In this document: positions 1 to 64,000 of the stretch, in pieces
Layout of the letters: the number at the start of each line of letters is the position of its first letter
Numbering within the stretch: the stretch's first letter is position 1
NCBI RefSeq assembly: GCF_002205645.1
Contig: NZ_NIOF01000016.1
Coordinates: 1 to 64,000, forward strand
Length of the DNA: 64,000 nt
Source: Roseateles aquatilis
Lineage (GTDB): Bacteria; Pseudomonadota; Gammaproteobacteria; Burkholderiales; Burkholderiaceae_C
Direction: 5' to 3'
Translations under genes and position numbers: made by a program
Notes under the pieces: model-generated
What the model was told of the DNA's origin: nothing
What the model saw: the letters and a program-made list of their open reading frames with translations, nothing else
The model's database searches: none

Positions 1-44
1 GCCTCGATCTTGAATTCTTCTGGGTAGGGTTGCTTGCTTTGCAT
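1..44 (-). CDS. IS3-family transposase OrfA, N-terminal fragment
   Basis: Fourteen codons of a minus-strand reading frame are visible, starting at the ATG complementary to 42-44 and reading MQSKQPYPEEFKIE. The YPEEFKIEAV-type opening is the usual start of IS3-family OrfA proteins, which carry an N-terminal helix-turn-helix (HTH_Tnp_1) that binds the insertion-sequence ends. The rest of the gene lies beyond the left window edge, so it cannot be judged whether the element is intact. Identification rests on this short match plus the adjacent terminal-repeat-like sequence. Confidence 0.65.
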   Translation of the reverse strand, partial: MQSKQPYPEEFKIE

Positions 45-106
45 GGCACCTCCGATTGGGCCTCAGTTTGAGGCTCGAAGGTGTCTACTGGACCCGGGTC
101 GATTCA
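1..106 (-). mobile_element. Left end of an IS3-family insertion sequence, cut by the window edge
   Basis: Read on the minus strand, the element would begin at 106 with TGAATCGACCCGGGTCCAGT and run into the start of a transposase subunit gene at 44. Both the TG-starting terminal repeat followed by a short leader and the OrfA start are typical of IS3-family elements. Only about 106 bases lie in the window, so the right inverted repeat, the target duplication and OrfB cannot be seen. The boundary at 106 is an estimate from the repeat-like sequence. Confidence 0.6.
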
Positions 107-115
107 TGCCATGAC

Positions 116-370
116 CTAGGCCAACTCTCTCACCTTCATGGCAATGGCAGTTACCAACTCGGTATTGCCCCTCAGCACGAGGCCCATGAAAGTCTCTTCT
201 GTGGCAGCAACTGTCCCGCTCGGGAAACGGAGCTCAAAGACTTCCATCTCCTGGGAACCTGCCACGGACCAACTACTCGCTCCGACTGTGCCACCAAGCT
301 TCCGGACAGCGTCAACCAATAGACGGCGGAGGTTGGCGTCGAATTCAGCACCTAGGGTGAGTTCCAACAT
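116..370 (-). CDS. Small hypothetical protein next to the insertion-sequence end
   Basis: The frame gives 84 residues from an internal ATG at 370, chosen because the protein-like part begins MLELTLGAEFDANL. An upstream ATG at 448 would add 26 residues of unlikely basic sequence. The protein has a predicted amphipathic first half and the hydrophobic strand FMGLVLRG near the C-terminus. No family was recognised. Its stop codon lies only about 10 bases from the insertion-sequence end, so the C-terminus may have been altered by the insertion. It is a real gene with moderate probability only. Confidence 0.4.
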   Translation of the reverse strand: MLELTLGAEFDANLRRLLVDAVRKLGGTVGASSWSVAGSQEMEVFELRFPSGTVAATEETFMGLVLRGNTELVTAIAMKVRELA

Positions 371-501
371 GAGACTTGGGCGTTGGCGGGTTGACGCATT
401 CTGACCTACCAGGGTCCGCTTCCGCTGCAACACAGCCATCCAAGCCACCCGACTCCTTCACAATCAAGGCGCCCCCGCATATTCGATTCCCACCTTTGAT
501 C

Positions 502-984
502 ATGGATAAATTCTTGCTGCAGCAGCAGGTGCTGGACCGGCTCGCCGAAGACCTGCTGCAAACTGAACGAGCAGCACGCGCGGCGCATGAAACGGCGACT
601 CACGAAGAATGCATCGCCGAGAACAAGTACGACACCTTGGGTCTCGAAGCCGCCTACCTGGCTACCGGCCAAGCTCGTCGCGCAGAAGCCATCCGTCAGG
701 CGATGGCCGATTGGCGCCAATTCCGCCCGCTTTCTTACGATGCCAGGGTGGGCATAAAGCTCGGCGCGCTGGTCTGCCTGGTCGATTCCGACGACAAGCA
801 GCAACAGCTTTTTCTCGGCCCGGATGGGGGCAGCATGAAGTTGGCGAGCGGCGCTCAGTTCATTCAGGTCATCAGCAGTGAAGCCCCGTTGGGCAGGGCC
901 GTGCTGGGGAAATTCGAAGGTGATCAGGTGTCGATACAGGTCGCTTCGATCCGACAGCAATTCGAGGTGCTGTGGGTTCATTGA
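502..984 (+). CDS. GreA/GreB-family transcription elongation factor-like protein
   Basis: This 160-aa protein has the layout of Gre factors: an N-terminal helical hairpin (about residues 1-75, with an ENKYDTLGLEA segment at the tip region) followed by a C-terminal FKBP-like domain ending in LGRAVLGKFEGDQVSI. Gre proteins insert the coiled coil into the RNA polymerase secondary channel and stimulate transcript cleavage; acidic tip residues are needed for this, and which residues play that part here is not certain. The ATG at 502 was chosen because homologues start close to MDKFLLQQQVL; an upstream ATG at 376 would add 42 residues unlike the family. The GST gene follows 31 bases downstream. Confidence 0.7.
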   Translation: MDKFLLQQQVLDRLAEDLLQTERAARAAHETATHEECIAENKYDTLGLEAAYLATGQARRAEAIRQAMADWRQFRPLSYDARVGIKLGALVCLVDSDDKQQQLFLGPDGGSMKLASGAQFIQVISSEAPLGRAVLGKFEGDQVSIQVASIRQQFEVLWVH

Positions 985-1015
985 GCCGCCTGCAGTCACT
1001 GCAAAGACCTTAGCC

Positions 1016-1720
1016 ATGCAAGCATCGACACCGAAACCGACACCGCACACCCCACTCTCCCCCGCAATTCCACAGTTGCCGCGGCTCTACACCTTTCGCC
1101 GCTGCCCCTACGCCATGCGTGCACGGATGGCGCTACTGCAAGCCGGGCGAGTCTTCGAAGCGGTGGAGGTCAGCTTGCGCGACAAGCCAGCAAGCTTGCT
1201 GGCCTTGTCTCCCAAGGCGACGGTGCCGGTACTGCAGTTGCCCGATGGCAGCGTGATCGAGGAGAGTTGGGACATCATGCGCTGGGCACTGGCGGTACCC
1301 GATACGCAGGGCTGGTGGGCGCGGGCGCAGTCTCCTGAGAACCTCGACCTGGTCCAGCGAAATGACGGTAACTTCAAACATCACCTGGACCGCTGGAAGT
1401 ACCCCCAGCGCTACGCGAATGAGACCCTCGCCCCAGACGAACACCGCGACAGGGCGCTGGATGTGCTTCTGCGGCCGCTGGAGGCACGGCTTCGCAACGC
1501 GCCCTTGCTGGGCGGCGCCACCCCTTGCGCCACGGATCTGGCTGTCGTGCCCTTCGTCCGCCAGTTCGCCTCGGTGGAGCGGGAATGGTTTGCAACGCTG
1601 GACCTGCCGTCGGTACGGTCATGGCTGAACGGCTGGCTCGTCAACCCACTATTCGCTGCTTGCATGTACAAGTTGCCCGCTAGCGCTGCTGTGAAGCCAC
1701 CTTCAATCCCAATGAAATGA
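1016..1720 (+). CDS. Glutathione S-transferase family protein
   Basis: The 234-aa product has an N-terminal thioredoxin-fold domain with a CPYA motif at residues 30-33 and the glutathione-contacting segment TVPVLQLPDGSVIEES, followed by an all-helical C-terminal domain. The CPYx motif suggests the glutaredoxin-like (GrxB/omega/beta-like) end of the GST superfamily, which uses cysteine in thiol transfer or deglutathionylation. The natural substrate cannot be inferred. The ATG at 1016 was taken because the frame upstream lies inside the preceding gene. Its 3' end overlaps the convergent LysE-family gene by 41 bases. Confidence 0.85.
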   Translation: MQASTPKPTPHTPLSPAIPQLPRLYTFRRCPYAMRARMALLQAGRVFEAVEVSLRDKPASLLALSPKATVPVLQLPDGSVIEESWDIMRWALAVPDTQGWWARAQSPENLDLVQRNDGNFKHHLDRWKYPQRYANETLAPDEHRDRALDVLLRPLEARLRNAPLLGGATPCATDLAVVPFVRQFASVEREWFATLDLPSVRSWLNGWLVNPLFAACMYKLPASAAVKPPSIPMK

Positions 1721-2306
1721 AGATCACGCCGATCACCTTCCCTTGCCACCGACTGAACCTGCTCAGGCTCTTGAGCATCCGTCCAAGTGGCTTGACCGAT
1801 AGAGCCAACAGAGTGGTGTAGACGGAGCTAAGGATGACGAAGATCAGCCCCAACACCATGAACTGCACGAGGCTCGATCCTTTCTCGGGATGTACGAATT
1901 GGGGGAGGAAGGCGAGAAAGAACAGCGCGGTCTTCGGGTTCAGAACTTCGGCCGGAATGGCCTCCAGGAATGCGCGACCAGGTGCGACGGACGTCGTCTT
2001 GGGGAGCGAAGGATCTGTGGGTTTCTCCATGAACGCTCGCACGCCGAGGTAGATCAGGTACGCCGCACCCACGTACTTCACCACGCTGAACGCGAATGCC
2101 GATGTCATGAGGAGCGCAGACAAGCCAACCGCGGCGAAAACGGTGTGAATGAAGTCGCCGGCGGCAACGCCAAGTCCGGTCGCGATTCCGGCCTGCCGTC
2201 CACCTTCTACGGTTCTGCTGAAAACAAGCAGAACGGCGGGGCCTGGTATCAGGAAAAGGCCGAGCACGATGGCGACATATCCGGCAAGCTCGTAGAGATC
2301 AAACAT
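1680..2306 (-). CDS. LysE/RhtB-family amino-acid exporter
   Basis: The 208-aa membrane protein begins MFDLYELAGYVAIVLGLFLIPGP, the hallmark first helix with a P-G-P signature of the LysE/RhtB superfamily, and has about six hydrophobic segments. Members export amino acids or related small molecules by proton antiport. The specific substrate is not predictable. The start at 2306 is preceded by AGGAG eight bases upstream, which decides against the longer frame from 2369. It converges with the GST gene and overlaps its end by 41 bases. Confidence 0.88.
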   Translation of the reverse strand: MFDLYELAGYVAIVLGLFLIPGPAVLLVFSRTVEGGRQAGIATGLGVAAGDFIHTVFAAVGLSALLMTSAFAFSVVKYVGAAYLIYLGVRAFMEKPTDPSLPKTTSVAPGRAFLEAIPAEVLNPKTALFFLAFLPQFVHPEKGSSLVQFMVLGLIFVILSSVYTTLLALSVKPLGRMLKSLSRFSRWQGKVIGVIFISLGLKVASQQR

Positions 2307-2559
2307 CTCGACTCCTGGTCGAAGGGATGACGAACATTCTGCATGACTGGGCCTTTTCCCTTCCGCCACATAGCGGCCACAGGCTCAGGTCCAGGAACGG
2401 AGCCCGCCTTCCGTTTTCAAGCAGCTCAAGTCGGCCCGAACGAGTCAGCTCGGCCTAGTCTTCATACTTGCTGCACGGAAAGAGCCTCATGCGACATTCG
2501 CGAAAGCGGTCATCGCGATGTGCTCCAGGAGGTCTCGGATTCGCGACCAATCGACGCCC

Positions 2560-3072
2560 CTACGGCGAGGCGCGGAGCAACTGCAGCTCGGTCAGCCGTT
2601 CCACGCCTCGATGGACGGCGCCGGTCTTGTACTTGAAGTCCCCGGACCGGGACGTCCATCGCAACCGTGAGCCGTCTCGCAGATGGAAGGTGAATCGGTG
2701 GCGTCGGGACATGAACGCCCATCGCAGTCCATAACCGACCGCCAGGGACAGGAGGCCGATCTGAATCGTGGTCCTCGGCTCCAGATCGTTCCAGTAGTGG
2801 ATCAGGTAGTAGAGGATGCCGGCCAGCAGGAGCAGCGTCGCGATCCCCATGGCGATTTTCAGGGGTGCCAACCTGGCGTCGTACCGCGCATGCGAGACCC
2901 GGTCCCAAGGCACGACCTCGATCTTGTAAGGCGTCTTGATCGAGAGATTCCTTCGCACCACCATCAGGCCCTTCGATCCGAGGCTCGCCACTTGGCCAAT
3001 GTGATAAGCGTAGTCGTCGGGCGACGTGAACATCGCGAACGTCTCATCCCTCTCTGGCTGATTCCCATCCAT
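2560..3072 (-). CDS. Hypothetical membrane protein with two transmembrane segments
   Basis: The 170-aa frame has a soluble N-terminal part, two adjacent hydrophobic stretches (about residues 72-93, rich in L/I with YYLIHYW, and about 104-122) and a C-terminal strand-rich tail with FTFHLRDGSRLRW. This resembles small bacterial membrane proteins with a cytoplasmic PH-like region on either side of a hairpin. No named family was recognised. A start at 3033 (MFTSPDDYAYHIG) is also possible and begins at the better-looking protein sequence. No partner gene is close. Confidence 0.55.
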   Translation of the reverse strand: MDGNQPERDETFAMFTSPDDYAYHIGQVASLGSKGLMVVRRNLSIKTPYKIEVVPWDRVSHARYDARLAPLKIAMGIATLLLLAGILYYLIHYWNDLEPRTTIQIGLLSLAVGYGLRWAFMSRRHRFTFHLRDGSRLRWTSRSGDFKYKTGAVHRGVERLTELQLLRASP

Positions 3073-3375
3073 CCCTGTTGCCCATTCTTCGATCTGGTGA
3101 TTCTTCCAACGTCAATCGCGAGGAACTCATTTGCGGCCCTCTTCGCGCAAGGACGCAAGCTTGCAACTGTGTCGCCACACCGTCTTCCGCGGGCCCTACT
3201 TCGCTGGACGTCTCCGGCCAGCGATCAAGTCCACAGAAGATGCAGGACGCGACTACGCGCATTTGCAGGTTGCGAGTTCCGCTTCAGGAAGGTGACCTAG
3301 GAGAAAGGCGACCCAAAGAGGGGCAAGCTAAAGGGGGTGGAGAGGCCCTGTTCACAAGCGACCAGCAGCGAGCGA
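3073..3375. other. Intergenic stretch without a recognisable gene
   Basis: About 300 bases lie between two minus-strand unknown genes. Short open frames exist on the plus strand (for example 3078-3506) but their translations look like out-of-frame GC-rich sequence. No tRNA, repeat or clear terminator was seen. Confidence 0.4.
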
Positions 3376-3864
3376 TCAATCCAGGCTCTTGCACTGGCAG
3401 GTCGCCTCAGGAGGAGTGTTCAGCTGGTGCAGCACCTGGAGCGCGAGGGCACCCTTTCCCCACCCTGTGCCTCGGTTGTGCCGCGACAGGTTCTGCTTGC
3501 CGGTGACGTCCTTCCACTCTGCAATCCCTTCGACGTGGGCGTGCGAAGGATCCGTCTCAATCTCGAACTCGATGAAGATCTCGTCAGCCGTCAAGAGGAG
3601 TCCGAATAGACGCGACGTTCCAGGGAAGTCGATGTCCAGATCGACAATGATCGCGCGTCTGCAATCGACGCCTCGCCCTTCAGCCACATCAAGTAGGGCT
3701 CCGGGCCAGCGTGTCGCGCGCCAGTAGACCGCCTCGGCCCGAATCGAGGCTTCAACTGAAGCATTCTGCTGCTGGACATTTCTCTGCCTCAAGAAGTTGG
3801 GCTCCTGCTCAACGGCCCTGCGCCAGGAACGCCATCCGAGCCCCCCGGTGTCCGGGTCGATCAA
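3376..3864 (-). CDS. Hypothetical protein, possible TTG start
   Basis: The 162-aa frame looks coding, with conserved-looking blocks such as RAIIVDLDIDFPG, IFIEFEIETDPSHAHVE and HNRGTGWGKGALALQVL. No family was recognised. There is no ATG or GTG at a sensible place: the first usable start is TTG at 3864, and the same frame is open up to the stop codon of the YjfB-like gene at 3901. This may therefore be a truncated gene whose true N-terminus is lost. The strand-rich acidic character is reminiscent of immunity-type proteins, but that is only an impression. Confidence 0.5.
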   Translation of the reverse strand: MIDPDTGGLGWRSWRRAVEQEPNFLRQRNVQQQNASVEASIRAEAVYWRATRWPGALLDVAEGRGVDCRRAIIVDLDIDFPGTSRLFGLLLTADEIFIEFEIETDPSHAHVEGIAEWKDVTGKQNLSRHNRGTGWGKGALALQVLHQLNTPPEATCQCKSLD

Positions 3865-3900
3865 TTCCCGCGACTCGCCGCGAATGCCGAAGCACCCGCG

Positions 3901-4116
3901 TCAGGCGTAGGTGTTGATGTTCCGCCCGAGACTGCCTTCAGTGGCCAGGGCGGGCGGCTGCGGCAAGGCCGCGAGCAGCGCGATCGCGCCGGCTTCCTGG
4001 ACGTCCATGGCCTTGCGGAGCACCAGCAAGCTGGCGGCATTGCCGACCGTGCCAGGCGCTCCGTTGGAGGCACTGCTGACCGCCGAGGCGACGCTGGGTG
4101 AGTTGGTGATGTCCAT
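3901..4116 (-). CDS. YjfB-family putative motility protein
   Basis: The 71-aa product, MDITNSPSVASAVSS to the C-terminal LGRNINTYA, matches the pattern of the small YjfB/putative motility family: an N-terminal MDI..., a central LLVLRKAMDVQEAGA helix, a LLAALPQPP helix and an ending of G..(V/I)NT(F/Y)A. The family is often linked to flagellar regulons, but its biochemical role is unknown. No flagellar gene is in this window, so this copy is isolated. Starting at 4116 gives the usual family N-terminus; an ATG at 4125 would add three residues. Confidence 0.75.
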   Translation of the reverse strand: MDITNSPSVASAVSSASNGAPGTVGNAASLLVLRKAMDVQEAGAIALLAALPQPPALATEGSLGRNINTYA

Positions 4117-4218
4117 CTTCGCCATATCGGCGTCTACGGCGCCGGCTTGAGGCCCGGCTTCGAAAATCGTGGGCGGGCGCAGGCCACGCACCTGGCGCAG
4201 TCGCGTGTCGGCGCGGCG

Positions 4219-6348
4219 CTACTCCTCGTCGACCCCGATCACCTGCTCCGCCGCCCGCAGGTACGCCAGCGCCGCCTCTGGGTTGCGCGAGCCACGCGCC
4301 ACCTCCTCCAGCGAGCCCGCACGGCGCAGCGCCTTGTTGAGCTCCGGGACCTCGTCGCCCAGCGCGCGGGCGGCCTCGAGCGCCAGCATCAGATCGAGCA
4401 GCCCACCGCGCTTCGGGCGCGAGACGTCGGGACACAGCCACCGCATCAGCGCCGGCTGCGTGCGTAGCGCGTCGGCCAGCGCGAGGGCCTCGCGATCGCG
4501 CAGCGGAGCGAGGTGGCCTGTGCCGTGCAAGAGCATCGGCGCCATCGCGCGCAGGAAGCGCGACGGCAGATTGGCGTAGAGGTCGCGCAGCAGCGTCGCG
4601 GCCTCGTGCAGTTGAAGGCGGATCGCCGCGCGCGCCACCGGGAGCATCGTCGGATCCTTCTCGACCTCATAGCGCCACACGCAAGCGGCGGCGAGGTAAA
4701 GCGCGGCGAGCGCATCGCCCAGGCGTGCCGACAGCAACTCCATGCGCTTGAGCTTGCCGCCGAGCAGACCCATCGCGAGGTCGGCGGTGAGCGCATAGCG
4801 GGCCGACAGCGAGGTGAGGAGCCGAGCCTCGGCGCGCAGGTCGGCCGGCGGGTGCCCGCGCACCGGCGCATGCGCCAGACTGCGCCAGAGGTTGCGCATC
4901 ACATGACCGACGTGGCCGACGAGCGCGCGGCCGAGTCGCTCGGGGTCCTGCGCCTGCACCGCCCCCATTTCCTCCAGCACGAAGGGGTGGCAGCGCGTCG
5001 CGCCCTGGCCGAAGATGATCAGTGCCCGCGACAGCAGGTTGGCGCCTTCCACCGTGATGGCGATCGGCGCATGGCGGTACGCCACGCCCAACAGGTTGCG
5101 CGGCCCGGCGATGATGCCCTTCCCTCCCAGCACGTCCATGCCGTCGTTGACCGCGCGGCGGCCCGCCTCGGTGAGCTGCACCTTGAGGATGGCGCTGGCG
5201 ACGCTGGGACGCTCGCCGGCGTCCAGCGCCGCGGCGGTGTAGCGCCGGGCGGCGTCGGTGGCGTAGAGCCGCGCGGCCATCTGCGCGGTGATGCCCGCGA
5301 TGGCGTGGAAGCGTCCGATGGGCAGGCCGAACTGCTCGCGCACCTGGCCATAGCCGTTGACCACGAACAGCGCCGTCTGCTGCATCGCAGCGCCCATCGC
5401 CGGCAGCGAAATCGCGCGGCCGGCGGCCAGGCACTCCATCAGCATGCGCCAGCCCTGACCGACCCGCTCCTCGCCGCCGATCACCCAGTCCATGGGCACG
5501 AAGACGTCGTCCCCGCGGATCGGGCCGTTCATGAAGGCAGAGTCCATCGGACGGTGGCGGTGCCCGATCTCCATGCCGGGCGTGGGCACGGGCAGCAGCG
5601 CGCAGGTGATGCCCAGCTCCTGCTGGCCGGCGGGCCGCGACGGATCCACCGCCTGGAAGGCCAGGCCCACCACGCTCGCCACCGGCGCGAGCGTGATGTA
5701 GCGCTTGTCGAAACGCACGCTGAATCCACGCACCCTGCGGCCGTCGATGTCGCGCTCGGTGAGCACGCCGCGGTCGGGGATGGCAGCGGCATCCGAGCCG
5801 GCATGCGGCGAGGTGAGACCGAAGCACGGCAACTCGCGGCCGTCGGCCAGGCGCGGCAGGTAGTGTTGCTGCTGGGCCGGCGTGCCGTAGCGCAGCAGCA
5901 GTTCGGCCGGGCCCAGCGAGTTGGGCACCATCACCGTCACCGCGCAGGCGGTGTTGACGGTGGCGATGCGGGTCACCACCTCGGCATGCGCGTAATGGCC
6001 GAAGCCCAGGCCGCCATGTTCCTTGGGGATGATCATTCCGAAGAAGCGCTGCTCGCGCAGGTAGCGCCACACCTCCGGCGGCAGGTCGCCGGCCTTGTCG
6101 ATGGCGTGGTCGTCGAGCATGCCGATGAGCGTGTTCACCTCGTGGTCGAGGAAATGGCGCTCCTCGTCGGTGAGGCGATTGGGCCCCCGTGCGATCAACG
6201 CGTCGAAGTCGGGCTGGCCGGCGAAAAGCTGCCCCTCGAAGCCCACCGTGCCGGCTTCGAGCGCCGCCCGTTCGGTGTCGCCCATCGCGGGCAAGGCCTT
6301 GGAAAAGGGCGTCATCGCCAGACGCCCGATGAGTCGGTGAAGTCCCAT
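4219..6348 (-). CDS. fadE: Acyl-CoA dehydrogenase, FadE type
   Basis: The 709-aa protein closely follows the FadE pattern: KALPAMGDTERAALEAGT at the N-terminus, then the dehydrogenase core with FFGMIIPKEHGGLGF, MVPNSLGPAELL, CFGLTSPHAGSDA, KRYITLAP and AITVEGANLL...IFGQGATRCHPF, and a C-terminal helical region corresponding to DUF1974. FadE performs the first oxidation of fatty acyl-CoA beta-oxidation using FAD. Compared with the 814-aa E. coli enzyme it lacks the roughly 100-residue N-terminal membrane region and part of the C-terminal tail, so it is probably soluble or peripheral. No other beta-oxidation gene is adjacent. Confidence 0.9.
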   Translation of the reverse strand: MGLHRLIGRLAMTPFSKALPAMGDTERAALEAGTVGFEGQLFAGQPDFDALIARGPNRLTDEERHFLDHEVNTLIGMLDDHAIDKAGDLPPEVWRYLREQRFFGMIIPKEHGGLGFGHYAHAEVVTRIATVNTACAVTVMVPNSLGPAELLLRYGTPAQQQHYLPRLADGRELPCFGLTSPHAGSDAAAIPDRGVLTERDIDGRRVRGFSVRFDKRYITLAPVASVVGLAFQAVDPSRPAGQQELGITCALLPVPTPGMEIGHRHRPMDSAFMNGPIRGDDVFVPMDWVIGGEERVGQGWRMLMECLAAGRAISLPAMGAAMQQTALFVVNGYGQVREQFGLPIGRFHAIAGITAQMAARLYATDAARRYTAAALDAGERPSVASAILKVQLTEAGRRAVNDGMDVLGGKGIIAGPRNLLGVAYRHAPIAITVEGANLLSRALIIFGQGATRCHPFVLEEMGAVQAQDPERLGRALVGHVGHVMRNLWRSLAHAPVRGHPPADLRAEARLLTSLSARYALTADLAMGLLGGKLKRMELLSARLGDALAALYLAAACVWRYEVEKDPTMLPVARAAIRLQLHEAATLLRDLYANLPSRFLRAMAPMLLHGTGHLAPLRDREALALADALRTQPALMRWLCPDVSRPKRGGLLDLMLALEAARALGDEVPELNKALRRAGSLEEVARGSRNPEAALAYLRAAEQVIGVDEE

Positions 6349-6617
6349 GCGACTAGCCTAGGTCCGCGCGCCCGGCGACGACGTCAGCCCGGAGCGCAGG
6401 CGCGCGTAGGACGCGAGGCAGCGATGGACCTGCCCGGCGGCCCGGACGCCGGCCGTTCCCAGGTTGAGGCGCCCACACCGCCACGGCCTCCCGGCAGACG
6501 CGCCATGCGGCGGCCGGGGCCGCTTGCCCGCCGGACCGCATGTGCTTATGCGCGCTTGTGCTTGGCGCCCAAGGCACACCGCGTGCCATCCTCGCCGCAT
6601 CCAAGGAGAACCGCCCC

Positions 6618-7208
6618 ATGTCCGAGCGAGAAGCCCATCACCCGATCGATCCGCAGTTCCTGACCCGCTGGTCGCCACGCGCCTTCACCGGCGAGCCGCT
6701 GGACAGCCCCACCTTGCACAGCTTCCTGGAGGCGGCGCGCTGGGCGCCGTCGGGCTACAACGCGCAGCCGTGGCGCTTCGTGTATGCGCTGGCCGGCACG
6801 CCGGCATGGACACCGCTGTTCGAGACGCTCAGCAGCACCAACCAGAGCTGGGCGCATCGCGCGTCGGCGCTGGTGCTGGTGGTGTCTCAGCAGCGCTGGC
6901 TGCCGCCGGGCAAGTCCGTGCTGGAGCCGAATCACACGCATGCCTTCGACAGCGGCGCTGCCTGGGCCTTCCTGGCGCTGCAGGCGTCGATCGCGGGCTG
7001 GCACGCCCACAGCATCGGCGGCTTCGACCGCGAGCGCGCCCGCGCGGCGCTGGCCATCCCCGAGGACTACTCGCCGCAAGTGGTGATCGCGCTGGGCCGG
7101 CGTGGCGATCCGTCGGTGCTGCCCGACGCGCTGAAGGCGCGAGAGCAGCCGAACTCACGCCTGCCGCTGAGCGCCCTGGCGGCCGAGGGGAGCTTCCCCT
7201 TCGATTGA
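6618..7208 (+). CDS. Nitroreductase family protein
   Basis: The 196-aa product shows the nitroreductase fold: FLTRWSPRAFTGEPLD at the N-terminus, EAARWAPSGYNAQPWRFVYA for FMN binding, and a C-terminal YSPQVVIALGRRGDPS. Such enzymes reduce nitro compounds, quinones or flavins with NAD(P)H and bound FMN; the physiological substrate is unknown. The ATG at 6618 has a good AAGGAG ribosome site nine bases upstream, which rules out the longer frame from 6540. It is divergent from the fadE-like gene, with a 269-base shared upstream region. Confidence 0.88.
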   Translation: MSEREAHHPIDPQFLTRWSPRAFTGEPLDSPTLHSFLEAARWAPSGYNAQPWRFVYALAGTPAWTPLFETLSSTNQSWAHRASALVLVVSQQRWLPPGKSVLEPNHTHAFDSGAAWAFLALQASIAGWHAHSIGGFDRERARAALAIPEDYSPQVVIALGRRGDPSVLPDALKAREQPNSRLPLSALAAEGSFPFD

Positions 7209-7250
7209 GCGCCGCGCTGGCCGATCGGTGGATCGAAGCACGGCGACAGC

Positions 7251-7880
7251 TCAGCGTTCCGCCGGGCACTCCCGGCCACGCGCGCGCAGGTCCGCGCAGT
7301 ACGCGGCGCGCGACTCCCGACGATCCGCGCTGCGCGAGATCCGGTCCCCTTCCGAGGGGTCGGCGGCGCTGTGCATCGATTCCGCGCGACGGCGCGCATC
7401 CGCCCCGCCGCTCAGGCTGCTCTGCGCATCCTGCGCGTCACGGCTGATCTTCCAGTCGGCGGCGGTGTAACGGCCCTGCCCCTTCTGGCACTGCCGCGCG
7501 CGGCGGATCTCGTCCTGCATGAAGGACTTCGCCTCGCGGCTCAGGCTGATCGAGCTGGCGCGGGTCTCCATGCCGGCGATGTCGCGGTCCGTCGGGCAGA
7601 CGTTCTGGGATGCCGCGGGGCCGGCGCCGGCCTGCTGCATTCTTTCCATCTGCGACTGCGCCGCAGCGGCGGCGGCCTCGTCCTTCGACCGGGCGATGGC
7701 CGCCCGATCAGCGGACGCGTCGAGCGAGTTGGCCTGCAATGCGGCGGGATTCAGGGCCTCGCCCTTGGCTTCGCATTTGCGGTCCGAATACACCGTCTTT
7801 CCATTCACCTCGCACTTCCAGACTTGCGCCTGGACACCGGCGGCGGCGAGGAGAAGGCCGAGGGGGATCAAGAGTCGCAT
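7251..7880 (-). CDS. DUF4124 domain-containing exported protein
   Basis: The 209-aa precursor has a cleavable signal peptide ending near GVQA, followed by VWKCEVNGKTVYSDRKCEAKG, the short Cys-containing DUF4124 module common in Burkholderiales. Next come an alanine-rich coiled-coil-like stretch and a Cys-containing C-terminal half (CPTDRDIAGMETRASSI and RARQCQKGQGRYTAADW) that resembles other periplasmic proteins of this group. The function is unknown; it is probably periplasmic. It converges with the nitroreductase gene. Confidence 0.75.
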   Translation of the reverse strand: MRLLIPLGLLLAAAGVQAQVWKCEVNGKTVYSDRKCEAKGEALNPAALQANSLDASADRAAIARSKDEAAAAAAQSQMERMQQAGAGPAASQNVCPTDRDIAGMETRASSISLSREAKSFMQDEIRRARQCQKGQGRYTAADWKISRDAQDAQSSLSGGADARRRAESMHSAADPSEGDRISRSADRRESRAAYCADLRARGRECPAER

Positions 7881-8429
7881 TATTGTCTTTCCCTTTGAGA
7901 ACGCACGCGATGCAACGCGCCCGCGCCGAGCTGCGTTGACCCGCGCCGGGTCTGCGGAATTCCCAGGCCCGCGCAGGCGCCAGGCGCCCTTAGCCTATCA
8001 CCCGGCCTCAACGATCCCCATCGGTTGGCGCCAGCCCTTCACATTGACGGGTCTTCCAATACGGCCACGCCCAGCGCCCCATGCCCTGCCCCGCCACGCG
8101 GGCTCCTCGGCCGCGGATGGACGCTCGGTGTCGTCAATCGACCATTGACCATCAATGACAGGTCGTTCCACGAGGGGTGCTGCGTCCCCACCTCGACGTA
8201 CCAGTCCTTGAGCTGACGGGAACGATCGGCGGCGTCCCGCCGCCTCGCGCCAGTTGCCACTTCAGCCAGGATGTCGCGTCGCCGTCGCCGGCCCGTCACT
8301 TCGCTAGCACCGCGCCTGACGCGGCGCAAGACGGTCGAGCCGAGCCCCCAGCGCGGACCGAACGCACTGGGGATCCCGCACGATGCCCTCAACTGACGGC
8401 ATCTCCCACCGCCTAGAAAGGGGCTAGCA
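7881..8429. other. Divergent intergenic region with an inverted repeat
   Basis: About 550 bases between the DUF4124 gene and the DUF533 gene contain no convincing frame. A perfect inverted repeat CATTGA-CCA-TCAATG lies at 8143-8157 in a locally AT-richer patch and could be an operator, since this region must hold the promoters of both divergent genes. Confidence 0.4.
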
Positions 8430-9185
8430 ATGAGCGCACACGGACTTCTGGATCAACTGTTGAGGTCCGGCCGGGACCTGCTGGAGGGCCGCGCCGGCTC
8501 GACGGGCAAAGGGGGCCTGGGCGGCTTGGGCGGCACGCTCGGCGGGCTGGGCAATCTCGGCGGCCTCGGGAAGATCGGAGCCGGCGCGGGCGCGGCGGGC
8601 GTCCTGGGCGCCCTGCTGGGCAGCAAGCGCGGCCGGAGCTACGGGGGCAAGGCGCTGAAGTACGGCAGCATCGCCGCGCTGGGCCTGATGGCCTACAAGG
8701 CTTACACCGCCTGGCAGGCACAGCAGCAGGCGCAAGGCCGACAGCCTGCGCCCGGATCGACGACGCCATCGTCGGCGCCGGCCGCCTTGACCGCGGAACC
8801 GCGCACCCTCGACCGCGTCCCGCAGGCCGAGGCCGAGCAGCACAGCCGTGCCGTGCTGCTGGCGATGATCGCGGCGGCCAAGGCCGACGGCCACCTGGAC
8901 GATCGCGAGCGGGAGTTGATCGAGCAGGAACTGGGCCGCCTGGAAGGCGATGCCACCCTGCATCGCTGGCATGAGGAAGAGTTGCGCCGACCGCTCGATC
9001 CGGCCGCCGTCGCGAAGGCCGCCGCGACCCCGGAAATCGCGGCCGAGATGTACCTCGCCAGCCTGCTGATGGTCGACGAGACCAGCTTCATGGAGCGCGC
9101 CTACCTCGACGAACTGGCCCGGCAGTTGCGACTGCCCGAAGGGCTGAAGGCGCAACTGGAGGCTCAGGCGCTGGCGGCGGGCTGA
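8430..9185 (+). CDS. DUF533/TerB-like inner-membrane-associated protein
   Basis: The 251-aa protein starts with MSAHGLLDQLLRSG, then a Gly/Leu-rich low-complexity stretch (about residues 27-65), a hydrophobic segment around residues 45-95 and an Ala/Gln-rich linker. It ends in a helical C-terminal domain with AMIAAAKADGHLDDRERELIEQEL, the TerB-like EF-hand-resembling helix pair typical of DUF533 (YebE-like). The function is unknown; TerB-like domains occur with tellurite and metal stress genes. An AAGGGG ribosome site precedes the ATG. A strong terminator follows. Confidence 0.78.
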   Translation: MSAHGLLDQLLRSGRDLLEGRAGSTGKGGLGGLGGTLGGLGNLGGLGKIGAGAGAAGVLGALLGSKRGRSYGGKALKYGSIAALGLMAYKAYTAWQAQQQAQGRQPAPGSTTPSSAPAALTAEPRTLDRVPQAEAEQHSRAVLLAMIAAAKADGHLDDRERELIEQELGRLEGDATLHRWHEEELRRPLDPAAVAKAAATPEIAAEMYLASLLMVDETSFMERAYLDELARQLRLPEGLKAQLEAQALAAG

Positions 9186-9218
9186 ACGGGTTCTGCGCTC
9201 CTGGCCCGACCGGGCCGC

Positions 9219-9255
9219 AAGCGCCGACGGGGCTCGCCCGGTCGGCGCTTTTCAT
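9219..9255 (+). terminator. Rho-independent terminator after the DUF533 gene
   Basis: A 10-bp perfect stem, AAGCGCCGAC (9219-9228) and GTCGGCGCTT (9241-9250), with a 12-base loop is followed by TTCATTT. It lies 34 bases after the stop codon. Confidence 0.8.
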
Positions 9256-9404
9256 TTGGACATCCCCTGGAGGCGCCACGGCTCATCCGCCATTGACGCA
9301 CCTCACACCGTCGCGCCGCTGCTTCGTCGCCCGGCGCTGGAGAGGCCCCGGGTCGATGACGACACTCCATCCATCGACACAGCCCACCCCTTCAGGAGAT
9401 CGAC

Positions 9405-9659
9405 ATGAACACCACCAGCCGCCTTGCCCTCGCTTCCGCCACCCACACCACCGCCAAGGCTGTCGTCTTCGGCGTGCTGGCCTCGATGGCCCTGGTGATC
9501 GGCATCGCCCACGCTCAAGGCCAGCGCGAGCTGCGCGCCTCGATCGTCACGCTGGACCCGGTGGTCATCTCCGTCAAGCGCGAGCAACTGCCCACCGTCT
9601 ACATCACCGGCCGCCGTGACGCCTCCGTCGACGGCAGCCAAGTCGCCTCGATCCAGTGA
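9405..9659 (+). CDS. Small exported hypothetical protein
   Basis: The 84-aa product has a long N-terminal signal with the hydrophobic core AVVFGVLASMALVIGIAHA, then a short mature part (about 45 residues) containing ASIVTLDPVVISVKREQLP and a C-terminal YITGRRDAS. An AGGAG ribosome site lies eight bases before the ATG, and a strong terminator follows, so it is a single-gene transcript. No family was recognised; the mature peptide is probably periplasmic. Confidence 0.65.
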   Translation: MNTTSRLALASATHTTAKAVVFGVLASMALVIGIAHAQGQRELRASIVTLDPVVISVKREQLPTVYITGRRDASVDGSQVASIQ

Positions 9660-9723
9660 GCCCCCACGGTTGCGCTGTATCGACGGAGCGATCCGCGTAC
9701 TGACGACCCTCGGTTCGCTCCCA

Positions 9724-9760
9724 AGCAAAACGCCCGGCTCAGGCCGGGCGTTTTGCTTTT
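9724..9760. terminator. Bidirectional rho-independent terminator
   Basis: A 14-bp perfect stem, AGCAAAACGCCCGG (9724-9737) and CCGGGCGTTTTGCT (9744-9757), with a 6-base loop has T-runs on both sides when read from either strand. It can serve both the small exported protein gene and the convergent RIO-kinase gene. Confidence 0.88.
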
Positions 9761-9792
9761 GACTCGCCATCACGGCGGCGTCAGGCGGCGCT

Positions 9793-10632
9793 TCACTGCA
9801 TCCGCAGTTGCCTCGCTGATTCCTCATCCCGCGCGTTGTCGATCTCCCGAATCACTTCGCCCAGATCGACCGGCCCGGTCGGTTTCTTGAAGTGGCCGGT
9901 CAGCGGCGTGTCCGTCTGGAGCGCCCCTCGCTCGTACAACGCCCAGATCTCGGGCCCGTAGTCGGTGCTGAGCAGATCCGGCGCGAAACCGCCGAAGAAG
10001 TCGCGCAGGTTGGCCACGTCGCGCAGCAGCATGCGCTTGGCGTGGTTGTTGCCCGCCGCGTCGACGGCCTGCGGCAGGTCGATGATCACCGGACCATCGC
10101 CGGCCAGCAGGATGTTGAACTCGGACAGATCGCCATGGACCACGCCGGCGCAAAGCATGCGAACCACCTCGACCAGCAGGGTCTGGTGATGCGTGCGCGC
10201 CTCCTCGGCCGTGAACATCACGTCGTTGAGGCGAGGCGCCGCGTCACCGTTCTCGTCGGCCACCAGCTCCATCAACAGCACCCCGTCCATGAAGTTGAAC
10301 GGCGTGGGCACACGCACGCCGGCCGCGGCCAGGCGATACAACGCATCGACCTCGGCGCTCTGCCAGGCGGCCTCCTGCGCCTGCCGGCCGAACTTCGTGC
10401 CCTTGGCCATGGCCCGTGCCTGCCGGCTGTTCTTGGTCTTGCGGTTCTCGGTGTAGTCCACCGCCTGCCTGAAGCTGCGCTGCGTGGCCTCCTTGTAGAC
10501 CTTGGCGCAGCGTGTCTCGTCGCCGCACCGCACGACGTAGACCAGCGCTTCCTTGCCGCTCATCAGCTGACGCACCACCGTGTCGATCAGGCCTTCCTCG
10601 AGCAGGGGCTGGAGTCGCGGGGGCGTCTTCAT
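9793..10632 (-). CDS. RIO-type serine/threonine kinase
   Basis: The 279-aa protein has the RIO kinase features: LMSGKEALVYVVRCGDETRC with the ATP-binding lysine in CAKVYKEAT (about K44), the catalytic loop HGDLSEFN, and the metal-binding aspartate in VIIDLPQAVDAAG. RIO kinases are atypical kinases best known from archaeal and eukaryotic ribosome assembly; bacterial members are less studied. The start at 10632 gives MKTPPRLQPLLEEG; the frame upstream to 10755 overlaps the preceding gene and looks non-coding. It lies 43 bases after the gene ending at 10676 on the same strand, so the two are probably co-transcribed. Confidence 0.85.
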   Translation of the reverse strand: MKTPPRLQPLLEEGLIDTVVRQLMSGKEALVYVVRCGDETRCAKVYKEATQRSFRQAVDYTENRKTKNSRQARAMAKGTKFGRQAQEAAWQSAEVDALYRLAAAGVRVPTPFNFMDGVLLMELVADENGDAAPRLNDVMFTAEEARTHHQTLLVEVVRMLCAGVVHGDLSEFNILLAGDGPVIIDLPQAVDAAGNNHAKRMLLRDVANLRDFFGGFAPDLLSTDYGPEIWALYERGALQTDTPLTGHFKKPTGPVDLGEVIREIDNARDEESARQLRMQ

Positions 10633-10675
10633 CGGAACCTGGGGCGGTGGCGCGCGAACGCGGGCTCGCCGGACC

Positions 10676-11167
10676 TCATGACCGCGGCCTCTGGAACTCG
10701 TTCTCGACCCACGCGGCGGCGCTCGCCTCGTTGAGCCGGAAACCGGCCGCGACACGCACCTGCGCGATCTGCTCGCCCGCCTCGTCCCGGGCGGTCAGCA
10801 ACGCATACGGGTTGTCGTCGTCGGGCACGATGTCCAGCAGGACCTGGAGGCGCCCAGCGGGCGTGTCCAATTTGAGGCTCTTGTGCAGCTGCGCATGCAA
10901 CTGCTGCTCGTGACGGCGCAGCACCTCGGAGGCCGTCTTCACCAGCGTGTGGAAGGCCGGGGCGTCCAGCGGCTTGGGGTTCTTCTTGTCCCGCCCCATC
11001 GTCCAGGGGCCCACCAGCGCGGGTTCGGTCTCGCCGGCCAGGGTCATGGCCACGGCCCAGCCGTCGTCGTCCTCGTTCTTGATCACCCGCGCCGTCCAGC
11101 GCTCGTCACGCCACAGCCGCGGCTCCTGAATGATGGTCGGTTCTTCTTCGGAAAAATTCGTGCTCAT
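10676..11167 (-). CDS. Conserved hypothetical protein upstream of the RIO kinase
   Basis: The 163-aa soluble, acidic protein starts MSTNFSEEEPTIIQEPRLW and contains DDGWAVAMTLAGETEPALVGPWTMGRD-like strand-rich sequence in the first half and a helical middle (LRRHEQQLHAQLHKSL). No catalytic motif or named family was recognised. The short spacing to the RIO-type kinase and the shared strand suggest an operon and perhaps a functional link with the kinase, but that is inference. Confidence 0.65.
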   Translation of the reverse strand: MSTNFSEEEPTIIQEPRLWRDERWTARVIKNEDDDGWAVAMTLAGETEPALVGPWTMGRDKKNPKPLDAPAFHTLVKTASEVLRRHEQQLHAQLHKSLKLDTPAGRLQVLLDIVPDDDNPYALLTARDEAGEQIAQVRVAAGFRLNEASAAAWVENEFQRPRS

Positions 11168-11297
11168 CGGAAGAAGGTATCACGTCGGCGAGCCAGGGGG
11201 ACCATGCTGCCCATGCCGCGCTGTCACTCCCAGGTCTTGCGCCATGAACAGACTGTTGCATTCCCGGGCACAGGCTCTCTTCGCACGATCTCCTCCC

Positions 11298-13376
11298 ATG
11301 ACCGATCCCACTCCCCAGTCCGTCGACCAGGACGCCAACGACCGTCCGTCCCCTCTTCTCGCGGACCGCCGCGCGGTGCTTCGCGGCGCCGCCGGACTCT
11401 CCGCGCTGGCCGCCGGCGCCGGCCTGATGGATGGCGCGCAGGCCGCGCCCGGACCGGTCACCAGCTTCGCCATCGCGGTGCTGCCGGACACGCAGTTCTA
11501 TTCACGCTACGCGACCACCGACGAAGGCCAGCAGTTCCAGAATCGCTACGGCTCCACGCCCTACGCCGCGCAGACGGGCTGGATCGCGACCAACGCCAGC
11601 ACCTACAACATCCCCTTCGTCATCCACCTGGGCGACGTGGTCGACCAGCAGGGCAAGCCGAATCAATGGCGTGTCGCCGATGCCGCGATGCAGCTGCTGG
11701 AGAACGCCGGGGTGCCCTACTCCATCCTGGCGGGCAACCATGACGTGATCACCGATTACGACTATCACGTCCCCGCCGACCAGAACGCCGGCACCGACGC
11801 GCAGCGCAATCTCGCGGCGGAGCCCTACCTGCAGTGGTTCCCCGCCAGCCGCGCCGCACGCCAACGCACCTTCCGCGAGCGCGACAGCTCCGCCTTCCAC
11901 GAGTACCACGTCTTCAGCGCGCACGGTGTGCAGTTCATGGTGCTGTCGCTGTCGTGGCGCATCTCGAATGCCGGCATCGCCTGGGCGCGCGACGTGTTGC
12001 GCCGCAACCCGACGCTGCCGGTGATCGTGGCCAATCATCAGTTGCTCAACATCGCGACCGACGGCAGCAGCCCGCTCGAGACCGACTACGGCCGCATGCT
12101 GTGGGACCAGCTGATCGTGGACAACGATCAGATCTTCATGACGCTCAACGGCCACCACCACGGCGCCGCCTACCTGCGCAAGTTCAACAACTTCGGCAAC
12201 GAAGTCCACCAGATGGTGGTCGACTATCAGATGGACTACCAGGGCGGCAACGCGATGATGCGGCTGTGCGAGGTGGACCTGGGCAACAACAGGATCGACG
12301 TGATGTCGTTCTCGCCGTGGGTCATCGCCAAGCCGGCGGCCACGCTGACGCAGTTCGACTTCGCCGAGCTGACGGCCCCGAACCAGCGCTTCACCATCAA
12401 CATCAACTTCAAGAAGCGCTTCGCCGGCTTCATGCGCTGGAAACCGACGCTGTCGACCACCGGCACGGCCATCCTGCCGCGCGTGCGCGCGAACCTGCTG
12501 GCCGGCTACCAGGAGCCGACACCCGTGGTCATGCGTCCGCCGGTCGACGCCGCCGACTTCCCGCTGATCGCCGGCGACGACAACTACGCCCACTGGCGGG
12601 CGCCGGCCGGCATCGCCGACGGCCAGATCGTGCAGGTCGGCGAGGCGATGCCCAACATCACCACCAGCGGCCAGCACGTCGGGCAGCACATGTTCCGCGT
12701 CGCGCCCAGCGGCGCGGCTCAGCTCGGGGACGTCGTCTGGTCCACCGACAAGCACCGCCTGTCGTCCGCGCCGGGCAGCGTGCGCTTCCTCAACACCGAC
12801 AAGACGGTCGGCCGATTGAACGCCTTCCTCACGGCGATGGGCGCCTCGGTCAACAACCGCAGCTTCTGGAACGGCTACACCATCGAGACCTTCGTCAAGA
12901 TCCCGGACAACTGGGATGCCACCAAGCACCGCTGGGGCAACCTGCTGGGACGGGTCGGTCGTCGCGGCAACGTGCCGGGCGGCTACCGCGGCGGGGATCC
13001 GGAAGCCTCCAGCGTCCTCTTCGCGGTGTCCAACCTGCGCGAGATCCAATGGGAGGTCGTGCCGGCGTCCAACGCCCAGTACGCGCAGACCGCCTGGTCG
13101 GGCGAGATCATCCGCGGCACCTGGTACCACATCGCCATCGTCAACGACCCGTCCACGCGCACGACCACGCTGTACATCGACGGCGCCCCGGTGCTGCGCA
13201 ACGTGGCCAACGCGGCCACCGGCGCGCGCTCGATGAGCGTCAACAACCCCTGGATCATCGGCGCGGGCTGGTGGGATACGGTCCTGGACGACGGCTTCTA
13301 CGGCTGGCTCGGCGAGCTGCGCCTCGTCGGCCGCCCGCTGCCGTCGACCCAGTGGCTGACCGCGCGTCGCGCCTGA
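11298..13376 (+). CDS. Tat-exported metallophosphoesterase with a LamG-like C-terminal domain
   Basis: The 692-aa precursor has a Tat-like signal (DRRAVLRGAAGLSALAAGAG). A calcineurin-type phosphoesterase domain follows with the metal-binding series VLPDTQFY, HLGDVVD, GNHDV, ANHQLL and NGHHHG (about residues 55-300). A linker leads to a C-terminal concanavalin/LamG-like domain with IIRGTWYHIAIVNDPSTR and LYIDGAPVLRN. The catalytic domain should hydrolyse phosphomonoesters or diesters with a two-metal centre outside the cytoplasm; the substrate is unknown, and the LamG-like part probably binds a surface ligand or sugar. The ATG at 11298 was preferred because it sits just before the signal; 11244 is an alternative. 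Confidence 0.82.
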   Translation: MTDPTPQSVDQDANDRPSPLLADRRAVLRGAAGLSALAAGAGLMDGAQAAPGPVTSFAIAVLPDTQFYSRYATTDEGQQFQNRYGSTPYAAQTGWIATNASTYNIPFVIHLGDVVDQQGKPNQWRVADAAMQLLENAGVPYSILAGNHDVITDYDYHVPADQNAGTDAQRNLAAEPYLQWFPASRAARQRTFRERDSSAFHEYHVFSAHGVQFMVLSLSWRISNAGIAWARDVLRRNPTLPVIVANHQLLNIATDGSSPLETDYGRMLWDQLIVDNDQIFMTLNGHHHGAAYLRKFNNFGNEVHQMVVDYQMDYQGGNAMMRLCEVDLGNNRIDVMSFSPWVIAKPAATLTQFDFAELTAPNQRFTININFKKRFAGFMRWKPTLSTTGTAILPRVRANLLAGYQEPTPVVMRPPVDAADFPLIAGDDNYAHWRAPAGIADGQIVQVGEAMPNITTSGQHVGQHMFRVAPSGAAQLGDVVWSTDKHRLSSAPGSVRFLNTDKTVGRLNAFLTAMGASVNNRSFWNGYTIETFVKIPDNWDATKHRWGNLLGRVGRRGNVPGGYRGGDPEASSVLFAVSNLREIQWEVVPASNAQYAQTAWSGEIIRGTWYHIAIVNDPSTRTTTLYIDGAPVLRNVANAATGARSMSVNNPWIIGAGWWDTVLDDGFYGWLGELRLVGRPLPSTQWLTARRA

Positions 13377-13411
13377 ACCAGCCGACGACACCTCCGACTT
13401 TCTGAATCACG

Positions 13412-13439
13412 GGCAGGCGCCCCGGCGTGGACGCCTGCC
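13412..13439 (+). terminator. Hairpin between phosphoesterase and PEP-CTERM genes
   Basis: GGCAGGCG (13412-13419) pairs with CGCCTGCC (13432-13439) around a 12-base loop. There is only a weak T-content afterwards, so termination is plausible but not certain. Confidence 0.45.
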
Positions 13440-13466
13440 TCCTCGACTTCCTCCTGGAGCCACTTC

Positions 13467-14285
13467 ATGTCCCTTCACCTCCTCATCGCCGCCGCCGTCG
13501 CGGCCTGCCTGATCGGCGCCTCCGCGCAAGCCGCGCCGGTCCAGGCCACCGGCGGCATCTTCGACGGCAACGGTTATGGCACCCGCTATGTCGGCCCCGG
13601 CGGCACGGTCCCGCTGACCAACCAGGCGCTCGGACAAGTCGTCGACGGCGGCAACGGCGCCTTCGATGCCTTCGGTTTCTACAACGCCGGCACGTCGGGC
13701 CTGTCGCAGATGCGGCAGGTGGACCTGCTGAGCGGCAACGTCTACCGCTTCTTCGACACCTTCACCAACAACGGCGTCCAGTCGATCAGCACGCGGCTGA
13801 ACTTCTTCGGCAACCTCGGCTCCGATGGCGACGAACTCATCAGCGACGACCGGAGCGGCCTGATCGTCAGCTGCGAGGACGACGGCACGGGGGTCTGCGG
13901 CTACGACCCGGTGCTGGCGCTGGTGTCGGGCAACAACGGCCTGGGCCAGGCGTCGATCACGCCGGACCGGTACAACGTCGGCTTCCTCGTCAACATCGCC
14001 CCGGGCCAGAGCCTGAGCCTGCTGAACTTCGCGTTCCTGTCCAGCGACGAGTCGGGGCCGACGGCGCAGGACGTCGCGCTGGCGCAGTCCACCGGCCTGG
14101 CGCTGCTGCAGGCGCCGCGTGTCGAGGGGCTGAGCAGCGCCCAGCTCGCGACCGTGGCCAACTTCAACATGACGGTGCCGGAGCCGTCGAGCTGGGCCCT
14201 GCTGTTGACGGGCATCGTGGTGCTGGGGTGGCAGAAGCGCCGTCGCGGCGCCGGCATTCGCCCGCGCGGTCTGGCGCTGGCTTGA
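13467..14285 (+). CDS. PEP-CTERM sorting-domain exported protein
   Basis: The 272-aa protein has an N-terminal signal (MSLHLLIAAAVAACLIGASA), a strand-rich body with a Cys pair around CEDDGTGVCGYD, and a C-terminal VPEPSSWALLLTGIVVLGW followed by RRRG. This matches the PEP-CTERM signal: PEP motif, hydrophobic helix, basic tail. Such proteins are processed by exosortase and usually associated with extracellular polysaccharide in Gram-negatives. The exosortase locus is not in the window. A GGAG ribosome site precedes the ATG. The body family is not recognised. Confidence 0.85.
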   Translation: MSLHLLIAAAVAACLIGASAQAAPVQATGGIFDGNGYGTRYVGPGGTVPLTNQALGQVVDGGNGAFDAFGFYNAGTSGLSQMRQVDLLSGNVYRFFDTFTNNGVQSISTRLNFFGNLGSDGDELISDDRSGLIVSCEDDGTGVCGYDPVLALVSGNNGLGQASITPDRYNVGFLVNIAPGQSLSLLNFAFLSSDESGPTAQDVALAQSTGLALLQAPRVEGLSSAQLATVANFNMTVPEPSSWALLLTGIVVLGWQKRRRGAGIRPRGLALA

Positions 14286-14291
14286 CCCTCG

Positions 14292-14317
14292 ACCGCGCCG
14301 CGCCCTCGGGGCGCGGT
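14292..14317. terminator. Hairpin between convergent PEP-CTERM and pirin genes
   Basis: ACCGCGCC (14292-14299) pairs with GGCGCGGT (14310-14317). It has no T-tract but sits in the 51-base gap between two convergent genes, where a terminator is expected. Confidence 0.4.
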
Positions 14318-14336
14318 GGGTCGTCGCCGCGGCGCC

Positions 14337-15410
14337 CTATGTCTGCGACGGATGCCGCTCCGTCCGTCCATCCGCATGACGGGCGAAGCGGCCCTCCTCG
14401 TCGCCGTGCACGGGCGCGGTATCCGGCCAGGGCCAGCCGCCGAACTCGGTGCGGCGGTAATCGTCGAATGCCTGCCGCAGCTCCTGCTCGGTGTTCATGA
14501 CGAAGGGGCCGTACTGCGCCACCGGCTCGCCGATGGGTCGGCCCTGCAGCATCAGCAGCTCGCCGGGCTCGTCGCCATTGGTCAGGGTGACGGTGGCGCC
14601 GGCTCGCACCTCGATGGCCGAGCCGACGGGCACGGATTGCCCGTCGATCGTGATCCGCGAGCCCGCGAAGAAGTACAGCTTGCGGCGCGTGCCCTCCCCC
14701 GTCGCCGCCGGCAGCACCCATTGCGCGCCGGGCTCCATGCGCAACGTCCACATGGCCAGATCCGAATGCAGGCGCGACGCCCACGAATCCGGCGGCGGCG
14801 CCAGCGGCTTGATCACGCCGCCACCGCCGTTGCCCGCGGCGGGAAGATCGCCCGCGACGATCACCACCTCGGTGGCGCGTCCCGTTTCATCGACGAAGGT
14901 GCGCCGCGGGATGTCCTGCGACCAGAACATCGTGAAATGCGGATCGACCATCTTGCTGTCCGCGGGCAGGTTGAGCCAGATCTGGAACAGCTCCAGCGCA
15001 TTCGGCCGATCGGTCTGCAGCAGGGGGAACATCTCCGCGTGGACGATGCCCTTGCCGGCCGTCAGCCACTGCACGTCGCCGCCCCCGAAACGCGCGCCGG
15101 CGCCGAGCGAGTCGGAATGGTCGATGCGCCCCTTGCGCACGATCGTCACCGTCTCGAAACCGCGGTGAGGATGGGCGGGGAAGCCCGGTACCTGCTGGCC
15201 GTGATACATGCTCCAGCCGTCCTTGCGCGAGAAGTCGGAGCCCATCTGCCGGCCCGACAGCAGTGAGGCATCCGGCCCGTAGCGGCCGTTGCCGGGAGGG
15301 TAGGCGTCGTCGTGATGGACGCAGAACAGGAACGGATCCAGCGTCTCCCAGGGCATGCCCAGCGGCTGGATGGCGACGATGGTGGAGTCGGTCGGGGCGT
15401 TGGCGGTCAT
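14337..15410 (-). CDS. Pirin family protein
   Basis: The 357-aa cupin-fold protein has the pirin N-terminal block FPAHPHRGFETVTIVRKG followed by DVQWLTAGKGIVHAEM, whose His and Glu residues bind the iron in characterised pirins, and a second C-terminal cupin-like domain. Pirins act as quercetin dioxygenases or as regulators; the particular role here is unknown. It is longer than the usual 230-300 residues because of extra N-terminal sequence before the cupin and an extended C-terminal region. It is a single gene with no co-directional neighbour within 90 bases. Confidence 0.88.
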   Translation of the reverse strand: MTANAPTDSTIVAIQPLGMPWETLDPFLFCVHHDDAYPPGNGRYGPDASLLSGRQMGSDFSRKDGWSMYHGQQVPGFPAHPHRGFETVTIVRKGRIDHSDSLGAGARFGGGDVQWLTAGKGIVHAEMFPLLQTDRPNALELFQIWLNLPADSKMVDPHFTMFWSQDIPRRTFVDETGRATEVVIVAGDLPAAGNGGGGVIKPLAPPPDSWASRLHSDLAMWTLRMEPGAQWVLPAATGEGTRRKLYFFAGSRITIDGQSVPVGSAIEVRAGATVTLTNGDEPGELLMLQGRPIGEPVAQYGPFVMNTEQELRQAFDDYRRTEFGGWPWPDTAPVHGDEEGRFARHADGRTERHPSQT

Positions 15411-15503
15411 GGTTGATTTCCCAAGTTCCCCGCCACCCTAACCCGATCTGGCAGCCCTTGTGGGGGACCGGCCTTTTTTTGCCGGCCTGTCGCGCAGCGA
15501 CGC

Positions 15504-16367
15504 CTACTCTCGCATCTCAGGCTGCCGGCGCACGGCCGGTCCGGACGCGGTGACCGGGCCGAGATGGACACGCGTGTCGATCCGCGCATCGGGAAGGTCC
15601 CATGGCCCGCCGCTCAAGGGCGTCGGCCCGCAGCCCTTGGCCCGCAGACAGGCCCAGGTCTCGCCCGCGCCGCCGCCCAGCCCGATGACATGGACCGGCC
15701 CGCGCGACGCCAGCACGTCCCCCATGGAGGGCGCGCCGATCATGTCCCGGTGCGTCTTCGATCCGACCACGGTGTGGAAGGTGCCAGCGAACACCACGGC
15801 GACATGCGTGGGATGACGTTGCAGCGCGGCGGTGACGCTGTCCGCCATGTCCAGGTCTTCCTGTGCCTGCAAGGCGTTGTCGTCCAACCTGGGCACCGAA
15901 GCCGAGCTGTCAGGCACTTCGAACCGTGGCGGCTTGCGCATCATCACCAGCTCAACCGGCTGACCGGTCTGGCGCCATTGCCGCAACTGATCCAGCAATC
16001 TGAACACGGCCTGACTGCTACGACCGTCCTGCATCGCCATGTTCCAGCCGCGCTGCCCGAGCAGCGCGCGGACATCGGCGGCGGTACCGGCGGAGGCGAG
16101 GAAACGCTCCGTCGATACCTGCTCGGCATCGGCGCGTTCCAGGGCCACGATCACGGGGCGATGCTGAGCCAACAGGCCGCAGACCAGGCGCGCGACGAAC
16201 GCGGGCGCCTGCTCGTTGCCATGGGTCTCGCCGACGAGGATGGTCCGCTCGGTGATGCGCTCCAGCTTGAGTTGCGCGTCGACTTCGCAGGCCGGGCTGG
16301 CCGCGTGGACCCGCGCCGTCAGGAGGCCAAGCGCCGCGGCGCAGAGCGTCTTCAACAGGGGGCTCAT
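15504..16367 (-). CDS. ChaN/EreA-like exported protein
   Basis: The 287-aa precursor begins with a signal peptide ending near TARVHA and then shows LVGETHGNEQAPAFVARLV and VALERADAEQ, the GExHG and glutamate motifs of the ChaN/EreA-like/TraB fold. ChaN is a haem-binding lipoprotein in Campylobacter; EreA-like members are hydrolases. This protein has no lipobox. A late VVFAGTFHTVVGSKTH segment carries another conserved His. The activity and substrate are unknown; a periplasmic location is expected. Confidence 0.68.
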   Translation of the reverse strand: MSPLLKTLCAAALGLLTARVHAASPACEVDAQLKLERITERTILVGETHGNEQAPAFVARLVCGLLAQHRPVIVALERADAEQVSTERFLASAGTAADVRALLGQRGWNMAMQDGRSSQAVFRLLDQLRQWRQTGQPVELVMMRKPPRFEVPDSSASVPRLDDNALQAQEDLDMADSVTAALQRHPTHVAVVFAGTFHTVVGSKTHRDMIGAPSMGDVLASRGPVHVIGLGGGAGETWACLRAKGCGPTPLSGGPWDLPDARIDTRVHLGPVTASGPAVRRQPEMRE

Positions 16368-16408
16368 CCCAGAGCCCCAGTCATTGGGCTTTGATCGGGC
16401 ATCACCCC

Positions 16409-16825
16409 TCAGCCCGAATGCGCCAGCGACAAGCCGCCCTTGCCATCGGGCAGCCAGACTTCCGCGTTGTCGGAACTGGCGTCGAGGAACCCGACGCCAT
16501 GTTTGGCCGCGAGTCTGAATGTGGCCTCATGGGCTTGCTCGGCCAGGGACCATGCGAACGCGGCGTAGATGACGACCTTTCCAACGCTGTAATCGGTGAC
16601 GGATGTGTCGTCCTCCGGAATATCTTCAGAGGCGTGGGGGCCGTTCATCGCCGGATAGGACTGGATCATGTCAAGGAACCACGCGCGAAGCGGTGACGTG
16701 GAAACTTCGGGGTCGTCGTATGAATGATCCTCGCCCCACTCGGCTTGTTCTTGGTACCACGCCAGGAATGCGTCCCGATCCTTCGGGGCTGGGTCCGGGT
16801 CAAAGACCATCAGGTCGTCGCTCAT
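16409..16825 (-). CDS. Hypothetical acidic protein, possibly immunity-like
   Basis: The 138-aa soluble protein begins MSDDLMVFDPDPAPKDRDAF and contains WGEDHSYDDPEVS, PLRAWFLDMIQSYPAMNGP, DYSVGKVVIYAAFAWS and HGVGFLDAS. It is acidic and Trp-rich and resembles small orphan proteins often found as immunity partners or beside type VI secretion genes in Proteobacteria. No toxin gene is adjacent. The impression of an immunity function is inference only. It sits 41 bases upstream of the ChaN-like gene on the same strand. Confidence 0.6.
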   Translation of the reverse strand: MSDDLMVFDPDPAPKDRDAFLAWYQEQAEWGEDHSYDDPEVSTSPLRAWFLDMIQSYPAMNGPHASEDIPEDDTSVTDYSVGKVVIYAAFAWSLAEQAHEATFRLAAKHGVGFLDASSDNAEVWLPDGKGGLSLAHSG

Positions 16826-17085
16826 TGCGCTGATCTCTCCATGGCGGGGTGTCGATGTGTGCGGGAGTGTCGCACCCCGCGTCTCGAAATCTCGACACGC
16901 CCACTTCGACGGTCCGGAAGAGCGAGCCGGAGAGAATCCGTCCTCGCTTCTCGTCGATGGGGTCGCGGTTCATGGCGGCGGACACGTCCGGTCGTCGAGG
17001 ATGACAAGGCCGCCCACGAAGAGCGCGCGCGTCGATGCAAGTGATAGCCGAGCCGCACGGCTCGCACGATCAAGCGTCGGCCACC

Positions 17086-18315
17086 TCAGCCGTACACCGC
17101 GCGCCGCAGGTCCCGGTGCAGGGCCTCGTCGAACGGCATCTTCTGGACGAAGAACACCACCGCGAGTCGATTGGCCGGGTCCACCCAGAACAGCGTGGAT
17201 GCCGCCCCACCCCAGGAGAACTCGCCCACCGCGCCGGGCGCCTCGTCCGCCGCGGCAGGCGCCGTGCGCACCGAGCCGCCGAAGCCGAACCCGACGTTGG
17301 GGTTGGCATGGAAGTGCCGCTGCGTGATGGCCGGGTCGAGGTGATCGACGAGCATCAGGCGCACGGTCGCGGGCCGCAACACGCGCACGCCGTCGAGCGT
17401 GCCTTCGTTCAGCAGCATGCGCGCGAAGCGGAGGTAGTCGTCGATGGGCGCGATCAGCCCCGCGCCTCCGGACGCGAACGTGAATGGCAGGTCGGGTTCG
17501 CGCCGGGGTGGCTGGCCGTCGGGGAACTGGTAGGTGGCGGCCATCCGGTCCTTCAGCGCGGCGGGTTGCGTCCAGTCCGTCTCTCGCATGCCCAACGGCC
17601 GCAGGATGTGGCGACGCACATGCGCATCGAAGGGCTCGCCCGCCAGCACCTCCACCAACCGGGCCACGATGTCGGTCGATGTGCCGTAGTGCCAGGCGGT
17701 GCCTGGCTCGTGGCGCAGCGGCAGCGCGGCCACCGCGCGGCTGAACGCGGCAAGGTCGGGCGATGTCGCCAACGGGTCCGCCGCGCGGAACGCTCGATCG
17801 GCCGGGCCGTCCAACATCGCGTACGTCAGGCCGGCGGTATGCAGCAGCACGTCGCGCACGAGGATGGGCCGCTCCGCCGGTCGCTCGCCAGCGCCGTCGT
17901 CGGCATGGACCCGCATGGCCTTGAACTCCGGCAGGTAGAGCGCGAGCGGATCTTCCAGCCGGAAGCGGCCCGCGTCCCACAGGCGCATCAACGCGACCGA
18001 CGCCACCGGCTTGGTCATGGACCAGATGCGCGCCAGCGTGTCGCGGGCCATCGGCCGCCGGGCTTCCCGGTCGGCCAGGCCGAAGGCGCCGAAGTAGCGT
18101 TCGGCGCCGCCTTGCCAAACCACCGCCGACACCCCCGCGACGCGGCCCTCCGCCACCATGCGCTGCAGCGTCTGCTCGATGCGTCGGGCGGAGAGCGCCG
18201 AAGTGGAGGCGCCGGTTTGAAGGCGAACGTCATTGGGCGCCGCCGTGGCGGCGGCCAGGGCGGGTGCCGCCAATGCCATCCCAAGGACGTGGCGACGGGA
18301 AGGAGCTTGCGTCAT
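17086..18315 (-). CDS. Serine hydrolase of the class C beta-lactamase fold
   Basis: The 409-aa protein has an N-terminal signal (LGMALAAPALAAATAAP), the nucleophile motif S99-M-T-K102 in ARIWSMTKPVASVALM, and the second motif Y210-G-T in TAWHYGTSTDIVARL. This arrangement is typical of esterase/D-aminopeptidase-like members (EstB-like) rather than true beta-lactamases, which have YxN. It is probably a periplasmic esterase or peptidase; resistance should not be assumed. The downstream part contains FTFASGGAGLIAPIDDYLRFA and a GGxGS-like third motif region. Confidence 0.85.
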   Translation of the reverse strand: MTQAPSRRHVLGMALAAPALAAATAAPNDVRLQTGASTSALSARRIEQTLQRMVAEGRVAGVSAVVWQGGAERYFGAFGLADREARRPMARDTLARIWSMTKPVASVALMRLWDAGRFRLEDPLALYLPEFKAMRVHADDGAGERPAERPILVRDVLLHTAGLTYAMLDGPADRAFRAADPLATSPDLAAFSRAVAALPLRHEPGTAWHYGTSTDIVARLVEVLAGEPFDAHVRRHILRPLGMRETDWTQPAALKDRMAATYQFPDGQPPRREPDLPFTFASGGAGLIAPIDDYLRFARMLLNEGTLDGVRVLRPATVRLMLVDHLDPAITQRHFHANPNVGFGFGGSVRTAPAAADEAPGAVGEFSWGGAASTLFWVDPANRLAVVFFVQKMPFDEALHRDLRRAVYG

Positions 18316-18447
18316 GCCCGCATGCTAGGGGCGTACCTCGATGTAATCAGCGACCTGGGCGGACCGGCGCTTCAGGGGTATCCCTCGATCCAGCGCAGTC
18401 CGGGGATGTCGGTCCAGCCCGATGCGCAAGCCTCTCGCGGGCGGCCT

Positions 18448-19122
18448 TCACCGATAGGCATAGAACAGCGCCGCGAAGAAGTGGCAGACGCTGCCGCCCA
18501 GCACGAACAGGTGCCAGACGAAATGCGCGTAACGCAGCTTGTTGTCCAGCAGGAAGACGACCGCGCCCAGCGTGTAGCTCAACCCGCCCGCCACCAGCAG
18601 CGCGAGCCCCGGACCCGGCGTGTTCTCCACCAGCGGGCCGATGGCGAACACCACCACCCAGCCCATGGCGAGATACAGCCCCGTGGACACCAACGGATGG
18701 CGCAGCCGATTCAGCAGCTTGATCGTCACCCCGAAGGCGGCCGCGGCCCAGATGGCGACCAGCAGCGCCATGCCCGGCCCCTTGTGCAGCACGCCCAGCG
18801 TGAAGGGGGTGTAGCTGCCGGCGATGAAGACATAGATCGCCGCATGGTCCAGCCGCATCAGCCACGCCTTGACGCGGCCGTTGGCCAGCTTGGCGGGCAA
18901 GGCGTGATACAGCGCGGAGATGCCGTACAACAGGATGCCGGTGGACGCGAAGACGGCCGCCGCCACCACGTCCGCCACCTCGCCATGGCCCATCGCGCGG
19001 ATCACGAGGATGGGCAAGGCGGCGATGGCCAGCAACGCGCCCAGGCCGTGGCTGATCGCGTTGGCGATCTCTTCTCCCAGGGTTTGCGGGCGGTCGGCGG
19101 TCGTGCCGGTAAGGTCGGTCAT
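18448..19122 (-). CDS. Hemolysin III/YqfA-family (PAQR-like) membrane protein
   Basis: The 224-aa product has about seven hydrophobic segments and the HlyIII signatures EEIANAISHGLGALLA near the N-terminus, ISALYHALP, MRLDHAAIYVFIAGSYTPF in the middle, and HFVWHLFVLGGSVCHFFA at the end. The conserved His, Ser and Asp residues are the metal site of the wider PAQR/alkaline ceramidase superfamily. The bacterial function is unclear. The start at 19122 (MTDLTGTTADRPQ) was preferred to 19263 because the intervening sequence is not protein-like and overlaps the divergent promoter region of the next gene. Confidence 0.85.
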   Translation of the reverse strand: MTDLTGTTADRPQTLGEEIANAISHGLGALLAIAALPILVIRAMGHGEVADVVAAAVFASTGILLYGISALYHALPAKLANGRVKAWLMRLDHAAIYVFIAGSYTPFTLGVLHKGPGMALLVAIWAAAAFGVTIKLLNRLRHPLVSTGLYLAMGWVVVFAIGPLVENTPGPGLALLVAGGLSYTLGAVVFLLDNKLRYAHFVWHLFVLGGSVCHFFAALFYAYR

Positions 19123-19275
19123 GAAACGGGTCTCTCGTGCTGACAGACGGAGCATGCCAGCGTTTGCCGCCCCCGTGCCGGAAGCGGGGCCGCCTCCTAT
19201 ACTCCGCGCCAAAAATGACGCGGCGGCCTCGTTGGCGGACCGAACGCGCAAGCAACGTTCCATCAGGGAGAACCC

Positions 19276-20601
19276 ATGTTTTCAGCAAGACTCAAGAACG
19301 CGGCCGTGCTGGCCGCGGTGTCGGTGTTCGTCGCTGCATGCGGCGGCGGCGGGGAGGACACAGCCTCGGTCCGCGTCAAGTCGGCATCGTCCGATGCCCC
19401 CGTCATTGCAACGCAGCCGGCCAACGCCTCGGTGCTGACGGGTGGCACGGCCACCTTCACCGTCAGCGCGACGGGCACCGGCCTCGGTTATCAATGGAAG
19501 AAGAATGGCGTGGCCATTCCCTCCGCCACCTCCGAGGCCTACACGACGCCGGCGGTCAGCTACGTTGACCACGGCGCGCTGTATACGGTCGAGGTGTCCA
19601 GCACGGCCGGCAGCGTCACCAGCACGGCGGCGCAACTCACGCTTGCGCTGAGCGCCAATCAGCAGGCCTTCGAGAGCACGATCCTCGCTCCCGCCGCCGG
19701 CAGCCACTTCCTGCACTGGAACCTGCCCTATGCCGGCACCCCGACCAGCGGCACGCATTACGCCTATTCGGACTTCGCGGTGATTCCCGCGTCACCGCTG
19801 ACGAACGGCCCGCAGCTCAGCGCCCAGAGCGCGCCGAGCAACATCGCGAGCACGCTGGCATTGCTCACGCCGGGGCCCACACGCGTCCTCAAGAACGGCG
19901 CGATCCTGGTGGTGCCGGCGCCCAACGTGTCCAACAAGGTGTCCTACGTCGGCAGCGACGTGCGCGTCGACACGATCGCCTCGGACAACGTCACGGTGGC
20001 GTACGCGGAGATTCGCAGCAACTACGAGACCGTTGCGCTGACGGGCACGCTCGCCGCGACGCCGGACGACGTCGCCCGTTTCCACAACTCGTTCTTCTCG
20101 AATCCGGCCATCCTCGACACGACCCGCTCGTATGCCGCCGGCGCCGGCTACCTCAAGTTCACGCAGACGAACAGCGGCGATCGCTACAACGCCTTCGACT
20201 GCACGACCGCGACCACCGGCGCCGCCGTCACGCCGTGCCGCACCGGGACCACGTTGAACAACGTGCTGACCACCGGCATCTCCTCGACCAGCGACGGCGT
20301 CACCTATCGCCTGGCTGACGGCGTCGTCGGCACCGTCGGCGGCGTGTCGGTCTGGGTGGCCAACAACCCGCGCCCGCGATCGGCCACGTTGAGCTCGACG
20401 GTGCAGTACCGCATCTACTTCCAGCTCAACGGCAACGTCTACACGGGCGCGTTGATCAAGGACGGCACGGTGCTCGGCGGCAGCTACTACGTCTCCAACC
20501 CGAATGGCGCCACCGTCAACGACCGACTCACCTTCCTGCCCTTCGACATTCGCTTGAACAAGGCTGCACACGACAGCTTGGTCGCCGCGATGAAGATCTG
20601 A
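19276..20601 (+). CDS. Lipoprotein with an immunoglobulin-like domain
   Basis: The 441-aa precursor has a lipobox ending VFVAAC (Cys22) followed by GGGGED, so it should be lipid-anchored. Residues about 40-125 form an Ig-like module (APVIATQPANASVLTGGTATF ... YQWKKNGVAIP ... LYTVEVSSTAGSVTSTAAQLTL). The 300-residue C-terminal part is strand-rich with a few Cys residues (DCTTATTG, PCRTG) and is not recognised. Surface binding or adhesion is a guess from the Ig domain. A GGGAG ribosome site precedes the ATG. Confidence 0.7.
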   Translation: MFSARLKNAAVLAAVSVFVAACGGGGEDTASVRVKSASSDAPVIATQPANASVLTGGTATFTVSATGTGLGYQWKKNGVAIPSATSEAYTTPAVSYVDHGALYTVEVSSTAGSVTSTAAQLTLALSANQQAFESTILAPAAGSHFLHWNLPYAGTPTSGTHYAYSDFAVIPASPLTNGPQLSAQSAPSNIASTLALLTPGPTRVLKNGAILVVPAPNVSNKVSYVGSDVRVDTIASDNVTVAYAEIRSNYETVALTGTLAATPDDVARFHNSFFSNPAILDTTRSYAAGAGYLKFTQTNSGDRYNAFDCTTATTGAAVTPCRTGTTLNNVLTTGISSTSDGVTYRLADGVVGTVGGVSVWVANNPRPRSATLSSTVQYRIYFQLNGNVYTGALIKDGTVLGGSYYVSNPNGATVNDRLTFLPFDIRLNKAAHDSLVAAMKI

Positions 20602-20906
20602 CGGCCTGGGCGTGGACGTGCACGCGAATGTCCACGGCCACGCCCACGGGCCGGAAGGCCCGGAGTTCGGCGCGCTGCGCGACTCCCCTATGATCGACCC
20701 CATGTTCGCGCTGTCCGCCACCACGTCCTGCGCCGCCGGTTCTCCGGTGGCGCGGCACGCGCGCGCGCTCGGGCACCAGCGCCAGCCCCTCGCCGCCGCA
20801 CTTCCCTGAGCCCGGCGACCCCTCTCCCCCACCCATTCCCCTCGGTCGCCGGGCCCCGCCCCGGGACAACTCGCGCGCGTTCACCGCCGCGTCCATGGAG
20901 GAATCG
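20602..20906. other. Intergenic region with a terminator-like hairpin
   Basis: No gene was seen in about 300 bases between the Ig-like lipoprotein and the Rnk gene. CGGGCC-GGAA-GGCCCG at 20647-20662 forms a perfect 6-bp hairpin soon after the lipoprotein stop codon but lacks a T-tract. The remainder should contain the Rnk promoter. Confidence 0.4.
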
Positions 20907-21329
20907 ATGGAACTCAACATGAAGCCCCGCCGGCTGAGCTGGCTGGATCACGTCCGCCTGTCCAATCTCGTTCGCGCGCCCCGCGCCGACGCACGTCTGA
21001 CCGCCCACACCGTCGAGCTGGCCGAGGAAGTCCTCGACCTGGCCGACCAGGTCGACCCTCGCAGCATCCCGCGCCACGTGGTGACGATGCGCTCGCGCGT
21101 GGTCCTCGCCAGCGCCGGCGACCGGTCGATGGCAGTCACCCTGAGCTATCCGGGCGAGACCAGCGCCCAGGAGGGCCGCCTGAGCGTCTTCTCGCCGCTG
21201 GGGCTGAGCCTGCTCGGCGCGGAAGTCGGCGAGGTCATCCGGTGGTCGGGGCCCGACGGCGAGGAACACACCGCCACGGTCGTCGACATCCCCTTCCAGC
21301 CGGAGGCGGCCGGGGACTTCACGACCTGA
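20907..21329 (+). CDS. rnk: Rnk-like nucleoside diphosphate kinase regulator
   Basis: The 140-aa protein has a short helical N-terminus and a C-terminal Gre-type domain: PRHVVTMRSRVVLAS, AVTLSYPGETSAQEGRLSVFSPLG and SLLGAEVGEVIRWSGPDGEEH. This is the layout of Rnk, an RNA-polymerase-binding relative of GreA without the long coiled coil, named for its effect on nucleoside diphosphate kinase. A GGAGGAA site eight bases upstream of the ATG at 20907 decides this start over 20895. It is followed 24 bases later by the aadA-like gene on the same strand. Confidence 0.85.
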   Translation: MELNMKPRRLSWLDHVRLSNLVRAPRADARLTAHTVELAEEVLDLADQVDPRSIPRHVVTMRSRVVLASAGDRSMAVTLSYPGETSAQEGRLSVFSPLGLSLLGAEVGEVIRWSGPDGEEHTATVVDIPFQPEAAGDFTT

Positions 21330-21353
21330 GCGGTCGGCTATCAGAATCGCCGA

Positions 21354-22169
21354 ATGAGCATCGACACCGCGTCCTCCCAGGCCATCGCGCCCATCGCCGC
21401 CCAACTCAAGCGGGCGATGGCCGTCATCGACCGCCACCTCGCCGGCACCGTGACGTCGGTTCACTTGTTCGGCTCCGCCGTCGACGGCGGCCTGAAGCCG
21501 AAGAGCGACATCGACCTGCTGGTCACGGTCGGCGAGGCGCCTTCGGCCGCCACCATCGCGGCCCTGATGACCGACCTGCTGACGGCATCGGCGCCCCCGG
21601 GCACCGATGCCGGGTTGCGCCCGCTGGAGGTGACGGTGATCGCGCAAGGCGAGATCGTGCCGTGGCGCTATCCGCCGAGAAGGGAGATGCAATTCGGGGA
21701 ATGGCTGCGGCAGAGCCTCGGTGAAGGCGAGGTCGAACCGCCGATGATCGATCCCGATCTCGCCATCATCCTCACCCAGCTCCGGCTTCACAGCGTCAAC
21801 CTCGCGGGGCCTCCCGCCACGGAGGCGTTCCAGCCCGTCCCGTCGCAAGACCTCCGGAAGGCGCTTCGGGACACACTCCTGCAGTGGAGCGAGCCCGCCG
21901 ACTGGGCGGGTGAAGAAAGCCACATCGTGCTCGCGTTGTGCCGTATCGCCCTCACCCTGAAGACCGGAAACATCGCGTCCAAGGACGCCGCCGCGCGATG
22001 GTTGCTGGAGCGGCTGCCCGCCGAGCATGAAGCGGTCGTTCGGACCGCCATGCAGGTGTACCTGGGCGCGACCGACGACCTCGCGCGACGGCCGGACGAG
22101 GTGGCGGCCTTCATTCACTTCATGACGGCGGAATGCCTGCGAAGGGATGGGGTGTTCCGGGAGGAATGA
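21354..22169 (+). CDS. aadA: AadA-type aminoglycoside nucleotidyltransferase
   Basis: The 271-aa enzyme aligns along its whole length with ANT(3'')(9) proteins: HLFGSAVDGGLKPKSDIDLL gives the nucleotidyltransferase GS motif (residues 40-41) and the DxD metal pair (Asp52, Asp54), and EIVPWRYPPRREMQFGEW, IDPDLAIILTQLR, SEPADWAGEESHIVLALCRI and ASKDAAARWLLERLP follow as in AadA. Known members adenylylate streptomycin and spectinomycin. This copy is divergent in sequence from the mobile alleles, has the local base composition and has no integron features around it, so it is probably a chromosomal, intrinsic gene. Actual resistance is not proven. Confidence 0.88.
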   Translation: MSIDTASSQAIAPIAAQLKRAMAVIDRHLAGTVTSVHLFGSAVDGGLKPKSDIDLLVTVGEAPSAATIAALMTDLLTASAPPGTDAGLRPLEVTVIAQGEIVPWRYPPRREMQFGEWLRQSLGEGEVEPPMIDPDLAIILTQLRLHSVNLAGPPATEAFQPVPSQDLRKALRDTLLQWSEPADWAGEESHIVLALCRIALTLKTGNIASKDAAARWLLERLPAEHEAVVRTAMQVYLGATDDLARRPDEVAAFIHFMTAECLRRDGVFREE

Positions 22170-22407
22170 GCCCCCACGGTGGTTGACCGCTGTCGCGCCC
22201 AGGCGAATGGGCACGACCTGACCCCAGCCGTGCGGCGCGTCGAGGTCGCCACCGCTGCCCGATCGGGTCGCGGCCGGAGCGCGCGCCGCGGGATCAACCG
22301 ATCCGCGTTATCGGCACCCTGGCCCGGTCGGGCTACGTTTCATCGCCCGATGCTGGCAGGCCCGCGGTGGCGGGCCGAGACTCCGCGCCACCAAAGCTCT
22401 TGCCTTC

Positions 22408-23358
22408 ATGCTCATGTCCGAAAAGATGCCCGCCGCGACCACGACCGCAGCCACAACCGAAAACGCGACCGCGCCCGTCTCTGGCCTGCTGACAAGCCGC
22501 CGTCAGTTGCTCGCCGGCGCCGCCGGTCTGGCGCTGGCCGCCCGAGCCAACGCCAACGCCAACGCCAGCTCCGCGCCCGTCGCAGCCGCCCCCAGCCGAC
22601 CCCAGTTGCTGATCCTGGGCGTCTATCACTTCGCCAACCCCGGGCGTGACGTCGCCAAGCAGGCGGACGACGACATCCTCGCGCCCAAACGCCAGGAGGC
22701 GCTCGAGAAGATCGTGGCCTCGCTGGCCCGCTTCGCCCCCACCGCCATCGCTGTCGAAGAGGTGGCGGCGCAGGACGCAGCGATGGACGAGCGCTATGCG
22801 GCATGGCTTGCCGGCACCGCGACGCTGGGGCGATCGGAGATCGAGCAACTGGGCTTTCGCCTGCGGCGCCAGCTCCAGTCGGGCCCCTTGCGAGGCATCG
22901 ACTGGCGGGGCATGCCGCCTGGCGGCGAGTTCCGCCCCTATGACTACCCGGCCTGGACCGAGGATCAGGCTGCCCGGGGACAACCCGGACCTCGAGAGGC
23001 CCTGAAGGCGCAACGCCAGTCGCTGCAGGCCTGGGCCTCCCAGATGGATGTGGCATTGCAGCAGCATGGCCCGGCGGGCGCGCTGCGCCTGCTCAACAGC
23101 CCCGACCGTCTCGCGGAATCCCACCGGCGCTACTTCGACTACCTCCGCTTTGGCGATGCCGAATGGGCGGCGGGGGCCAACTACGTCGGGAACTGGATGA
23201 CCCGCAACCTGCGCATGTTCGAGAACCTGCGCCAGGCCACGCAAGGGCAACCTCGCGTGCTGCTGATCGTGGGCGCTGGCCACGCCCCCTTGCTGCAGCG
23301 ATACGCCGCCGATTCACAGCGATTCGAGCTGGTGAACGCACTGGACTTCCTGCCTTAG
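22408..23358 (+). CDS. Tat-signal DUF5694-like protein
   Basis: The 316-aa precursor has a twin-arginine-like signal (TSRRQLLAGAAGLALAARA), then LILGVYHFANPGRD, AIAVEEVAAQDAAMDERYAAWL and a C-terminal VLLIVGAGHAPLLQRYAADS. This pattern of a GxxHF segment, conserved acidic residues and a late GxGH is that of the DUF5694 family, related in layout to the TraB/ChaN-like fold. The function is unknown. Its signal-peptide end is encoded by a GCCAAC hexanucleotide repeat at 22546-22569. The start could also be the ATG two codons downstream. Confidence 0.7.
   Translation: MLMSEKMPAATTTAATTENATAPVSGLLTSRRQLLAGAAGLALAARANANANASSAPVAAAPSRPQLLILGVYHFANPGRDVAKQADDDILAPKRQEALEKIVASLARFAPTAIAVEEVAAQDAAMDERYAAWLAGTATLGRSEIEQLGFRLRRQLQSGPLRGIDWRGMPPGGEFRPYDYPAWTEDQAARGQPGPREALKAQRQSLQAWASQMDVALQQHGPAGALRLLNSPDRLAESHRRYFDYLRFGDAEWAAGANYVGNWMTRNLRMFENLRQATQGQPRVLLIVGAGHAPLLQRYAADSQRFELVNALDFLP
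22546..22569 (+). repeat. Hexanucleotide repeat in the DUF5694-like gene
   Basis: Three exact GCCAAC units and one GCCAGC unit encode an Ala-Asn run at the likely Tat cleavage region. In-frame slippage would change the linker length without breaking the frame. Confidence 0.7.
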
Positions 23359-23487
23359 GACAGTCCGCATCACCCGATGAGGGCGCACGCGCACGGGGCC
23401 GACACGTCGACTCGACCGGCCGCCCGTCATCGGGGTCGACATGTCGCGCGCTGACGCATCGGCGCATCGGCCTGTCGGCGCCCCTGA

Positions 23488-24549
23488 TCACCACTGCATG
23501 AACCGGAGCGCGCGCAGCACGGGTTCTTCGTGCTCGATGAAGAAGTCGGCGTGGCTGCTGTTCTCCACACGCAACAGGGTGCTTCCGGGCAAGGCGGCGA
23601 CCAAAAGCGCCGCGTCCGCCGCGCGCCCTTCGCGCACGGCGCGCAACATGGCTTCTGCCTCGGAACGCGTGTTGGCGTCGATCTTGTCGGGCAGCCAGGG
23701 AAACAGATCCCGCCATGTGCTCGGATAGGCGGAGACCACCAGCGCCCGGGCGCGAACGGCGCGGTAGTCGGGCGAGAAGGCGTGGGCATGCGCCACCATG
23801 TCCCGGGCCACGTCATCGGGCGTGTTGACCTGCACCCGGCCATCGGGCAACTCATGCAGCGAGTCGCGCAATTGCGCTTCAAGCGGCGCGGACCAGTTCT
23901 TGTTGATACGCCGGGAGAATGCGATGGCCGCCGACATCGAGGCCAGGTCGGCGGCTCCCGGCTCAGGCTCGGCCAGTGGCGATACGCCGGGCTGGGGCTC
24001 CTCGATCCCCGCGTCGGGAATGACACGGGTGTAGTCGAAGGTGGTGTCGAAGTAGGCCAGCCCTCGCGTCCGCAACGGATACGTGCCGGCGAAACGGGTG
24101 AGCTCGTTGCTGGCGATCGAATGCCCCACCAGCACCGCGCGGTCGATCTCGAGCGCATCCATCAGCACGCGCAGGTCTTCCACCAAGGTCGCTGGGTCGT
24201 AACGCGGCCCCGTGCTGGACGGCAGGGGCTTGTCGGACTTTCCATAGCCGCGGCGACTCACCGCCACGACGCGCGTGTTGTGGCCCGCCGCGAGCGCCGG
24301 CCCCAGGCTATCGAAGCCGCGGGCATTGCCCCCGAGACCGGCCAGCAGGACATAGGTCAGGCTCGCCCTGACCGGCCCCCATTCACGGACCTGCAGTGAA
24401 ACACCCGCGGCGACGGCCACGCGACGATCGCGCAGCTCCGTGACTTCGGAGCTTCCGCCGCAGGCCGACAACAGGCCCGCGCCGGTGATTGCGGAAAGAC
24501 TGGTCTTGAGCGCAAGACGACGCGTGAGACGGACGTGATCCAGAGACAT
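23488..24549 (-). CDS. Alpha/beta hydrolase lipoprotein
   Basis: The 353-aa precursor has a signal with the lipobox-like GLLSAC (Cys30) and then an alpha/beta hydrolase domain: VLLAGLGGNARGFDSLGP for the oxyanion region, VSRRGYGKSDKPLP, the nucleophile elbow VGHSIAS (Ser144), and the catalytic His in VENSSHADFFIEH near the C-terminus. It probably acts as an esterase or similar hydrolase in the periplasm or on a membrane surface. The substrate is not predictable. It converges with the DUF5694-like gene. Confidence 0.82.
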   Translation of the reverse strand: MSLDHVRLTRRLALKTSLSAITGAGLLSACGGSSEVTELRDRRVAVAAGVSLQVREWGPVRASLTYVLLAGLGGNARGFDSLGPALAAGHNTRVVAVSRRGYGKSDKPLPSSTGPRYDPATLVEDLRVLMDALEIDRAVLVGHSIASNELTRFAGTYPLRTRGLAYFDTTFDYTRVIPDAGIEEPQPGVSPLAEPEPGAADLASMSAAIAFSRRINKNWSAPLEAQLRDSLHELPDGRVQVNTPDDVARDMVAHAHAFSPDYRAVRARALVVSAYPSTWRDLFPWLPDKIDANTRSEAEAMLRAVREGRAADAALLVAALPGSTLLRVENSSHADFFIEHEEPVLRALRFMQW

Positions 24550-24732
24550 GACGTGGCAAAAGAAGCTTCGACCCGGTCAGTGTGGGCAGCACGCCATGAA
24601 GAAGGTCTGAGCCCTCGCTGAAGGTCTCATGAACGTCTCTTCAACTTGGTTCTCCAGGGCCACGACTCATGACGCGTGATCGACGCAAAGACGGCCGCAC
24701 GCCGTCATCGATGACGTCAGGTCATGCCCATG

Positions 24733-25122
24733 TCACGCCAATGCCACGACCAGGCTTGCAACAAGCATGCAGATGACCACCGGCAGCCACAGCTGTCGCT
24801 CGCGCCTGCTGGGCGTCGCGGCATTGGCGACGCAGCTCAGCGCGCAGTAGCCGACGACCGCCCATGCGCCAACGCGCGATGCCGCGTGGAGTTCCGGCCA
24901 CATCCATTGCGCGCGAGTCAGGATGACCAGGCTGGACAGGCCCAGCAGCAGCATCGAAAGCAAGGGAATGATCCGCACGCGCCGCGGCAATCGACCACGC
25001 CACTTGCCGCCGCAGGTGAGCTCACCCCAAGGCATGCCCAACACGAGCGCGGCCTGGAAGGCGGCGACCACGGTGGAGGCCAGGACGAACAAGAGGGCGG
25101 CAGACAGGATCATGCCTCGCAT
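24733..25122 (-). CDS. Small hypothetical membrane protein
   Basis: The 129-aa protein has four hydrophobic segments: ILSAALLFVLASTVVAA at the N-terminus, IIPLLSMLLLGLSSLVIL, VGAWAVVGYCALSCVANA and the C-terminal LPVVICMLVASLVVALA. A Cys-Gly-Gly (ELTCGGKWRGRLPRR) lies in the first loop. No family was recognised. It is on the same strand as the hydrolase gene but separated from it by 183 bases. Confidence 0.6.
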   Translation of the reverse strand: MRGMILSAALLFVLASTVVAAFQAALVLGMPWGELTCGGKWRGRLPRRVRIIPLLSMLLLGLSSLVILTRAQWMWPELHAASRVGAWAVVGYCALSCVANAATPSRRERQLWLPVVICMLVASLVVALA

Positions 25123-25164
25123 CCTCCGCTCCCCGACTGAACGCCTGATGAAGGACGCTGATGG

Positions 25165-26386
25165 CTACCCGCCCCAGCCGAGCTCGGATTGCAGATCCTC
25201 GAAGTGGCGCTCGCGGTCCTTCTCGCTGAGCGTGGCGGACCAGGCATCACAGGAAGCAAGGGCGGCGGATCTCATTTGAGGATGCAATAGCCGCCCGATG
25301 TGCGATTCCAACTCGCAGAACCTGTTCATGATCGGATAGTTTCCGCCGATCCATTGGGTCACGCATTGCGCGGCATCCAGGCCGAGCGGCCCGATGAAAA
25401 TCGTCTGGAGCATCGCGCCGAGATGCATGGCGCGCAGATCTGCCCGTGTGGCAAGTTCCTGCGCCTGGAAGCTCCTCGCATAGTCCGCGTCCGAAACGCC
25501 CGGATCGAAGAAGCGTTGCGCCTGGGTCAGCAGCCCATTCGAGTAATGCGCCAGCATCAGCGCCAGATACAGATCGCGCGGATTCGTCTCCCGGATGAAC
25601 GCCTGCATCGTCATCTGCTCGACCGCGAAGAAATCGCACCACACCTCTTCGCGTGTTCCCGGCGTGCGAAGGGAGCTGTTCAGCTCGTCGATGCCATCGC
25701 CAGCCGCTCGGAGAATCCCCTTGCGCCTCAATGCGATGCGCGCATCGTCGATCGACGTCACATTGGACAGGACGACGCGATCCTTGATTCCCGAGCAGGC
25801 CTGCCGAGCCTGCTCCACCTTGTCGTCGATGTTCGTCACCAGCTCCGGCCGGGTGTGAAAGAGCTCGTGCCCGAGCTCATGCAGGAATGTCCACCACCGG
25901 ATGTGGCGCATCACCGTCTCATGGCGCAGAGGGTCGTCGATGGCGATGCCTGTCTGGACATCGCGCGACCCGATCAGTTGGCTGGCGATCTCGAGGGCCG
26001 CGCGCGCGAAAGGGCGTCCGAAGATGAACCCGTTCCGCCACGGACCTGAAGATGACGGACACCAGCAGCAGTTGCAGGTCTTCTTCGTCATGGCGCGCCG
26101 CATTGGACAGGGCGAGCGCCACGCAAGCCTCGATCGGATTGAAGAAGCTCTCGTCCCAGACGATGCACCGCTGCTCGCCACCGGCCAGATGAACCAGGCG
26201 AACCGTCGCCGCGCTGGTCCTGCAGGGAAGCAGCGGCGTGGAGGACCAGGAGGCAAACCGCTGGAGTATGTCGGCAAGCTCATCGATGTGCGGTCCGCTC
26301 GGCTGGTCGCGCGCCATCCGGCCTCTCGACCGCATCTCCCGAACGACCCACAACGGCGCCGGCCGCCCGTCAGTCGTGTTGAGCAT
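25165..26386 (-). pseudogene. Zinc metallopeptidase-like gene interrupted by a frameshift
   Basis: The N-terminal part reads in one minus-strand frame from the ATG at 26386 (MLNTTDGRPAPLWVVREM ... DEEDLQLLLVSVIFRSVAER). The C-terminal part reads in another frame from about 26035 (NGFIFGRPFARAALEIASQL ...) to the stop at 25165. Joining them near 26030-26040 needs a +1 shift and gives a protein of about 405 residues. The second part carries FLHELGHELFHTRPE, a HExxH zinc motif, and EEVWCDFFAVEQM, a plausible third ligand, so the intact protein would be a gluzincin-type peptidase. Either the gene is broken, the assembly has an indel, or a programmed shift occurs. Its start overlaps the preceding gene by 17 bases, indicating coupling. 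Confidence 0.65.
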
Positions 26387-26741
26387 GCTTGGCGATGGCC
26401 TTCAAAAGCTGGACGACCTGGTCGGGCGTCGCATTCTCGATGTGCACCCCGCCGTCGCTCTCCACGCGCACGGACTGCACCAGCTTGCGCGCGTGCAGCT
26501 CCCTGAACCGGGTGTCCACGAAGTCGATCAGCTTGCGCAGCAGCGGACTCGCGGAGGCCAGCGTGACGGCCCACACGATCATGTCGCTGACGCCCTCGAT
26601 CTCCCGGGTGCGGACCTCCTCGTGCGGCAATCCGGTCAGATCGTCCGACAGCGATTCGCTCTCTCGCTCGGACGTGGTCCAGACCAGGCTGAACGCCGTT
26701 GGCGCCTGCGCGGCGTCGGTAATCATGTCGTCGATGGGCAT
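26370..26741 (-). CDS. Small hypothetical protein, EACC1-like layout, coupled to the metallopeptidase
   Basis: The 123-aa protein starts MPIDDMITDAAQAP, has an N-terminal FSLVWTTSERESESLSDDL strand-helix, a central helical, mildly hydrophobic MIVWAVTLASASPLLRKLIDF segment, and a C-terminal VRVESDGGVHIENATPDQVVQLLKAI strand-helix. That order resembles the EACC1 effector-associated components that sit beside peptidase effectors in predicted bacterial conflict systems; the similarity is judged by eye. A GGGAG ribosome site precedes the ATG at 26741, which rules out the longer frame from 27110. It overlaps the metallopeptidase start by 17 bases. Confidence 0.6.
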   Translation of the reverse strand: MPIDDMITDAAQAPTAFSLVWTTSERESESLSDDLTGLPHEEVRTREIEGVSDMIVWAVTLASASPLLRKLIDFVDTRFRELHARKLVQSVRVESDGGVHIENATPDQVVQLLKAIAKHAQHD

Positions 26742-27285
26742 TCGGCACGATCTCCCAGGTGTTGTCGCGATCAACGAAACGACGGGGCGTCGATGACCAG
26801 CAGTCAGGGGACATCCGTCACCCCGCTCGGAGCGCATGATTGCATGCCCATGCCGGACCGACAACGCATCCGGCGTGACATCGCGACCGCATCCGCGGGG
26901 ATCGTCCGTCGCCTTGATGACGACGGTCACGGGCGTCGTGGATCCTGGATCGGGTCCCCGTCCACCCTGTCGGCGCAAGCGCGCCGATCGATCGAAAAAA
27001 TCAGCGACAGGAATGCCCTGAGCCTCGCGCCACCTCAGGACCAAAGACATCAGCCAGGCGCTGACCCGACGCTTCCGGATTGCTGACTGCACCCCTGCTT
27101 TCCTGCCCATTTCCCGCAGCGCGGAATCCCCGACTCACCACGGAAAATCGCCACGAAACCCGACACGGTGTCTCGATGGCCCTCCTGCAAGCTCTTACAA
27201 GTTGACGTCGCGACGCGCGGCTCACTACGCTGCGCATCCGCCATCAAGAGCGGGTAGCCGGCGCATCGCCGACAGGGGGTCCCAC
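26742..27285. other. Upstream region of the eCIS regulator
   Basis: About 540 bases without a convincing gene separate the divergent EACC1-like gene from the eCIS regulator. It contains the putative promoter at 27202-27231 and one GTCGCGAC palindrome at 27207-27214. Nothing else was recognised. Confidence 0.5.
27202..27231 (+). promoter_or_regulatory. Putative sigma-70 promoter of the eCIS regulator with an embedded palindrome
   Basis: TTGACG (27202-27207) and TACGCT (27226-27231) are separated by 18 bases and lie 54 bases before the regulator ATG, in a locally less GC-rich patch. The palindrome GTCGCGAC at 27207-27214 overlaps the end of the -35 element, a position suited to repression. Confidence 0.5.
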
Positions 27286-28203
27286 ATGCAAGTCGCGACA
27301 TTCCAAGAGTCCGCGCCGGAACGCCGCGCCGACGCATCGATCCTGCCTGTCATGGCGCTGTCGGGCCGTCCCGGCGGCGCCCGTCACGGCCGCCAGCAGC
27401 AACAGGACGAGCTGGCCCAGTTGCTGGCGCAGGCCCTGCGTCAGCTGGACCAGGTGCCGCAGCCCTGCCAGGACACCCGGCAATCGCGCCTCCTGATCGC
27501 GCAGGCGCTCGCCGCCACCCGCGGGCCCGAGCGCCCGGCCGCGGGCCCCGTCATCCGTGTCATCGTCGCGGACGACCACGTGCTGGTGCGCGAGGGCCTG
27601 GTCGCGCTGCTGGAGCGCGAGATCGACCTGGAAGTCGTCGCGCAGGCCCGCGACGGGCTGGAGCTGTTCCGGCTCGCCCGCGACCACCAGCCCGACCTGC
27701 TGCTGATCGACATGGCCATGCCGGTGATGAACGGCCTGGAGGCGCTGCGCCGCATCCGCGCCGAGGCCCTGCCCTGCAAGGCGATCTGCCTGGCCGTGGA
27801 GGCGCTGCCCAGGCAGGTGGTGTCGGCGCTGGACGCCGGCGCGCAAGGCTATGTATTGAAGGAGAACTCCTTCGACGAGCTGGTGCGCGGCGTGCGCCGC
27901 GTCATGCAGGACCAGATCTTCCTCAGCGGCGAGCTGCTGCAAGGCACCCTCGCCGGCATGCGCCAGGACCCGCGCGAGCTGCCGCTGGCCCAGCTCACCG
28001 CGCGCGAGCGCGAGATGGTGCAGCTCTTCTCCGAGGGCTACAGCGCGCAGCAGATCGCCGACCAGTTGCACGTCAGCGCCAAGACCGTGGCCACGCACCG
28101 CGAGCACGTCTACGCCAAGCTGCGCATTCAGAGCATCGCCGAGTTGACGCGCTTCGCGCTGCGCGAGGGGCTGTCCACCATGGACGCGCGCCCGCCCCGC
28201 TGA
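27286..28203 (+). CDS. NarL/FixJ-type response regulator, first gene of the eCIS locus
   Basis: The 305-aa protein has an N-terminal extension of about 88 residues (Gln- and Arg-rich, no known domain), a receiver domain starting IRVIVADDHVLVREG with the phosphoacceptor Asp142 in LLLIDMAMPVMNG, and a C-terminal LuxR-type helix-turn-helix (LTAREREMVQLFSEGYSAQQ to KTVATHREHVYAKL). It should bind DNA, probably as a dimer, under control of phosphorylation, but no histidine kinase gene is close, so it is an orphan. The ATG at 27286 is preceded by AGGGGG. It stands alone upstream of the structural operon and is the natural candidate for its regulator. Confidence 0.85.
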   Translation: MQVATFQESAPERRADASILPVMALSGRPGGARHGRQQQQDELAQLLAQALRQLDQVPQPCQDTRQSRLLIAQALAATRGPERPAAGPVIRVIVADDHVLVREGLVALLEREIDLEVVAQARDGLELFRLARDHQPDLLLIDMAMPVMNGLEALRRIRAEALPCKAICLAVEALPRQVVSALDAGAQGYVLKENSFDELVRGVRRVMQDQIFLSGELLQGTLAGMRQDPRELPLAQLTAREREMVQLFSEGYSAQQIADQLHVSAKTVATHREHVYAKLRIQSIAELTRFALREGLSTMDARPPR

Positions 28204-28251
28204 GCAAGCCCGGCCTCGTCGCCGGCCCCATCCCATCCCATGGATCCTGCC

Positions 28252-28277
28252 GTCGCGACATTCCGTCGCGACGCGCC
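28252..28277 (+). repeat. Tandem GTCGCGAC palindromes upstream of the eCIS structural operon
   Basis: GTCGCGACATTCC (28252-28264) is followed directly by GTCGCGACGCGCC (28265-28277); a near copy, ATCGCGAC, is at 28306-28313. The same 13-mer GTCGCGACATTCC is found at 27292-27304 just after the regulator ATG. They may be binding sites of the neighbouring regulator. Confidence 0.5.
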
Positions 28278-28486
28278 ATCGTGCGTCGCCTCGCCGCGCG
28301 ATCACATCGCGACAGCGCGTCGTTGCGCCGCGTCTCGGCGCATTCCACCGCGCCGCCGCGCCTGCCGTACCCTTCGAATCAGCACTTCCGCCACGCCGAT
28401 TCAGCAACCGTCCGATGCCCCGCGAAGGTCCGCCACCTTACCGTTGCGCCACTTTCCGAAACCGGGATTCCGGCCACAGGCACCGC

Positions 28487-29056
28487 ATGATCGACGTCGC
28501 ACTCCAGCTGCTTGCTCGACAGCTCAACCAGCACCTGCGCCAGCGCCTCGGCGCGGACGAGGACATGGTCGTGCTGAGCAACCTGCTCGAGCAGAGCGGC
28601 GGCCCGGTGCCGCTGGCGCAGCACAAGCTGGTGCTGTTCCTGGCCGGCATCGAGCGCGACACGCTCGCGCACCGCGCCGCCCAGCCCGCCGGGCTGCAGC
28701 AGCGCCTGCAGACGCCGGAGCCGGTCTACCTCAACCTGCTCATGATGTGCGCCGCCAACTTCAGCGGCACCAACTACTCGGAGGCGCTGAAGTGCCTGTC
28801 CGGCGCGATCGCCTTCTTCCAGGCGCGTCCGGTGCTGGACCACCAGAACTGCCCCGACATGGACGGCACGCTGGACCGCCTGACGCTCAACATCGAGAAC
28901 TTGAGCAGCGCCGAGATGCACAGCCTCTGGGCCATCCACAGCGGGCGCTACCTGCCGTCGGTGCTGTACCGCGTGCGCCTGGTCAGCCTCGACGGCCAGT
29001 GGGCGCGCGGCCGCGACATCGTCATCGGCCAGACCGACGTGCGGGGCCTGTCATGA
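28487..29056 (+). CDS. DUF4255 protein, Pvc16/Afp16-like cap or terminator
   Basis: The 189-aa protein starts MIDVALQLLARQLNQHL and contains VVLSNLLEQSG, YLNLLMMCAANFSGTNYSEALKCLSGAIAFFQ and ERDTLAHR-like blocks, the pattern of the DUF4255 family. In PVC/Afp particles the DUF4255 protein (Pvc16/Afp16) caps the tube and sheath at the distal end and ends their polymerisation. Here it is the first structural gene rather than the last. It overlaps the next gene by four bases (ATGA), so translation is probably coupled. Confidence 0.88.
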   Translation: MIDVALQLLARQLNQHLRQRLGADEDMVVLSNLLEQSGGPVPLAQHKLVLFLAGIERDTLAHRAAQPAGLQQRLQTPEPVYLNLLMMCAANFSGTNYSEALKCLSGAIAFFQARPVLDHQNCPDMDGTLDRLTLNIENLSSAEMHSLWAIHSGRYLPSVLYRVRLVSLDGQWARGRDIVIGQTDVRGLS

Positions 29057-29853
29057 GGGACGCCGCCCACCTCGTGCCCGACTTCCCGCCGACCGACGCG
29101 GCCGGCCGATCGACGCCGCCGGCCCCGTCGCCGCCACGCGCGCCCTCGCCGCTGCGTTACCGCGAGCTGATGCGGCTGAGCATCGCGCACGAATACTTCG
29201 ACGACGGTCCCGCCCGCGGCCTGACCCTGGAGCCCGAGCCCGACTGTGCCGCCTGGCTGCGCCGGCACGCGCTGATCGTCCGCCAGGACCAGGGCGCGCT
29301 GCTGCTGGCCGCCGCCGAATCGCAGCTGCCTGCGCTGTGGCAGGACCTGCGCGCCGCCGCGGCCCGGGGTCAGGTGTTGCTGGCCTGGCGGCTGCGCTCG
29401 CGCGATCCGGACTTCGACCGCTACACCGAGCGTCGCGCGCCGCGCCGCGTGCAGCCGGACCCGGGTAGCGCCGCCGATCTGCCGGACTGGCTGGCCGCGC
29501 TGCCGCTGCGCCCGACGCTGCGCCTGCGCGCCCGCCTCAGCACCTGGAAGTACCTGCTGGTCGGCGACTGGCCCAGCGGCCCGCTGACGCTGAGCGAGCG
29601 CGCCGGCCGCGCCGAGTTCCGCCGCGACGAGCCCGAGCGGCTCGACGACGGCCGGCTCGCGCAGGTCTTCCGCTCCACGCGTCGCCTGCCGCTGCGCGAG
29701 CGCGGCAGCCTGCGCCTCGAATTGCAGGACCTGGGCGGCACCGCGCCGCGCCGCCTGCTCAACCCCGTTCCGTTGGCCGCGCCCGCCGGCCTGATTTGCG
29801 AGCAACGTGCAGGCCGACGTCGGCCCGTGCACGAAATCTTCCTCAACCGCTGA
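29053..29853 (+). CDS. Unknown eCIS-locus protein between DUF4255 and sheath
   Basis: The 266-aa protein starts at the ATG that overlaps the stop of the DUF4255 gene. It has a Pro-rich N-terminus (about residues 18-36), then RYRELMRLSIAHEYFDDGPARGLTLEP, a region rich in Arg and Leu, and a strand-rich C-terminal half (LSTWKYLLVGDWPSGPLTLSERAG ... VHEIFLNR). No signal peptide, membrane segment or known domain was seen. The position between cap and sheath suggests a structural or assembly role in the particle. An 11-base gap and an AAGGAG site separate it from the sheath gene. Confidence 0.75.
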   Translation: MRDAAHLVPDFPPTDAAGRSTPPAPSPPRAPSPLRYRELMRLSIAHEYFDDGPARGLTLEPEPDCAAWLRRHALIVRQDQGALLLAAAESQLPALWQDLRAAAARGQVLLAWRLRSRDPDFDRYTERRAPRRVQPDPGSAADLPDWLAALPLRPTLRLRARLSTWKYLLVGDWPSGPLTLSERAGRAEFRRDEPERLDDGRLAQVFRSTRRLPLRERGSLRLELQDLGGTAPRRLLNPVPLAAPAGLICEQRAGRRRPVHEIFLNR

Positions 29854-29864
29854 AGGAGCAAACC

Positions 29865-31526
29865 ATGGCCGTGATGAAAACGCCAGGGGTCTACATCGTC
29901 GAGAAGAATGCCTTCCCCAACTCGGTGGTGGAAGTCGCCACCGCCGTGCCGGCGTTCATCGGCCATACCGAGTTCGCCGACAACCGAAACGCCCCGCTGG
30001 AGATGACGCCCTGGCGCATCAGCTCCATGGCGGAGTACCACCAGTTCTTCGGCGGCCCGCCCAAGCCGCTGTTCAACATCGCCGAGGTGCCCGCCGCCGG
30101 GGCCGCTGGCGACGGCGGGGCCGCCGATGCCGCCCCGGCCGCCCCGCGCCGCCCCGACTTCAAGGCCGCGCCCGGCGTCGACCTGGATGCCAAGGGCTAC
30201 GTCATGACCCAGGTGCCCGGCAAGGACGGTGGCGACTTCGGGCTCTACCAAGCGCTGCGTCACTTCTATCAAAACGGCGGCGGGCCCTGCTACATCGTCT
30301 CCGTCGGCGACTACAAGAACGATTTCGACATCGACAAGTTCAAGGCCGGCATCGAGGCCCTGCTCAAGGAGCAGGAGCCCACCATGGTGCTGGTGCCCGA
30401 GGCCGTGCGCCTGGAAGAGGACGCCTGCATCGACCTGCAGCAGGCCATGCTGATGCACTGCGGCGACAAGACCCGCAGCCGCATCGCCATCCTGGACGTC
30501 TACAACGGCGACAAGGAACTCAACGACGGCATGCCGGTCGACAAGTTCCGCAACAAGCTGGGCATCAACTTCCTGGACTTCGCCGTCGCCTACTACCCCT
30601 GGCTCAACACCACGGTGGTGGGCGAGAAGGACCTGAGCTTCGAGAACATCAACCCCACCAGCATCGCGCTGCTCAAGACGCTGATGCGCGCCGAGCTGCG
30701 CCTGCCCGACGCGCTGCCCGCCGACGCGACCGAGCCGACGAAGGCGCTGTTCAACGCCATCAACGAGATCGACACCGACTTCAAGGCCGCCGTCCTCACC
30801 GAAGCCGCCGCCAAGACGCCTCCCCAGGTGCTCACGCCCGACCAGGTCAAGGCCGGCGTGGTGGCGCGCACGGCGCTGCTGAACAAGACGCTGGTCCGCG
30901 CCAGCTCGGTCTTCAACACCGTGATGGCGGAGGCCCGCCGCCGCCTCAACGTCATGCCGCCCGGCGCCGCGATGGCCGGCGTCTACACGATGGTGGACAA
31001 CACCCGCGGCGTCTGGAAGGCCCCGGCCAACGTCAGCCTGGCCGGCGTGGTGTCGCCCACGGTCAGCATCTCGGCCGAGCAGCAGGAGGACCTGAACGTC
31101 ACCGCGCAGGGCAAGTCGGTCAACGCCATCCGCAGCTTCATCGGCGAAGGCGTGCTGGTCTGGGGCGCGCGCACGCTGGACGGCAACAGCCTGGACTGGC
31201 GCTACCTCAACGTGCGCCGCACGATGATCATGCTGGAGCAGTCCTGCAAGCTGGCCGCCAAGGCCCTGGTCTTCGAGCCCAACACGGCCAACACCTGGGT
31301 CACGATGAAAAGCATGATCGGCAACTTCCTCACCAGCGTGTGGAAGCGCGGCGGCCTGATGGGCGCCGTGCCGGAGGACGCGTTCAGCGTGCACGTCGGC
31401 CTGGGCGAGACCATGACGCCCGACGACGTGCTCGAAGGCATCCTGCGCGTGACCGTGCTCGTGGCCATGGTGCGGCCGGCCGAGTTCATCGAGATCACCT
31501 TCCAGCAGCAGATGCCCAAGTCGTGA
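29865..31526 (+). CDS. Contractile sheath protein (Pvc2-4/Afp2-4-like)
   Basis: The 553-aa protein begins MAVMKTPGVYIVEKNAFPNSVVEVATAVPAF-type sequence, the usual sheath N-terminus, has GPCYIVSVGDY and ILDVYNGD in the middle, and ends with the C-terminal handshake region around RPAEFIEITFQQQ. Sheath subunits assemble around the tube and contract to drive it. An Ala/Gly/Pro-rich insertion of about 25 residues lies near residue 80. It is the only sheath gene in this locus, whereas PVC and Afp have three. AAGGAG seven bases before the ATG gives a strong ribosome site. Confidence 0.95.
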   Translation: MAVMKTPGVYIVEKNAFPNSVVEVATAVPAFIGHTEFADNRNAPLEMTPWRISSMAEYHQFFGGPPKPLFNIAEVPAAGAAGDGGAADAAPAAPRRPDFKAAPGVDLDAKGYVMTQVPGKDGGDFGLYQALRHFYQNGGGPCYIVSVGDYKNDFDIDKFKAGIEALLKEQEPTMVLVPEAVRLEEDACIDLQQAMLMHCGDKTRSRIAILDVYNGDKELNDGMPVDKFRNKLGINFLDFAVAYYPWLNTTVVGEKDLSFENINPTSIALLKTLMRAELRLPDALPADATEPTKALFNAINEIDTDFKAAVLTEAAAKTPPQVLTPDQVKAGVVARTALLNKTLVRASSVFNTVMAEARRRLNVMPPGAAMAGVYTMVDNTRGVWKAPANVSLAGVVSPTVSISAEQQEDLNVTAQGKSVNAIRSFIGEGVLVWGARTLDGNSLDWRYLNVRRTMIMLEQSCKLAAKALVFEPNTANTWVTMKSMIGNFLTSVWKRGGLMGAVPEDAFSVHVGLGETMTPDDVLEGILRVTVLVAMVRPAEFIEITFQQQMPKS

Positions 31527-31663
31527 CGCCCGCGCGAGGCGCGCCGCGGGGCGCCGCCTCGCGTCCCCCCGATCCATCGCGCGATCGCTGACCCGACCCC
31601 TCGCGCGCCCCATGGCGCCGCCGATCGCGCAACCCATCAAGCAACCGCAACGGAGCAACAGAA

Positions 31664-32122
31664 ATGGCTGATGACGGTTCCAAGCAATCCACCAATGTCT
31701 GGCCCCTGCCCAAGTTCTATTTCCAGGTGAAGTGGGACTCCGCCGTGCTGTCCTTCGAGGAAGTCTCGGGGCTGGACGTCGAGGCCCAGCCCATCGAGTA
31801 CCGCCACGGCGACAGCCCGGTGTTCTCGCCCATCAAGATGCCTGGCCTCAAGAAGTACGGCAACGTCACGATGAAGAAGGGCGTCTTCAAGTCGGACAAC
31901 AAGTTCTGGGACTGGTTCAACCAGATCAAGATGAACACGGTCAAGCGCATCCCCGTGACCATCAGCCTGCTGGACGAGGAAGGCAAGCCGACGATGGTGT
32001 GGACGCTGACCAATGCCTGGCCGACCAAGATCACCGGCACCGACCTCAAGGCCGAGGGCAACGAGGCCGCCGTCGAGACCATCGAGGTCGCGCACGAAGG
32101 CCTGACCATCGCCAACGGCTGA
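31664..32122 (+). CDS. Inner tube protein 1 (Pvc1/Afp1-like, gp19/Hcp fold)
   Basis: The 152-aa protein has the tube fold: WPLPKFYFQVKWDSAVLSFEEVSGLDVE at the N-terminus, EYRHGDSPVFSPIKMPGLKKYGNVTMKKG in the middle and TKITGTDLKAEGNEAAVETIEVAHEGLTI at the end, matching phage T4 gp19-type tube proteins. It should stack as hexameric rings to form the hollow tube that carries cargo. It is preceded by a 137-base gap after the sheath gene, the largest gap inside the structural part, so a separate promoter is possible. GGAG precedes the ATG. Confidence 0.95.
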   Translation: MADDGSKQSTNVWPLPKFYFQVKWDSAVLSFEEVSGLDVEAQPIEYRHGDSPVFSPIKMPGLKKYGNVTMKKGVFKSDNKFWDWFNQIKMNTVKRIPVTISLLDEEGKPTMVWTLTNAWPTKITGTDLKAEGNEAAVETIEVAHEGLTIANG

Positions 32123-32132
32123 GGCCCGCGCC

Positions 32133-32648
32133 GTGCCGCGCAACGCCACCGACTGGATGAAGGCGCCCGGCCTGGCGCAGGACCTGGACCTGCGGGTCGA
32201 GCTGCCCGTGGCCTTCGCCTTCAAGGTCGAGTTCTTCAACGTGCCCGGCCACGGCGGGCCGCTGCAGTGCTCGTTCCAGGAGGTCTCCGGCATGGAGCAG
32301 ACGCTGGAGACCGAGGAGGTGCCCGAGGGCGGCGAGAACCGCTACGTCCACCAGCTCCCCACCCGCGCCAAGGCCAAGCGGCTGACGCTGCGGCGCGGGC
32401 TGGTGGACCGCGGCTCGCCCTTCGTCGCCTGGTGCCGGCGCAGCCTGCAGGGCGGCATGGAAGTACCGCTGCAGCTGGTGGATGTGAAGGTTCAGCTGTT
32501 CGGGCAGCTCAACCAGCCGCTGCTGGTCTGGAGCTGCAACGGCGCCTTCCCGGTGCGCTGGAACATCGACAGCTTCGAATCGACCAAGAACGAGGCGGCG
32601 ATCGAGGAAATCGAGCTCGCCTACCGCAACTGCGTGAGTCCGTCATGA
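32133..32648 (+). CDS. Inner tube protein 2 (Pvc5/Afp5-like)
   Basis: The 171-aa protein is a second tube-fold subunit: VAFAFKVEFFNVPG, CSFQEVSGMEQTLETEEVPEGGENRYVHQLP, LTLRRGLVDRGSPFVAWC and IDSFESTKNEAAIEEIELAY. In PVC and Afp the fifth gene product forms the first tube ring on the baseplate. The likely start is GTG at 32133, ten bases after tube 1; an internal ATG eight codons later is possible. It overlaps the next gene by four bases. Confidence 0.93.
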   Translation: MPRNATDWMKAPGLAQDLDLRVELPVAFAFKVEFFNVPGHGGPLQCSFQEVSGMEQTLETEEVPEGGENRYVHQLPTRAKAKRLTLRRGLVDRGSPFVAWCRRSLQGGMEVPLQLVDVKVQLFGQLNQPLLVWSCNGAFPVRWNIDSFESTKNEAAIEEIELAYRNCVSPS

Positions 32649-32875
32649 CCCTGGAAGTCCGCCAACTGGTGCTGCGCGCCCACGTCCGCGACGACGACGA
32701 CAGCGAGGACGACGCCGCCGGCAGGCCCGGCGCCCGGCAGGCCGACGCCGCCTCGGGCGGTTGCGGCGGCGGCGGCGAGGACGGCTGCGAGGACAAGGAA
32801 GCGCTCAAGGACGAGATCCTGGCCGCCTGCCAGGTCTGGCTGCGCGAGCAGCTGCGCCACATCGACGAACGGTGA
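32645..32875 (+). CDS. DUF5908-like small protein (Pvc6/Afp6-like)
   Basis: The 76-aa protein begins MTLEVRQLVLRAHV, then has an acidic, Gly/Cys-rich stretch (DDDDSEDDAAG and GGCGGGGEDGCEDKE) and an amphipathic C-terminal helix with AACQVWLREQLRHIDE. The N-terminal MTxEhRxLVhRAxV pattern and position between tube 2 and the LysM-type protein match the small DUF5908 proteins of eCIS loci (Pvc6), whose role is not settled. It overlaps tube 2 by four bases and is seven bases from the next gene. Confidence 0.85.
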   Translation: MTLEVRQLVLRAHVRDDDDSEDDAAGRPGARQADAASGGCGGGGEDGCEDKEALKDEILAACQVWLREQLRHIDER

Positions 32876-32882
32876 GGCGCGC

Positions 32883-33557
32883 ATGGCCAAGCAACCCCTG
32901 ACCCTCACCGCGCTGCAGCTCAACAAGAACGGGCCGCCCACGCCGATCAAGGGCAAGACCTACCAGCTCATGATCAACCCGTCGGAGTTCTCGCATCAGC
33001 GCAGCATTTGCTACAACACCCGCAAGACGATGGGGCAGACCAGCAATCCCGCGCGCTTCGCGGCGATGAACCCGGACAGCATCGCCTTCAGCGTGATCTT
33101 CGACGGCACGGGCGTGATCCCGTCGCGGCCCGACCAGCCGTCCGACGTCACCGGCCAGATCGAGACGATGTGCGCTGTCGTCTACGACTACGAGAGCGAG
33201 GACCACGAGCCCCACCACCTGCGCGTGGCCTGGGGCACGCTCAGCTTCGACTGCCGGCTCAAGAGCTTCGACACGCAGTACACGCTGTTCAAGTCCAGCG
33301 GCGCGCCGCTGCGCGCCAAGGTGGACCTGGCGCTGACGGGCTTCGCCACCTACAGCCTGGCCAACTACAAGGCCAACCGCGCCTCGCCCGACCTCAGCCA
33401 CAGCGTGCTGGTGGTGGACGGGGACACGCTGCCGCTGCTGTGCCTGCGCATCTACGGCGACGCGCGCTACTACCCGGAGGTGGCCGCCTTCAACGGCCTG
33501 ACCGAGTTCCGCCGCCTGGCGCCCGGCAGCCGCCTGCACTTCCCGCCGCTGAGCTGA
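32883..33557 (+). CDS. LysM-type tube-spike adaptor (Pvc7/Afp7-like)
   Basis: The 224-aa protein contains YQLMINPSEFSHQRSICYN and SIAFSVIFDGTGVIP at the N-terminus, characteristic of the eCIS and phage gp53/LysM adaptor family, and a C-terminal LysM-like end with HSVLVVDGDTLPLLCLRIYGD and EFRRLAPGSRLHFPPL. Pvc7/Afp7 links the tube end to the VgrG-like spike. It lies between the Pvc6-like and the spike gene as in other eCIS clusters. Confidence 0.92.
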   Translation: MAKQPLTLTALQLNKNGPPTPIKGKTYQLMINPSEFSHQRSICYNTRKTMGQTSNPARFAAMNPDSIAFSVIFDGTGVIPSRPDQPSDVTGQIETMCAVVYDYESEDHEPHHLRVAWGTLSFDCRLKSFDTQYTLFKSSGAPLRAKVDLALTGFATYSLANYKANRASPDLSHSVLVVDGDTLPLLCLRIYGDARYYPEVAAFNGLTEFRRLAPGSRLHFPPLS

Positions 33558-33575
33558 ACGCCCGCCAGGCCCGCC

Positions 33576-35363
33576 ATGCCCATCAGTCCCGCCCTCACCG
33601 ACACCGGCCCGCTGCGCCTGACCGTCAGCTGCGCCGGCGAGGACCAGCCCGACCTGCCCCTGGTCTCGGTGACGGTGCGCCATGCGCTGAACACCATCTC
33701 CTGGGCGCAGATCGTGGTGGTGGACGGCGACATGCCCAACAACGCCGTGCCGCTGGGCGACGGCAGCCTCTTCAAGCCCGGCACCGCGATCGTGGTGAAG
33801 GCCGGCTACGGCGACGACGAGTCCGAGATCTTCAGCGGCGTGGTCGTGCGCCAGGGTTTCAAGATCGGCGCCAACAACTACAGCCGGCTGGAGATCGAGT
33901 GCCGCCACGCGGTCTGCACGGCCACGCTGGGCCGGCGCAGCGCCCACTACACCCAGCAGACCGACAGCGCCATCATCGAAACCCTGCTGCGCCGCCACGG
34001 CGTCAGCGCGCAGGTCGAGTCCACCGCCGTCACCCACCCCGAGCTGGCCCAGCATTACTGCAGCGACTGGGACTTCATCGTCGCCCGCGCCGACGCCATG
34101 GGCCTGGTGTTGCGGCTGGCCGGCCCGAAACTGGTGGTGGAGAGCCCCGCCTTCGACGCGGCCGCCGCGCTGAGCGTGACCTGGGGCGACGACCTGATCG
34201 ACTTCAGCGCCGACATCGACGCGCGCACGCAATGGACGTCCGTGCAGGCGAGCAGCTGGGACCCGTCGCAGCAGGACCTGCTGCAAGGCGCCAGCGAGGC
34301 GCCGATCGACGGCAACGCGCACGGCGACCTCAAGGGCGCGACGCTCTCGACGCTGGGCGGACTGGACCCGCTGGCGCTGCAGAGCTGCACGCCGCTGGGC
34401 AAGGACATGCTGGACGCCTGGGCCAAGGCCACGCAGCTGAAGGCGACGCTGGCACGCCAGCGCGGCCGGCTGAGCTTCCAGGGCAACGCGCTGGCCGTGC
34501 CAGGTGCGCTGGTCGAGCTGAACGGCGTCGGCAAGCGCTTCGGCGGCGACGTCTACCTCACCGCCGTGCAACACGAGATCACGAACGGCGACTGGATCAC
34601 GCACGGCGAGTTCGGCCGCCATCCCGACTGGCAGATGGAGCGCCGCGACGTGCTGGCGCCGCCCAACTCGGGCCTGCTGCCCGGCATCTCGGGCCTGCAC
34701 ATCGGCGTGGTGATGAAGCTGGACGAGGACCCGCTGGGCGAGTCCCGCGTGCAGGTGCGGCTGCCCGCGCTGCAGGCCGAGGCGCCGGGCATCTGGGCGC
34801 GGCTGACGCAGCTGCATGCGTCCTCGGGCTTCGGCCACTTCTTCGTGCCGGAGATCGGGGACGAGGTGCTGCTGGGTTTCCTCAACGACGACCCCTGCCA
34901 CCCGGTGGTGCTGGGCTCGCTCTACAGCAGCAAGCGCCAGCCGCCCTACGCCTTCGAGGCGGAGAACGACACCAAGGCCATCGTCACGCGCTGCCTGCAC
35001 CGCATCGAGTTCAACGAGAAGGACAAGATCATCACCGTGGTCACGCCCGGCAAGAACACGGTGGTGCTGGACGACAAGGACAAGAGCATCCTGGTCAAGG
35101 ACGAGAACGGCAACAGCGTCAAGCTGTCCAGCGCCGGCATCGTGCTGGACAGCCCCAAGGACATCAAGCTCACCGCCGGCGCCGGCATCGCGATGAAGGC
35201 CAGCACCGGCATCACGCTGGACTGCGACGCCGACATCAAGTCCTCCGCGCTGAACATCGCGGCCGAGGCCAAGGTCGGGTTCACCGGCAAGGGCTCGGCC
35301 ACCGCCGAGCTGTCGGCGTCCGGCCAGACCACCGTCAAGGGCGGCCTGGTGATGATCAATTGA
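33576..35363 (+). CDS. VgrG-like central spike (Pvc8/Afp8-like)
   Basis: The 595-aa protein has a gp27-like N-terminal half (VTVRHALNTISWAQIVVVDGD, GVVVRQGFKIGANNYSRLEIEC, YCSDWDFIVARADAMGL), a gp5-like OB domain around residues 370-455 (SGLHIGVVMKLDEDPLGESR, GDEVLLGFLNDDPCHPVVLG) and a C-terminal beta-helix needle made of short repeats such as DKDKSILVKDENGNSVKL. It should trimerise into the puncturing spike under the PAAR tip. No extra toxin domain is fused to it. It precedes the PAAR gene by 14 bases. Confidence 0.95.
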   Translation: MPISPALTDTGPLRLTVSCAGEDQPDLPLVSVTVRHALNTISWAQIVVVDGDMPNNAVPLGDGSLFKPGTAIVVKAGYGDDESEIFSGVVVRQGFKIGANNYSRLEIECRHAVCTATLGRRSAHYTQQTDSAIIETLLRRHGVSAQVESTAVTHPELAQHYCSDWDFIVARADAMGLVLRLAGPKLVVESPAFDAAAALSVTWGDDLIDFSADIDARTQWTSVQASSWDPSQQDLLQGASEAPIDGNAHGDLKGATLSTLGGLDPLALQSCTPLGKDMLDAWAKATQLKATLARQRGRLSFQGNALAVPGALVELNGVGKRFGGDVYLTAVQHEITNGDWITHGEFGRHPDWQMERRDVLAPPNSGLLPGISGLHIGVVMKLDEDPLGESRVQVRLPALQAEAPGIWARLTQLHASSGFGHFFVPEIGDEVLLGFLNDDPCHPVVLGSLYSSKRQPPYAFEAENDTKAIVTRCLHRIEFNEKDKIITVVTPGKNTVVLDDKDKSILVKDENGNSVKLSSAGIVLDSPKDIKLTAGAGIAMKASTGITLDCDADIKSSALNIAAEAKVGFTGKGSATAELSASGQTTVKGGLVMIN

Positions 35364-35377
35364 GACCGGAGGTCCCC

Positions 35378-35677
35378 ATGCCGCCCGCCGCCCGCCTCAC
35401 CGACCTGCACACCTGCCCGATGCAGACCCCGGCCGTGGTGCCCATCCCGCACGTCGGCGGCCCCGTCATCGGGCCGGGCGTGCCGACGGTGCTGATCGGC
35501 AAGCTGGTGGCGGCGGTGGTCGGGGACAACGCCGTCTGCGTCGGCCCCCCGGACGTGATCGTCAAGGGCTCGGCCACGGTGATGATCGGCGGCCGGCCGG
35601 CGGCACGCGTGGGCGACACCACCGCCCACGGCGGCGCGATCACCCTGGGGCTGCCCACCGTCATGATCGGAGGATGA
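35378..35677 (+). CDS. PAAR-domain spike tip (Pvc10-like)
   Basis: The 99-aa protein is a PAAR protein: MPPAARLTDLHTCP at the N-terminus, PAVVPIPHVGGPVIGPG, VKGSATVMIGGRPAARVGDTT and AHGGAITLGLPTVMIGG. The conserved His and Cys residues bind the zinc that sharpens the tip. A GGAGG site precedes the ATG at 35378. It ends one base before the gp25-like gene, giving tight coupling. No C-terminal extension is present, so it is not itself a toxin. Confidence 0.94.
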   Translation: MPPAARLTDLHTCPMQTPAVVPIPHVGGPVIGPGVPTVLIGKLVAAVVGDNAVCVGPPDVIVKGSATVMIGGRPAARVGDTTAHGGAITLGLPTVMIGG

Positions 35678-35678
35678 G

Positions 35679-36086
35679 ATGAGCTTCCTGGGCCGTGGCT
35701 GGAGCTTCCCGCCCCGCTTCGACGCCGACAAGCGCGTCGCGATGGTGACCGACCGCGAGGACATCGAGGAAAGCCTGCGCATCCTCTTCCACACCCGCCG
35801 CGGCGAGCGCGTGATGCAGCACGGCTACGGCACGCAGCTGCATCGCATGGTCTTCGAGGAAGTCACCGACCAGACGCTGACCGAGCTGCGCGACATGCTG
35901 GAGAAGGCGGTGATGTATTTCGAGCCGCGCATCGAGCTGGAACAGCTGGACATCCGCCGCTCCGAGGACGACCTAGGCACGCTGCTGCTGCAGCTGGACT
36001 ACCGCATCCGCACGACCAACACGCGGCACAACATGGTCTACCCGCTGTACCTGGACCAGGCCACCCACCCGGTGCCGGCGGGCTGA
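35679..36086 (+). CDS. gp25-like baseplate wedge protein (Pvc9/Afp9-like)
   Basis: The 135-aa protein starts MSFLGRGWSFPPRFD and carries EDIEESLRILFHTRRGERVMQHGYG, the EPR-like lysozyme-fold wedge signature of the gp25 family, and a strand-rich end (LLLQLDYRIRTTNTRHNMVYPLYL). gp25-type proteins tie the sheath to the baseplate hub. It is separated from the PAAR gene by one base and from the large baseplate gene by 38 bases. Confidence 0.94.
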   Translation: MSFLGRGWSFPPRFDADKRVAMVTDREDIEESLRILFHTRRGERVMQHGYGTQLHRMVFEEVTDQTLTELRDMLEKAVMYFEPRIELEQLDIRRSEDDLGTLLLQLDYRIRTTNTRHNMVYPLYLDQATHPVPAG

Positions 36087-36124
36087 GCACCGCGCCACCC
36101 CTTCACCACGGACCGCACAACGCC

Positions 36125-39100
36125 ATGCACCCCGGCTCGCAACAGGACCAACGGCTGCCGCCCGCGCTCGTGCCGGACTACGTCCGTCCCGACGAGCAGG
36201 GCGTGGCCCAGCGCCTGATGCAGGCGCTGGCGCTGGCGCGGCAGCTGCGCTTCGTCGATCCGCAGGGTCAGTCCGAAGGCCGCTGGAGCGACGCGATGGA
36301 GCCGGACGGCGCGGTGCTGCTGGCGGAGCTGGCGACGCTGCCGGTGACGCTCTGGCAGGCGCGCCTGCGCGACGACGGTCCCTGGGCCGACGACGCGCTG
36401 CGCGACCAGTGCCTGCTGCTGGCCCGGCGCCTGGACCGCTGGCACGCGGCGCTGCAGGACCAGGCCGAGGAACAACCCGGCGACGACCGGCTGTTCCGGC
36501 CGCTGGCCGACTGGCTGCGGCAGACGCTGCGCACGCAGCTCGGGCCGCGGCTGCGACCGCTGCTGGCGGACCTCGGCCGCGCCGTGGCGGCAGTGCCGGG
36601 CGCTGCATCCGGCACAGTACCCGGCGCGGTGGCGGGCACGGCGCCCGGTGCGGCGACCACCGCCACACCAGGCGCCACACCGGGTGCGACTCGGAGGGCG
36701 ACTCCGGGCACACTGTCCGGCGCGTGGCCCGATGGCGTATTGAGCGCCGCCGAGGCGGCCTCGTCGCGCTGGCATCCCGACTGGGGGCTGGACACGCCGG
36801 TGGCCGCGCGCGCGGGCCTGGAGCCGGCGCCCGTCCGGGACGACCGCATGCTGTGGCTCGCGCTGTGCCGCGTGCTGCAGCGGCTGCGCGAGCTGGCCAC
36901 GCCGCGCGTGGAGGCCGCCCTGGCCGGCGGCCGGCACGATCCGGCGATGGGCCTGCTGCTGGCGTGGACCCAGTTGCTGCAATACAGCCGCGCGCCGCTG
37001 AACGCCTTCAACGAGCGGCTCGTCGATCACTACTACGCCGACCGCCTGGGCGTGCCGCGCCGGCCCACCGGCGATCAGCGCGTCTGGCTGGTGCTGGAGG
37101 CGTCCCCGCTGCTGGCGGAGCCGGCGGCGATCGCGCCCGGCCAGTGCTTCGTCGCGGCGCTGCCGCGTGGCAGCCGCAGCTATGTCGTCGAGCAGACGCC
37201 CCAACTGCAGCCCGTGCGCGTCGACGCGCTGCTGGCGCTGCGGCAGGTGCGCGATCCGTTGATCTCGCCGCAGCGCGAGTACGGCTACGCCAGCGAGATC
37301 GTCGCGTGGCGGACCGAGCCCCCGACACCGGCCGCCGCGGCCGACGCCCGCGCCGATTGCCGGCCGCTGCTGGGCGGCGGCGCGGACGCGTCGACGGCGC
37401 GGCTCGGCCTGGCCATCACCTCGCCGTTGCTGCTGCTGCGCGAAGGCACGCGGCGGCTCGACATCCTGCTCGAAGTCGGCGGGCCCCTCCTGCCCTCGCC
37501 CTCGCCTTCGGGTTCCGCGTCGGCATCGGGCCTGGCGTCCGCGCGCTTCGCCGCCGTCGCGGCCTTCGAAGAGGCGGAGCAGGCCTCCGCCGATCGACCG
37601 GAGCCCGGTCGCCGCGAACCGGTCGAGGGCCTGATGCGCCGCCTGCGGCGCCTGTGCCCGGCGATGCTGGACCGGCCATGGCTCGGCTACCTGCTGGCGC
37701 GTTGCCTGGCGAGCGCGGCGCCACAGGATCTGGCGCGGCGGCTGGGCCGGCTGATGGCGGTCTGGCTCTGCGCCACCACCGATGAACTGGACCTGCCGAC
37801 GCTCGCGCTGCTGCGCCGCCATGTGCGCCGCAAGCTCCGGCGCGCGGGTTATCGGTCGTCGCCCGTCGACGTGGACGACCCGCTGGCGCTGCTCTACAGC
37901 GACCTGCCGCTGGAGCGCTCGTTGATCTTCAACCGCGTCTTCCATGGCGCCTGGCGCGCCCGGGCCAGCGCGGACGCGGGCTGGCTGGAACTCGGCGCGG
38001 TGCAGGCGGCCTATCCGGCGGAGGGCGGCCGCGGGCTGCTGCTCAAGCTGCAACTCGGCGCCGACCTGCCCGGCCTGAGCCCCGCCCGGCCCGAGCTGCA
38101 CGGTCCCGGCTGGCCGCGCCAGTCGGTGCTGCAACTGCTGCTGGACGGCCGCAGTCGCCTGTTCCCCGCCAGCCTGCTGCAGCAACTGCCGCTGGCGGCG
38201 GTCCACCTGAAGGTGGCGGTGCAGGGCCTGCGCTCGCTGCAACTGCACAACCAGCTGGGTCAGCTCGACGCCGGCAAGCCCTTCATGCCCTTCGGTCCGC
38301 TGCCCGACACCAGCGCGTACCTGCTGTTCAGCCACGTGGAGCTGATGCGCAAGCCGGTCACGCGGCTGCGGCTGCGGCTGCGCTTCGCCGGGCTGCCGGC
38401 CACGACGCTGGCCGCGCATTACGGCGCCTATCCCGACGGCCCCTGGACCCCGGACGCCTTCCGCATCCAGGCCGAGGTGTTGCGCGAGGGCCGCTGGCAG
38501 GACGGCGACCAGCCGTCGCGGGCGCTTTTCCCCGAGGATGCCCGCGGCCGGCCGCTGGCGGACCAGACGCTGGACCTGTCGTCGTCGGCCTGGCTGCGAC
38601 TGCACCAGCCGCAGGCCGACGCCCCCGGCGCCGACTACAGCTCACGCAGCCGCCAAGGCTTCTTCCGGCTGCGCCTGAGCGGACCGGCCGAGGCCTTCGG
38701 CCACGCGTTGTATCCGCGCGTGCTCGGCGCGCGGCTGACCGAGAACAGCCGCCTCAAACCCAAGGACCAACTGCCCGCGCCGCTGCCGCCCTACACCCCG
38801 GTGCTCGAATTCCTGCGCGCCGACTACGAGGCCGAGGAGCGCATCCAGCCCCGACCGGAAGGCACGCTGTCGGCATCGCCCGCGCAGGCGGCATCGGGCG
38901 GATCGGGCGTCGGCGCGGGACTCTCCGGCGAGGGCGCGCCCAGCCAGCTCTTCCACCTGCGGCCCTTCGGCGTGCAGCCGCTGCGGACCTTGCCGCTGCG
39001 CCATCGGGTGCCGGTGCTGCCGGCCCAGCCGTCCGAGGGGCAGTTGCTGATCGGCCTGCGCGGCGCGGATCCGGCCGGCACGCTGAGCCTGCTCTTCCTG

Positions 39101-40252
39101 CTGCGCGCGGAGATGGCGCTGGAAGCGCTGGGCCGACCGGGGCCGACGCTGCGCTGGCAGGCCTGGTGCGACGGCGACTGGCGCACGCTGGAGCCGCATC
39201 GCGTGCTGCTGGACAGCACCGACGGCCTGCTGCGCAGCGGCCTGGTGATGCTGGACCTGCCGGCCGGCCTGAGCGCCGACTGCGCCGCGTTGCCGCCGGG
39301 CCTGTTCTGGCTGCGCCTGCTGGGCGACGGCGATCTGGATCTGCTGGCGGCCCTCAAGGGCGTGTGGGCCAACGGCGTGAGCGTGCGCCTGGAAGGACCG
39401 CCGCGGGACGAGGTCCTGCCCGCCGACAGCATCCGCGCGGCACAGACGCCCATCCCCGGCCTGGCGACGATCCGCCAGCCGTGGCCCTCGCTGCCGCAAC
39501 GCGTGGCGGAGGATCGGCCGGCCTGGAAGCAGCGCGTCGCCGAGCGGCTGCGCCATCGCGACCGGGCCGTGTCGCCTTGGGACGTGGAGCGGCTGGTGCT
39601 GGACGCCTTCCCGGAGGTCTACAAGGTGAAATGCCTGCCGCTGAGCGGACGGCGGCGGGACGACCGCGTGACGGTGGTCGTGGTGCCGACGCTGCCGCCG
39701 GGCCACGAGGTCGACGGCACCGAGGCGCCGCGCCTGGACGCCGCCGCCCTGCTGCGCATCCAGCGCCACCTGACGCCGCGCCTGGCGCCCGGCCACCCGC
39801 TGCTGGTGCGCAACGCCACCTACGACCGCATCCAGGTGCGCTGCAGCCTGCGGCTGACGCCGGGCGAGCCGGCCGGCAGGCGGCTGCGCGACCTCAACCA
39901 GGCGCTGCGCGACTTCCTGTCGCCGTGGCGGCCGGGCGGCATCACCGCCCGCTTCGACTGGCAACTGCGCGCCGAGGAGGTCGAGGCCTACCTGCGCGCC
40001 CAGCCCGGCGTGGACGCGGTGGGCGGCGCGTCGCTGCTGCACATCACGCGCGACGACCGGGGCTTCTTCCGCTTCGGCGACTCCGCCCAAGGCGCGCGCG
40101 CGATCCGGCCGCGCGCCGGCTGGAGCCTGGCGCTACCCACGCGCGGCCATCTGCTGGAACTGACGGACGACCCGCGCGAGCTGCCCTCCACCAGCGGCCT
40201 GGCCCAGCTCAGCGTGGGCGGCAGCTTCATCATCGGACGGGCCGCGGCATGA
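36125..40252 (+). CDS. Large baseplate assembly protein (Pvc11/Afp11-like)
   Basis: The 1375-aa protein occupies the Pvc11 position and its C-terminal third resembles phage gpJ-like baseplate proteins (RHRDRAVSPWDVERLVLDAFPEVYKVKC, YDRIQVRCSLRLTPGEPAG, WRPGGITARFDW). In PVC and Afp this protein forms the main body of the baseplate wedge. Two low-complexity insertions are seen: a PGA/TPG-rich stretch at about residues 158-200, and a Pro/Ser/Ala-rich stretch near residue 455. Both look like flexible loops. It overlaps the next gene by four bases. Confidence 0.9.
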   Translation: MHPGSQQDQRLPPALVPDYVRPDEQGVAQRLMQALALARQLRFVDPQGQSEGRWSDAMEPDGAVLLAELATLPVTLWQARLRDDGPWADDALRDQCLLLARRLDRWHAALQDQAEEQPGDDRLFRPLADWLRQTLRTQLGPRLRPLLADLGRAVAAVPGAASGTVPGAVAGTAPGAATTATPGATPGATRRATPGTLSGAWPDGVLSAAEAASSRWHPDWGLDTPVAARAGLEPAPVRDDRMLWLALCRVLQRLRELATPRVEAALAGGRHDPAMGLLLAWTQLLQYSRAPLNAFNERLVDHYYADRLGVPRRPTGDQRVWLVLEASPLLAEPAAIAPGQCFVAALPRGSRSYVVEQTPQLQPVRVDALLALRQVRDPLISPQREYGYASEIVAWRTEPPTPAAAADARADCRPLLGGGADASTARLGLAITSPLLLLREGTRRLDILLEVGGPLLPSPSPSGSASASGLASARFAAVAAFEEAEQASADRPEPGRREPVEGLMRRLRRLCPAMLDRPWLGYLLARCLASAAPQDLARRLGRLMAVWLCATTDELDLPTLALLRRHVRRKLRRAGYRSSPVDVDDPLALLYSDLPLERSLIFNRVFHGAWRARASADAGWLELGAVQAAYPAEGGRGLLLKLQLGADLPGLSPARPELHGPGWPRQSVLQLLLDGRSRLFPASLLQQLPLAAVHLKVAVQGLRSLQLHNQLGQLDAGKPFMPFGPLPDTSAYLLFSHVELMRKPVTRLRLRLRFAGLPATTLAAHYGAYPDGPWTPDAFRIQAEVLREGRWQDGDQPSRALFPEDARGRPLADQTLDLSSSAWLRLHQPQADAPGADYSSRSRQGFFRLRLSGPAEAFGHALYPRVLGARLTENSRLKPKDQLPAPLPPYTPVLEFLRADYEAEERIQPRPEGTLSASPAQAASGGSGVGAGLSGEGAPSQLFHLRPFGVQPLRTLPLRHRVPVLPAQPSEGQLLIGLRGADPAGTLSLLFLLRAEMALEALGRPGPTLRWQAWCDGDWRTLEPHRVLLDSTDGLLRSGLVMLDLPAGLSADCAALPPGLFWLRLLGDGDLDLLAALKGVWANGVSVRLEGPPRDEVLPADSIRAAQTPIPGLATIRQPWPSLPQRVAEDRPAWKQRVAERLRHRDRAVSPWDVERLVLDAFPEVYKVKCLPLSGRRRDDRVTVVVVPTLPPGHEVDGTEAPRLDAAALLRIQRHLTPRLAPGHPLLVRNATYDRIQVRCSLRLTPGEPAGRRLRDLNQALRDFLSPWRPGGITARFDWQLRAEEVEAYLRAQPGVDAVGGASLLHITRDDRGFFRFGDSAQGARAIRPRAGWSLALPTRGHLLELTDDPRELPSTSGLAQLSVGGSFIIGRAAA
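36590..36725 (+). repeat. Degenerate PGA-type repeat in the Pvc11-like gene
   Basis: Imperfect GCACCCGGCG/GCACCGGGCG-like units encode repeats of Pro-Gly-Ala and Thr-Pro-Gly (for example PGAASGTVPGAVAGTAPGAA). Such repeats are prone to length change in frame and would vary an exposed loop. Confidence 0.55.
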
Positions 40253-41070
40253 AGACCGTCAACCGGGACACCCTCAAGAATTACTTCCGCGACGGGCAGA
40301 TGCCGTCGCAGCGGCACTTCGAGGCCCTCATCGATTCCATGCTCAACATGAACGACGAGGGCTTCCGCAAGAGCGTGGAGCGCGGCGACGAGATCTACGC
40401 GCCGGTCGGGCATGACGCGCTGATGAGCTTCTTCCGCGACCAGCAGCCGGAGGACCCGCTCTGGCAACTGCGCCTGGGCCGGACCAACGACCAGCTGCAG
40501 GTCCACGTGCCGTCGACGACCACGGGCGCCGTGCCGCCACCGCCGGTGCTGGCGCTGGACAGCCGCCAGCGCGTCGGCCTGGGCACCGACGACCCGCGCA
40601 CGCGGCTGGACGTGCGCGGCGTGGTGGCCAGCGAAGGCCGCGTCGGCAACTTCGTGGTGCCCGACGGCCTGGTCGCCAACGGCCGCTGGCAAGCCCTGAC
40701 CCCGGCGCTGAAGGGCTGCCAGGGCTTCGAGGTGATGGCGGGCGCCGGGGTCGAGGGCACCGGCCATTTCGGCCTGCTGCACGCGATCGCGCTGAGCACC
40801 TTCAACCCGACACCGACGTGGTTCCCCAGCCGCGGCAGCCGGCGCGGCATCCGCCAGACGCAGGCCTGGTGGGGCCGCCGCTGCGACCGCGTGGAACTGC
40901 GCTGGATGGGCAGCCAGGGGCGCGACGCCAGCTATCACCTGGAGATCCGCAGCGGCTGCAACTTCGGCGACGACGTGCCGCTGGTGGCGCAGGTCACCCA
41001 GCTCTGGTTCCTGCCCACGATGCTCAGGCAGCGCCCCCGGGCGGATGCGCCGTCGGAGCCCGGACCATGA
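40249..41070 (+). CDS. Fibre- or adhesin-like eCIS protein
   Basis: The 273-aa protein has an N-terminal helical part (MKTVNRDTLKNYFRDGQMP, FEALIDSMLNMNDEGFRK), then RVGLGTDDPRTRLDVRGVVA, a short motif often seen at the shaft-to-head junction of phage tail fibres and S74-type proteins, and a strand-rich C-terminal head with WQALTPALKGCQGFEVMAGAG and WWGRRCDRVELRWMGSQGR. This is a plausible receptor-binding or collar protein. No Pvc13-like long fibre is present in the locus. It overlaps both neighbours by four bases. Confidence 0.75.
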   Translation: MKTVNRDTLKNYFRDGQMPSQRHFEALIDSMLNMNDEGFRKSVERGDEIYAPVGHDALMSFFRDQQPEDPLWQLRLGRTNDQLQVHVPSTTTGAVPPPPVLALDSRQRVGLGTDDPRTRLDVRGVVASEGRVGNFVVPDGLVANGRWQALTPALKGCQGFEVMAGAGVEGTGHFGLLHAIALSTFNPTPTWFPSRGSRRGIRQTQAWWGRRCDRVELRWMGSQGRDASYHLEIRSGCNFGDDVPLVAQVTQLWFLPTMLRQRPRADAPSEPGP

Positions 41071-43748
41071 CGGACCTGCGCACCATCCCCCGTCACACCG
41101 AGGCGGACCCGCTCGGCTTCGACGCGCTGCGCGCGCTGGCCATCGCGCGGGCGCAAGCCGCCAGCGGCGAGCTGTGGACCGATTTCAACCTGCACGACCC
41201 CGGCGTCAGCCTGCTGGAGGCGCTGTGCTTCGCGCTGACCGAGGACATCTTCGCGGCGCGCTGGCCGGTGCCCCGGCTGCTTGGGTTGACGTCGGACGCG
41301 GCGTTGGCCGAGCCGACCGCCTGGACGCGGCTGGGACTGCACGACCGCGACACGCTGCTGCCCTGCCGACCGGTCAGCGAGGCCGACTGGCGCCTCTGGC
41401 TGGGCCGCCTGCTGCCGGACGCGCGGCAGCTGTCGATGAACGCGCTGCTCGACTGGCGCGGCCGGGCGCAAGGCCTGTGGCGCCTGTCGCTGCAGGCGCG
41501 CTCCGATCAACCGCGCTCGGACCTGCGCCTGCGGGCCCGCGCGCTGCGCGCCTGCTGGGCCGGTCGCGCGCTGGGCGAGGACCTGGCCGAGCCGCCACGG
41601 CTGCTGCAGCCGCGCTGGGTCCGGCTGGAGATCCACCTGAGCATCAACGGCGAGCGCGACCTCACCGAGCTGCTCGCCGAGCTGCTGCGGCGCTGCGATG
41701 CCTGCATCTCCAAACGCGTGCAGACGCCGCTGGAGGGCCAGGACGAGCCGCCCGCGCCGCCGCCGCTGACCGACGATCCCCACCTGCCGGGCGGGCCGCT
41801 CGGCCGCCCGACCACGCGGGCCGAACGCCAGTGGCTGGCGGAGGACGACGACTTCCTCTACGCCAGCGACCTGGGCCGCCTGCTGCAGGAGATCCCCGGC
41901 ATCGCCAGCATCGAGGGCCTGTTCCTGCGCGCCGCCGACGAGGACGACGGCGATCGCCCGGAGGACGCCGACGCACCGCCGGGCAGCGTCGCCCGGCGCG
42001 GCGGCGACTGGGCGCTGCGGCTGCGTTGGCCGTCGGAGCCGCGCGACCTGCGGTCCTGGGTCGTGCGGCGCGACGGCATGCGCGTGCAGTTGCCCGAGGA
42101 CGCACTGCTGGCGCAGCTCGCGCTGCAGCGCCGCGTCGAGCACGAGCGGGAGCTGGCCGTCGCGCGGGCCGGCGCGCCGCCGCGCCATGGCGCGGGCCTG
42201 TCGCCGCGCGGCACCACCCAGCCCCGCGCGCAGGCGCCGCTGCCTGCGCTGCCGCCGCGGCGCGACGGCCATCCGGCCGCCAGCGACGCGCTGCCGCCGC
42301 TCTACACCGAGGCGCTGCAACTGCGCGCCGCCTCGCAGCCCGGGCTCAAGGCGCAGTGGGCCGGGTATCTGGCGCTGCTGGAGGTCGGGCTCAACCAGGT
42401 CCAGCAACAACGCGAGCAACTGCCGCGGCTCTACGCCCTGGACCAGGAGGACACGCGCAGCTATTGGCACGAGTGGCCGGGCGACGCGCAACTGCCCGGC
42501 ATCGAGGCGCTGTACCTGGCGGACCGGCACGCGCGGCAGGACGCGGCCGAGCTCGATGCCGACCGCCTGGATCGGCGCCACCGGCTGCTCGATTTCCAGC
42601 TCGCGCTGCATGGCGAGGTCCTGGACCAGACGGTGCTGCAAGGCCTGCCGCGTTATCACACGCCGCCGGCCTGGCCGGTGCACCTGCTCAACCTGAAGCG
42701 GCTGTTCATGCGCCGCGTGCTGCGACTGGGCCGCGACCGCGGGGCCGGCGCCGACTACAGCCAGCCGCTGCTCGGCAATGCGGACAACACGCCGCCGCTG
42801 CAGGAGCGGCTGGGTTTGATGCTCGGCCTGGTCCAGACACAGAGCCGGTCCCTGACCCGCGTGCTGAAGCAATTGGGCGAGCAGGACCTGACGCTGGAAC
42901 CCGAACCGCCGCTGCCCACCGCCGCCGAACCCGCCCGGCGCCGGCCCTCCGGCGCCACGCGCCTCACCGAGGTCGCCCAGACGCCGGCCGCGCCGCGGGC
43001 CCCCGCGCGCACCGCCGCGCTGCTGGACCCCGACCTGCCGCGCCAACCGGTGGACTGGTCCCGGCTCGCCCCGCGGTTGCGACGCTGGATGGACGCTCAA
43101 GGTCTGACCCGGCTGCCGATGGCACTGCTGCGCGAGGCCGTGCGCCCGTCGCAGTTCCGCTATCGCGCCGACACCCGGGAGTTGCGCCTGGACCCCGACG
43201 GCGACGCGCCCGGCTGGCTGCTGGCACGCGATCTGGACGGCGCTGGCGCCCGCTCGCTGGCCCGTGAGCTGCATGCCGCCGCCTGCCAGTTGCAGGCCGA
43301 CGGCGAGGGCCTGCATCTGGTGGAGCATCTGCTGCTGCGCCCGCTCGTGGCGACGGGCGGTGCCAAGGCTGGCGTTCACCGTGTCAGCCTGATCTTCAGC
43401 GGCTGGACGGCGCGCGGCCGTGATCCGCGCTTTCGCCAGCTCGCGGCTCAGATCGTGGAACGCGAGGCGCCGGTGCACCTGCACTGCGAGTTGCTGTGGC
43501 TGAACGCGCCCGACATGCTGGCGTTCGAGGCGCTGTGGATCGATTGGCTGCGGGATCGGCAGAAACACGATCTGGCGCTGCTGGACAGCGACGCGCCCGC
43601 CGACCTTCGCGATGCACTGGCCACCAGCGCCGCCGCGTTGCGCGACTGGTTGCACCGCTGGCGAATCCGCAACGCACCGAACGGACCACGCACGCGGCAC
43701 GCCGCCCGCCACGCGCGCAGGACACGCGCTCCCCGGGGGACCCGATGA
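41067..43748 (+). CDS. Second large baseplate protein (Pvc12/Afp12-like)
   Basis: The 893-aa protein starts MTDLRTIPRHTEADPLGFDALR and contains ASGELWTDFNLHDPGVSLLEALCFALTEDIF, the D-F-N-x-H-D-P-G motif typical of this family, and a C-terminal HLVEHLLLRPL and FSGWTARGRDPRFRQLAAQIV block. Pvc12 is the second wedge protein of the eCIS baseplate. Its length is in the usual range. It overlaps the fibre-like gene and the tape-measure gene by four bases each. Confidence 0.9.
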   Translation: MTDLRTIPRHTEADPLGFDALRALAIARAQAASGELWTDFNLHDPGVSLLEALCFALTEDIFAARWPVPRLLGLTSDAALAEPTAWTRLGLHDRDTLLPCRPVSEADWRLWLGRLLPDARQLSMNALLDWRGRAQGLWRLSLQARSDQPRSDLRLRARALRACWAGRALGEDLAEPPRLLQPRWVRLEIHLSINGERDLTELLAELLRRCDACISKRVQTPLEGQDEPPAPPPLTDDPHLPGGPLGRPTTRAERQWLAEDDDFLYASDLGRLLQEIPGIASIEGLFLRAADEDDGDRPEDADAPPGSVARRGGDWALRLRWPSEPRDLRSWVVRRDGMRVQLPEDALLAQLALQRRVEHERELAVARAGAPPRHGAGLSPRGTTQPRAQAPLPALPPRRDGHPAASDALPPLYTEALQLRAASQPGLKAQWAGYLALLEVGLNQVQQQREQLPRLYALDQEDTRSYWHEWPGDAQLPGIEALYLADRHARQDAAELDADRLDRRHRLLDFQLALHGEVLDQTVLQGLPRYHTPPAWPVHLLNLKRLFMRRVLRLGRDRGAGADYSQPLLGNADNTPPLQERLGLMLGLVQTQSRSLTRVLKQLGEQDLTLEPEPPLPTAAEPARRRPSGATRLTEVAQTPAAPRAPARTAALLDPDLPRQPVDWSRLAPRLRRWMDAQGLTRLPMALLREAVRPSQFRYRADTRELRLDPDGDAPGWLLARDLDGAGARSLARELHAAACQLQADGEGLHLVEHLLLRPLVATGGAKAGVHRVSLIFSGWTARGRDPRFRQLAAQIVEREAPVHLHCELLWLNAPDMLAFEALWIDWLRDRQKHDLALLDSDAPADLRDALATSAAALRDWLHRWRIRNAPNGPRTRHAARHARRTRAPRGTR

Positions 43749-46255
43749 CCACGCACCGCATCGAGACCCTGCGCTGGGACCTGCGCCATCGCAACGCGCT
43801 GTCCGCCACCGGCGCGCAGGACCTGCACCAGCGGCTGATGCTGTTCCTGCGTCGCCAGGGCCTGGCCGGCATCGAGACCTGCTTCGACCGCGCCTGCCCG
43901 CCGGATCAGGTCTGGATCCTCCCGACGCTGACGCTGGACCTGGGCACCATCGACCGCCATCAGAGCGAACGCCAATGGGAGGAGCGGCTCACCACCGCGC
44001 TGCGCGCCGCGCTGGCGCAAGCCGCCGCCGGGGCTGACGTGCAGCCGCCGCTGCCGATGCGACGCAGCGGCGAAGGCCCGCATGAGGTGGCGCAGTTCCT
44101 GCACTACCTGCGTCACGGCCATCTGCCGTGGGGGCGCGACTTCAACGGTCGGCAGGCGCTGTCGACCTGGCTGACGCGGCTGGCCCGTCAACACGGCGCC
44201 GGGCTGTGGCGCGCGCTGCTGCACGATCCGGCGCGGGACCGGCTGCTGGTGCGGCTGTCGCTGATCAGCCCGCACGACGGCTTGCAGGCGCTGATCGCGC
44301 AGCGCGATCCCGACCTCGCCACCACGCTGCGGCAGATGGACGACGAGGCCTTGCTGCCGCTGCAGGGCAGCGGTCGGCTCAGCGCCTACCAGCGCGGCCA
44401 GTTGCAGCAGGCGCTGCGCGTCGCGGCGCTGCGGCAACTGTGGGGTCGCCGGGGCGGGCGGCTCTCCGCGCATGGCCGCCGCGATCTGCTGACGGCCTGG
44501 CGCCGCCTGCTGGCCGAGGCGCTGGGCACCGGCTGGCGGGCGCTGATGGCGGCGTCGACGGCGTCCGCGCGGACGGAGGCGCGAGCGCGTCGTCCCGACG
44601 GCGACCTGCTGCACGAACTGCTGGCCGCGGACGACCGCGACGATGCGCTCCGGCCCGTCGATGCCCGGGCGGACGTCGACGGCCCCGGCCGCACCTGGGA
44701 ACACGCGCTGCTGCAGTTGCAGACCCTGCTGCGCCAACGCCGGCCCGCGCAGGGCGAGCGGCTGCGTCGCCTGCTGACCAGCCTGGCCGCCGCGCAGCCG
44801 GCGCTGCTGCGTCAACGGTTGCAGGGCTGGGCCTCGCAGCGCCGCGAGCGGCGCACCTGGTCGCTGGCGCTGGAGCCCGCCAGCATGAGCCTGCTGCTGG
44901 CGGCGATGAGCCCGCGGCCGCTGCCGGGGCTGTCCGCGGCCGCCGCGCCGCACTGGGCGGAATCGCTGCGCCAGACCGCCCTGCGCCTGCAACGCGAGGC
45001 CCCGGCCGGCCAGCGCCCCGGCCTGGGCCGCCTGCGCGCGCTGCTGATGCAGGCGAGCCTGCGCCAGGTGCTGGAGGGCCGCCGCCTGCCCGATCAGCAT
45101 CAGGGCTGGCAGGCATTGTGGCGACAGGCGTGGCAGGACTGGCAAGGGCGCGGCGACGACGGCGTGGAGGCGCCGCGCCCCCGCGCGAGCCCCGCGACGA
45201 AGTCCGATGCCGAGGGGGCGGACGACGACATGGACGCGCGCGACGCCTCGGCCACACCGCCGCCGCGTCGCCGACGAGGCGACACCGCCAAGGCCGCGGA
45301 CGCCACCGACCGCGCGCTGCTGCACCTGGAGCGCGAATGCCGCGACGGCCGCTGGTCATGGCCGCAGCGGCTGCGGCTGGCACGCCTGCTCGAAACGCCG
45401 GACGGCTGCGACCGCTGGCTGCGGCTGTTCAGCGAGAACCGCCGCTGGCGCATGCTGCAGGCGCAGTTCGGCGCGATGGCCGAGCCGCTGCGGCAACGCG
45501 CCGGCCGCCTCGGCCGCTGGCTGCAAGGGCTGGTGCGCGAGCCCGTCGCGGCCCTGGCGGAACACTGGCGGCGCCTGTGCCGCCACCTCTTCATCCAGGG
45601 GCTGAGCCCGGACGCGGCGAGCCTGCGCCGGAACTACCAGGACGAGGCGCTGCCCGCCTCGCCGCCGGCCTCGATGGCGACGGGCCCCGCCGCCGCCACG
45701 CGCCGCGACGCCGTCGCCATCGCCGTCTCCAACCGCGATCCGATCTGGGTCGACGACGCGGGCCAGGTGTTGCTGGCCGCCTATGCCGAACGCCTGTTCA
45801 AGCACCTGAACCTGCTGCGGGACGGCCGCTTCATCGACGCCGAGGCGCAATCGACGGCGGTGCAATGCCTGCAGACGCTCTGCCACGGGCCGGGCCCGGC
45901 GGACGAGTCCTGCACCGTGCTGTCGCGCCTGCTGTGCGGGGCGCCGCCGGACGAGGTCCTGCCGCCGGTGCCGCCCTGCGACGCCGAGCGGCTGGCGCTG
46001 CTGGAGCAACTGCTGGCCGCCGTCGTCGCGCACTGGAAGGCGGTGGGCAACACCACGGTGGCGGGCCTGCGCGAAAGCTTCCTGCAGCGCCAGGGCCGCC
46101 TGCAGGAGGACAAGCCTCGTGCCGGCGAGCCGCCGCGCTGGCGGCTGCGCGTGCAGCCGCGCGGCTTCGACGTGCTGCTGGATCGGCTGCCCTGGAGCTT
46201 TCACACCATCCGCCTGCCCTGGATGCCTGGAGTGCTGCATGTGGAATGGCGCTGA
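43745..46255 (+). CDS. Contractile injection system tape-measure protein (Pvc14/Afp14-like)
   Basis: The 836-aa protein begins MTTHRIETLRWDLRHRNA and ends WKAVGNTTVAGLRESFLQRQG ... RVQPRGFDVLLDRLPW ... TIRLPWMPGVLHVEW, the conserved ends of the CIS tape-measure family. The central region is helix-rich with many Arg and Leu and one basic linker (PPPRRRRGDTAKAAD). The tape-measure protein sets the length of the tube during assembly. It overlaps the AAA+ gene by 17 bases. Confidence 0.92.
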   Translation: MTTHRIETLRWDLRHRNALSATGAQDLHQRLMLFLRRQGLAGIETCFDRACPPDQVWILPTLTLDLGTIDRHQSERQWEERLTTALRAALAQAAAGADVQPPLPMRRSGEGPHEVAQFLHYLRHGHLPWGRDFNGRQALSTWLTRLARQHGAGLWRALLHDPARDRLLVRLSLISPHDGLQALIAQRDPDLATTLRQMDDEALLPLQGSGRLSAYQRGQLQQALRVAALRQLWGRRGGRLSAHGRRDLLTAWRRLLAEALGTGWRALMAASTASARTEARARRPDGDLLHELLAADDRDDALRPVDARADVDGPGRTWEHALLQLQTLLRQRRPAQGERLRRLLTSLAAAQPALLRQRLQGWASQRRERRTWSLALEPASMSLLLAAMSPRPLPGLSAAAAPHWAESLRQTALRLQREAPAGQRPGLGRLRALLMQASLRQVLEGRRLPDQHQGWQALWRQAWQDWQGRGDDGVEAPRPRASPATKSDAEGADDDMDARDASATPPPRRRRGDTAKAADATDRALLHLERECRDGRWSWPQRLRLARLLETPDGCDRWLRLFSENRRWRMLQAQFGAMAEPLRQRAGRLGRWLQGLVREPVAALAEHWRRLCRHLFIQGLSPDAASLRRNYQDEALPASPPASMATGPAAATRRDAVAIAVSNRDPIWVDDAGQVLLAAYAERLFKHLNLLRDGRFIDAEAQSTAVQCLQTLCHGPGPADESCTVLSRLLCGAPPDEVLPPVPPCDAERLALLEQLLAAVVAHWKAVGNTTVAGLRESFLQRQGRLQEDKPRAGEPPRWRLRVQPRGFDVLLDRLPWSFHTIRLPWMPGVLHVEWR

Positions 46256-47579
46256 CACCCCGCACGCGCAGGCGCTGCGCCTGGAGCTGGACTGGCTGTC
46301 CCGCGTGCTGGACCTGCGCCTGGAGCAGCACTTCCGGCAGGACGGCGAGCTGCTGGAGCGCGCCCCGCCCCCGCCCGAGCCGCCGCCCGACAGCGAGCTC
46401 GCGGCCTGGGTCCACGACCTGCCGCTGGACCTGCACGGGCGGCTGCTGCTGGCGCTCGCGCTGGCGCCGCACCTGCGGCCGTCGGCGCTGGACCTGCTCT
46501 TCATGCGCAACCAGAACCTGGAGCGCGGCTTCACCGAGTTCGGCGGCATCAAGGCGCAGGCGCACGGGGGTTTCCTGCCCACGGGCGAGACGGCCGCCTT
46601 CCTGCTGGCCGGCGATCGGCTGCGGGACCGGCTGGCGCTGCTGGACTGGTTCGACGCGCCGCATCCGTTGATGGCCGGCGGACACCTGCGCCTGGACACG
46701 CCGCCCGCGGGCGAGCCGCGGCTGTGCGGCGCCCTGCTGCTCAGCGGCGAGGCATTGCAGCGCCTGTGCACCGGCGCCGCGGACAAGCCCGACTACAGCG
46801 TCAACTTCCCCGCCAAGCGCATCACCAGCACGCTGGACTGGGACGACCTGGTGCTGGCGCCGGAGGTGCTGGACGAGGTCAACCAGATCCGCGCCTGGAT
46901 GACCGACGGCGAGCTGCTGATGCGCGACTGGGGCCTGGCGCGCGCGCTCAAGCCGGGCTATCGCGCGCTCTTCCACGGACCGCCCGGCACCGGCAAGACG
47001 CTGACCGCGACGCTGATCGGCGGCAAGGAGCGGGACGTCTACCGCATCGACCTGTCGATGGTGGTGTCCAAGTACATCGGCGAGACGGAGAAGAACCTGG
47101 CGCGCGTCTTCGATCAGGCGCAGAGCCGCCGCTGGGTGCTGTTCTTCGACGAGGCCGACGCGCTCTTCGGCAAGCGCGGCGCGGCGCAAAACGCCAACGA
47201 CCATCACGCCAATCAGGAGATCGCCTACCTGCTGCAACGCGTCGAGGACTTCCCCGGCGTGGTGATCCTGGCCAGCAACCTGCGCGGCAACCTGGACGAG
47301 GCGTTCTCGCGGCGCTTCCAGTCGATGATCCATTTCCCGATGCCGGACGGCGACCAGCGGCTGCGCCTGTGGCGCGGCATGCTGCACGAGCGCCACCTGG
47401 GGGCCGATGTCGAGCTGGAGCCGCTGGCGCGGCGCTACGAGCTGTCCGGCGGCGCCATCGCCAACGTGATCCGCCATGCCGCCCTGGCCGCGCGGCGCCA
47501 GGGCCGCGACGCGGTGAACCAGTCCGAGCTGCGAGCCGGCATCGCGCGGGAACTGCGCAAGGAAGGGAGGACGCTGTGA
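46239..47579 (+). CDS. AAA+ ATPase (Pvc15/Afp15-like)
   Basis: The 446-aa protein has a variable N-terminal part and a single AAA+ module with Walker A GPPGTGKT (residues 247-254), Walker B VLFFDE (300-305) and arginine finger/sensor region ASNLRGNLDEAFSRRFQSMI. Pvc15-type ATPases are needed for assembly or cargo loading, possibly as unfoldases. The ATG at 46239 lies inside the end of the tape-measure gene, with GGAG upstream. The next gene starts at a GTG overlapping its stop. Confidence 0.95.
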   Translation: MWNGADTPHAQALRLELDWLSRVLDLRLEQHFRQDGELLERAPPPPEPPPDSELAAWVHDLPLDLHGRLLLALALAPHLRPSALDLLFMRNQNLERGFTEFGGIKAQAHGGFLPTGETAAFLLAGDRLRDRLALLDWFDAPHPLMAGGHLRLDTPPAGEPRLCGALLLSGEALQRLCTGAADKPDYSVNFPAKRITSTLDWDDLVLAPEVLDEVNQIRAWMTDGELLMRDWGLARALKPGYRALFHGPPGTGKTLTATLIGGKERDVYRIDLSMVVSKYIGETEKNLARVFDQAQSRRWVLFFDEADALFGKRGAAQNANDHHANQEIAYLLQRVEDFPGVVILASNLRGNLDEAFSRRFQSMIHFPMPDGDQRLRLWRGMLHERHLGADVELEPLARRYELSGGAIANVIRHAALAARRQGRDAVNQSELRAGIARELRKEGRTL

Positions 47580-50500
47580 GCAAGCTCCGTCTGTCGGCGC
47601 GATCCTGGACCGCCTGCGGCGCGGCGGCGCTGGCCGCGATCGCCGTCTGCGTCGGCGCGTGGGCGGCGGCCTCCGGGCCGACCGGGTCCGCGCCAACTGC
47701 GTCAGCGGCATCAGCGGCGGCGGCGCTGACACCTCCCGGCCGGGTCGGCGCAGCTTCGGCGGCGGTCGGTGTGCCGGCGCCAGGGGCCTCGGGCAACGCC
47801 GGCACCTCGGCCTCGGCTGGCCCCGCAGGCCCGACGGGCACCTCAGGCTCCCTGGGCACCTCGGGCTCCACCGGCACCCCGGGCGCGGCGGCCGACGCCG
47901 TCGCGACGAGCCCCCTGCGCACGCCCACCGTGTCCGCGGTCCCCGTGCCCAAGCCTTCGGCCGTGCCGTCCCCGGGACAGCCGACATCGCCACCGGCCGC
48001 GCCGTCCAACCTGCCGTCCACGGCGGCCTCCTCGCCGACGATCTGCATCGTGCCGACGGGCGATCGTTCGGCCTTTCCGTCGGCGGCATCGGACGCCACC
48101 GGCGGCGCCTGCTGCTGCGGCAGTGGCAGCCGCGGGGCGTTGCGGCTGCCCCGGCCGCCGGAAACGCTGCCCCCGGCGCGGCAGGGTCGCGCCTACCTGC
48201 AGACGCTGTCCGCCGAGGGCGGCCGACCGCCCTACCAGTTCACGGTGGTCGACGGCGACCTGCCGCAAGACCTGACCCTGGATGCGCGTGGCACGATCGC
48301 GGGGACGCCGCCGAGGGTGCAGGCCACGCGTTTCGTCGTGCTGGTGACGGACCGGGCGGGCACCCGTCTGCATCAGACCTTCGATCTGCGCGTGCTGGGC
48401 GCACGCAAGCCCGAGCCTCCAGCATCGGCCGCGTCCGCGCCGGCCGTGCCCAAGCCCCAGCGCCCGGCGCCGCTGACCTCGTTGGAGATCGCCCACGCCT
48501 CGGCCCAGGCGGCATCGCGTCCGACGGCGACGGTCTATGAACTGCCCGCTGGCGTGGTGGAGGCCATCAAGGCCTTGATTCCCGCGAAGAGCGGCAAGGG
48601 AGACGGGGCCTCGTCCGACCTCGACGCCGCCCCGAGCGCCGACGCTGGCGCCGGGACGGACACGCCGGCCACGTCGACCTCGGTGGCCGAAGCAGCCGCG
48701 ACACCGGCACCGACGCTGCCGGAGCTGCCCACCGACGTGCCCTGGACCGAGGACCAGCAGAACCAGTTGAACGGCGTGCTGCAACCGTTGCTGTCCAAGG
48801 TCTATTTGACGCGCGACCTGTTCGAGGATGCCTTGCGGGCGCGCAGTTGCGAGCAGGCCTGGTTGCTGGTCTCCAACGAGGCCGCGCGGCTCAAGCAGAG
48901 CGCGGGGGACAAGGCGATCTATCTGGAAGACTGCCTGCGCCGCCACCAGACCGCCGAGACGGACCGCGCGACGTCCGCGACCGCGTCGGCGCCACGGCGC
49001 AAGGCCGCGAGCGCGTCCGCGTCCGCGCCCGCCTCCGCCGCATCGGCGCCGACGACGCTCAAGCCGGCGGACGTCGGCGTCTGGCTGCTGCCGCCCGGTC
49101 TGGTCACCTGGTTGAGCCAGGCTGCGCGCATCCAGAGGCCGCTGGGCACGTCGAGGTTGCTGAACTGGGTCGCCGCGGCCGATTGCGGGTGCGCGGCCGC
49201 GCGCGAGAACCAGCCGCTTTATGCCTTCTATCCGGCCTGGTTCAGCGAGCCGCCTCCCGACGCCCCCGCCGAAGACGCCCCCAGCAGCAGCGACGGCGGC
49301 GCCAGCGGTGCCGGCAACGCCAAGGGCGAACCCCAGAAGGGGCGGCCCCAGACGATGGACTTCAGCGTGATCAACCGCATCAGCTACTTCGCCCTGCCGA
49401 TGGCCGATGACCTGGCGCTGCCCCCCGGCTGGGCCCAGGACGCCAAGGCGACGGCGTTCGTGCGCACCGCGCGGCGGCACGGCACGCGCGTGGACCTGGT
49501 GCTCTACAACAACGACTGGCGTTTCCTGCAGCAGGCCGATCCGGCGCAATGGGCCGCCGAGCGCCAGTGGCGCATCCAGCGCCTGACGACCCGCCTGCGC
49601 GAGCTGCTGGACACGCCGCTGCCCGGGCTGGGCGAACGCGCCAAGGCGTGGCTGCCGGGCTTCGGCGAGGCGCAGTACCTCGCGGACGGCGTGACGCTGG
49701 TCTTCGACGACCTCCCGGCACGCGACACGCAGGAGGCACGCCGCTTCGCCTCGTTCTATCCGGCGTTCGTGCGCGGGCTCGCGGAGGCCATGGCCAGGAA
49801 CCCCGGGCGCCAGTACGCGATCAATCTCGTGATGACCGGCAATCAGGTGACGGGTCGACCCGCGCGCAACGCGGACGCGCCCTTCGACGTGGCGACGCTG
49901 TTCGAGCTGCTCAAGGCCGTCGAGAAGCCCAAGATCGTGGAGGGCCGCATCGTCACCGGGCGGCAGGACTATCGACGCGACGGCAACGTGGAGCTGCGCT
50001 TCCTGGTGCTGTTGCCGGAGCCCACGACGCTGTCCAAGAAGCTGCTGCGTCGCACCGTGGAGGAGAGCTCCGCCGTGCAGGGCACCGACCGGCGCATCTT
50101 CCTGCGCAGCATCGTGCCGGTGATGCAGGTGCCGCCCCTGGAGAATCAGCAGTTCCAGGACGATCTGGCCTACGCGGAGGACAACTTCGGCGGCATGGGT
50201 GTCTGGCCGCTGCCCGAGTTCAACACGAACAACCTGAAAGACCTGAAGTCCATCTTCGGGCCGGACCCCGGCCTGGGCGTGCAGTCGACCCTGTGCGGCT
50301 GGATCTGCCCGAACCGCTGGTGGGTGCGGCTGGCCTTCGAGCTGCTGGTGCTGGCGGGCGTGGTGATCTGGGTCGCGCTGCAGCTCAATTGCGGCTGGCG
50401 CCAGCGCTACGGCCGCATCGCCTTGCTGGCCGGCGTGCCGCCCGCGCTGGTGGCTTTCGCGCTGAGCGCCTGCGACCCGGCCCTGGCCTTCCTGCGCGAC

Positions 50501-50590
50501 AGCGGCATGCTGATGCTGGGCATCGCCGTCGCGGCGCTGGTGGTGTTCCTGATCGTCGCCATGCTGAAACGAAAGGTGGAGAACCCATGA
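47576..50590 (+). CDS. Membrane protein with Ig-like and degenerate GH18-like domains at the end of the eCIS operon
   Basis: The 1004-aa protein starts at GTG (47576) overlapping the AAA+ stop, after a strong GGAAGGGAGG site. It has an N-terminal signal or anchor (CGAAALAAIAVCVGAWAAA) and a Ser/Ala/Pro/Thr-rich linker of about 120 residues. A putative Ig-like module (about 200-275; GRPPYQFTVVDGDLPQDLTL, GTIAGTPP) comes next, then a GH18-like domain (about 550-830; FYPAWFSEPP, FSVINRISYFALP, DGVTLVFDDLP), and finally three C-terminal membrane helices (about 918-1004). The GH18 active-site signature DxxDxDxE is degenerate: DGVTLVFDD lacks the middle aspartate and the catalytic glutamate. It is probably anchored in the inner membrane with most of its mass in the periplasm. 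It may anchor, release or assemble the particle. Confidence 0.8.
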   Translation: MSKLRLSARSWTACGAAALAAIAVCVGAWAAASGPTGSAPTASAASAAAALTPPGRVGAASAAVGVPAPGASGNAGTSASAGPAGPTGTSGSLGTSGSTGTPGAAADAVATSPLRTPTVSAVPVPKPSAVPSPGQPTSPPAAPSNLPSTAASSPTICIVPTGDRSAFPSAASDATGGACCCGSGSRGALRLPRPPETLPPARQGRAYLQTLSAEGGRPPYQFTVVDGDLPQDLTLDARGTIAGTPPRVQATRFVVLVTDRAGTRLHQTFDLRVLGARKPEPPASAASAPAVPKPQRPAPLTSLEIAHASAQAASRPTATVYELPAGVVEAIKALIPAKSGKGDGASSDLDAAPSADAGAGTDTPATSTSVAEAAATPAPTLPELPTDVPWTEDQQNQLNGVLQPLLSKVYLTRDLFEDALRARSCEQAWLLVSNEAARLKQSAGDKAIYLEDCLRRHQTAETDRATSATASAPRRKAASASASAPASAASAPTTLKPADVGVWLLPPGLVTWLSQAARIQRPLGTSRLLNWVAAADCGCAAARENQPLYAFYPAWFSEPPPDAPAEDAPSSSDGGASGAGNAKGEPQKGRPQTMDFSVINRISYFALPMADDLALPPGWAQDAKATAFVRTARRHGTRVDLVLYNNDWRFLQQADPAQWAAERQWRIQRLTTRLRELLDTPLPGLGERAKAWLPGFGEAQYLADGVTLVFDDLPARDTQEARRFASFYPAFVRGLAEAMARNPGRQYAINLVMTGNQVTGRPARNADAPFDVATLFELLKAVEKPKIVEGRIVTGRQDYRRDGNVELRFLVLLPEPTTLSKKLLRRTVEESSAVQGTDRRIFLRSIVPVMQVPPLENQQFQDDLAYAEDNFGGMGVWPLPEFNTNNLKDLKSIFGPDPGLGVQSTLCGWICPNRWWVRLAFELLVLAGVVIWVALQLNCGWRQRYGRIALLAGVPPALVAFALSACDPALAFLRDSGMLMLGIAVAALVVFLIVAMLKRKVENP

Positions 50591-50988
50591 AGAAGCATCA
50601 ACCCCAAGCCGAGGCCGCGCCGGCCCAGCGCCGCGCCGCCAGTGAAGGCGCCGCCGGCCGCCCCGCCCCCGCGGACAGCCCGCGCCAGAGCGCGCAAGGC
50701 GCGCAACTGGCGCAGCTGCGCGCCGGCGCGAAGCCCGTCCCGGCCGCCGCCACGAGCGCCGAGGCGCCCGTGCAGCGCGTGGAGGGCGAGCGCAAGGCCA
50801 AGGGCCACAGCCTGGGCCCGTCCCATTCGAAGAACCGCGGCGGCAAGATCACGTCGCACAAGGCCGGCAAGGCCCGCACGGAAGACCCGGGCATCAGCGC
50901 CGCCAAGAACGGCCGGCGCCGGCGCATGATGGAGGCGAACGTCAGCAACTCGATCGCCAAGTCCAGCGGCAAGCCCGGCGGCAAGTAG
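50587..50988 (+). CDS. Small basic protein with a cargo-like N-terminus
   Basis: The 133-aa protein has an N-terminal Ala/Gln/Pro-rich segment with SPRQSAQGAQLAQLRAGAKP and an ending VQRVEGERKAKGH, followed by a very basic tail (SKNRGGKITSHKAGKARTE, KNGRRRRMMEANVSNSIAK). The first part resembles the N-terminal leader of the DUF4157 protein encoded next and of eCIS-associated cargo. The tail might bind nucleic acid or be a small effector. No enzyme motif was seen. It overlaps the preceding gene by four bases. Confidence 0.7.
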   Translation: MKKHQPQAEAAPAQRRAASEGAAGRPAPADSPRQSAQGAQLAQLRAGAKPVPAAATSAEAPVQRVEGERKAKGHSLGPSHSKNRGGKITSHKAGKARTEDPGISAAKNGRRRRMMEANVSNSIAKSSGKPGGK

Positions 50989-51043
50989 CCGGCCCGGCGA
51001 CCCGTCCACGCCGACCCTGCGCGAGACAACGGGAGATCCGACC

Positions 51044-51580
51044 ATGAAACGATCCCAAGACGGCCCCGCCGTGGAGCCACGTCACGAGCCGGCCGCGCAG
51101 CGCGCGCAGGACGACGGCGCGGCACCGGCCGGCGCCGACAGCCAGGCGCTGGACGCGAGCCCCCGCCAGACCGTGCAGCGCCACAAGCTGGCGCAGTTGC
51201 GCAAGGGCAAGGCGCCCGCCGCCCGCTCGGAGGACCGAGGCGGCCTGCCCGCGCCGCTGCGCGAGGGCATGGAGTCCTTGTCCGGCATGAGCCTGGACAA
51301 CGTGCAGGTGCACTACAACTCCGCCAAGCCCGCGCAGCTCAACGCCCATGCCTACGCGCAAGGCCGGGACATCCACCTCGCGCCGGGCCAGGAGCGGCAC
51401 CTCCCGCACGAGGCCTGGCACGTCGTGCAGCAGGCGCAGGGCCGCGTCAAGCCGACCATGACGATGGGCGGCGGCGTGCCGGTCAACGATCACGCGCATC
51501 TGGAGCGCGAGGCGGATTCGATGGGCGCGAAGGCGATGAGCACGCAGCGCAAGGCGGTCAAGGACGAGGACAAGGGCTGA
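51044..51580 (+). CDS. DUF4157 (eCIS core domain) protein
   Basis: The 178-aa protein has an N-terminal low-complexity leader with SPRQTVQRHKLAQLRKGKAP, then the DUF4157 domain: LPAPLREGMESLSGMSLDNVQVHYNS, YAQGRDIHLAPGQERHLPHEAWHVVQQAQGRVKPTM with H122-E-A-W-H126, and EREADSMGAKAM. DUF4157 is the domain most often associated with eCIS cargo proteins and is metallopeptidase-like. Here it stands alone, with no toxin domain after it. It may be a carrier, adaptor or processing factor for cargo. It follows the small basic protein after 55 bases. Confidence 0.9.
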   Translation: MKRSQDGPAVEPRHEPAAQRAQDDGAAPAGADSQALDASPRQTVQRHKLAQLRKGKAPAARSEDRGGLPAPLREGMESLSGMSLDNVQVHYNSAKPAQLNAHAYAQGRDIHLAPGQERHLPHEAWHVVQQAQGRVKPTMTMGGGVPVNDHAHLEREADSMGAKAMSTQRKAVKDEDKG

Positions 51581-51607
51581 GGGCGCAAGACCTGACCCCA
51601 CTTCGGC

Positions 51608-51628
51608 CGGCGACGACCCGCGTCGCCG
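51608..51628 (+). terminator. Hairpin at the end of the eCIS operon
   Basis: CGGCGACG (51608-51615) and CGTCGCCG (51621-51628) form a perfect 8-bp stem with a 5-base loop, 28 bases after the DUF4157 stop. There is no clear T-tract, so termination is likely but not certain. Confidence 0.45.
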
Positions 51629-51681
51629 TGAGCACCTCGTCAGATGGCCGTCATGTTTCCGTTATGTATCCGGATGAGAGC

Positions 51682-51696
51682 AATCTGAAACAGATT
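51682..51696 (+). promoter_or_regulatory. Palindromic operator-like site upstream of the di-haem lipoprotein gene
   Basis: AATCTG-AAA-CAGATT is a perfect inverted repeat in an AT-richer patch (about 51645-51735) of the 250-base gap before the DHOR-type gene. It could be an operator; the binding protein is unknown. Confidence 0.45.
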
Positions 51697-51734
51697 AAAA
51701 CTTGTCCTGCGCCAAGCTGGAAAACCATACTTCG

Positions 51735-51768
51735 CGCCGCGTGACCCCTTCACCGGGGACACGCGGCG
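51735..51768 (+). promoter_or_regulatory. Leader hairpin of the di-haem lipoprotein gene
   Basis: CGCCGCGTG (51735-51743) pairs with CACGCGGCG (51760-51768) around a 16-base loop, about 64 bases before the start codon. It could lie in the 5' untranslated leader. Confidence 0.35.
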
Positions 51769-51831
51769 GCGCACCGCGAGACAGCGGAGCCCGCCCACAC
51801 CGCACCAACGCATGCCGCAGGCACGGGAGGG

Positions 51832-54800
51832 ATGAGGATGGCGATCAAGATCAGGCAAGTCGGGCTCGGCTCGACGTTCGGGCAACTCGCGAGCGGCGCG
51901 CTGCTGCCCGCCGTGCTGGGGAGCGTGCTGCTCGCCGCCTGTGGCGGCGGCGGCGGCGAGAGCAGGACGGAGGTCGGCATCCAGTCGGCCGGCGTCGGCG
52001 AGGTCACCGCGGATTCCGCGGCCCGCGCGAAGGCGATGGCCGGCGACAGCAGCGAGACCGCGCTGACGCCCACCGGCGCGACCTCCAGCTCCAATGAACG
52101 CGGCGACCTGTCCGCCGACAAGGCGATCGACCACGACGACGGCAGCCGCTGGGGCAGCGGCTTCACCGACAACGAGTGGCTGACGCTGGACTACGGCAAG
52201 GCCGTCGACATCGCCCGCGTGCGCATCCAGTGGGAGAACGCGCACGCCAGGCGGTACGCGATCCAGGTCTCCGACGACGGCAAGACCTTCGCCACGATCA
52301 AGACGGTGGAGAACAGCGCCGGCGGCGTCGAGGACATCGGCGGCCTGGCCGGCCACGGTCGTTTCCTGCGCATCCAGGGCCTGAGCCGCTCGACGCAGTA
52401 CGGCTACTCGATCTTCGAGATCCAGGCCTTCAGCGGCACGCCCGTGCCGCCCACCACGCCCACCGATCCCACCGCGCCCACCAACCCGGACCAGCCGCCG
52501 GTCACGCCGCCCGATGGCGACACCAGCCGGCCCGGCGTCGCCGTCAGGCCCGTCACGGTGACGGCCTCCAGCGTCGAGAACGGCGGCCTGTCCGCGGCCA
52601 ACGCCGTCGACGGCAACGCGGCCACGCGCTGGGCCAGCAAGGCCGAGGACGGCGCCTGGCTGCAGTTCGAGTTCGCCTCGCCGGTGAACCTGGGCTACAT
52701 GAAGCTGGTCTGGGAGAACGCCTACGGCAAGGCCTACGCGCTGCAGGTCTCCAACGACGGCAAGACCTGGACCCAGCTGCGCGAGGTCCAGAACGGCAAG
52801 GGCGGCGCCGAGGAGTTCTTCAACCTCGGCGTCAAGACGCGCTTCGTCCGCATGCAGGGCATCGCGCGGGCGACCAACTACGGCTACTCGCTGTTCGAGG
52901 TCGAGTTCAAGACCATCGGCAGCGACAACAGCCTGCCGACGCAGGCGACCTCGCCGCTGCCCTTCCCCGCCAACGGCAACAACCTGGCGGCGCTCTTCGC
53001 TCCGCAGGCGCCGGTCGAGACGCTGCAGTTCACGCTGCCGGACGGCACCTTGATCACGCGCTTCGGCAACCGCGGCGTGGGCCGCCACGGCCGTGAGCGC
53101 GGCGAGGACTGGAACGAGATCGGCTACGGCCCCAACGACACCGTGGACGCCGCCGGCAATCCGGTCGACAAGGGTCCGGGCGCCTACCTGACCTTCGTGC
53201 CCAACTACTTCAAGAACCGCACCTGGGGCCTGGAGATCATCGACAACAGCCGCGTCGCGGGCGTCACCCGGCCGCAGTTGAAGGTCAACACCTACAACCA
53301 GGTCGACTTCCTGCCCGGCGGCACCGCGTTCTTCCGCGCCTTCGACCGCGTCGGCGTGACCGGCTACGGCTGGATGAACAACGGCGCGCTGGTGGGCAGT
53401 CCCGACCAGGTCTGCAAGCCGGTCGCCTACCCGGCCAACGGCCAGCTCGGCACCGACAACTGCACGGTGCTGATCAAGGACTATCCGGGCCACGCGGCGC
53501 TGGACGCCAACGGCTTCCCGAACGGCCAGAACGTGCCGGCGCGGCCGCTGGTCGTGGGCGACGCGATCGAGGTGGCGCCGTCGATGTTCTCGACGACCGC
53601 GGCGATGCAGGCCAAGGGCGACAACGGCGGCATCCGCTACTACGCCAACGAGTGGGTCTACGTGGTGGGGCAAGGCCTGGCCCCGTGGTACGGCGTGCAG
53701 CCGCGCCTGAACAGCGTGCCGCTGCCGGAGGCGACGCTGTCGGGTGGGTCGGGCTCCGTGTCCTACAACTATTCGGACGAAGGCTTCCGGATGTTCCAGC
53801 AGCCGTCCAACAACGTGGGCATGCAGAACATGCAGCGTTTCGTCGAGGGCCGCCGGCTGGTGCACAGCAGCTTCGTCACCGGCGAGCACTCGGAGCCCGG
53901 CAACGACCGCATGGACGCGATCGCCAACCTGGCCGGTCCGCGCTTCAATCAGGCCGCCTGCGTGCAGTGCCACACCAACAACGGTCGCAGCCCGGCGCCA
54001 TGGGCCATCGGGCAGCGGCTGGACACGATGTCGGTGCACGTCGGCGCGCTCGGGGCCGACGGCCGCGTGCGCCCCGATCCGCGTTACGGCGCGACGATCC
54101 AGATGAACGCCCGCTCCGCCAGCGGCAGCCCGCAGAACTGGGGCAACGACGTGCGCGTCGTCGGTTTCGACACCCGCGGCGTCAAGCTCGCGGACGGCAC
54201 CGTCGTCGAGCTGCGCAAGCCCAGGCTGGCCTTCGACGGCCCGGTGCCGGCGCTGTACTCGGCGCGCAGCGCGCAGCCGATGATCGGCGTCGGCCTGCTG
54301 GAGGCGGTGCCGGAGGCCGACATCCTGGCGCGCGTGCGCGCCGTGCCGGACGTGGACGGCGTGCTGGGCAAGGCCAACTTCGTCTTCGACCCCGAGTCCG
54401 GCGCGGTGCGCCTGGGCCGCTTCGGCTGGAAGGCGTCCAAGGCCAGCCTGCGTCATCAGGTGGCCGCGGCGCTGCTGAACGACATGTCGGTGACCTCGCC
54501 GATCTACCCGAACCGCGGCTGCGCCGCCGATCCGGCGGGCTGCCGCTCGGGCCCGGCGCAGAAGGGCATCGGCGAGGCGGACCTGGCCTCGCTGACGCGC
54601 TACATGGAGTTGATCGCGGTGCCGGCCCAGCGCAGCCTGCCCAGCGGCTTCCCCAAGGGCGTGGCGCCGCTGGACGAGCACCGCGTCGATCCGCTGCAGG
54701 TGGCGGCCGGCCGCCGGGTCTTCGACGCGCTGCGCTGCGCGGCCTGCCACACGGCGGAGATGAAGACGGGCAAGACCCACCCCTTCGCGGAACTGCGCGA

Positions 54801-55101
54801 CCAGACCATCCGCCCCTTCACCGACCTGCTGCTGCACGACATGGGCCCCGCCCTGGCGGACGCCCTGCCGGAGGGCCAGGCGCAGGGCGCGATGTGGCGC
54901 ACCGCGCCGCTGTGGGGCATCGGCTATACCGACAAGGTGCAGGCCGCCACGAAGGTCGGCTACCTGCACGACGGCCGCGCCCGCACCGTCACCGAAGCCA
55001 TCCTGTGGCACGGCGGCGAGGCGGAGAAGTCACGCGCGCGCTTCGAGCAACTGTCGACGGCGGACCGGGAGGCGCTGCTGGCCTGGCTGAGGAGCCTGTG
55101 A
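51832..55101 (+). CDS. Lipoprotein fusing two discoidin-like domains to a di-haem DHOR-type oxidoreductase
   Basis: The 1089-aa precursor has a lipobox LAAC (residues 34-37) followed by a poly-Gly stretch. Two F5/8-type (discoidin) domains follow (about 80-205 and 240-365; both show DKAIDHDDGSRWGSG- or ANAVDGNAATRWASK-type openings and end in YGYS(I/L)FE), joined by a Pro/Thr linker. The C-terminal two-thirds is a cytochrome c-type domain with haem sites CVQCH (710-714) and CAACH (969-973), resembling the DHOR/DUF1111 family. It probably sits on the periplasmic or outer face of a membrane, binds a carbohydrate ligand and transfers electrons. The substrate is unknown. Confidence 0.85.
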   Translation: MRMAIKIRQVGLGSTFGQLASGALLPAVLGSVLLAACGGGGGESRTEVGIQSAGVGEVTADSAARAKAMAGDSSETALTPTGATSSSNERGDLSADKAIDHDDGSRWGSGFTDNEWLTLDYGKAVDIARVRIQWENAHARRYAIQVSDDGKTFATIKTVENSAGGVEDIGGLAGHGRFLRIQGLSRSTQYGYSIFEIQAFSGTPVPPTTPTDPTAPTNPDQPPVTPPDGDTSRPGVAVRPVTVTASSVENGGLSAANAVDGNAATRWASKAEDGAWLQFEFASPVNLGYMKLVWENAYGKAYALQVSNDGKTWTQLREVQNGKGGAEEFFNLGVKTRFVRMQGIARATNYGYSLFEVEFKTIGSDNSLPTQATSPLPFPANGNNLAALFAPQAPVETLQFTLPDGTLITRFGNRGVGRHGRERGEDWNEIGYGPNDTVDAAGNPVDKGPGAYLTFVPNYFKNRTWGLEIIDNSRVAGVTRPQLKVNTYNQVDFLPGGTAFFRAFDRVGVTGYGWMNNGALVGSPDQVCKPVAYPANGQLGTDNCTVLIKDYPGHAALDANGFPNGQNVPARPLVVGDAIEVAPSMFSTTAAMQAKGDNGGIRYYANEWVYVVGQGLAPWYGVQPRLNSVPLPEATLSGGSGSVSYNYSDEGFRMFQQPSNNVGMQNMQRFVEGRRLVHSSFVTGEHSEPGNDRMDAIANLAGPRFNQAACVQCHTNNGRSPAPWAIGQRLDTMSVHVGALGADGRVRPDPRYGATIQMNARSASGSPQNWGNDVRVVGFDTRGVKLADGTVVELRKPRLAFDGPVPALYSARSAQPMIGVGLLEAVPEADILARVRAVPDVDGVLGKANFVFDPESGAVRLGRFGWKASKASLRHQVAAALLNDMSVTSPIYPNRGCAADPAGCRSGPAQKGIGEADLASLTRYMELIAVPAQRSLPSGFPKGVAPLDEHRVDPLQVAAGRRVFDALRCAACHTAEMKTGKTHPFAELRDQTIRPFTDLLLHDMGPALADALPEGQAQGAMWRTAPLWGIGYTDKVQAATKVGYLHDGRARTVTEAILWHGGEAEKSRARFEQLSTADREALLAWLRSL

Positions 55102-55107
55102 GCGCGA

Positions 55108-55132
55108 AGGGCGGCGCGGCGGGCGCCGCCCT
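55108..55132 (+). terminator. Hairpin after the di-haem lipoprotein gene
   Basis: AGGGCGGCG (55108-55116) and CGCCGCCCT (55124-55132) form a perfect 9-bp stem right after the stop codon, in the gap between convergent genes. It lacks a T-tract. Confidence 0.5.
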
Positions 55133-55209
55133 GCCCTGCGTCACCGAGGGGAAGGACGGCGCCCGCGGGCGCCGGTCGGCCCCAGGGCCGCGAGCGCCCC
55201 GGGCGGCGC

Positions 55210-55695
55210 TCAGGCGTAGGACTGAAAGATCCTCGTCGCGCCGCCCTTGAGCACCAGCAGCACGTCATACGGCTGGGTCCGGTTGCCGTAGTCCGGCCCG
55301 TCCATCCCTGGACTGCCCAGCGGCATGCCGGGCACGGCCAGGCCCACGGCCTGGGGGCGTTCCTTGAGCAGGCGCCTGATCTCGCGCGCGGGGACGTGGC
55401 CCTCGATCGCATACCCCTCGATGCGCGCCGTGTGGCATGAACCCAAGGCCACGGGCATGCCCAGCGCCTTGCGCGCGTCGGTGTTGCCGTCGTTGTGGAT
55501 GGTGCCGATGGCGAAGCCCTGCGCCTGCAGGTGCGCGAGCCAGTCCTTGCAGCATCCGCACTCGGGGGACTTCCACACCTCGACGACCGGCGCGGACGCC
55601 TTCGCCGACGTCAGCACCGGCGCCGCGCCGATCAGCGCCAGGCCCAGGCCGGACCGGACCACATGCCTTCGATGGATCGAGTGGCTCATGCCCAT
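55210..55695 (-). CDS. DUF411 metal-binding protein
   Basis: The 161-aa precursor has an N-terminal signal (GLGLALIGAAPVLTSAKA) and then EVWKSPECGCCKDWLAHLQAQGF, the CGCC-type cysteine cluster that defines DUF411, and ALGSCHTARIEGYAIEGHVPA further on with a Cys-His pair. DUF411 proteins are encoded beside copper and other metal resistance genes. It should be periplasmic. Its start codon overlaps the stop of the cupredoxin gene by one base (TGATG), so the two are translated together. Confidence 0.87.
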   Translation of the reverse strand: MGMSHSIHRRHVVRSGLGLALIGAAPVLTSAKASAPVVEVWKSPECGCCKDWLAHLQAQGFAIGTIHNDGNTDARKALGMPVALGSCHTARIEGYAIEGHVPAREIRRLLKERPQAVGLAVPGMPLGSPGMDGPDYGNRTQPYDVLLVLKGGATRIFQSYA

Positions 55696-56249
55696 CAATG
55701 CCCGTGATTGGCCTGGCCGTCCACCGCCTTCGGCACGGCCTTGGCCGGCGCGGCCTTGGCGTCCAGCTTGGCGACCGTCACGGCGCCCTTCATGCCGGCG
55801 TCGTAGTGACCCGGCTGCAGGCAACCGAAATCGACCTTGCCCGCCTTGGTGAACTGCCAGATCACCTCGCCCGTCTTGCCGCCCGCCAGGGTGACCATCT
55901 GCGGATCCTCGTGCTCCATCTCGGGGTTCTTGAGCATGGCCTGGTAATGCGCCTTCAATTCCTGCTCGGTGCCGAGCACGAATTCGTGCTTGACCTGCCC
56001 GGAGTTCTTCACCTTGAAGCGGATCGTCTCGCCTTGCTTGACCTGGATGCTGGCGGGCGAGAAGCGCATGGTGTCGGTCATGTCCACCACGACGGTGCGG
56101 GTGACCTGCCGTGCCTGGCCGGGCTTGCCGATGGCGCTGTCCTCGCCGCCATCGCCGTGGCCATGGCCGCCGGCATGGTTGCCCGCGGCGATGGCGGCGC
56201 CGGCGCCGACCGCGAGCAGGGCCGCGACAAAGAGGGAATGACGGTTCAT
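55695..56249 (-). CDS. Cupredoxin-domain copper protein
   Basis: The 184-aa precursor has a signal peptide ending near AAIAAG, a His-rich segment (NHAGGHGHGDGG) and a cupredoxin domain: MRFSPASIQVKQGETIRFKVKN, VKHEFVLG and GKVDFGCLQPGHYDAGMKG, with the type 1 copper ligands His, Cys, His and Met. The His-rich part may bind extra metal. It should be periplasmic and act in electron transfer or copper binding. The C-terminal tail is Ala/Lys/Val-rich. The DUF411 gene is coupled downstream. Confidence 0.88.
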   Translation of the reverse strand: MNRHSLFVAALLAVGAGAAIAAGNHAGGHGHGDGGEDSAIGKPGQARQVTRTVVVDMTDTMRFSPASIQVKQGETIRFKVKNSGQVKHEFVLGTEQELKAHYQAMLKNPEMEHEDPQMVTLAGGKTGEVIWQFTKAGKVDFGCLQPGHYDAGMKGAVTVAKLDAKAAPAKAVPKAVDGQANHGH

Positions 56250-56388
56250 GAGCGATTCCTTGAGAAGGGAGGTTCAATGTCGCGGCCGGCGACGGCACGC
56301 ACCAGGGCAGGTCCAGGGAGGGACCAGGGACCGGGCCACTGTAGGCACGGCCATCCGTCAGTGACCGAACGGGAACATGACAGCGCCG

Positions 56389-57834
56389 TCATGTTGCCGG
56401 CCTTTCGGGCGCGGACGCGCGCTCCGTCGGCAGCCGCACCGTGAAGCGTTCGCCGCCGAGCGGCGACGGCTCGACCTCGATGCACCCGCCCAGCACCCGC
56501 GCGATCGACTGGCACAGCGCCAGGCCCAGGCCGGTGCCCGGCACCTCGTCGCCGCGCGCGGAGGCGCCCCGGTAGAAGCGCTCGAACAGATGCGGCCGTT
56601 CATGGTCGGGCACGCCGGGGCCGTCGTCCTCGACGGTGATGCGCGCGCCGTCGTCGTCGGCGCCCAACGACACGAGCACCATGCCGCCCGCCGCGTTGTA
56701 CTTGATCGCGTTGTCCACCAGGTTGGACACCACCAGCGCCAGCATCGGCGGCACGGCGCGCAGGCCCGCCGTCGGCGCCATGGCCGTCTCGACCACGTCC
56801 AGGCGCACCCGCACGCCATGCCGCTGCGCCGTCCCCTGCGCGCGCCGCACGACCTCCTCCACCAGCTGGACCAGCGCCACCGGGGCCTGCTGCCCGGATT
56901 CCTGGCCGGAGTCCAGCCGGGCGAGCGTCAGCAACTCCTCGACCAGCATCGTCAGCCGCTCGACCTCGTCCAGGCAGGATTGCAGCGCGCCGACGTACTC
57001 GACGCCGTCGCGCGGGCGGCGCAAGGTGATCTCCAGTTCCGCGCGCAATCGCGACAGCGGCGATCGCAGCTCGTGCGACGCGTCCGCGGTGAAGCGGCGT
57101 TGCGCCTCGAAGGCCCGCTCCAGCCGCGCGAGCATGTCGTTCAGGGTGTCGACCAGCCGGCCGATCTCGTCGCGGCTGCCGGGATGGGGCAGGCGGTCCG
57201 ACAGGTTGTGATCGCCGATCCGCTGGGCCTGCCGGACCACGTCGTCGATGGCGCCGAAGACCCGTCCGGTCAGCAGCGCGCCCGCCAGCGTGATCACCAC
57301 GACCAGCACGATGCCCATGGACAGGAACATCAGCCCGGCCGAGTCGACCGCATGGTCGACATCGTCCAGCGAGCCCGCCACCTGCACCGCGAAGGCGCGA
57401 CCCGGCGCCCGCACCGGCACCGAGACGCGGCGCGTGGGCTCCTCGCCGTAGGACAGGTTCTCGAAGACGGCCTCGCCGCCGGCCAGCCGCGCCAGCAGCG
57501 CCGCGTCCGTCGGCAGGGTCGACGCGCCGAGGTTGGCGCTGCGCGCCAGCACCCCGCCGCGCGCGTCGATGATCTGCACCAGCCGGTCCAGCCGCGCATA
57601 CGACGGCGGCGCCGCGCCGTCGGCGCGCTCGTGCACGGTGACGGGCAGGTCGGGATGGTCCGCCAGCGTGCTCGCTTCCTGCTCGGCCAGGGCCAGCAGC
57701 GCGCCGTCCAGTTGGCCGCGCAACGCGGTGACCAGGCTCAGGTAGGTCAGCGACGCGGCCACGGCCAGCACCGCCGCGATGACGACGACGTGGACCAGCG
57801 CCAGGCGGCGGCGGAAGCTGAGGAAGGTGGGCAT
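56389..57834 (-). CDS. Sensor histidine kinase
   Basis: The 481-aa protein has two membrane segments (about residues 9-35 and 155-180) enclosing a periplasmic sensor of about 120 residues, then HAMP, the phosphoacceptor box RRFTADASHELRSPLSRLR, and an ATPase domain with NLVDNAIKYN, DDGPGVPD and GTGLGLALCQSI. It should phosphorylate the OmpR-type regulator encoded just upstream. The ATG at 57834 was preferred; a GTG at 57879 that overlaps the regulator stop is possible. The location beside cupredoxin and RND genes suggests a metal signal. Confidence 0.93.
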   Translation of the reverse strand: MPTFLSFRRRLALVHVVVIAAVLAVAASLTYLSLVTALRGQLDGALLALAEQEASTLADHPDLPVTVHERADGAAPPSYARLDRLVQIIDARGGVLARSANLGASTLPTDAALLARLAGGEAVFENLSYGEEPTRRVSVPVRAPGRAFAVQVAGSLDDVDHAVDSAGLMFLSMGIVLVVVITLAGALLTGRVFGAIDDVVRQAQRIGDHNLSDRLPHPGSRDEIGRLVDTLNDMLARLERAFEAQRRFTADASHELRSPLSRLRAELEITLRRPRDGVEYVGALQSCLDEVERLTMLVEELLTLARLDSGQESGQQAPVALVQLVEEVVRRAQGTAQRHGVRVRLDVVETAMAPTAGLRAVPPMLALVVSNLVDNAIKYNAAGGMVLVSLGADDDGARITVEDDGPGVPDHERPHLFERFYRGASARGDEVPGTGLGLALCQSIARVLGGCIEVEPSPLGGERFTVRLPTERASAPERPAT

Positions 57835-57871
57835 GACTCGTCGCGGTGGCCGTCGGGGATGTTGATCGTCC

Positions 57872-58552
57872 TCAGGCACCGCCGGTCCCGCGCAGGCGGA
57901 AGCCGCTGCCGCGCACCGTCTCGATCAGCGGCGCCCGGCCGGGCGCGTCGATCTTGCGGCGCAGCTTGCTCATGTAGGCGTCGATCAGGTTGTCGATGCC
58001 GGGCAGCTCGTCGTGCCAGATCTGCTCGGCCAGCCGCTGGCGGCTGATCACGACGCCGGGTTGCCGCATCAGCGCCTGCAGCACGGCGAACTCCCTGGGC
58101 GTCAGTTCGATGGCCCGGCCGTCGCGCTCGACGCGCTGCGTCGCGGGATCCAGCGTCAGGCCGGACACGGCCAGCACCGGCGGACGCGTCATGTCCGAGC
58201 GTCGCAGCAGCGCCCGCACGCGGGCCAGCAGCTCCTCGAACTCGAAGGGCTTGGTCAGGTAGTCGTCGGCGCCGGCATTGAGGCCCGCGACGCGGTCCGA
58301 CAGCGCGTCGCGCGCGGTGAGCATCAGGATGGGCACCTGCTGCCCGCGCGCCCGCAGCGTGCGGCACAGCGCCAGGCCCTCGCCGTCGGGCAGCATCCAG
58401 TCGAGCACGACGAGGTCGTGCGTCGAGACGAACGAGGCCTCGTCCGCCTCGGCGACGCTGGCCGCCGTGTCGACGACAAACCCTTCCTCCTGCAGGCCAC
58501 GCGCCAGCAGCCGGGCCGCCTTGCGGTCGTCATCGACCAACAGAATCCTCAT
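57872..58552 (-). CDS. OmpR-family response regulator
   Basis: The 226-aa regulator has a receiver domain (MRILLVDDDRKAARLLARGL) with phosphoacceptor Asp51 in LVVLDWMLPDGEG and a winged-helix C-terminal domain (RAIELTPREFAVLQALM ... NLIDAYMSKLRRKID ... VRGSGFRLRG). It pairs with the histidine kinase encoded just downstream, with which it may overlap by 8 bases if the kinase starts at its upstream GTG. Likely targets are the neighbouring metal genes, but no binding site was identified. Confidence 0.93.
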   Translation of the reverse strand: MRILLVDDDRKAARLLARGLQEEGFVVDTAASVAEADEASFVSTHDLVVLDWMLPDGEGLALCRTLRARGQQVPILMLTARDALSDRVAGLNAGADDYLTKPFEFEELLARVRALLRRSDMTRPPVLAVSGLTLDPATQRVERDGRAIELTPREFAVLQALMRQPGVVISRQRLAEQIWHDELPGIDNLIDAYMSKLRRKIDAPGRAPLIETVRGSGFRLRGTGGA

Positions 58553-58657
58553 TCGCCTGTCCCTCCCCTGTCCTCGCGCATCGCGACGCGGTCGCGCGCC
58601 CTCGTGTCGCCACGATCGCGCAGTCTCGCATGTCGACGACGGCTCGATCTTGGCGCG

Positions 58658-59383
58658 TCAGTCCTCGCTCGACGCGTTCCAGAACGCCTGCGACACGCCG
58701 GGCAGTTGCTCCAGCTCGCGCATCACCGCCTCCATCTGCTCCGGCACGACGGCGGTGGCGAAGAGCGTCGCCTCGATCTCCGAGTCGGTCTGCCCGAACG
58801 GGTGCTGCTGGATGTCCCGCGCCGGATACCGCGCCGACTCCAGCCGCTCCGACACCGCCTCCAGGACCTCGGCGCGGCGGCTGCGCTCGCAGATCACGTA
58901 GACCGAGTAGGTCGCCTCGGACGACTCCTCGCTCAGCGGGCGCCGGTTGATGCGGTTCACCACCGGGCGCAGCAGCGTGTTGGCCGCCAGCACGTAGAAG
59001 GCGGCCAGCATCGCCTGCGCGTGCAGGCCGGCGCCGGCGCACGCCCCCACCGCCGCCGATCCCCACAGTGTCGCGGCCGTGTTGAGGCCGCTGACATTGG
59101 CGCCCTCCTTCATGATCGCGCCGGCCCCCAGGAAGCCGATGCCGGAGATCACGTACGCGATCACCTGCATCGGCCCCGGCGACCCGCCATGCAGCGCGTT
59201 GAACTGCACGGCGAGGTCCACGAAGACCGCGGCGCCGACCGCCACCAGCGCATTGGTCCGCAGCCCGGCCGTGCGCTGCCGCACCTGCCGCTCGAAGCCG
59301 ATCAGGCCGCCCAGCAGGAAGGCGACGGTCACGGCGTGCAGGCTGGCCAGCACGTTGGTCGCGGCGAAGGAATCGAAGCTCAT
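58658..59383 (-). CDS. MgtC/SapB-family membrane protein
   Basis: The 241-aa protein has four to five N-terminal membrane helices with GGLIGFERQVRQRTAGLRTNALVAVGAAVF and GIGFLGAGAIMKEGANVSGLNTAATLW, the MgtC/SapB signature, and a C-terminal soluble ACT-like domain (YSVYVICERSRRAEVLEAVS). MgtC proteins modulate membrane ATPase and act under magnesium or acid stress; the SapB-type bacterial ones are less understood. It is downstream of the TolC gene (37 bases) and may be part of the same transcript. Confidence 0.9.
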   Translation of the reverse strand: MSFDSFAATNVLASLHAVTVAFLLGGLIGFERQVRQRTAGLRTNALVAVGAAVFVDLAVQFNALHGGSPGPMQVIAYVISGIGFLGAGAIMKEGANVSGLNTAATLWGSAAVGACAGAGLHAQAMLAAFYVLAANTLLRPVVNRINRRPLSEESSEATYSVYVICERSRRAEVLEAVSERLESARYPARDIQQHPFGQTDSEIEATLFATAVVPEQMEAVMRELEQLPGVSQAFWNASSED

Positions 59384-59420
59384 CCGGTTCTCCCCGGGGC
59401 GGGCCGACGGGCCCCGCCCC

Positions 59421-61016
59421 TCACAAGGTCGGCTTGCCGCCGACGCTCAATTGCAGTTGCACCGTCGCGGACGCCAGATCGCTGCGGGCCTGCAGATAGG
59501 CCAGGTAGGTGTCGTCCGCCGCGCGTTGCGCGGACAGCAGTTCCAGCAGCGAGGCGGCGCCGTGACGGTAGGACGTCCTCATGCCTTCGAGGACGCGCTG
59601 CGAGTCTCCCAGCGTCATATCTCGGTAACGTGTCAGGTTTTCCCGCGAGGCCAGGTACTGCGCGTGGGTGACCCGGACGTCCGCCTGCGCCTTGAGCTCG
59701 GTCTGGCGCAGCGCCAGCAGCGCCTGCGTCACCGCCGACTCCGCCTGCACCAGGTCGCCCCGGTTCAGGCGCGACAGCGGGATCGGCACCGAGACCGAGA
59801 ACGACAGGGTGTTGGAGCGCGGCGACGGGTCCACCGGCGATCCGTCCGCGCCCAGGCTCCGCCGCCCCTGCGGCGTGTAGCCGTAGCTGACGCCGACGCT
59901 GGGGTCGACCTGGCGATTGGCGCGCACCAGGTCGGCGGCGGCGCGCGCGCTGTCCAGCGCGGCGCGGGCGATCAGCACGTCGTCGCGCTCGCGCAGCGCC
60001 TGGACTTCCAGCGCCTCCACGTCGGCCAGCGCGCCGGTCTCCTGGAACTCGCAGCGCGGCAACTGAGCGCCGAACTCCTCCGACCAACGCCGGCCCAGCG
60101 GCGCCGCCAGGCGCTCCATCGCACCGCGCGCGTCGGCGCGGGCCTTCACGACGGTGGCCAGGAACTGGTCGCGCTCGTTGCGCGATTGCAGCAGCTCCAG
60201 GCCGCCGAGATCGCCGGCGCCGTGCCGCACCTCGTTCAGCCGCACGATCTCGGACATCGCGCGCAGCGACTCCTCCTGGCGGGCGAGCGCCTCCCGCGTG
60301 CGGCAGACCTCGATGAAGGCATCCGCGGCGTCCGCGTAGGCCTGGCGCGTCACGCCCAGCAGCGTCGCTTCGCCCAGCCGCACCTGGCTCTCGGCCACCT
60401 GGACGCGGCGGGCGCGCTTGCCGCCGGTCTCGATGGTGTAGCTCAGGCCGATGCTCTGCGCGAGGCGCGGCTTGGGCTGCACCTCGCGGCTGAACTCGAC
60501 CGGGCCGGCGCTCAGCGACAGCGACGGATCCGGCCGCAGGCCGGCGATGCCGACGCCCGCGCGCGCGGCCACGACCGCCTCGCGCTGCGCGGCGACGTCA
60601 TTGCTGGAGCGCGAGACCGCGTCCAGGTAGCGCCCGAAGTCGACCTCCGGCGCGGCCGCGCCGGACGGCGTCGAGGCGGGTGAAGGCGCCGCCGCCATCG
60701 CCGATGTCGATGTCGATGTCGATGTCGATGTCGATGTCGATGCCGGTGTCGATGCCGGTGCCGGTGCCGGTGTCGGTGTCGGTGTCGGTGCCGACCTTGA
60801 CGTCGCCGCCTGCGCGTCGGTCGGCAAGGTGGCCCATGCCGACACCAGGCAGAGCGACAGGCCGACGCGGCCGAGCAGCATCGCCGCGTCCCGCAGGAAT
60901 GGATCGCCCAGGACGCCGCCCCGCGGGAGGGCGCCGCGCAGCACGGCGCCGCGCAGGACCGCCGCGCGGCGCGCGACGAGCCACAGGCGGCGAGGAAGGA
61001 AGACCGGACGGCTCAT
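59421..61016 (-). CDS. TolC-family outer-membrane efflux protein with a repeat-encoded linker
   Basis: The 531-aa precursor has an unusually long N-terminus with Arg-rich residues, a signal-like hydrophobic stretch (LLGRVGLSLCLVSAWATL) and a Thr/Pro/Ala/Ser repeat linker of about 45 residues. The TolC/CusC core follows with typical coiled coils (RLAQSIGLSYTIETGGKRARR, RHGAGDLGGLELLQSRNE, YRHGAASLLELLSAQRAADD). It forms the outer-membrane channel of the RND pump encoded just upstream, whose stop overlaps its start (ATGA). The signal peptide is atypical in its position after about 45 residues, so a downstream start is possible. Confidence 0.88.
   Translation of the reverse strand: MSRPVFLPRRLWLVARRAAVLRGAVLRGALPRGGVLGDPFLRDAAMLLGRVGLSLCLVSAWATLPTDAQAATSRSAPTPTPTPAPAPASTPASTSTSTSTSTSTSAMAAAPSPASTPSGAAAPEVDFGRYLDAVSRSSNDVAAQREAVVAARAGVGIAGLRPDPSLSLSAGPVEFSREVQPKPRLAQSIGLSYTIETGGKRARRVQVAESQVRLGEATLLGVTRQAYADAADAFIEVCRTREALARQEESLRAMSEIVRLNEVRHGAGDLGGLELLQSRNERDQFLATVVKARADARGAMERLAAPLGRRWSEEFGAQLPRCEFQETGALADVEALEVQALRERDDVLIARAALDSARAAADLVRANRQVDPSVGVSYGYTPQGRRSLGADGSPVDPSPRSNTLSFSVSVPIPLSRLNRGDLVQAESAVTQALLALRQTELKAQADVRVTHAQYLASRENLTRYRDMTLGDSQRVLEGMRTSYRHGAASLLELLSAQRAADDTYLAYLQARSDLASATVQLQLSVGGKPTL
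60703..60792 (-). repeat. Hexanucleotide microsatellite in the TolC-family gene
   Basis: Fifteen hexamers, six exact GATGTC units followed by nine close variants (GATGCC, GGTGTC, GGTGCC), run on the plus strand and encode Ser-Thr, Ala-Pro and Thr-Pro pairs in the linker after the signal. Slippage would change linker length in steps of two residues. Confidence 0.9.
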
Positions 61017-64000
61017 GCGAGTTGCTCCGTGGCGTTGTCGTCGAGGTCGCGGCGGACCGCGCGTTCGGCGGAGACCCGTTCCGCGCGGGCCTCGATCCAG
61101 TGATAGAGGGCCGGCACCAGCAGCAGCGTCAGCAGCGTGGCGGTGACCAGTCCGCCGACGACCACCGTCGCCAGCGGGCGTTGCACGTCGCTGCCCAGGC
61201 CGGTGGCCAGCATCGCGGGCGTCAGGCCCAGCGCCGCGACCGTGGCGGTCATCAGCACCGGCCGCATGCGGCTGGCCGCGCCTTCCAGCACCGCGTCGCG
61301 CAGCGGCCGGCCGTCCTCGGCGCGCAGCCGGTTGATCTGCGCCACCATCAGCACGCCGCCCAGCACGGCGACCCCGAACAGCGCGATGAAGCCGACCGCG
61401 CTCGACACGTTCAGCGTCATGCCGCGCAGATGCAGCGCCGCGAAGCCGCCGATCATGGCCAGCGGCACCACGCCCAGCACCAGCAGCGGCTGGCGCAGGT
61501 TGCGGAACTCCGCGAACAACAACAGCAGCATCACGCCCAGCGTCAGCGGCAGGATCACCGCCAGGCGCTGCTGCGCGCGTTGCAGGTTCTCGAACTGACC
61601 GCCCCACTCGACGTGGAAGCGCTGATGGTCGTAGCGCAGCCGCTGCGCCAGCGCGGGTTCGGCCTGGGCCAGGAAGCTCGACAGATCGCGCCCGCGGGTG
61701 TTGAGGCGCACGATGACGTGGCGCTCGCCCATCTCGCGCACGATGACGCTCTCCCCCACCGTGGTGCGGATGCGTGCCACGTCCGACAGCGGGACCTGCG
61801 CGCCGCCCGCGCCGGTGAGCCGCAGATCCGCGATGGCCTGCGGGCTGGCGCGCGACTCGGGCGTGAAGCGCACCGTCATGTCGTAGTGCTTCTCGCCGAC
61901 GTAGACCTGCCCGATCGACGCGCCGCCGATGCCGGTGGAGATCAGGTTGGCCACGTCCGCCGCGTTGACGCCCAGCCGCGCCGCGGCGGCGCGGTCCAGG
62001 TCGATGCGCAGGTTGGGCAGCGGCGGCTCGACGTCCACCGCCACGTCGGCCGCGCCGGGAATGCCGCGCAGCACCTCCGCGGCCTGCGCCGCGATGCGGC
62101 GGCCCTCGTCCAGGTCGTCACCGAAGATCTTGACCACCAGGTCGCTGTGCGCGCCGGACAGCTTGTCCTGCACGCCGTCGATCATCGGCTGCATGAAGGA
62201 CACGTCGTAGCCCGGCATGCGCGCGTAGCGCTCGCTCAGCCGCCTGATCAGGGCCTGCTTGCCACCGGGCGTGGTCCAGGTGTCGTAGGGCTTGAGGCCG
62301 ATGCTGGCCTCGATGTGCGACGGGGTCCAGTAGTCGGTGCCGTCGTCGTTGCGCCCGGTCTGCGTGACCATGTAGGACACCTCCGGAAAGCCCAGCGTGA
62401 CGCGGCGCAACTCGTCGGCCATGCGGCCGGCCTTGTCCAGCGTGATGCCGGGCGGCATCTGCACCTGCAGCCAGATCGAGCCCTCGTCCAGGTAGGGCAG
62501 GAAGTCGCGGCCGATGGTCCCGGCCAGCGCCGCCAGCGCGATCACCGCGCCGCCCACCGTGGCGACCAGCCAGCGCCGCGGCCCGACGGCGCGCCCGAGG
62601 AAGGCCGCGTAGCGCCGCTGCATCGCCTCCAGCACGCGGTTGTGGAAGATCCTGCGCGGCCGGCGGAAGGCCAGCCAGGCCAGCGCCGGCGTCAGCGTCA
62701 GCGCCACCAGCAACGCGCCGACCAGCGCGGCGCCGACCGCGTAGGCCATCGGGCTGAACAGCTTGTACTCGATGCGCTCGAACGCGAACAGCGGCAGGTA
62801 GGCGGCGGCGATGACGCCCATGCCGAAGAAGATCGGCCGCGCCACCTGCAGCGTGGCCACGATCGCGTCGCGCGGCGTCAGCAGCCGCCGGGCCTCCTGC
62901 TCGCGACGACGCAGGATGTTCTCCACCACCACGACGGCGCCGTCGACCAGGATGCCGAAGTCGATCGCGCCCAGCGACAGCAGGTTCGCCGGCACCTTGG
63001 CATGGTGCATGAACACGAACGCGAACAGCAGCGCCAGCGGGATGGTCGCGGCCACCACCAGCGCCGCGCGCGGGCTGCCCAGGAACAGCAGCAGCACCAG
63101 CGTCACCACCACCATGCCCTCGACCATCGTGTGGCTGACGGTGCGGGCGGTCTTCTCGATCAACGTCGAGCGGTCCAGGTAGGGCACGAGCTTGACGTCG
63201 CCCGGCAGCAGCTTGGTGTTGAGCTCGTTCACCGCGGCGTGGATGCCGTCGAGCGCGCGCGACGGGTTGGTCTCCTTGAGCAGCAGCACGATGCCCTCGA
63301 CGGTGTCGCTGTCGCCGTCCTTGCCCAGGATGCCGCGGCGCTCGACGTTGCCGTAGGTCAGCCGGCCGAGGTCCTTGACCAGCACCGGCACGCCGCCGGA
63401 GGTCTTCACCACGACATTGCCCATGTCGTCCAGCGAGCGCAGCAGGCCCACGCCGCGCACGACGTAGGACTGCTCGCCGCGGTCGACGACGCTGCCGCCG
63501 CCGCTGTTGTTGTTGGCGTTGATCGCCTCGACGACCTGGCTCAGCGTCAGCTTGTACTGGGTCAGCCGCGCGGGATCGAGCTCCAGCATGAACTGCGTGG
63601 TCAGGCCGCCGAAGTTGGTCACGTCGACGACGCCCGTGGCCTTCTTGAGCCGCGGGATGACGGTCCAGAACTGCAGCTCGGACAGCTCGCGCAGGCTGCG
63701 GCCGGGGCCCTGCAGCGTGTAACGGTAGATCTCGCCGGTGGGCGAGGTGTAGGGGTCCAGGCCGGGCGTCGCGCCGTAGGGCAGCGACACCTCGGCCAGG
63801 CGCTCCTGCAGGCGCTCGCGGGACCAGTAGCCCTCGACGCCGTCCTGGAAGACGACAGTCACCAGCGACAGGCCGAAGAGGCTGCGCGTGCGCAGCACCT
63901 GCATGCCGGGCGTGCCCAGCAGCGCGCGCTCGATGGGGATGGTGATCTGCTGCTCGACCTCCTCGGCCGCCAGGCCGTTGACCTGCGTCACGATCTGCGA
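61013..64000 (-). CDS. CusA/CzcA-type heavy-metal RND efflux pump, N-terminus beyond the window
   Basis: About 995 residues are visible, from SQIVTQVNGLAAEEVEQQIT at the right edge to the C-terminal DDNATEQLA. The features are those of heavy-metal RND pumps: porter-domain segments, GAIDFGILVDGAVVVVENIL in TM4 with the transport Asp, and the late helices VSSAVGFIALFGVAVLGGVL and ATVAALGLTPAMLATGLG. The missing part is probably about 40-50 N-terminal residues. It should expel metal cations such as Cu, Ag, Co, Zn or Cd by proton antiport together with the TolC-family protein. The membrane-fusion partner must lie outside the window. Confidence 0.92.
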   Translation of the reverse strand, partial: SQIVTQVNGLAAEEVEQQITIPIERALLGTPGMQVLRTRSLFGLSLVTVVFQDGVEGYWSRERLQERLAEVSLPYGATPGLDPYTSPTGEIYRYTLQGPGRSLRELSELQFWTVIPRLKKATGVVDVTNFGGLTTQFMLELDPARLTQYKLTLSQVVEAINANNNSGGGSVVDRGEQSYVVRGVGLLRSLDDMGNVVVKTSGGVPVLVKDLGRLTYGNVERRGILGKDGDSDTVEGIVLLLKETNPSRALDGIHAAVNELNTKLLPGDVKLVPYLDRSTLIEKTARTVSHTMVEGMVVVTLVLLLFLGSPRAALVVAATIPLALLFAFVFMHHAKVPANLLSLGAIDFGILVDGAVVVVENILRRREQEARRLLTPRDAIVATLQVARPIFFGMGVIAAAYLPLFAFERIEYKLFSPMAYAVGAALVGALLVALTLTPALAWLAFRRPRRIFHNRVLEAMQRRYAAFLGRAVGPRRWLVATVGGAVIALAALAGTIGRDFLPYLDEGSIWLQVQMPPGITLDKAGRMADELRRVTLGFPEVSYMVTQTGRNDDGTDYWTPSHIEASIGLKPYDTWTTPGGKQALIRRLSERYARMPGYDVSFMQPMIDGVQDKLSGAHSDLVVKIFGDDLDEGRRIAAQAAEVLRGIPGAADVAVDVEPPLPNLRIDLDRAAAARLGVNAADVANLISTGIGGASIGQVYVGEKHYDMTVRFTPESRASPQAIADLRLTGAGGAQVPLSDVARIRTTVGESVIVREMGERHVIVRLNTRGRDLSSFLAQAEPALAQRLRYDHQRFHVEWGGQFENLQRAQQRLAVILPLTLGVMLLLLFAEFRNLRQPLLVLGVVPLAMIGGFAALHLRGMTLNVSSAVGFIALFGVAVLGGVLMVAQINRLRAEDGRPLRDAVLEGAASRMRPVLMTATVAALGLTPAMLATGLGSDVQRPLATVVVGGLVTATLLTLLLVPALYHWIEARAERVSAERAVRRDLDDNATEQLA

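Follow-up and report, generated by a model that had tools for sequence, protein, structure and literature searches.

Contractile injection systems (CIS) of the clade that holds AlgoCIS, the thylakoid CIS (tCIS) and T6SSiv are described, in the available parts of two sources, as machines with differing modes of action (PMC12998442; PMC8894135). AlgoCIS, from Algoriphagus machipongonensis, is reported to have one sheath protein and a cap with a cap adaptor (PMC8894135, in part) and a tail fibre of 1443 residues, Alg19 (PMC13314943, in part). According to the accessible text of PMC8894136, the tCIS of Anabaena is anchored by a Cis13 protein with its own transmembrane (TM) segment. The CIS of Streptomyces belongs to the eCIS superfamily and requires a separate membrane protein, CisA, to fire; as far as the available sections of that report go, CisA is a bitopic protein whose cytoplasmic N-terminus is largely unstructured (PMC12237407). 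PVC and Afp have several sheath proteins (Pvc2-4, Afp2-4) and shafted fibres, Pvc13 and Afp13 (PMC12923769, in excerpt). A further system is represented by PDB entries with 'SalCIS' chain names; we infer from the codes and the deposited chain names that 9r9a, 9r9h, 9r9i, 9r9n and 9rce are one system. Operons of the eCIS superfamily are defined, in the part of PMC8213781 at hand, by at least 10 core genes including at least one of Afp12, 13, 14 and 16.

We analysed a window of Roseateles aquatilis DNA (the whole stretch of 64,000 nucleotides) in which Pfam and PDB profile matches outline, at 28487-51580 on the plus strand, one closely packed CIS operon with a complete gene set. A LuxR-type response regulator gene sits 5' of it. 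The genes are as follows, with E-values in brackets.

27286..28203, plus strand: response regulator, receiver (residues 92-201) and LuxR/GerE DNA-binding domain (Pfam Response_reg 1.2e-23, GerE 1.4e-17)
28487..29056, plus strand: cap / tail terminator, Cis16A, Pvc16_N, DUF4255 (Pfam 1e-28; PDB 9r9n_B 1.8e-26)
29053..29853, plus strand: cap adaptor, Cis16B (profile: 9r9n_C 'SalCis16b - cap' 1.2e-19, Algo2 cap adaptor 8.2e-8, All3326 1.4e-4)
29865..31526, plus strand: single contractile sheath (Pfam Phage_sheath_1C 1.1e-10; 9r9h_T 2.1e-187, AlgoCIS 7adz 3.3e-100, tCIS All3325 9.2e-89)
31664..32122, plus strand: inner tube 1 (Phage_T4_gp19 6.5e-49)
32133..32648, plus strand: inner tube 2 (Phage_T4_gp19 4.2e-32)
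32645..32875, plus strand: small DUF5908 protein (8.4e-9), which we take to be in the Pvc6 position
32883..33557, plus strand: Pvc7-type tube-baseplate adaptor (CIS_tube 1.7e-42; weak Phage_tail_X 0.0023)
33576..35363, plus strand: Pvc8-type hub/spike, VgrG-like (Phage_base_V 1.5e-20, Phage_GPD 7.8e-6)
35378..35677, plus strand: PAAR tip (PAAR_motif 1.2e-22)
35679..36086, plus strand: Pvc9/gp25 baseplate and sheath initiator (GPW_gp25 1.5e-22)
36125..40252, plus strand: Pvc11/Cis11 baseplate wedge, 1375 aa (9rce_A 1.6e-104, All3317 4.3e-59, AlgoCIS 7aeb 6e-52)
40249..41070, plus strand: mini-fibre in the Cis13 position (profile: All3316, the tCIS Cis13, residues 1-48, 2.8e-4; bd2133 2.5e-8)
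41067..43748, plus strand: Pvc12/Cis12 baseplate protein (9rce_B 'SalCis12' 1.1e-28, All3315 6.3e-23)
43745..46255, plus strand: tape measure protein, 836 aa (CIS_TMP 6.6e-82)
46239..47579, plus strand: AAA+ ATPase (AAA 1.4e-25), presumably of Pvc15 type
47576..50590, plus strand: CIS-linked membrane protein, 1004 aa, GTG start (homologue 9r9a_B, profile 4.9e-38)
50587..50988, plus strand: small basic protein, candidate cargo (N-terminal motif common to the DUF4157 protein, motif scan)
51044..51580, plus strand: DUF4157 (eCIS_core) protein, 178 aa, HExxH (2e-12)

The locus almost certainly encodes a complete CIS that belongs to the eCIS superfamily. The core parts that a first-pass annotation had named were found at this place by profile searches of the products, with matches far beyond chance. 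More than ten core genes are present, among them homologues of Afp16 (Pvc16_N), Afp14 (CIS_TMP) and Afp12, and the gene content is not that of a phage, T6SS or R-pyocin locus: in a scan of 20 proteins from the locus and 10 from its flanks, nothing matched capsid, terminase or TssJLM except the DNA-binding helix of the response regulator, which weakly resembled a terminase subunit (E 0.068). Pvc11 and Pvc12 had no Pfam match and matched solved CIS baseplate chains instead; in PHROGs, Pvc11 matched a baseplate wedge (4.8e-8) and the sheath protein a tail sheath. Another sheath Pfam model scored 3e-6, under its cut-off. As first annotated, the sheath gene is single: only one match at E <= 0.001 was found in the whole genome, and a second CIS was dropped as a candidate on the same count. 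The cap gene was open from 28415 and had been started there; its start is most likely 28487, because the 9r9n_B alignment begins at residue 25 of the longer form. The gene after the ATPase starts with GTG at 47576.

By homology of the predicted products, the operon belongs to the AlgoCIS/tCIS/'SalCIS' group, with a single sheath and a two-part cap (Cis16A, Cis16B). The single sheath and the front position of the cap had been noticed correctly and taken as departures from PVC and Afp; they are no oddity, since AlgoCIS has one sheath protein and a two-part cap (PMC8894135, in part) and tCIS has a matching gene order. PVC and Afp have the same core particle genes but differ in their multiple sheath genes and are poorer matches to this sheath (4.7e-56 and weaker). 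The tCIS genes follow the same order by locus tag, with cap All3327, cap adaptor All3326, sheath All3325, Cis11 All3317, Cis13 All3316 and Cis12 All3315. AlgoCIS shares, beside sheath and caps, matching Cis11 and Cis12. In the PDB, sheath, cap, cap adaptor, Cis11 and Cis12 all have their closest counterparts in 'SalCIS', with diverged sequences (1.1e-28 for Cis12). The PDB already holds homologues of the membrane protein, the sheath, the caps and the baseplate (9r9a, 9r9h, 9r9n, 9rce), so this kind of CIS is known and the R. aquatilis locus adds a new member.

Two points of the first-pass annotation are revised. Of the extra genes that it left uncharacterised, 29053-29853, which had no Pfam match, encodes a cap adaptor and 47576-50590 a CIS-linked membrane protein. 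The statement that a Pvc13-like fibre was missing does not hold: 40249-41070 encodes a Cis13-type mini-fibre, with a baseplate-binding N-terminus and a conserved tip domain. Its profile aligned best to bd2133 at profile positions 63-126, and matched no chain of the SalCIS PDB series; in PHROGs the mini-fibre gave one weak match of unknown function (0.0028). The short fibre differs from the Alg19 tail fibre of AlgoCIS and the shafted fibres of PVC and Afp. It also differs from the tCIS Cis13: hydropathy gave no TM segment in it and no TM-like segment in any of 20 mini-fibre rows, and the membrane protein is here encoded by another gene.

The membrane protein has an N-terminal hydrophobic segment, an Ig-like stretch, a conserved domain with CxC and three C-terminal TM-like segments (hydropathy: 14-32, 919-937, 948-966 and 979-997), and little cytoplasmic surface is predicted. 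It is the only protein of the operon with several TM-like segments, PAAR having one hydrophobic stretch. Its start overlaps the stop of the ATPase gene and its stop the next gene. Chain 9r9a_B is a full-length homologue, diverged in sequence (4.9e-38 by profile, 3e-4 by single sequence); a literature search found, among the matches listed, no publication behind 9r9a, and AlgoCIS chains were absent from the PDB matches of the protein. Across 13 members, the conserved half matched Pfam at E 0.042 at best. A Glyco_hydro_18 glycosidase was considered and dropped, with E 0.078 in 1 of 13 members and no significant match of that half to any enzyme family; at the place of the presumed catalytic acidic residue, set from what we take to be the catalytic motif of glycoside hydrolase family 18, D occurs in 47/83 and E in 11/83. 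NCBIfam gave one weak collagen-like match for this protein and nothing for nine other proteins, and in PHROGs a low-complexity stretch weakly matched a tail fibre (0.0024). Searches of 50,697 phage and 72,556 plasmid records returned no match, and viral contigs no confirmed relative.

The membrane protein tracks the CIS lineage of this operon. Among 300 genomes of the order, it was present in 13 of the 19 with CIS_TMP and in none of the 281 without (Fisher p 1.4e-18, ignoring relatedness). Of 80 named loci, 76 have the ATPase gene as the closest CIS gene on its upstream side, preceded by the tape measure gene. Named carriers include the culturable environmental strains Roseateles asaccharophilus DSM 25082 (L086) and Derxia gummosa DSM 723 (L135). 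In three of the remaining four (L097, L151, L158) the match lies at most 1.2 kb from the start of the available DNA; the fourth (L159), in a Nitrosomonas MAG, is an orphan copy with 0/7 CIS proteins found within 10 kb, in partly masked DNA. Six CIS carriers of the order had no membrane protein. Selected stretches were examined from five fetched genomes in which a whole-genome search showed it to be absent (G205, G220, G216, G218 and G115); G216 had no CIS_TMP match. CIS_TMP was present and the membrane protein absent in G170 and G279 as well. Carriers of the protein may form one sheath group with a single origin; in a tree built from 20 sheath proteins of the order, the deciding branch was weak (70/84), with long branches.

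The mini-fibre was found in 12 of 12 relatives with the membrane protein, which had been picked for having it. The two genes are not strictly paired: in G205, which has a CIS but no membrane protein, a mini-fibre-like ORF, counted here as doubtful, occupies the same position between Pvc11 and Pvc12 (2.8e-5; L076:1890-2639). The correlation of their evolutionary rates was 0.54 after control, with seven other pairs higher; it is not exceptional and was dropped as proof of contact.

At the 3' end, the DUF4157 protein is the sole DUF4157 match in the genome, and nothing was recognised C-terminal of the domain. It shares with the small basic protein an N-terminal motif, RQxxQ..[LIM]xQL, matched by 15 of 7369 ORFs, a count that is only descriptive since the motif was derived from the data scanned, which include overlapping frames and repeated loci. 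One match is the response regulator, by chance, and another, 49549-50988, is the long-ORF form of 50587-50988. Relatives of the small basic protein are P0014 and P0015, and homologues occur in 3 of the 80 named loci.

We favour docking of the machine on the producer's inner membrane over release, and rate a docking role for the membrane protein at about even odds. That related machines also carry a large membrane protein suggests that this one may dock on the producer's membrane, and the tCIS Cis13 anchor and Streptomyces CisA are precedents that support such a role. The link of the protein to this CIS type, its place in the operon, its several TM-like segments and the mini-fibre in 12 of 12 relatives also speak for it. 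By the known plan of the group, the particle would be assembled in the cytoplasm, capped by Cis16A/B, set in length by the tape measure and loaded with the DUF4157-type cargo encoded at the 3' end. Rather than searching for varied outside receptors, the short mini-fibres would hold the baseplate at the inner membrane through the membrane protein, which would have its large body in the periplasm and its C-terminal tail towards the cytoplasm. A signal sensed there would trigger firing through the envelope, outward into a touching cell or with self-lethal effect. CisA resembles this arrangement as a separate membrane protein serving a CIS, and is set apart by its described topology from the one N-terminal and three C-terminal hydrophobic segments found here. 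AlgoCIS counts against docking, as it was never observed anchored to a membrane in the available part of PMC8894135. Also counted against it were the orphan copy, the six carriers without the membrane protein, the G205 mini-fibre, the unexceptional rate correlation and the small cytoplasmic surface. More tentatively, and as somewhat improbable in its full breadth, we suggest that a widespread so-called eCIS lineage, spanning beta-, gamma- and alphaproteobacteria and Nitrospirota, docks on the producer's inner membrane and does not act as an extracellular system. The anchoring that a single Cis13 provides in tCIS would here be shared by a soluble mini-fibre and a dedicated membrane protein that is largely periplasmic; the machine would be contact-dependent without TssJLM, and its cargo would be recognised by the N-terminal motif common to DUF4157 and non-DUF4157 proteins.

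The strongest rival, plausible though on balance doubtful, is a classic extracellular CIS that would be released by lysis, bind its target with the mini-fibres and deliver DUF4157 cargo into it; the membrane protein would serve as an exit or envelope-opening factor or as a lysis timer. AlgoCIS, a solved relative, fits the released mode (PMC8894135, in part), the DUF4157 cargo gene is placed 3', as it is in eCIS, and the accessible part of PMC8213781 lists betaproteobacterial eCIS toxins as antibacterial in E. coli tests. For the membrane protein, 2 of 10 full-length members scanned weakly matched peptidoglycan-binding families (E 0.011 and 0.033, below the family cut-off), which counts for this reading, but the conserved half showed no significant enzyme match and holin, endolysin and spanin were absent from the operon's Pfam matches. 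For the mini-fibre, the G205 ORF without a membrane protein also counts for it, but the tip is conserved rather than diversified (mean pairwise identity 0.507, against 0.518 for the anchor and 0.537 for gp25), which counts for docking since a fibre that binds receptors should be variable.

A cytoplasmic CIS for regulated self-killing, in which response regulator and membrane protein would sense stress, appears unlikely. Both components are present and CisA is a precedent (PMC12237407, in part), but the mini-fibre is kept here, whereas Streptomyces particles are said in the same source to lack parts binding the host membrane directly, and the long DUF4157 proteins of relatives resemble delivered cargo. 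A defective contractile prophage, tailocin or T6SS is scarcely credible and was dropped on gene content: sheath, tube and gp25 folds are common to these, but Pvc16, CIS_tube, CIS_TMP, DUF5908, the cap adaptor and DUF4157 are present, TssJLM, which would accompany the sheath operon of a T6SS, had no match in the locus, and IcmF, found once in the genome (C6:101613-102530), lies 50 kb away.

The response regulator is likely a regulator of the CIS. Its gene ends 283 bases before the cap gene, and similar genes lie upstream of the cap in G069, G224, G029, G284 and G254 and downstream in G112.

Judged by core genes, CIS loci of this lineage would be classed as extracellular. The operon-borne membrane protein makes their mode of action directly testable, and, with the protein in 13 of 19, the result would matter for the majority of CIS carriers in the sample. 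Pfam-based surveys may miss it, as its conserved half goes unmatched. CIS had been called far rarer than T6SS in Burkholderiales; in this sample they are rarer about threefold: CIS_TMP occurred in 19 and IcmF in 59 of the 300 genomes, our own being included in both counts.

Gene calling from open reading frames and codon usage identified 19 plus-strand genes between 27286 and 51580. From 28487 on, eight overlaps (at 29053, 32645, 40249, 41067, 43745, 46239, 47576 and 50587) and a widest intergenic gap of 137 bases, before 31664, indicate a spacing so close that 28487-50988 reads as one operon; gene 51044 starts 55 bases after this unit. The features discussed are as follows:

27286-28203 (+), response regulator, left border of the locus
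29053-29853 (+), cap adaptor
40249-41070 (+), mini-fibre
47576-50590 (+), membrane protein of 1004 aa
51838-55101, di-haem oxidoreductase (DHOR) fused to two discoidin (F5/8 type C) stretches, adjoining the contractile injection system (CIS)

The core parts of a CIS recognised in the first-pass annotation were borne out by Pfam scans of 20 proteins (the 19 locus genes and the next gene), which matched the cap, sheath, two tubes, DUF5908, Pvc7, Pvc8, PAAR, gp25, tape measure, ATPase and a DUF4157 protein; Pvc11 and Pvc12, with no Pfam match, matched solved CIS baseplate chains. The right border was placed at 51580 because the DHOR gene has no match in the stretches searched from 19 other genomes. 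Genes like the response regulator adjoin the CIS in 6 of 12 close relatives, within the stretches covered, and GerE regulators are reported beside 25.8% of eCIS loci (PMC8213781). A copper-type cluster (DUF411, cupredoxin, two-component kinase and regulator, outer-membrane efflux protein) is present at 55210-60698 on the minus strand.

Two of the genes first listed as uncharacterised extras could be resolved, as a cap adaptor and a fibre. By profile comparison (eight sequences), 29053-29853 is a cap adaptor, matching 9r9n_C 'SalCis16b - cap' at 1.2e-19, the AlgoCIS cap adaptor at 8.2e-8 and All3326 at 1.4e-4. The claim that the locus lacks a Pvc13-like fibre did not hold: the 40249-41070 profile (20 sequences) matches bd2133 at 2.5e-8, with its best stretch at 63-126, and the first 48 residues of All3316 at 2.8e-4. 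The gene sits between those for Cis11 and Cis12, which is the place that All3316 occupies, between All3317 and All3315, in the thylakoid CIS (tCIS). All3316 is the tCIS Cis13, a tail fibre whose trimeric N-termini bind the baseplate (PMC8894136), and bd2133 is a Bdellovibrio fibre protein (PMC10769870). The eBAP2-type 'mini-fibers' that a receptor-binding catalogue (PMC12923769) shows for Derxia gummosa DSM 723 presumably correspond to the Derxia homologue of 40249-41070 at L049:2130-2927.

The gene cluster itself is ordinary, being of a kind already known and with solved relatives. The best PDB matches of sheath, caps and baseplate are 9r9h, 9r9n and 9rce, including two chains that bear the name SalCis, and the membrane-protein profile matches 9r9a_B (864 aa, 'Uncharacterized protein') at 4.9e-38 over nearly its whole conserved length. 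Codes and chain names suggest that these entries form one system; if so, a related machine and its membrane protein are already solved. A literature search (PDB codes, SalCIS, CIS papers since 2025) found no paper on the 9r9a/SalCis system.

The real interest lies in the membrane protein as a constant partner, through which the lineage's mode of action becomes testable. The protein has a hydrophobic N-terminus (14-32) followed by a low-complexity stretch, an Ig-like stretch (He_PIG at 2.9e-8 on a shorter 939-aa call, unreported on the 1004-aa call; 3.7e-7 in one relative), a conserved domain in which a CxC is invariant, and three TM-like segments at the C-terminus; 74 of 83 family members likewise have three of them near the end. 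Should the N-terminus serve as an export signal, the body would be periplasmic and the tail cytoplasmic. A 13-member alignment, scanned against the genome contigs of 84,980 species, yielded 100 confirmed relatives, with records from Roseateles, Paucibacter, Ramlibacter, Cupriavidus, Undibacterium, Herbaspirillum, Pandoraea, Nitrosomonas, Fulvimonas, Rhodovulum and Nitrospirota MAGs. The best 80 were kept, and at 76 of these loci the nearest upstream CIS gene is the ATPase, preceded by the tape measure. In three of the other four, the match lies at most 1.2 kb from the start of the stretch covered; the fourth is an orphan copy in Nitrosomonas sp. MAG_20 (L159:9434-11371), where seven CIS proteins were looked for and not one was detected in the partly masked 10 kb on either side.

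Among 300 Burkholderiales genomes, the tape measure family CIS_TMP is present in 19 and the membrane protein in 13, all within the 19 (Fisher p 1.4e-18, a statistic that ignores kinship); both figures include the window's own genome. G115, G170, G205, G218, G220 and G279 have CIS_TMP but lack the membrane protein. The distribution is patchy, as CIS_TMP was found in 0 of 8 other sampled genomes of the window's family. When a relative's conserved half was compared by tblastn with 50,697 phage and 72,556 plasmid records, nothing matched, and IMG/VR yielded no confirmed relative. A single, weakly supported branch (70/84) separates the 13 carriers from the other sheaths in a tree of 20 rows. Cupriavidus pampae (L094) has a second, inverted membrane-protein match downstream, and in Herbaspirillum rhizosphaerae (L119) extra ATPase, sheath, tube and Pvc7 matches after the locus are perhaps a second CIS.

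By homology, assembly, capping and firing would follow the known AlgoCIS/tCIS plan. We give an even chance to putative docking on the producer's membrane, which is favoured by the lineage-wide coupling of membrane protein and CIS, by the mini-fibre found in 12 of 12 relatives carrying the membrane protein, by the fibre tip, whose conservation matches that of the anchor (0.507 vs 0.518), whereas receptor binders are expected to vary, and by the precedents of tCIS Cis13 and Streptomyces CisA. The mini-fibre had no match in 4 of 5 non-carriers within the stretches read; the fifth, G205, carries a mini-fibre-like ORF in the equivalent position yet no membrane protein, so the pairing is not strict. 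This exception counts against docking, as do an unremarkable rate correlation between mini-fibre and membrane protein and the report that AlgoCIS was never seen anchored (PMC8894135). Particle release, with the membrane protein as exit factor, is possible though somewhat doubtful. The reading as a prophage or a T6SS was dropped, no capsid, terminase or TssJLM family matching the 20 locus and 10 flanking proteins at the thresholds used. Given a T6SS-related IcmF gene outside the window on the same contig (C6:101613-102530, ~50 kb downstream of the CIS), both systems may be present in the organism.

DUF4157 proteins also occur in the relatives, many of them extended by a long C-terminal region (59 distinct matching ORFs were read, a few being fragments); that of the window is bare, with 178 aa, and is the sole DUF4157 match in its genome. 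It shares an N-terminal RQxxQ..LAQL motif with a 133-aa basic protein also encoded in the window. Of 7369 ORFs, 15 contain the loose form of the motif: 9 DUF4157 proteins, the response regulator and five other genes, which follow the membrane-protein gene (one each in the window, L087 and L089, two in L088); for the four from L087-L089, Pfam gave nothing at E 1 or better. This distribution suggests a putative loading or sorting signal.

The sheath genes of G125 and G228 (L071-L074) are 49% and 43% identical to that of the window; beyond the sheath, no match to the window's CIS proteins was found in 36 kb from each genome. Tape measure open frames range in the order from 492 to 2436 aa, leaving out G257, where the gene is split over two contigs, and the open frame of the window's gene (called at 43745-46255) measures 943 aa; these lengths would predict particles differing in length.
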